Assembly: GCA_002714465.1 (NCBI GenBank)
Contig: PAXL01000011.1
Location: 19,689-35,780 of the forward strand
Reading direction: 5' to 3'
From: Gemmatimonadota bacterium
Lineage (GTDB): Bacteria; Latescibacterota; UBA2968
Length of the DNA stretch: 16,092 bases
Position 1 is the first letter of the stretch. Every line of letters begins with the position of its first letter. The notes below the pieces were generated by a model. It did not search any database. It was not told where the DNA came from and saw only the letters and a program-made list of their open reading frames with translations. Made by a program: the position numbers and the translations under genes. Shown one piece after another: positions 1-16,092 of the stretch.

Positions 1-536
1 TTCAGGTTGTAGAAGCAGGTCATATAGAAGTCCACATCCCAGCCCTTGTCCTCGACGTAATCAAGCACCTCCGGTATGTGCGACGCGATACCGACCTGGA
101 CCCCCGTATCTCGCATGCACTTCAGGTAATCCTCGACCTCGTCGATCCGCCCGTCCAGCCACAGGTTGTCCGTCCGGGACCCGTGGTGATAGATAGCCTC
201 GGCGCCGGCTGCCGCGATCACACGGATGTTCGAAAAGATATCGTGCATCTCCGAGGCAGTCTGCGCGATGAAATACAGCTCGCCGCCTTCCCTTATGAAC
301 TGCTCACGCCAGTAGAGAATACGATGAAAATCCCCGCGGGCCTGAAGCGTGTTGATCCCGTGTGCCTGGACCTGGTGCAGATACTCCACGACCTGCTTCT
401 CCGTGAAGTATTCCCGCATGTCGTTCCCCATCTCCTTCGTGAAATGGGCATTGCCACATAACGGGTTTCCGCCGCTCATGAATCGCGTAATCTTGATGTC
501 CGAGTTGCCTAGCTTGACTTTGGGTATGTCATACAC
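1..536 (-). CDS. Aldo/keto-reductase-like TIM-barrel protein, C-terminus cut by the window edge
   Basis: Reading the minus strand from a GTG at 536 gives 178 uninterrupted codons that run off the left edge, so the 3' end is missing. The start is chosen because a GGGAGGG Shine-Dalgarno lies 8 bases upstream. The N-terminus has the 'KxxLGxxxIxxxRFxxGGNP' style of aldo/keto-reductase-like barrels. Notable segments are GGNPLCGNAHF (22-32), INTLQARGD (61-69), YHHGSRTDNLW (116-126) and the VDFYMTCFYNL stretch at the edge. I cannot point to the classical Asp-Tyr-Lys-His tetrad, so redox activity is not shown; it may be a barrel protein of related fold with another activity. It diverges from the PhyH-like gene with about 100 bp between starts. 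Coding status is secure, function tentative. Confidence 0.68.
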   Translation of the reverse strand, partial: MYDIPKVKLGNSDIKITRFMSGGNPLCGNAHFTKEMGNDMREYFTEKQVVEYLHQVQAHGINTLQARGDFHRILYWREQFIREGGELYFIAQTASEMHDIFSNIRVIAAAGAEAIYHHGSRTDNLWLDGRIDEVEDYLKCMRDTGVQVGIASHIPEVLDYVEDKGWDVDFYMTCFYNL

Positions 537-554
537 GACACTTGCCCTCCCGTC

Positions 555-574
555 ATCCCCACACCGTTGGGGAT
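555..574. promoter_or_regulatory. 7-bp perfect inverted repeat in the divergent intergenic region
   Basis: ATCCCCA (555-561) and TGGGGAT (568-574) are exact reverse complements with a 6-base spacer. The element lies just upstream of the Shine-Dalgarno of the minus-strand aldo/keto-reductase-like gene. In that transcript it would form a hairpin beside the ribosome site; as DNA it could be an operator. No second copy was found at other gene starts here, so the role is open. Confidence 0.4.
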
Positions 575-635
575 CCAGTTTAGTAGCCTTTGCGATGACC
601 AAAGGTAAACAGACCTCAGTAGAAATCAACTCGCG

Positions 636-1499
636 ATGAAATCCTGGAAACCAACCGTGGAGCAGCAACAAAGCTGGGAAGAACACGGCTACTACGTCGA
701 GCGATGCGCACTCTCGACTGAGATCGCGGCCGAGTTACGCGGCATCATCAAGAACCAGGTACTCCTCCCCGAGCCCGACGGGCGCCCGGAGACCGACCCT
801 ATGGATCCAATGGGCAACTCGCCTGCAGAGCGTTCCGCCCGGTTCCGAAAGCTTAGCAACTTCTGCATCACGGCTCCCCACATCTGGCACACCGTCCACT
901 GTGGCGAGCCGATTCTCAGAATGGCAAAACATCACCTTGGCCACGACGTAATCGTCAAGTTCAACAGCGTCTTCGTCAAGCCGGCCAGAACTGGCAGCGC
1001 CACGCCGTGGCATCAGGACAACGGGCTCTGGCGCGACGGAGAGACTGCGCCATACAACTTCTGGATGGCTCTCGATCCGGCAACGAAGATGAACGGGTGC
1101 CTGCAGTTCGCGCCAGGAACCCACAAGGGCGATATCGTCCAGCACGTCCTCTACGAGGACAGCATCCACGGCGAACTGCCTCGTAATCTAGTCGTAGACC
1201 AGATCGAACAAACCGGCGTCCATCACGTTGAGCTGGAACCAGGTGATGTGGTCGCCTGGCACAGTAGCCTATGGCATTACAGCCCACCGAACCCGAGCGA
1301 GCAGAGCCGAATTGGGGTTGCCGGTGTCTACACGAACCCGAAGATCATCTCTGCGCGTCGTCGCAGATTGCCCAACTGCTGTTGGGTCCTCAAAGAGGGC
1401 AAGGTCTGCACTGACTTCCCACCCGAGCCCTACCCACTCGACCAGTCTGCACAAAAGGGACCCGTAGCCCCCTTCCCAAAAGCCGAACAGGTAGTTTAG
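636..1499 (+). CDS. Phytanoyl-CoA dioxygenase (PhyH) family protein
   Basis: This 287-residue protein has the length and motif order of PhyH-type Fe(II)/2-oxoglutarate-dependent oxygenases, which hydroxylate or oxidatively demethylate small organic substrates. The facial-triad signature is visible: WHQDNG gives His126 and Asp128, and the distal histidine is most likely His214 in the HYSPPNPSEQSR stretch, where Arg225 would bind 2-oxoglutarate. CLQFAPGTHKGD (155-166) and LEPGDVVAWHS (200-210) are typical strand and turn segments of the double-stranded beta-helix. No signal peptide is seen, so it should be cytoplasmic. The ATG at 636 has no strong Shine-Dalgarno. It is divergent from the aldo/keto-reductase-like gene and convergent with the DUF1961 gene. 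The substrate cannot be read from sequence; family membership is near certain. Confidence 0.9.
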   Translation: MKSWKPTVEQQQSWEEHGYYVERCALSTEIAAELRGIIKNQVLLPEPDGRPETDPMDPMGNSPAERSARFRKLSNFCITAPHIWHTVHCGEPILRMAKHHLGHDVIVKFNSVFVKPARTGSATPWHQDNGLWRDGETAPYNFWMALDPATKMNGCLQFAPGTHKGDIVQHVLYEDSIHGELPRNLVVDQIEQTGVHHVELEPGDVVAWHSSLWHYSPPNPSEQSRIGVAGVYTNPKIISARRRRLPNCCWVLKEGKVCTDFPPEPYPLDQSAQKGPVAPFPKAEQVV

Positions 1500-1787
1500 C
1501 GTTTCATCCCAGTGGCTCCCCCCTTGGAACGCTTCTCGATTATTTCGCTTTCGTTGTAAGTCTCTATCTGCAAGCTTGCACGGTTCAATGTGGTTCTACG
1601 ATCGACGTTACCCGAGCGGTAATCGAAGTACAGCCACATAGCAACTCAGATACCACTGATGTTTTAATTAGAGAACTTTGCCGGCCCACATTACCGAACT
1701 TCGACTCCCGCTCAGCCTGCGGCTCATCTCGGCCATAGAATGCACATCACCCGAGTCGCTACAAGTTCCCGCGTGTTCTCTTCAGTT
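1500..1787. other. Convergent intergenic region, no gene seen
   Basis: These 288 bases separate the converging ends of the PhyH-like and DUF1961 genes. No credible coding frame is visible. It holds one 12-bp perfect palindrome, TGCAAGCTTGCA at 1569-1580, which has no loop and is a poor terminator. I see no clear stem followed by a T-run for either flanking gene. Confidence 0.5.
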
Positions 1788-2513
1788 CTATAGCACAGAG
1801 ATACGGATATCCGCATACCGCGACGTCCGCGTCCACATGTGCCTCAACCCAATCCGTCCTTCCGTGATAAGGTCGAATGCCGACGTATTCCACGCAAAAA
1901 CCGACATCTTCTCCTCGGTCTCCACCTTGAACAGCAGCTCGTGCCCCTTCTTGATGATCGTGAACCGGTGCTTTATGCCCGGCTCGAACAGACCCGTCTC
2001 GAAGTTGTCCGGCGGAATATCGAGTTCGTTGAACTTGAGGTCCGGTCTCGTCGGATATCGTCTTGCCCGCACATACTCGCGAGCGTCATCCTGGTTACCA
2101 TAGGCGGCGTAGCTGATGTGAAGGAGCTTCATATTGTTGAAGTAGGTCGCCATATACGGAATTTCTCGAAGATGCGACCACTCGGCAATGTCCTTGGTAT
2201 ACGGCCCTTCCTCCTTACCAGTTGCCTGGATATAGATGATATTGACATTCCTGGTTGCCGTATCCAACCTCCAAAAGTCGGACTCGATCTTCACGTCGCC
2301 CTCAAACGAATTCTTCGTCCACAGCACTGTGTGACACGCGTGATCCTGCTCCAGAGGACCCGCTGAAAGAATCATCCCCTTTTCCGTGTTCGCCACAGTA
2401 GACCTACTTCCGTCTAGAAACCACTTCTCCTTCCAGTCCAAGGTCCCAGGATCGTAGAGGGCTTCCTGCCAAGCTAGTTGCTCTAGCTCTTCGAATCTCT
2501 CTTCCTTTGACAT
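1788..2513 (-). CDS. DUF1961 (YesU-like) family protein, concanavalin A-like fold
   Basis: The 241-residue product matches the layout of the DUF1961 family, whose member YesU sits in the Bacillus subtilis yes (rhamnogalacturonan) cluster and has a concanavalin A-like lectin/glucanase fold. Shared landmarks are the FWxxxTATRNVNIIYIQATG strand region, LLHISYAAYG followed by DDAREYVRARRYP in mid-protein, the HRFTIIKKGHELLFKVE strand pair, and the terminal EGRIGLRHMW...YADIRIS segment. I chose the ATG at 2513 because GGAGG lies 8 bases upstream; a TTG 36 bases earlier would add 12 residues containing that Shine-Dalgarno. It is the last gene of the six-gene minus-strand run, after hep1. A carbohydrate-binding or hydrolytic role on the lyase products is inferred. 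No signal peptide is apparent. Confidence 0.8.
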   Translation of the reverse strand: MSKEERFEELEQLAWQEALYDPGTLDWKEKWFLDGSRSTVANTEKGMILSAGPLEQDHACHTVLWTKNSFEGDVKIESDFWRLDTATRNVNIIYIQATGKEEGPYTKDIAEWSHLREIPYMATYFNNMKLLHISYAAYGNQDDAREYVRARRYPTRPDLKFNELDIPPDNFETGLFEPGIKHRFTIIKKGHELLFKVETEEKMSVFAWNTSAFDLITEGRIGLRHMWTRTSRYADIRISVL

Positions 2514-2638
2514 CGTCTCCGCCTCCGTTGGGATAGTCTGTATTCCCAAGGGCTCATTCAGTAGAATGCTAAAGAGTCAGACCCACACAAGAGTTCATGA
2601 ACGGGTTCCGGCCTAGCACCTGATTGCTGTTAGTGAGG

Positions 2639-4525
2639 TCATCGCGAAATCCGCAGTTCCACATCTCCAGACTCACCAGGATTGACCAGAGTAAACAGAA
2701 TCCGACTAACCTGATCACCCCAGTATCTCTGTTTCCCCCCGTCGGAGAGATCCCTATTTTCGACATCCACGGTCATCCGTTCTGGATCATATTCGATGCC
2801 CGCCTCCCCGGAGGATCGCTCGCCCTGCAGGACACGTCTTCCCAATACGATTCGTCCCTCCGACACCTGAACGGTACACGGGGTCAGCAGACTAAACTGG
2901 ATCGTGCTTGCAGGTTCGGTGAGCACATACTGGTCCTTGACGGTAACATCCTGACCACGGGTAAGCGCAACTGTCCGGTGCCACATCTTAAGCTTCGCTT
3001 CATCCGGATAGGCACCCGCTATATCCAACGAGAACGTCGCGGTTTGGCCATCGTCGGTCGATGACGCGTCTCTGGCGGCAAAATCGATCCCTGGATCCTG
3101 CATGACCCCATTGATCGTCGGCAGGCTGTGATAGGCGGACTGCATCGTCCAGATAGTGTAGCGTTCCGAGCTAAACGTCTTTCCAGTATAGGGTCCGACA
3201 CCTGCATCGATGATGACTGGGGCTCCGTCGACATACACAATGAAGTGTCCGACGTCGTTGTGGTTATGGCTCTCCTGATTGTGCCCGCCCTTTGCTGCGA
3301 CAAAGAATCCCTCACCCGAACCTCTCTTGTCCCGAGCCGTCATCACCTCGATTTCCGGTAGCCAAGAATACGCTGGTAGCGGCTGCGTCGGCTCCACATC
3401 TGACATCTCAGAACCGTGGAACAGGGTTGGAAGCTGCCTGGCTATGCTGAAATCATTACCGTCCCAGCCCTGCACCTTTGTTGAAAAGTAGACGCCCGCA
3501 CTCATCAGCTCTGCATCACCAATACGTTTTCCATATCGATAGACGAGAAACGGTGCAGGGTTGACCAGGGGCGAGGCATCGGCAAAGTTCACGAACCAGT
3601 TTTCGTATATTTGCACTTTGGTGATAAACGTCCCGATGTTCTTGATCAACGGCTCTCCGTAGACGTCGACCTTCCCGTCCGTCGCCCCGTAGTAGGATTC
3701 CAGACACTCGAACATCGAAGCACCGGCACGCCCCCAGTATCCGGGGCCTTCGTCACAACCTCCGTCCTTCGGATAAGGGTCGATGAAGTTGTCCAGCGCC
3801 CGCATCGTCTTGTGCAGTCCTGCGGCTCGTCTCTCAGGATCCCGTTCCATAAGAAGGATCGTCGTGATCCAGTTCGAGATGATCCAGGGATTCCAGTTGT
3901 TGACCCGATGAAGGTTCTTATCCCGATGGCTGAACCCCATCCAGTGATAGTCTTCACGCTCCAGGAGCGGTGTGAGCATCCTCTCCTGCATCTCGTGATC
4001 CACACGGGGCATGATCATTGTCGACCATTCGTTTATCTGCGTCTCGAGGAGGTAGCACGTCCATGACAGCAGACTCGCCGTTTCCGCAACGAACAGGTCG
4101 ATATGCGGATCGTTGATATTTGACAGATTGGCCCCAACCTTCTGTTGCACCAGGTGCCAGGGCTTCCCCCACCACGATTCCTCGCACACGGCCCAAATGC
4201 CGTCAATAATATCGTCGATGAATCGGCCCTGCCCCTCCGCGCACTCAGCCAGAACAAGTGCAGACAGGGCGTTCCGGTGCGTCGCACGAAACTTCCCGTA
4301 AAGCGAACGTAGCCCCGTTCTAGCCATCTCCATGAACTGGGTCGCCCTGAACACCGTCCACTCGTGACCAAGATACTTCTCGCCGCCCGATATCAGCGTC
4401 CGTCGCGTCTCCGCATCCAATCTCCTCCAGGGTTCACGCTCGTCCCGTGTCGGAAAAGGATGCCAGTCCTCGCGAGGTATCAGAGCCCCTTTTATGTCGT
4501 CGAACGTGTATCTATCAACAAGCAT
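2639..4525 (-). CDS. Heparinase II/III family polysaccharide lyase (hep1)
   Basis: The 628-residue protein has the alpha/alpha-toroid plus beta-sandwich layout of heparinase II/III-type lyases, which cleave uronate-containing polysaccharides by beta-elimination. Key segments are NNWN (209-212) for the likely neutralising Asn, DEGPGYW (258-264) with catalytic Tyr263, and ESHNHNDVGHF with His420 as proposed acid/base. His422, Asp440 (IIDAG) and His466 (YHSLPTINGVMQ) match the spacing of the structural zinc ligands known from Pedobacter heparinase II. The ATG at 4525 follows an AGGGA site; a GTG 45 bases upstream adds an unsupported extension. No signal peptide is visible, so it may act on imported oligomers. 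It is 116 bp downstream of UxuA1 and 125 bp upstream of the DUF1961 gene. Substrate (alginate-, glycosaminoglycan- or other uronate-type) cannot be decided. Confidence 0.88.
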   Translation of the reverse strand: MLVDRYTFDDIKGALIPREDWHPFPTRDEREPWRRLDAETRRTLISGGEKYLGHEWTVFRATQFMEMARTGLRSLYGKFRATHRNALSALVLAECAEGQGRFIDDIIDGIWAVCEESWWGKPWHLVQQKVGANLSNINDPHIDLFVAETASLLSWTCYLLETQINEWSTMIMPRVDHEMQERMLTPLLEREDYHWMGFSHRDKNLHRVNNWNPWIISNWITTILLMERDPERRAAGLHKTMRALDNFIDPYPKDGGCDEGPGYWGRAGASMFECLESYYGATDGKVDVYGEPLIKNIGTFITKVQIYENWFVNFADASPLVNPAPFLVYRYGKRIGDAELMSAGVYFSTKVQGWDGNDFSIARQLPTLFHGSEMSDVEPTQPLPAYSWLPEIEVMTARDKRGSGEGFFVAAKGGHNQESHNHNDVGHFIVYVDGAPVIIDAGVGPYTGKTFSSERYTIWTMQSAYHSLPTINGVMQDPGIDFAARDASSTDDGQTATFSLDIAGAYPDEAKLKMWHRTVALTRGQDVTVKDQYVLTEPASTIQFSLLTPCTVQVSEGRIVLGRRVLQGERSSGEAGIEYDPERMTVDVENRDLSDGGKQRYWGDQVSRILFTLVNPGESGDVELRISR

Positions 4526-4641
4526 GTTTCCCTTTCGATCTCTTTGCAGGACCAGCCGAGCGATAGGCACCGTAAGATTGACCCAGTTGTTGTAGTCTGA
4601 CGACTATCGCCGGGGTGGAGTAATTCGTGGGCAAAACCCTT

Positions 4642-5625
4642 TCAATTAGCGTAAACAGATTCCCGAAGCCCCTTGATATATCCGATCGCGTATAATCTCC
4701 CAATCGATGAGTAGCCCGCACGTTCGTTGCTGTCCCCTTCCATCGTCGGCACGTGGTCCGGGCGCAACACGCCGTCGAATCCGATGTCTCGATAGGCCTC
4801 CATACAAGCCAACATGTTTGTTTTACCTTCATCGTGGAAGGTCTCCTGATACTTCGTAACCGTGCCTTGGACGTCGCGGAAGTGAACGAAAGTGATTTTG
4901 TCCTGCGCCCCAAAGTCACGAATAACAGACGGCAGATCCTCGGTCATTAGCGTGAAGTTTCCTTGGCACATAGTGATAGTATTGCAGGGGCTGTCCACCA
5001 GGTCGATCAGGCGCTGATAGTTCTCGACGCTGCGCATGATCCTGCCCAGACCTCTGATCGGCGAAAGGGGCGGATCGTCCGGATGCATCGACATCTTCAC
5101 ACCCGCTTTCTCTGCGGCGGGCAGAGTGGCCTTCAGGAAGTATTCGAGGTTCTCCCACAATTGCTCCTCGGAGACTTCACCGTATTCCGTCAAAGGCGCA
5201 TCTTTCATCAACTCGTGGTCGTATCCCGTTACAAGAGCACCGCCCCTAGCCTGGATTGTCGACGACGTACGCAGCCAATTCATCACCGGCATCCACTCGT
5301 AGCACCAGACCCTGATACCCAATTTGCCCATGTTGGTGAGCAGGTCAATAACAGTATCGATCTCTTCATCGCGTCCTGGCAGCCCCAGTTTGGCTTTCGT
5401 CAGGGGCGGACGACTTTCCAGCACATCAAACTGGAAACCGGCATCCTGATACTGAGTCTTTAAACGCATCAGGGACATGTATCCCCAAGGAAGCTCCTCT
5501 TTGCTACGTGCCGTATCGATCAAGCTCAGATCCATGCCGCCGACGACGTAATCCACCCCGCTCTGTTTGACCATCTTCCATAGAGGTGATGGGTGAGGCC
5601 CAAGAGCTTCTGCAATCTGAATCAT
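4642..5625 (-). CDS. UxuA-like mannonate dehydratase family protein (UxuA1)
   Basis: UxuA dehydrates D-mannonate to 2-keto-3-deoxy-D-gluconate using a divalent metal in a TIM barrel. All four expected metal ligands are visible: His181 in MHPDDPP, Cys220 in MCQGN, His248 in VHFRD and Asp290 in RPDHVPTM. At 327 residues it is shorter than E. coli UxuA (about 394). The loop that usually reads DWTRTDL is NWLRTSS here (Asn116-Ser122), so the exact aldonate may differ. AAAGGA precedes the ATG at 5625 by about 6 bases. It sits between two heparinase-type lyases in one minus-strand run, which supports a role in uronate catabolism. It is a paralogue of UxuA2 (11896-12903), not a recent duplicate, as the two share mainly the ligand motifs. 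Confidence 0.85.
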
Positions 5626-5709
5626 ATCTTTTCCTTTAAGGAAATAAGGGCCACTTCAACCCAGCCCTGAGGTTCTGGATAGATACTCAAGTGTCCGACC
5701 AGTCTTTGC

Positions 5710-5735
5710 TTGGCCGAGTTCTCGACTCCGGCCAA
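5710..5735. repeat. Intergenic stem-loop between hep2 and UxuA1
   Basis: TTGGCCGAGT (5710-5719) can pair with ACT (5725-5727) and CGGCCAA (5729-5735), leaving one bulged base and a 5-base loop. It lies in the 158-bp gap between hep2 and UxuA1. On the minus transcript no T-run follows, so a simple intrinsic terminator is unlikely. An RNA-processing or stability role is possible but not shown. Confidence 0.45.
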
Positions 5736-5754
5736 ATTGCACCTGAGTTGAGGT

Positions 5755-5779
5755 GGTGTTTTAATGCCTTTGTGGTTCA
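5755..5779 (-). repeat. Copy D of a dispersed TGAACCAC repeat
   Basis: On the minus strand, starting five bases after the hep2 stop codon, the sequence reads TGAACCACAAAGGCATTAAA followed by ACACC. This matches the core of the copies at 11751-11779 and 11855-11888. It is non-coding and follows the gene end in the direction of transcription. Confidence 0.6.
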
Positions 5780-5783
5780 GTAT

Positions 5784-7604
5784 TCAGAGAGACTCACCTG
5801 ACAACCTGACTCGAATCGACAGCGTGTCTTTCTTTATCGTCCACGCAGGAAACCTGAGTTCCAAGCGCTTCAGACCGTCTTTCATAGTGTCCAGCTCCAA
5901 TGGTGGCGGATTGAGCGAGACCACAGAAGGCATAAGCTCCGGGTGTGAAGCCACCTCGAGCGACAATTGCTTGCCGTCCTGTTTCAGAATCGCCCCACCA
6001 AGAAGGATCTCGACATCAGCCTGCGTGATGAGCTGCCAGGTGATGAGGTCGACGGTATCAGATTTCTCGATGTCATCTTCGATCAGCAGGGACCGTTCGC
6101 TGTCCTTGATGAAGGTTCGTCTGGCGCGCTTCAGCTCTCCGAAGAAAGCCGCCGTCATGTCGATGACCGCTTCAGGCCGGTCTCCCGGCTTGTAATCGAT
6201 GATCTCCGCCTTCCCTTCGACGTCGTGTAGCCTGTCGTTAACGGTGATCGTGCTGTGACCAAAGTTGCCCTTGTTCAGCAGTTTCCATCGGTCCCCCTCC
6301 TGACGGGTATCCCACAACCCGAACCCGGTCCTCTCTATGCGTCCATACCTTCCCGTCATACCAGGGTCAATGCTCCAGCGCACACCGTCCAGTTCAAACA
6401 CGAAAGAGCCTCCATCCATGTTCCCGTGGCTCACTCTCCCCCGCCCTCCCTTACACCCCAAGTAGTATTTATTCGGATCGTACACACCACCTCGGAAGAA
6501 GATTATGGGGTTTAGACCATCCCCCTTCCATGCAGTCGGGAGGTCCTCTTCACTGGCTTCTTCGAACTGTGACATCCATACGAGAGAGAGACCTGCTAAT
6601 CGAGAAAACCTGCCCATACTCTCAGGGTCCTGCGTGAACTTCTCGGTCTCTAGGAACCGCTTGTTCCCTGTCTTCGTAGCAAACCATGCCAGAGTCGTAT
6701 CCCCTGCCTTGCCACTTGTCTCGCCGCAGTCACAGAAATTGTAGAGCAAGCCAGATGGGGCATCGCACAACATCCTGAATACTGCACTCTCTTTGAAACC
6801 CGGATATTCGAGGATGCCGAAGTCGGTTCCGAAAGCACTCTCGAACATGGCCGCCGTCACGACAGAGAAGGATGTACCGTAACCCCAGTAGGTCGCACCT
6901 TCGGGATAGACCCCGTCGGGCCCGTAAGAATCCAGAGCATTGGCCATCCCATCTATAGCTCGGTGAATCGTCTTAGCGGCAAGCTCGGGATCGACCTCTG
7001 CGATCGCAAGCGAAGCAGCCACGAGCCCACCGTGACAGACCTGGTTCCAGTTGTTGTGTCCGTAGGCCCAGTGTGGATGCTTACCGTCTTCCGGCCAGCT
7101 AGTATCGATGCCTTTCTCTATCAGAGACTGCTTCGCCAACTCGACCGTTGACGCCGGCAGATCGGGGCCGACCCAATCCACGGCCATCGCGATACCCAGA
7201 CACATCTCGCCCACATCCAGGAAGTGCTTCGGATTCCAACTCGGGAAGTTGCAGGCAGCGATCACCTCTTCATCAATCCGACCCAGCATCCGACGATCGT
7301 TCTCGATCCGGTAAACCATCGCAAGCACGTTAATCCGCAGGAGCAGATCCCTAGAGATATCCAGCTGGTTGTCCTGTGACCGTTCCTCCATCGGGATATC
7401 GAGGTTGATGATCGACTCCTCGAACACCTGCTCTGCATTGAGCTTGATGGCCTTGTAGACGTTCTGAACGACCGGATCCGTGTCGAGACGGTTTCTGAGA
7501 TTTGCCTCGAGCTCCCGGGTCAGAACAAGGCGAGGCAATTCATCCCTCAGATTGTCCTGGAGATAGGACACCGATATCGGATTTTCCAGCTTGTATGTGT
7601 TCAT
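5784..7604 (-). CDS. Heparinase II-like (PL21-type) polysaccharide lyase (hep2)
   Basis: This 606-residue protein is the closest of the three lyases in the window to heparinase II. HNNWNQVCHGG (183-193) supplies His191, PEGATYW (234-240) supplies Tyr239 and VSHGNMDGGSF (391-401) supplies His393. Their spacing resembles His202, Tyr257 and His406 of Pedobacter heparinase II. Asp413 (SIDPG) and His450 (GHSTITVND) fit two of the three structural zinc ligands, but the ligand expected two residues after the catalytic His is Asn395. The protein would cleave an acidic glycan by beta-elimination. No signal peptide is seen. The ATG at 7604 has only a weak GAG-type ribosome site. Neighbours are the RraA-family gene 187 bp upstream and UxuA1 158 bp downstream. 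Family is firm, polysaccharide unknown. Confidence 0.87.
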   Translation of the reverse strand: MNTYKLENPISVSYLQDNLRDELPRLVLTRELEANLRNRLDTDPVVQNVYKAIKLNAEQVFEESIINLDIPMEERSQDNQLDISRDLLLRINVLAMVYRIENDRRMLGRIDEEVIAACNFPSWNPKHFLDVGEMCLGIAMAVDWVGPDLPASTVELAKQSLIEKGIDTSWPEDGKHPHWAYGHNNWNQVCHGGLVAASLAIAEVDPELAAKTIHRAIDGMANALDSYGPDGVYPEGATYWGYGTSFSVVTAAMFESAFGTDFGILEYPGFKESAVFRMLCDAPSGLLYNFCDCGETSGKAGDTTLAWFATKTGNKRFLETEKFTQDPESMGRFSRLAGLSLVWMSQFEEASEEDLPTAWKGDGLNPIIFFRGGVYDPNKYYLGCKGGRGRVSHGNMDGGSFVFELDGVRWSIDPGMTGRYGRIERTGFGLWDTRQEGDRWKLLNKGNFGHSTITVNDRLHDVEGKAEIIDYKPGDRPEAVIDMTAAFFGELKRARRTFIKDSERSLLIEDDIEKSDTVDLITWQLITQADVEILLGGAILKQDGKQLSLEVASHPELMPSVVSLNPPPLELDTMKDGLKRLELRFPAWTIKKDTLSIRVRLSGESL

Positions 7605-7772
7605 CGTGATCTCGATTTGTCGAGCCGAGTCAGAACTTCAGGGCACTGCTCTTAAGACCTTACTCCGCTCACGACTATCCTCAATACGTATGGTTGCCCT
7701 CAGCAGGATCCAAGGACTCGAATTCAAGAAACTGCCTGGAGCTTTTTTTGCGTTGGCTGCGTAAACTCTCAA

Positions 7773-7789
7773 GCAACACGAAGCGTTGC
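7773..7789 (-). repeat. Post-stop hairpin element, RraA copy
   Basis: Two bases beyond the RraA stop codon the minus strand reads GCAACGC TTC GTGTTGC, a 7-bp stem with one G-U pair and a TTC loop. The same arrangement, with changed arms, follows the aldolase stop codon at 8850-8866. Both copies continue with CTTG. Further down, a run of seven A on the minus strand (T on plus, about 7743-7749) follows a degenerate second stem. Placement suggests mRNA 3'-end or inter-cistronic function; this is inference. Confidence 0.5.
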
Positions 7790-7791
7790 CT

Positions 7792-8673
7792 CTACCACGT
7801 CCGATTCTTCAACAGCTCCTGGATCGCCTCCCTTGGGACAGGTAGCTCGTCCATATGGTCCTCAAGCCACTGTGAGAAATCCGACTCAATATGGTCTTCC
7901 CACTTCCGATCAATCTCGCCCGAGGTGTAGACCTCCTCCCGAATTCGCTGCTGACCGAACTGGTCCCTGAAACGAACCAATTCTGATGTCTGCACAACCT
8001 GCTCTGCCAGATGAGCTGGGATGAACACCACGCCATCCTCTTTGCCCAGAACGACGTCCCCGGGCATTACCGTCACCCTACCCATCCGTGTCGGGCAGTT
8101 CACGCCGACAAGCATGATCGTCGGTGAAGCGAACGAGGGATGGTATCCGCGGACAAAGCTGGCAAAACCCGGAAGCTCTTTGATCCCGTCGATGTCGCGA
8201 ACAGCGGCATCGTGTACCACCCCATTCCCCGACTTCGAGTAAATAGACGTCGCGAGGTTATCACCTATTACGGCGCCCTGTTCGATCTTTCCGTAGACAT
8301 CGGCCACATACACATCCCCTTCTACCAGCAAGTCGATCGGCCACGAGATCTGATCACCGATGCACCCCGCATCCTTTCCCTTCGCTTCCATGATCGTTCG
8401 CATCTGCGGCCGGCGCGGCATATACATCGCCGTCAGAGCACGGCCGACAAGCGTCTCTCCGGAATGCGTACAGACAAAACCGTCCTCATACTGCCACTCG
8501 TATCCCTTTCCCCTCAACACCCCCCACGCCTCAGTGATCGTGACCGCCTTCATTCGTTTGAGAATTTCATCCGGCACCCTGGGCCGTCCGTCATCGAACC
8601 GATCCCCGGTCCATTCGCGGGTGTAATCCTTGATCTCTTCTGCGCTCAGATTCAGTGGTGCAAACTTGGCCAT
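7792..8673 (-). CDS. RraA-family (HMG/CHA aldolase-like) protein
   Basis: The central part shows the RraA-fold signature GAVIGDNLATSI (133-144) followed by GVVHDAAVRDIDGI (151-164), with the Arg159-Asp160 pair that in 4-hydroxy-4-methyl-2-oxoglutarate aldolases positions substrate and metal. MPGDVVLGKEDGVVFIP (203-219) completes the fold. Family enzymes perform retro-aldol cleavage of hydroxylated 2-oxo acids to pyruvate; RraA itself inhibits RNase E. At 293 residues this is longer than RraA (about 160) or HMG aldolase (about 230), with an added N-terminal segment of about 40 residues and a charged C-terminal tail (about 240-290). The ATG at 8673 follows GGGGAAG. Context beside an HpcH/HpaI aldolase and lyases favours 2-keto acid cleavage or a related metabolic job over RNase regulation. 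Family is firm, substrate inferred. Confidence 0.84.
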   Translation of the reverse strand: MAKFAPLNLSAEEIKDYTREWTGDRFDDGRPRVPDEILKRMKAVTITEAWGVLRGKGYEWQYEDGFVCTHSGETLVGRALTAMYMPRRPQMRTIMEAKGKDAGCIGDQISWPIDLLVEGDVYVADVYGKIEQGAVIGDNLATSIYSKSGNGVVHDAAVRDIDGIKELPGFASFVRGYHPSFASPTIMLVGVNCPTRMGRVTVMPGDVVLGKEDGVVFIPAHLAEQVVQTSELVRFRDQFGQQRIREEVYTSGEIDRKWEDHIESDFSQWLEDHMDELPVPREAIQELLKNRTW

Positions 8674-8691
8674 ATTTCTTCCCCAGTAAGT

Positions 8692-8708
8692 GCGACCTTT
8701 CTGGTCGC
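8692..8708. promoter_or_regulatory. Hairpin in the 5' leader of the RraA-family gene
   Basis: GCGACC (8692-8697) and GGTCGC (8703-8708) form a 6-bp perfect stem with a 5-base loop. It lies just upstream of the Shine-Dalgarno of the minus-strand RraA-family gene. It could be a leader hairpin, an operator half-site pair, or chance; there is no further evidence. Confidence 0.3.
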
Positions 8709-8825
8709 GACATATCGAGGGTCCAAACGCAATGCCAACGTGCCCCTCGATACGGCCAGTAAATTGCCTTGTTTACCAGACTCCGCGCCGGATTGTCGGT
8801 GTGGCCTACTCAAAATTATTACACA

Positions 8826-8846
8826 CGACTTTGCGAAGCAAAGTCG
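8826..8846. terminator. Strong hairpin between aldolase and RraA genes, possible terminator
   Basis: CGACTTTGC (8826-8834) and GCAAAGTCG (8838-8846) are perfect complements around a 3-base loop, the strongest short stem in the window. In the minus transcript it comes 22 bases after the aldolase stop codon and is followed by TGTGTAATAATTTT, a weak T-rich tail. It may terminate or attenuate readthrough into the RraA gene, or protect the upstream mRNA end. Confidence 0.5.
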
Positions 8847-8849
8847 CAA

Positions 8850-8866
8850 GTAACGTGAAACGTTGC
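8850..8866 (-). repeat. Post-stop hairpin element, aldolase copy
   Basis: Directly after the aldolase stop codon the minus strand reads GCAACGT TTC ACGTTAC, a 7-bp stem with one mismatched pair. It parallels the element after the RraA stop codon at 7773-7789, including the TTC loop and a following CTTG. It stands immediately before the perfect hairpin at 8826-8846, making a tandem hairpin unit. Confidence 0.5.
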
Positions 8867-8867
8867 C

Positions 8868-9749
8868 CTAGACTGGCATCCTTCGCTTGCTGTAATCCCT
8901 CCCGGTTTTTGCCGTCTCCTCGCTACCACCGCTCGCGATTCGAACGCCTTCGTCGATACGTTCTTTGATCGTGTCCGGTGTTCCTCCCGACAGGAACGCG
9001 ACGCCGTTCTCCTTGCAGGCATTCTTGACCCGCTCACGGGCCTCCACCATCTCCTGCGGAAGCGGATTCGGTCTCGTCTTGTATCCGAGCGACATGCTCA
9101 AATCTCCCGGGCCCATCTCTGCAAACCCGACCCCGGGAACCTTTAGACACTGCTCAGTCACGGAAACCCCACGCACGTTCTCGATCTTTAGCCCTAGCAA
9201 CAGCTCGCCCTTAGGATTGAGCGGCCAAGGATCCGCCTTGTCCAGATACTCGTCTTGTGAACAACCCCAGATCTCTGTCGCCGTAGCTTCGGATCCAACA
9301 CCCCGACGACCTTCGTGCAAACCGTATCCGACGCCCTGGCGGTTGATCGGATACCGGCATTCCTCCACGAACGCCCGGACAGCGTCAGCTGACTGGACCA
9401 TACAAAGCAGGATTCCGTGCACACCACGAGCAAGGACCTGACGGAACTGCCACGCATTCGCTCGGATCACGTCCTCTGAGGATCCGTCTACGGGAACCTC
9501 GACAATCACAGTTGGCGTTCGATGCCCGCTGTTTGTCGGGCCACCCGCGACCAGACCTTTCATGTAGTTCGCCAGACCGGTCATGTCGAAACATCCGTGC
9601 TCCATGCCCACGTTGATATAGTCCGCCCACGTTTGCGCATCGGCCTGGCCTTGCTCGAACGTAAGGACGTGCCCCGTATGCGCGCCAGTGTAGTAGACCG
9701 TCTGGCCCTCCGAGAGAAGCTCTATAGCTTTGCTGATTCTGGTCGCCAT
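8868..9749 (-). CDS. HpcH/HpaI-type aldolase family protein
   Basis: Class II pyruvate aldolases of this family split 2-keto-3-deoxy acids into pyruvate (or a related keto acid) and an aldehyde. In the 293-residue product, VGMEHGCFD (47-55) carries the catalytic His51, LKIENVRGV carries Glu190 and GVGFAEMGPGDLS (206-218) carries Asp216; the last two match the metal-binding pair. Two features are unusual: the Arg expected in the first beta-strand motif (usually 'VRvp') is Glu84 in IVEVP, and about 35 extra residues lie between 140 and 180. The start at 9749 has AAGGAG six bases upstream; an in-frame extension to 9869 would overlap the divergent transporter and is rejected. It heads the six-gene minus-strand run. 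Substrate is likely a product of UxuA-type dehydration (inference). Confidence 0.83.
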   Translation of the reverse strand: MATRISKAIELLSEGQTVYYTGAHTGHVLTFEQGQADAQTWADYINVGMEHGCFDMTGLANYMKGLVAGGPTNSGHRTPTVIVEVPVDGSSEDVIRANAWQFRQVLARGVHGILLCMVQSADAVRAFVEECRYPINRQGVGYGLHEGRRGVGSEATATEIWGCSQDEYLDKADPWPLNPKGELLLGLKIENVRGVSVTEQCLKVPGVGFAEMGPGDLSMSLGYKTRPNPLPQEMVEARERVKNACKENGVAFLSGGTPDTIKERIDEGVRIASGGSEETAKTGRDYSKRRMPV

Positions 9750-9823
9750 CTGAATCTCCTTGTCATTCAACCACCCGAATCTGCCCATTCGAGTATATTC
9801 AGCACCATAAAAAGGGAGCAAAG
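9750..9823. promoter_or_regulatory. 74-bp divergent promoter region
   Basis: The starts of the aldolase (minus) and the membrane protein (plus) are only 74 bp apart, so promoters for both must lie here or overlap the genes. TATATT at 9794-9799 (plus) and TATACT at 9792-9797 (minus) could be -10 boxes, but I see no convincing -35 boxes. Shared control of uptake and catabolism is plausible. Confidence 0.35.
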
Positions 9824-11740
9824 TTGGAGTCACCTGAAAAGAAAGAATCGGCCTACGCGACCGCATCAACCCTGGTTATCGGTTTGGGATTGGTCGTTTT
9901 CATGGCCCTCTGGATCATCTACAACCAGTATATCCTGCGTTCCTCTAGACTCAACCTGAATCACAACCTCCCGGTCGCAGTGATGGCTCTGTTCCTCCTT
10001 CTCGTGGCCATCCGATCGCTGCGTCCCACCTGGATCAACCGCAACAGACTCATCCTGCTCACCTCGATGATCCTCGGCGCAAGCTATATCCCGGGCGATG
10101 GTCTGATGAGCCACGTTATGGGGTCATGGGCCATGCCGGTCTATTTCGCCACACCGGAGAACCAGTGGGAAACCTTCCATCCCTACCTGAAGCCCTGGAT
10201 CGTGCCACTGGAGGCCCAGGGCGTGCGATGGTTTCACGAGGGGCTTCCCGATCAGAGAGATCTGCCCTGGGGCCTTTGGTTCCGACCCCTTGTCGGTTGG
10301 GCCTCCGTCGGTCTCGCCATGATCGCCGCCTCAATCGGGCTCTCCTCGCTCTTTCGGAAGCAATGGATAGAGAACGAGAAGCTCACCTACCCGATGATGA
10401 TCCCGCTTCAGATTCTGGCAGGAGACCGTCAGAACCTGATTCGGTCCTCTGGAAAAATCCCGCTCTTCTGGGTCGGATTCGCCGTGTCGTTCGGGGTCAT
10501 CGCCTGGAATATCGTGACTTTCTTCAACGACCAAATCCCGAAGATAGAGCTGAATCACGGGTGGATGCAGTTGGTCTCCGGCGGTATGAACGTTTTTACG
10601 AAGCAGATCAATTTCCTGACTCTGGGCCTCTCCTATTTCGCAAGTGTGGAGGTCCTTGTCAGCACCATCGTCTTCTTCATCATCAAACACGCTGAGATCA
10701 TGGTGGCAAACCGTATCGGCTATACGCTGCCGATCGCGGGCGGCGCGAATCATCCGGGCTCCTCGAGTGCCCTGATCAGCTGGCAGACCGCAGGTGCGTT
10801 CCTCGTCTACGTCGCCTGGGCTGTCTGGACAGCCAGAGACCACATCCGATCGGCATTCTCAGATGCCATACACAATCGGCCCCGACAGGATCCTGAACTC
10901 CTAACGTCGAGGGCCGCCTTCGCTCTGATCCTTCTCGGGGTGACGTATGTAATGTTGTGGCTGGTTGCCGCCGATGTCGAGCTGATCGTCGCGGCATCGA
11001 TACTCTTGGCCCTGCTCGTCTCCTACGTCGGCATCTCTAAGATGAGTGCAGAGGTCGGTCTGCCCTATCTCGGGAGCCCTTTGGGAGCGGAGGCCTTCAC
11101 CGTTGCGGCCGTCGGAACAGCAGCGATGCGTCCCGCCTCGGTCCTGATGCTGACATATTCCAGAAACTTCGAAGGGTATAATAGCGGGATGATCATGTCG
11201 CAGTTGACCGTGCTGCAAAGACTCCGCGGCAATCTGAACCCTGCACACCTTCTGGTCGGTGTTTTGGGCGCACTTGCTGCCGCCTACCTCGTCTCGATGC
11301 TGTATGTGATCTGGATGGGATACGAGACCGGCGCCTACAACTTCAACTCATACACCTACACCTACTACGCAAGACAATCCTACCATCGTGTCGTCTTCCG
11401 ATTCAACAACCACTGGCCTGTTGACTTGCATAGACTCGCCATCCTGGCGATAGGGGGCGTGGCAATGGCGGGGATGATGGGGATGCGATTCAAGTTTCCC
11501 TGGTGGCGTCTGAACTCTATCGGATTCGCGATCCCGCTCCTCCCACACCAGTTCTCGACCTTTGTGATCGCGTGGCTGATCAAGACAACCCTCCTCCGAA
11601 CCGGCGGCATGGAAGCCTTCCAGCGTGGCATTCCCTTCTTTGTAGGTCTGTTCTCGGGTCACGCCGCGGGCGTTGCCGTCTCCAGTTTAGTCGACTTCAT
11701 CTTCTTCCCCCGCTCAGGCCACGCTGTCCACTGGTGGTAA
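9824..11740 (+). CDS. DUF6785/DUF6784-like polytopic membrane protein, probable transporter
   Basis: This 638-residue protein has roughly a dozen hydrophobic spans, for example near 14-36, 49-66, 152-176, 212-234, 266-288, 318-336, 364-403, 475-496, 537-554 and 603-626. Recognisable family features are the YFATPENQW motif (107-115), HPYLKPWIVP and VRWFHEGLP (134-142), the RKQWIENEKLTYPM loop (178-191), and a C-terminal IGFAI...WLIKTTLLRTGGMEAFQ...PFFVGLFSG stretch. I recall these from DUF6785 plus DUF6784 proteins of Planctomycetes and Poribacteria. It starts at a TTG with GGGAG five bases upstream; no in-frame ATG is nearby. No biochemical function is established for the family. Divergence from a catabolic run and convergence with a second one suggest uptake of the glycan breakdown product. 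Confidence 0.8.
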   Translation: MESPEKKESAYATASTLVIGLGLVVFMALWIIYNQYILRSSRLNLNHNLPVAVMALFLLLVAIRSLRPTWINRNRLILLTSMILGASYIPGDGLMSHVMGSWAMPVYFATPENQWETFHPYLKPWIVPLEAQGVRWFHEGLPDQRDLPWGLWFRPLVGWASVGLAMIAASIGLSSLFRKQWIENEKLTYPMMIPLQILAGDRQNLIRSSGKIPLFWVGFAVSFGVIAWNIVTFFNDQIPKIELNHGWMQLVSGGMNVFTKQINFLTLGLSYFASVEVLVSTIVFFIIKHAEIMVANRIGYTLPIAGGANHPGSSSALISWQTAGAFLVYVAWAVWTARDHIRSAFSDAIHNRPRQDPELLTSRAAFALILLGVTYVMLWLVAADVELIVAASILLALLVSYVGISKMSAEVGLPYLGSPLGAEAFTVAAVGTAAMRPASVLMLTYSRNFEGYNSGMIMSQLTVLQRLRGNLNPAHLLVGVLGALAAAYLVSMLYVIWMGYETGAYNFNSYTYTYYARQSYHRVVFRFNNHWPVDLHRLAILAIGGVAMAGMMGMRFKFPWWRLNSIGFAIPLLPHQFSTFVIAWLIKTTLLRTGGMEAFQRGIPFFVGLFSGHAAGVAVSSLVDFIFFPRSGHAVHWW

Positions 11741-11750
11741 CGAACCGACC

Positions 11751-11779
11751 TGAACCACAAAAGCACTAAAGAAATGAGG
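11751..11779 (+). repeat. Copy A of the dispersed TGAACCAC repeat
   Basis: Eleven bases after the transporter stop codon the plus strand reads TGAACCACAAAAGCACTAAA, then a degenerate tail. It is the inverted partner of copy B, whose GTGGTTCA end lies at 11881-11888. Confidence 0.6.
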
Positions 11780-11843
11780 ACCGAAGGGGGGATGAAATGT
11801 TCCCCGGCACTACCGACCTCAGAAGCTCTCTCAAGTCTAACCC

Positions 11844-11857
11844 ACACGTAGCCGTGT
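11844..11857 (+). terminator. Weak candidate terminator after the transporter gene
   Basis: ACACG (11844-11848) and CGTGT (11853-11857) form a 5-bp stem with a 4-base loop, followed on the plus strand by CCTTTT. It lies between the convergent transporter and UxuA2 genes. The stem is short, so the call is tentative; GGGGA/TCCCC at 11788-11805 is a second short stem nearby. Confidence 0.3.
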
Positions 11858-11888
11858 CCTTTTCGTGTCTTGGTGTCTTAGTGGTTCA
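11855..11888 (-). repeat. Copy B of the dispersed TGAACCAC repeat
   Basis: On the minus strand, seven bases beyond the UxuA2 stop codon, the sequence reads TGAACCACTAAGACACCAAG and then ACACGAAAAGG. It is the best-preserved copy of the family in the window and faces copy A across the convergent gap. Confidence 0.65.
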
Positions 11889-11895
11889 AGCCTTT

Positions 11896-12903
11896 CTACC
11901 CGTAGACGTCTTCGATCAACCTCCGGATATACCCGATACAGTAAGCCTTCCCCAGCTTCGATGAGAGTGGCGCGTTCTCGCCCGTGAACTTCGGTGTGTG
12001 GTCCATCATAAACGGACCGTTGAACCCATTGTCCCTGTATATCTCCATCGAGCGCTTCATATCAATGTCACCGTTATCCGGAAAAACTTCCTCAAAGTAG
12101 GGAAGTCGGCCTCTCACGTTCCGGAAGTGCACCCACTGGATCTTGTTCTTTGACGCCATCTCTTCGATGAACCCGTAGACTCCCTGACCCAGGAGCTCGG
12201 TCATGCAGCCCTGACAGAACAACATCTTGTTGCTGTCACTCAAAACAGAGTCGAAGATGCGACGGAACTGATCCGTCGATGAGCAGACCTGCCAGACACC
12301 CCCAAGAGGTTCCGGGACCGGAGGATCGTCCGGATGCAGCGCCATCACGACGCCGGCCTTCTCTGCGACCGGAATGACAGCCTTGAGAAAACGCTCCATC
12401 CGCTCCCACATCTCTGCCTCCGAGACCTGTGGTGAATACGCCTTCTCTTGGTTGCGGTCGCGCATGTAGGTATCATAGTCGAAAGTGCTATAGCTGACCC
12501 CGCCGCGACCGATCGCCGATTCCGTCCGAAAATTCCCCATCGGTTTGTAGTTCCAACCAAGAGCCGGGATCCCGGCCTGCCCAAGTGACTCCAAAAGGCG
12601 GATCCAGTTTTCCACCTGCTCATCCCCTCCGTCCAGTCCAAGCGGAATTTCTCGTGGACAGGAGAAGAAAATGTTGTTCAGCTTCAGCCCCTTAGCTTCG
12701 ATTTTCTCCCTTGCCTGCTCAAGCAGCTCCGTCTTGTTCCTTCCGTCCGCGATGTTCATGTCGTGGCCATCGACATTCACGGAACCACGAGTCTCCAGAT
12801 GAATCGTATCGACACTGATCGCCTTAAAAAAATCGAGCCAGTCACTATCTAGGTTTTCCCAGCTTATCTGATCCTGTATCAGCATATCATCCTCGTTGGT
12901 CAT
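11896..12903 (-). CDS. UxuA-like mannonate dehydratase family protein (UxuA2)
   Basis: The 335-residue protein shows the UxuA metal site: His190 in LHPDDPP, Cys230 in FCQGCM, His259 in VHFRN and Asp301 in MMDHTP. The family reaction is dehydration of an aldonate such as D-mannonate to a 2-keto-3-deoxy acid. The substrate-loop motif near 116-130 reads GWNYKPMGNFRTES rather than the usual DWTRTDL type, so it is more diverged than UxuA1. Its ATG overlaps the stop of hep3 as ATGA, implying translational coupling with that lyase; an internal ATG at codon 7 is a less likely start. It ends convergent with the transporter. Two different UxuA-like enzymes in one locus suggest two aldonate epimers or isomers as substrates (inference). 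Confidence 0.84.
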   Translation of the reverse strand: MTNEDDMLIQDQISWENLDSDWLDFFKAISVDTIHLETRGSVNVDGHDMNIADGRNKTELLEQAREKIEAKGLKLNNIFFSCPREIPLGLDGGDEQVENWIRLLESLGQAGIPALGWNYKPMGNFRTESAIGRGGVSYSTFDYDTYMRDRNQEKAYSPQVSEAEMWERMERFLKAVIPVAEKAGVVMALHPDDPPVPEPLGGVWQVCSSTDQFRRIFDSVLSDSNKMLFCQGCMTELLGQGVYGFIEEMASKNKIQWVHFRNVRGRLPYFEEVFPDNGDIDMKRSMEIYRDNGFNGPFMMDHTPKFTGENAPLSSKLGKAYCIGYIRRLIEDVYG

Positions 12904-14852
12904 TCAAGAGATAGTTCCGGGCTCCCACCAGTCACAGGGATCGAAGCCTCTATCCCGTTTCCATCGATTGTCCCACTGACACGAACAATGTCTTCCTGGT
13001 CTGACAACGTCAACTCGATCTGTGCGAGCGAGTTCTTCCACGGTACGATTGCCCAGCCGAACGACTGTCCTGACCGCTTACCTGTGTAACTGACACAAGT
13101 TGCGGGGGCCTTATGGTTGTACTCCCTGCTATACCAGCCCTGAATGTAAGGTGGCTCCTGACCACGGATGGTCTTAGCCGTTCCATTCCACCCTCCGATC
13201 GGATACAGAGACACCGAACCCGATGGGTGCTCGGCTACGGAGACCATATCCTCAAGCACCACCTCTACATCTGGATGGAAGTGCCAGAGCGCCTCTATTT
13301 CACGGTCGGCATCGCTCGTCACACGATCGATCACGATCCAACCGATCCCACGCATATACATAACCGACCGATTGTGAACAGCGTTTCCTTCGAGACCCTC
13401 GTATCCAGCCGTGAACGCACTTCTTGCGAAATCAAACTGTTCCTGGACCGTGTAACTGCCTTCCTCGAGAGGCTCATCGACTTCCTTCACATCGGGCTTC
13501 TGCTCACAATCGTCTATAATCAGCGTGTTGTGTGCCCGCGTCCCCTGGATCCAGTCACGCCAGGCATCCTTCTTGTAGTAGAGTCGACCCGCATCGACGA
13601 GAAAGTCCTGGCCGTATGTCGATACCGACAGGTGTAGCTTGTCTTGATGCTGATGGCCGATCCCCCACGGTCCAACATCGAACACGCTCCAGTGTGCATC
13701 AGCATCCCATCCGCTGCGTGAGATCAGCTGCCCCGCCCAGGGAAACATCTGTGATGGAAGACTTTCGGGGCGTTCTCCCATATTTCCGTTCGATGCGATG
13801 TAGGCCCAGTCGGGTCGGCTGAAACGCGTGTGCATCCGAAACAGCTTCGGCCGATTGTAGTCAAGGTTCGAATCGTTGTTCAGGACACCGTGCCCGTCAG
13901 GCCGCAGTGAGTAGGCCCAGTAGTTCCACATACCCTCAAGGCCGTCGTACCAGGCCTGCGGCAGCTGCTCACCCGCCTGCTCGTAGAGATCGGTGAAGGA
14001 CTGGAATGCCATTAGTGTCGAGCCATGGTAGTGGCTGGCGAGCTCCTTCTGCGCGCCGTCCGGGGATACCTGTCTCTCGATCTGCGGGAGAAGAGCGTGG
14101 TAGCTGTACGCGATCCAAGCTTCCTGATCGCGGAACTCGGGGAACGCCAGACCAGAGAGAGAGAGAGATCGCATCTGCATCGCCAGCCAGTTGCCCGTGT
14201 TGTTGTGGAAGTGTTGTGTGTAGTGGGCGTGCTCAGGGATGCTGGAAAGCAGAAGAATACGCGTCCCATCCTGCAGCTTAGGATCATCGATCAGCCCGTA
14301 GAACAAGTTCGACCAGACATTGATGCGAGACATCGTCTCAAGCCCTCGCCATCTCGGGTCTCGCGTCTGTTCCCAGCCATAGGGATTGACGATCACCCAC
14401 TCGCGTATGTCCGAGTCGACCCGCTCGATATACTTCGCGTTACCTGTCTCCCGATATGCCGATATGAGGATCTCTATATGACCGTGCCGATTCAGGAAGT
14501 ACGCCCATTCCGCATCGTCATTCGGACCCCGATACGTCCATTCGAGCGATCCGTCGGGCTTTCGATCCGGCGAGCCGGTCACGTTCAGGAACGTGTATTC
14601 ATCCCGTAGAATGGCCTCGGCGGCAGTTGTCGTATCTTCACCCGCCACCACACGCTCTGAGCCCCATCTCTCGGCCAAATCAGACCCCGCGTAGTGATCG
14701 AGCAGCACGCGGCAAGCCTTCACCTTGTCTCCCTGTCGCCACGCCTCATTGACGCCCGTCAAGGCTTCGCTCTTCAGATCGAGCGTCTCGAAAAGCGCAT
14801 CAACACGTTGCGATTGTTCCTGACACACCCATTCGATTGTTGCCCCCACCAC
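12900..14852 (-). CDS. Heparinase II/III family polysaccharide lyase (hep3)
   Basis: With a GTG start at 14852 the protein has 650 residues, an N-terminal helical toroid domain and a C-terminal beta domain as in heparinase II/III-type lyases. Active-site segments are HNNTGNW around Asn217-Asn218, SHYHGST with Tyr275, and GHQHQDKL with His400; His402, Asp420 (LVDAG) and His441 (RAHNTLIID) suit the metal site. A GGGAG site precedes the GTG at 14852; an adjacent GTG at 14849 is equally possible. The frame is open to 15026, but the extension includes translated intergenic repeat (copy C) and is rejected. The stop overlaps the UxuA2 start. The sulfatase lies 340 bp upstream on the same strand. No signal peptide is visible. 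It differs clearly from hep1 and hep2, so it probably has a different bond or substrate preference. Confidence 0.87.
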   Translation of the reverse strand: MVGATIEWVCQEQSQRVDALFETLDLKSEALTGVNEAWRQGDKVKACRVLLDHYAGSDLAERWGSERVVAGEDTTTAAEAILRDEYTFLNVTGSPDRKPDGSLEWTYRGPNDDAEWAYFLNRHGHIEILISAYRETGNAKYIERVDSDIREWVIVNPYGWEQTRDPRWRGLETMSRINVWSNLFYGLIDDPKLQDGTRILLLSSIPEHAHYTQHFHNNTGNWLAMQMRSLSLSGLAFPEFRDQEAWIAYSYHALLPQIERQVSPDGAQKELASHYHGSTLMAFQSFTDLYEQAGEQLPQAWYDGLEGMWNYWAYSLRPDGHGVLNNDSNLDYNRPKLFRMHTRFSRPDWAYIASNGNMGERPESLPSQMFPWAGQLISRSGWDADAHWSVFDVGPWGIGHQHQDKLHLSVSTYGQDFLVDAGRLYYKKDAWRDWIQGTRAHNTLIIDDCEQKPDVKEVDEPLEEGSYTVQEQFDFARSAFTAGYEGLEGNAVHNRSVMYMRGIGWIVIDRVTSDADREIEALWHFHPDVEVVLEDMVSVAEHPSGSVSLYPIGGWNGTAKTIRGQEPPYIQGWYSREYNHKAPATCVSYTGKRSGQSFGWAIVPWKNSLAQIELTLSDQEDIVRVSGTIDGNGIEASIPVTGGSPELSLE

Positions 14853-15192
14853 TGTTCTCCCTTCCCGAGCCGCGACCTTTGCGATACGTCCTTCACCTAA
14901 AATGGGGTCCGGACTCCTTGAAGCTACAGCCGTTTCGCTTTCGTGTTTTTTCGTGTCTTTAGTAACCAGATTTTGGTTATCTAATAGTCCGACACAGCCC
15001 CATCCCTCATTCTCGCATCTGCCCACTTGAACTAAGTGTTCATCCGCACATCACCGTCGTGCAGCGAGTCGTTCAGATCGCCATCGACAGACTCCGTATA
15101 CATCTCTCCAAGCCCACCTGGCGACTCTCGCACACAGAGCTCCCTCAACTTTCCAAGATCCACATGCCTTAAGTTTGTCTCCTGCTCCCCGT
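14853..15192. other. Gene-poor gap between sulfatase and hep3
   Basis: These 340 bases hold repeat copy C (14931-14967), a small hairpin TAACCA/TGGTTA at 14963-14979, and most of an unrecognised 65-codon minus-strand frame that ends at 15032. No promoter is evident. The hep3 ribosome site lies at its left end. Confidence 0.5.
14931..14967 (-). repeat. Copy C of the dispersed repeat, degenerate
   Basis: The minus strand reads GGTTACTAAAGACACGAAAA followed by AACACGAAAGC. It matches the AAGACACGAAAA part of copy B, while the leading TGAACCAC is eroded to GGTTAC. Read in the hep3 frame it encodes VTKDTKKHES, a low-complexity string characteristic of translated repeat rather than protein. Confidence 0.55.
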
Positions 15193-15229
15193 TCAGGCTG
15201 GTAGTGGATGCGTCGGGCTCTCCGGCCAT
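15032..15229 (-). CDS. Small unrecognised frame after the sulfatase, possibly a gene remnant
   Basis: A 65-codon frame starts inside the sulfatase 3' end in another reading frame and ends 180 bases before the hep3 start. Its second half (LRELCVRESPGGLGEMYTES and the following VDGDLND segment) has protein-like composition and no low-complexity sequence. There is no Shine-Dalgarno before its ATG. It may be the residual 3' end of a deleted gene, a coupled small protein, or chance. I recognise no family. Confidence 0.22.
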   Translation of the reverse strand: MAGEPDASTTSLNGEQETNLRHVDLGKLRELCVRESPGGLGEMYTESVDGDLNDSLHDGDVRMNT

Positions 15230-16092
15230 CCATTCAACATGTTCGGAATCTCACCATCCAACAGAGGATCCTTCGTATCGCGCATCCATTGTTCCAAGCG
15301 TTCCGCGAGATCATTCTTCACATCCTGATGACTCGAGTCCTCAGCCAGGTTGTTCCAATCGTAGGGATCCTTCTCCAGATCGAACAATTCATACTCTGGA
15401 CGGGGATCGTCCCCTCCGGGGAAAAGGCTCGACGGGTAGGACTCGAACGTCTCCCGTATTTCTGGCACGGTCTCCGGTGTATAGGCGGTCTTCAGTGAAG
15501 TATCGAAGTTCCGGATCAGGTGATACGACTCCGTGCGAACCGAACGCATCGGATCGTTGCTGGGTCCGTGCCAGTTCCTCTCAGCAAATATGTGTGTTCG
15601 CGGCGTATAATCCCCTCCTGAGAGCAGAGGCCAGAAGGACGTGCCCTCGAGGATCTCGGGTATATCCTCTCCGGTCGCATCGAGGAACGTCGGCGTGTAA
15701 TCGATGTTCTGGATCATGTGATCCACCGTCGTGCCCGATTCGATTCCCGGTCCACGCATCATACACGCGATTTCCATGCCCAGCTCGTAGAGCGTTCCTT
15801 TCCCTCGCAAGCCCTCCATACCGTGATCCGTGTTGAACATGATGATCGTGTTGTCACGGTATCCCAGCCGGTCGATCGCGTTAAACAGCCGGCCGAGGTG
15901 GAAGTCGAGGTAGCGGATACATTCCTGGTAATTTGCCATCTCCTCCCGAACCTGAGGCGCATCCTTGAACGTCGGCGGAACGGGTGTACGTTCTAGGTCC
16001 TTCCACCCGTACCGATCGATCGGTGGATTGGAGCCGCCCTCCTCACGGTTGGCGAAAAACGTGCCCCATTGCGACCCGTGGACTTCGGTCGT
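15193..16092 (-). CDS. Sulfatase (alkaline-phosphatase-superfamily type), N-terminus outside the window
   Basis: The minus frame is open from the right edge to a stop at 15193, giving 299 C-terminal residues. Family hallmarks are the HGSQWGTFF region near the start of the visible part, the RYLDFHLGRLFNAIDRLGYRDNTIIMFNTDHG block whose Asp-His belongs to the metal site, the GKGTLYELGMEIACMMRGPG segment with the conserved Lys, DYTPTFLDATG, and the ELFDLEKDPYDWNNLA motif near the C-terminus. The CxPxR/SxPxR formylglycine motif lies beyond the window, so activation type cannot be judged. The visible part contains no transmembrane segment. The enzyme would hydrolyse sulfate esters, here probably on the glycan cut by hep1-3. 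It lies upstream of hep3 and UxuA2 on the same strand. Confidence 0.92.
   Translation of the reverse strand, partial: TTEVHGSQWGTFFANREEGGSNPPIDRYGWKDLERTPVPPTFKDAPQVREEMANYQECIRYLDFHLGRLFNAIDRLGYRDNTIIMFNTDHGMEGLRGKGTLYELGMEIACMMRGPGIESGTTVDHMIQNIDYTPTFLDATGEDIPEILEGTSFWPLLSGGDYTPRTHIFAERNWHGPSNDPMRSVRTESYHLIRNFDTSLKTAYTPETVPEIRETFESYPSSLFPGGDDPRPEYELFDLEKDPYDWNNLAEDSSHQDVKNDLAERLEQWMRDTKDPLLDGEIPNMLNGWPESPTHPLPA

Follow-up and report, generated by a model that had tools for sequence, protein, structure and literature searches.

The window analysed here is a stretch of 16,092 nucleotides from contig PAXL01000011.1, in which 12 open reading frames were scanned against Pfam and NCBIfam profiles. 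Unless noted, the genes of the locus lie on the minus strand. Its features are listed with their scores and with the module, 1 or 2, to which each is ascribed:

636..1499, plus strand: PhyH-family oxygenase, flank of module 1 (110 bits)
1788..2549, minus strand: DUF1961 protein, module 1 (PF09224, 31.5 bits; cut-off 25)
2639..4570, minus strand: HepA, PL33-like lyase with Hepar_II_III_C, module 2 (8r73, 434 bits)
About 3260..5310, no strand: tract nearly identical to contig C35 of relative G001, inside HepA and UxuA1 (sequence comparison)
4642..5625, minus strand: UxuA1, mannonate-dehydratase-like, module 2 (PF03786, 303 bits; 1tz9, 160 bits)
5784..7604, minus strand: HepB, PL35-like lyase with Hepar_II_III_C, module 2 (8khv, 329 bits)
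7792..8673, minus strand: RraA-family protein of 293 aa, module 1 (PF03737, 68 bits; 5x15, 63 bits; 3noj, 36.6 bits)
8868..about 9749 (open frame to 9869), minus strand: HpcH/HpaI-fold protein (HpcH), module 1 (PF03328, 48.6 bits)
9824..11740, plus strand: DUF6785/DUF6784 membrane protein, module 1 (285 bits; hydropathy)
11896..12903, minus strand: UxuA2, divergent UxuA, module 1 (140.6 bits; alignments)
12900..15026, minus strand: HepC, PL12 heparinase III-like, Hepar_II_III_N and Hepar_II_III_C, module 1 (160.5 and 110.6 bits; 4mmi, 104.7 bits); its true start is uncertain
15193..16092, minus strand: sulfatase, C-terminal part, module 1 (SGSH_C, 77.2 bits; Sulfatase, 53.5 bits)

This inventory bears out the gene list of the initial annotation, as well as its remark that kinase, Eda, SusC/D and ABC transporter families are absent from the window, since none of them gave a match among the 12 scanned frames. 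The SusC/SusD pair by which Bacteroidota-type polysaccharide utilisation loci (PULs) are recognised is therefore missing from these frames; among eight relatives, SusD had no match in G001 and G002, and partial matches over the cut-off occurred in 4 of the 8. Two designations held in part. A gene does stand where an orphan transporter had been called, but its family, DUF6785/DUF6784, is of unknown function, and the product, with about ten hydrophobic segments, may possibly be a transporter. Likewise, a sulfatase is present, but only as its C-terminal part, because the window end cuts the gene.

The three lyases can be assigned by alignment to three known lines, HepC being PL12-like, HepB PL35-like and HepA PL33-like, and these matches to PL12, PL33 and PL35 structures, together with the absence of SusD matches in G001 and G002, agree with the earlier description of a SusCD-free uronate-glycan locus. 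In HepA, N225, Y278 and H435 align with N238, Y291 and H444 of BtPL33 (8r73), whose catalytic roles have been described (PMC11848413). HepC N279, Y333 and H458 align with N240, Y294 and H424 of heparinase III, and both heparinase domains are present. HepB N184, N185, Y239 and H393 correspond to the catalytic Asn-Asn, Tyr and His of PL35 (8khv). Of the four Mn ligands among the residues reported for the PL35 enzyme GAGase II (His403, Asp405, Asp421 and His457; PMC12088678), three are aligned in HepB, His403 being replaced by Asn395. The same position is Ser in the G001 homologue L096 (49% identity) and His in L086 and L087 (about 31%); the H403N change could weaken HepB. N-terminal hydropathy is low in all three lyases, whereas L096 starts hydrophobic, in a test that is unspecific enough to give 1.78 for the L095 sulfatase at that protein's first strand. 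Since none of the three shows a signal-peptide-like start, they may be intracellular.

From the perspective of gene order, the window looks like a composite of two degradation modules brought together. Module 1 (sulfatase, HepC, UxuA2, DUF6785, HpcH, RraA and DUF1961) is present in the closest relative, G001, and is represented by UxuA2-HpcH-RraA-DUF1961 only in a second relative (locus L002, genome G002). At locus L001 RraA directly adjoins DUF1961, whereas in the window module 2 (HepB-UxuA1-HepA) lies between them; the PhyH-family oxygenase is a conserved flank, adjoining module 1 also in L001 and L002, and an enolase-type gene is close by in both. In G001, module 2 lies on the separate contig C35, beside an SSF symporter, a sulfatase, an aldehyde dehydrogenase (ALDH) and a TonB receptor. 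Between about 3260 and 5310 the window is 98.8% identical to C35, 23 of the 1920 aligned columns from 3320 to 5239 being mismatched, and the edges of this tract are abrupt while homology goes on at both sides, which looks like a recent exchange or an assembly mosaic.

Conserved co-occurrence of the cluster genes, by which the initial annotation had proposed that its pathway be judged, is largely lacking. Among the best 80 of 269 confirmed HpcH loci, a heparinase neighbour was found in 1 at the ORF level and in 2 by tblastn; as HpcH, RraA and UxuA2 each recur without lyases, a single conserved locus was rejected. These recurrences, the place of module 2 in G001 and the abrupt edges of the tract would also suit an incidental neighbourhood of lyases and acid enzymes, produced by recent rearrangement or an assembly mosaic and serving no single pathway. 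Nevertheless, homology on both sides of the tract would not be expected from a single chimeric join, and the window and L001 share the grouping of HepC, UxuA2 and HpcH. We regard this explanation as unlikely.

The two dehydratase-like proteins differ in what they retain. UxuA1 aligns with E. coli UxuA over the metal His/Cys/His/Asp set and the RPDH and GYSxIGR motifs, as a mannonate dehydratase should. In UxuA2 the metal H/C/H/DH residues are kept in the aligned rows, but the Arg of RPDH is absent, and none of the 23 orthologue copies compared (from 22 loci, identity above 50%) has it. The Tyr of GYSxIGR is absent in the alignment from the window UxuA2, L001 and both L002 copies. A MAFFT reading that extended this loss to all orthologues was rejected, because 8 of the 23 copies (L014, L021, L023, L037, L039, L042, L162 and L163) carry GY or AY at roughly this position. 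UxuA2 lies within 5 kb of HpcH in 12 of 64 phylum genomes, and a heparinase occurs in 1 of 9 examined UxuA2-HpcH loci. Furthermore, UxuA-family paralogues are numerous, with 9 to 33 matches per genome in the eight relatives.

HpcH has the predicted fold of a class II pyruvate aldolase (AF2 pLDDT 75.5; Foldseek 2v5j and 4b5w, TM about 0.6). For residue counts, 78 of the best 80 loci yielded an ORF; aligned with YfaU and GarL, with two plasmid matches as intermediates (plasmid tblastn identities were about 24-34% among 20 of 108 records listed), the metal Glu/Asp and His45 equivalents are present in 78/78. The position of Arg70 is Glu in the same 78/78, and is invariant in the 22 rows of alignment A1. 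In HpaI-type aldolases, Arg70 is reported to matter for cleaving the C-C bond and for stabilising the enolate (PMC8560999), and its replacement led us to reject HpcH as a canonical aldolase by Pfam match. The initial annotation had suggested, from the missing kinase and Eda, that HpcH and/or RraA cleave an unphosphorylated 2-keto-3-deoxy acid to pyruvate and an aldehyde. The fold, the metal ligands and the proximity to UxuA2 are consistent with this, as are enolase-type (19/80) or IlvD/Edd (5/80) dehydratase homologues near HpcH among the best 80 of 269 loci, which recall E. coli rhmD-yfaV-yfaU, and DapA-family homologues that adjoin module 1 in L001 and L002. The Glu at position 70 and the scarcity of lyases near HpcH speak against it, and the argument from absence fails in the relatives: Eda is over the cut-off in 8/8, and in 4/8 a gene for a PfkB kinase lies no more than 1 kb from it, kinase and Eda being away from the locus. 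Because relatives encode these enzymes elsewhere, the phosphorylative step missing from the window says little, and we find this route decidedly unlikely as an account of the locus.

This evidence concerns relatives rather than the window's own genome. The kinase paired with Eda in G001 is KDG-kinase-like, though below curated NCBIfam equivalog cut-offs. G005-G007 have PfkB proteins close to UxuA1 whose specificity is uncertain, the one scanned (L097) scoring best as fructokinase (75 bits). As for the entry of uronic acids, UxaC and KduI were not found in any of the eight relatives, nor did GH88/105 give a match over the cut-off in them. UxuA1 would need mannonate, so these negative results count against the proposal made below, in which lyase products would reach KDG through UxuA1. 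The 3keto-disac_hyd family (PF06439) is present in 8/8 relatives, none linked to the window locus, and the literature on a 3-keto-glycoside route did not alter our reading.

The GD...RD residues of the RraA-family protein, presumably those with roles in the RraA-like HMG/CHA aldolase, align with 3noj, albeit at a weak score (36.6 bits) and with all NCBIfam scores below cut-off. Of 64 phylum genomes, 21 have full-length orthologues (at least 68% identity), and G052 has a partial match. Regions were rechecked by tblastn, as longer overlapping frames had masked some genes at the ORF level; among 20 of the 21, HpcH, UxuA2 and DUF1961 are also present only in G001 and G002, and RraA was rejected as a cluster marker. 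The other 18 of the 20 regions, which lack the rest of the cluster, weigh against an oxidative route, in which the lyase product would become 2-keto-3-deoxyglucarate, RraA would form alpha-ketoglutarate semialdehyde and an aldehyde dehydrogenase would act last. Its model is FlDet of Flavobacterium, an RraA-family KDGR dehydratase/decarboxylase (PMC8563752); compared by family and length, FlDet has 237 aa against the 293 of the window protein. Against the model for alpha-KGSA dehydrogenase, the ALDH near module 2 in G001 reaches 345.7 bits, but it reaches 514.9 bits against lactaldehyde dehydrogenase and is below every cut-off among 25 of 45 families listed. Altogether, this route appears quite improbable.

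The DUF1961 protein has a predicted YesU-like galectin/ConA fold and is probably carbohydrate-binding: the top Foldseek match of its model (AF2 pLDDT 91.7) is YesU (1oq1, E 4.9e-11), whereas a PDB sequence search returned one chance-level match (E 0.69). Literature on DUF1961, DUF6785 and DUF6784 was mostly unrelated, and useful for YesU only.

We propose that in this composite locus of an uncultured Latescibacteria-like bacterium the sulfatase and the three lyases would act, perhaps intracellularly, on sulfated glucuronate-containing glycans such as those of the hyaluronan/chondroitin/heparan type, which they would break by beta-elimination. UxuA1 would yield a 2-keto-3-deoxy acid, to be taken up by KDG kinase and Eda from genes at another place in the genome. 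UxuA2-HpcH would be a separate pair for acid catabolism, not necessarily fed by the lyases; given that the two recur side by side, as in rhmD-yfaV-yfaU, some unphosphorylated sugar-acid cleavage is possible, though not necessarily of lyase products. Taken as a whole, we place this proposal just on the probable side. It is rather unlikely that the UxuA paralogues and the UxuA2-HpcH pair, both members of which have an altered active-site residue, perform a new conversion of sulfated or lyase-made uronic acids instead of classical mannonate dehydration and pyruvate-aldolase cleavage; the setting would be genomes without UxaC, KduI or GH88/105 over the cut-off (8/8 relatives). Heparinase-like genes vary widely among these genomes (the HepB query gave 16 matches in G001 and between 0 and 4 in the other relatives), and the substrate may thus be something other than lyase products in some of them.

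These data correct a common inference, since a pathway gene absent from a window is not thereby absent from the organism. They also define a concrete gap, in that G001 and other relatives have GAG-type lyases, yet three usual uronic-acid entry enzymes were not found. UxuA2-HpcH, a pair that recurs and in which Glu has taken the place of Arg, is a clear target for enzyme discovery.

The locus departs modestly from uronan loci already described. Sulfatases and SusCD occur in Bacteroides PL12/PL33/PL35 PULs; the window shares with these the lyase families, the catalytic Asn/Tyr/His and the sulfatase, and differs in having UxuA/HpcH/RraA enzymes instead of SusC/SusD, and in that GH88/105 is not over the cut-off in the eight relatives. 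E. coli rhmD-yfaV-yfaU likewise sets a dehydratase, a transporter-like protein and an HpcH/HpaI protein side by side, whereas here the dehydratase is UxuA-type, HpcH has Glu for Arg70 and lyases are present. In Flavobacterium UMI-01, the oxidative DEHU pathway (FlRed-FlDet-FlDeg; PMC8563752) also has an RraA-family protein near a polysaccharide lyase, and the genome retains a parallel kinase/Eda route at another place. The lyases there are for alginate and not of the GAG type, and FlDet is shorter than the RraA-family protein of the window. A literature search joining Latescibacterota with polysaccharide lyase and sulfatase found nothing. A 2015 study of Latescibacteria single-cell genomes (PMC4454575) reports a GH88 unsaturated glucuronyl hydrolase and an ExuT-like transporter, neither of which is in the window, and proposes sulfatases and a heparin lyase for ulvan, with uronate products entering central metabolism, a combination that the window locus resembles.

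The locus combines known enzyme families in a mosaic of two modules, and it contains two unusual enzymes that are repeatedly found side by side. Every family named in the initial annotation is present among the 12 ORFs, as judged from the ORF list and Pfam/NCBIfam scans, which also indicate that the sulfatase of module 1 is truncated by the window end. This module comprises the sulfatase, the heparinase-type lyase HepC, the UxuA-like UxuA2, DUF6785, the HpcH/HpaI-fold protein HpcH, RraA and DUF1961; module 2, HepB-UxuA1-HepA, lies between RraA and DUF1961. GC content is even across the window (54-57%). An ORF at 3-686, adjoining PhyH, has no Pfam/NCBIfam match and is 78-93% conserved in two related genomes, G001 and G002.

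Among the best 80 of 269 genome loci retrieved with the HpcH alignment (A1) as query, only two are syntenic with the window, L001 in G001 (titled Gemmatimonadetes RS821) and L002 in G002 (Latescibacteria UBA6620), with the following contents:

L001, first part: sulfatase, ADP-ribosylglycohydrolase, enolase-type dehydratase, HepC, UxuA2, DUF6785, HpcH, RraA, DUF1961
L001, remainder: two DapA-family genes, a 294-aa ORF, a further heparinase, PhyH, end ORF
L002: enolase-type gene, two UxuA2 copies, HpcH, RraA, DUF1961, DapA homologue

HepB-UxuA1-HepA is missing from both, and no lyase match was found in L002. The G001 counterpart of module 2 sits on another contig, C35 (UxuA1 97%, HepA 88%, and a HepB remnant with stops), in the company of an SSF symporter, a sulfatase, an ALDH and a TonB receptor that carries CarboxypepD_reg domains. 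The HepB-like remnant, with in-frame stops, lies upstream of UxuA1 at about 8623-9430 of L095 (G001:C35:30623-31430). The nearest named proteins of HpcH (P0008, DCE37_23610, 84%) and DUF1961 (P0140, DCE37_23600, 65%) both belong to Candidatus Latescibacteria, and their close locus tags are consistent with the synteny.

Window 3260-5310 is 98.8% identical to G001:C35, with 23 differences over 1920 sites at 3320-5239, and outside about 3260 and 5310 mismatches rise to 6-18 per 50 bases over the next several blocks; the rest of module 1 shares 72-83% identity with L001 (pieces above 500 bases). The simplest reading of this tract is a recent exchange, an assembly mosaic being a possible alternative.

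The three lyases match structures of distinct families: HepA those of PL33 (8r73, 434 bits), HepB 8khv (329 bits), 8khw and 9o3q, and HepC the heparinase III structure 4mmi (104.7 bits). One study describes 8khv and 8khw as PL35 GAGases (PMC12088678); 9o3q carries the name of a PL35 chondroitinase in the structure listing. Taking the catalytic residues from PMC11848413 (PL33) and PMC12088678 (PL35 and PL12), and reading positions against structure alignments, all are kept in HepA (N225/Y278/H435), HepB (N184/N185/Y239/H393) and HepC (N279/Y333/H458). HepB retains both Asn of the neutraliser pair, which by the patterns in PMC12088678 is the GAG type as opposed to the alginate type. At the position of the GAGase II Mn ligand His403, whose Ala mutant is listed there among those completely or substantially inactivated (PMC12088678), HepB aligns an Asn, its 49% G001 homologue a Ser, and two homologues of about 31% a His. 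N-terminal hydropathy maxima are low in the window lyases (0.21, 0.50 and 0.98) and high in the G001 HepB homologue (1.82), a contrast that is only a hint, because one sulfatase reaches 1.78 at its first strand.

In alignment, the motifs of E. coli UxuA are all conserved in UxuA1. In UxuA2 and in all 23 orthologue copies (22 loci) the RPDH Arg is missing; the GYSxIGR Tyr is missing in the window UxuA2, L001 and both L002 copies, with GY or AY near that place in 8 of the 23. UxuA2 accompanies HpcH in 9 of the best 80 of 269 loci, with a heparinase match in L001 alone. Across 64 phylum genomes (E up to 1e-60), UxuA2 has matches in 45 and HpcH in 32, and the two lie within 5 kb in 12, of which all except G045, G049 and G051 entered the lyase check. 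Fifteen further regions were fetched, 13 around UxuA2 and 2 around HpcH: none holds a HepA, HepB or HepC match, and sulfatases are found in four UxuA2 loci (L159, L162, L163, L165) and one HpcH locus (L173), that of L159 being 75% identical to the window sulfatase. A link to sulfated sugar acids is suggested. In L173 (G004:C1:998000-1017000), the HpcH homologue is accompanied by two sulfatases, a DUF6785-like protein (28%) and a DUF3604 protein.

The best structural matches of the HpcH model (pLDDT 75.5) are HpcH/HpaI aldolases, with TM of about 0.6, and the metal Glu/Asp and His are conserved in all 78 homologues drawn from the best 80 of 269 loci. PMC8560999 reports an important part for Arg70 and His45 in specificity, in C-C cleavage and in stabilising the enolate. 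When the window family was aligned with E. coli YfaU and GarL by way of two intermediate homologues (about 30% identity), the Arg70 position was Arg in YfaU, GarL and both intermediates; a shorter paralogue from Latescibacteria has Lys there, and the window family has Glu, in 78/78 of the same genome homologues. This substitution makes a pyruvate-aldolase activity of HpcH appear doubtful.

The initial annotation had argued for an unphosphorylated route from the missing kinase and Eda, and this is not supported. A KDPG aldolase scores above cut-off in all eight related genomes searched (those of L001, L002, L005, L008, L009, L014, L021 and L023), with a PfkB match within 1 kb in G001, G002, G003 and G008 and none within that distance in the other four; absence from a lyase locus is therefore not pathway absence in these relatives. 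The family of the pair was checked in G001, where Eda reaches 179.5 bits against TIGR01182 (cut-off 156) and the kinase stays below the cut-offs of its two best models, at 358 bits for a KDPG aldolase/sugar kinase fusion and 243 bits for KDG/KDGal kinase. In G005-G007, a PfkB match of uncertain specificity (one was scanned) lies about 1.6 kb from UxuA1 orthologues (68-69%).

As for entry enzymes, KduI was found in none of the eight genomes, three of which (L008, L009, L021) come from 5.7-6.5 Mb records that bear the title chromosome 1, and GH88/105 in none above cut-off, with three weak matches; in 14 known genomes used as positive controls, UxaC was detected in 7, KduI in 6 and GH88/105 in 3. 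GH88 is reported from other Latescibacteria (PMC4454575), which counts against a lineage-wide absence. The same eight genomes, G001-G008, hold 9 to 33 UxuA-family matches each, yet UxaC in 0/8.

The top structural match of the DUF1961 model (pLDDT 91.7) is YesU (1oq1), which, according to PMC6120924, binds fucosylated glycans and whose gene adjoins a rhamnogalacturonan acetylesterase gene; a carbohydrate-binding role is likely for DUF1961. A precedent for a non-kinase route is FlDet, according to PMC8563752 an RraA-family dehydratase/decarboxylase acting on 2-keto-3-deoxyglucarate, with its gene next to an alginate lyase gene.
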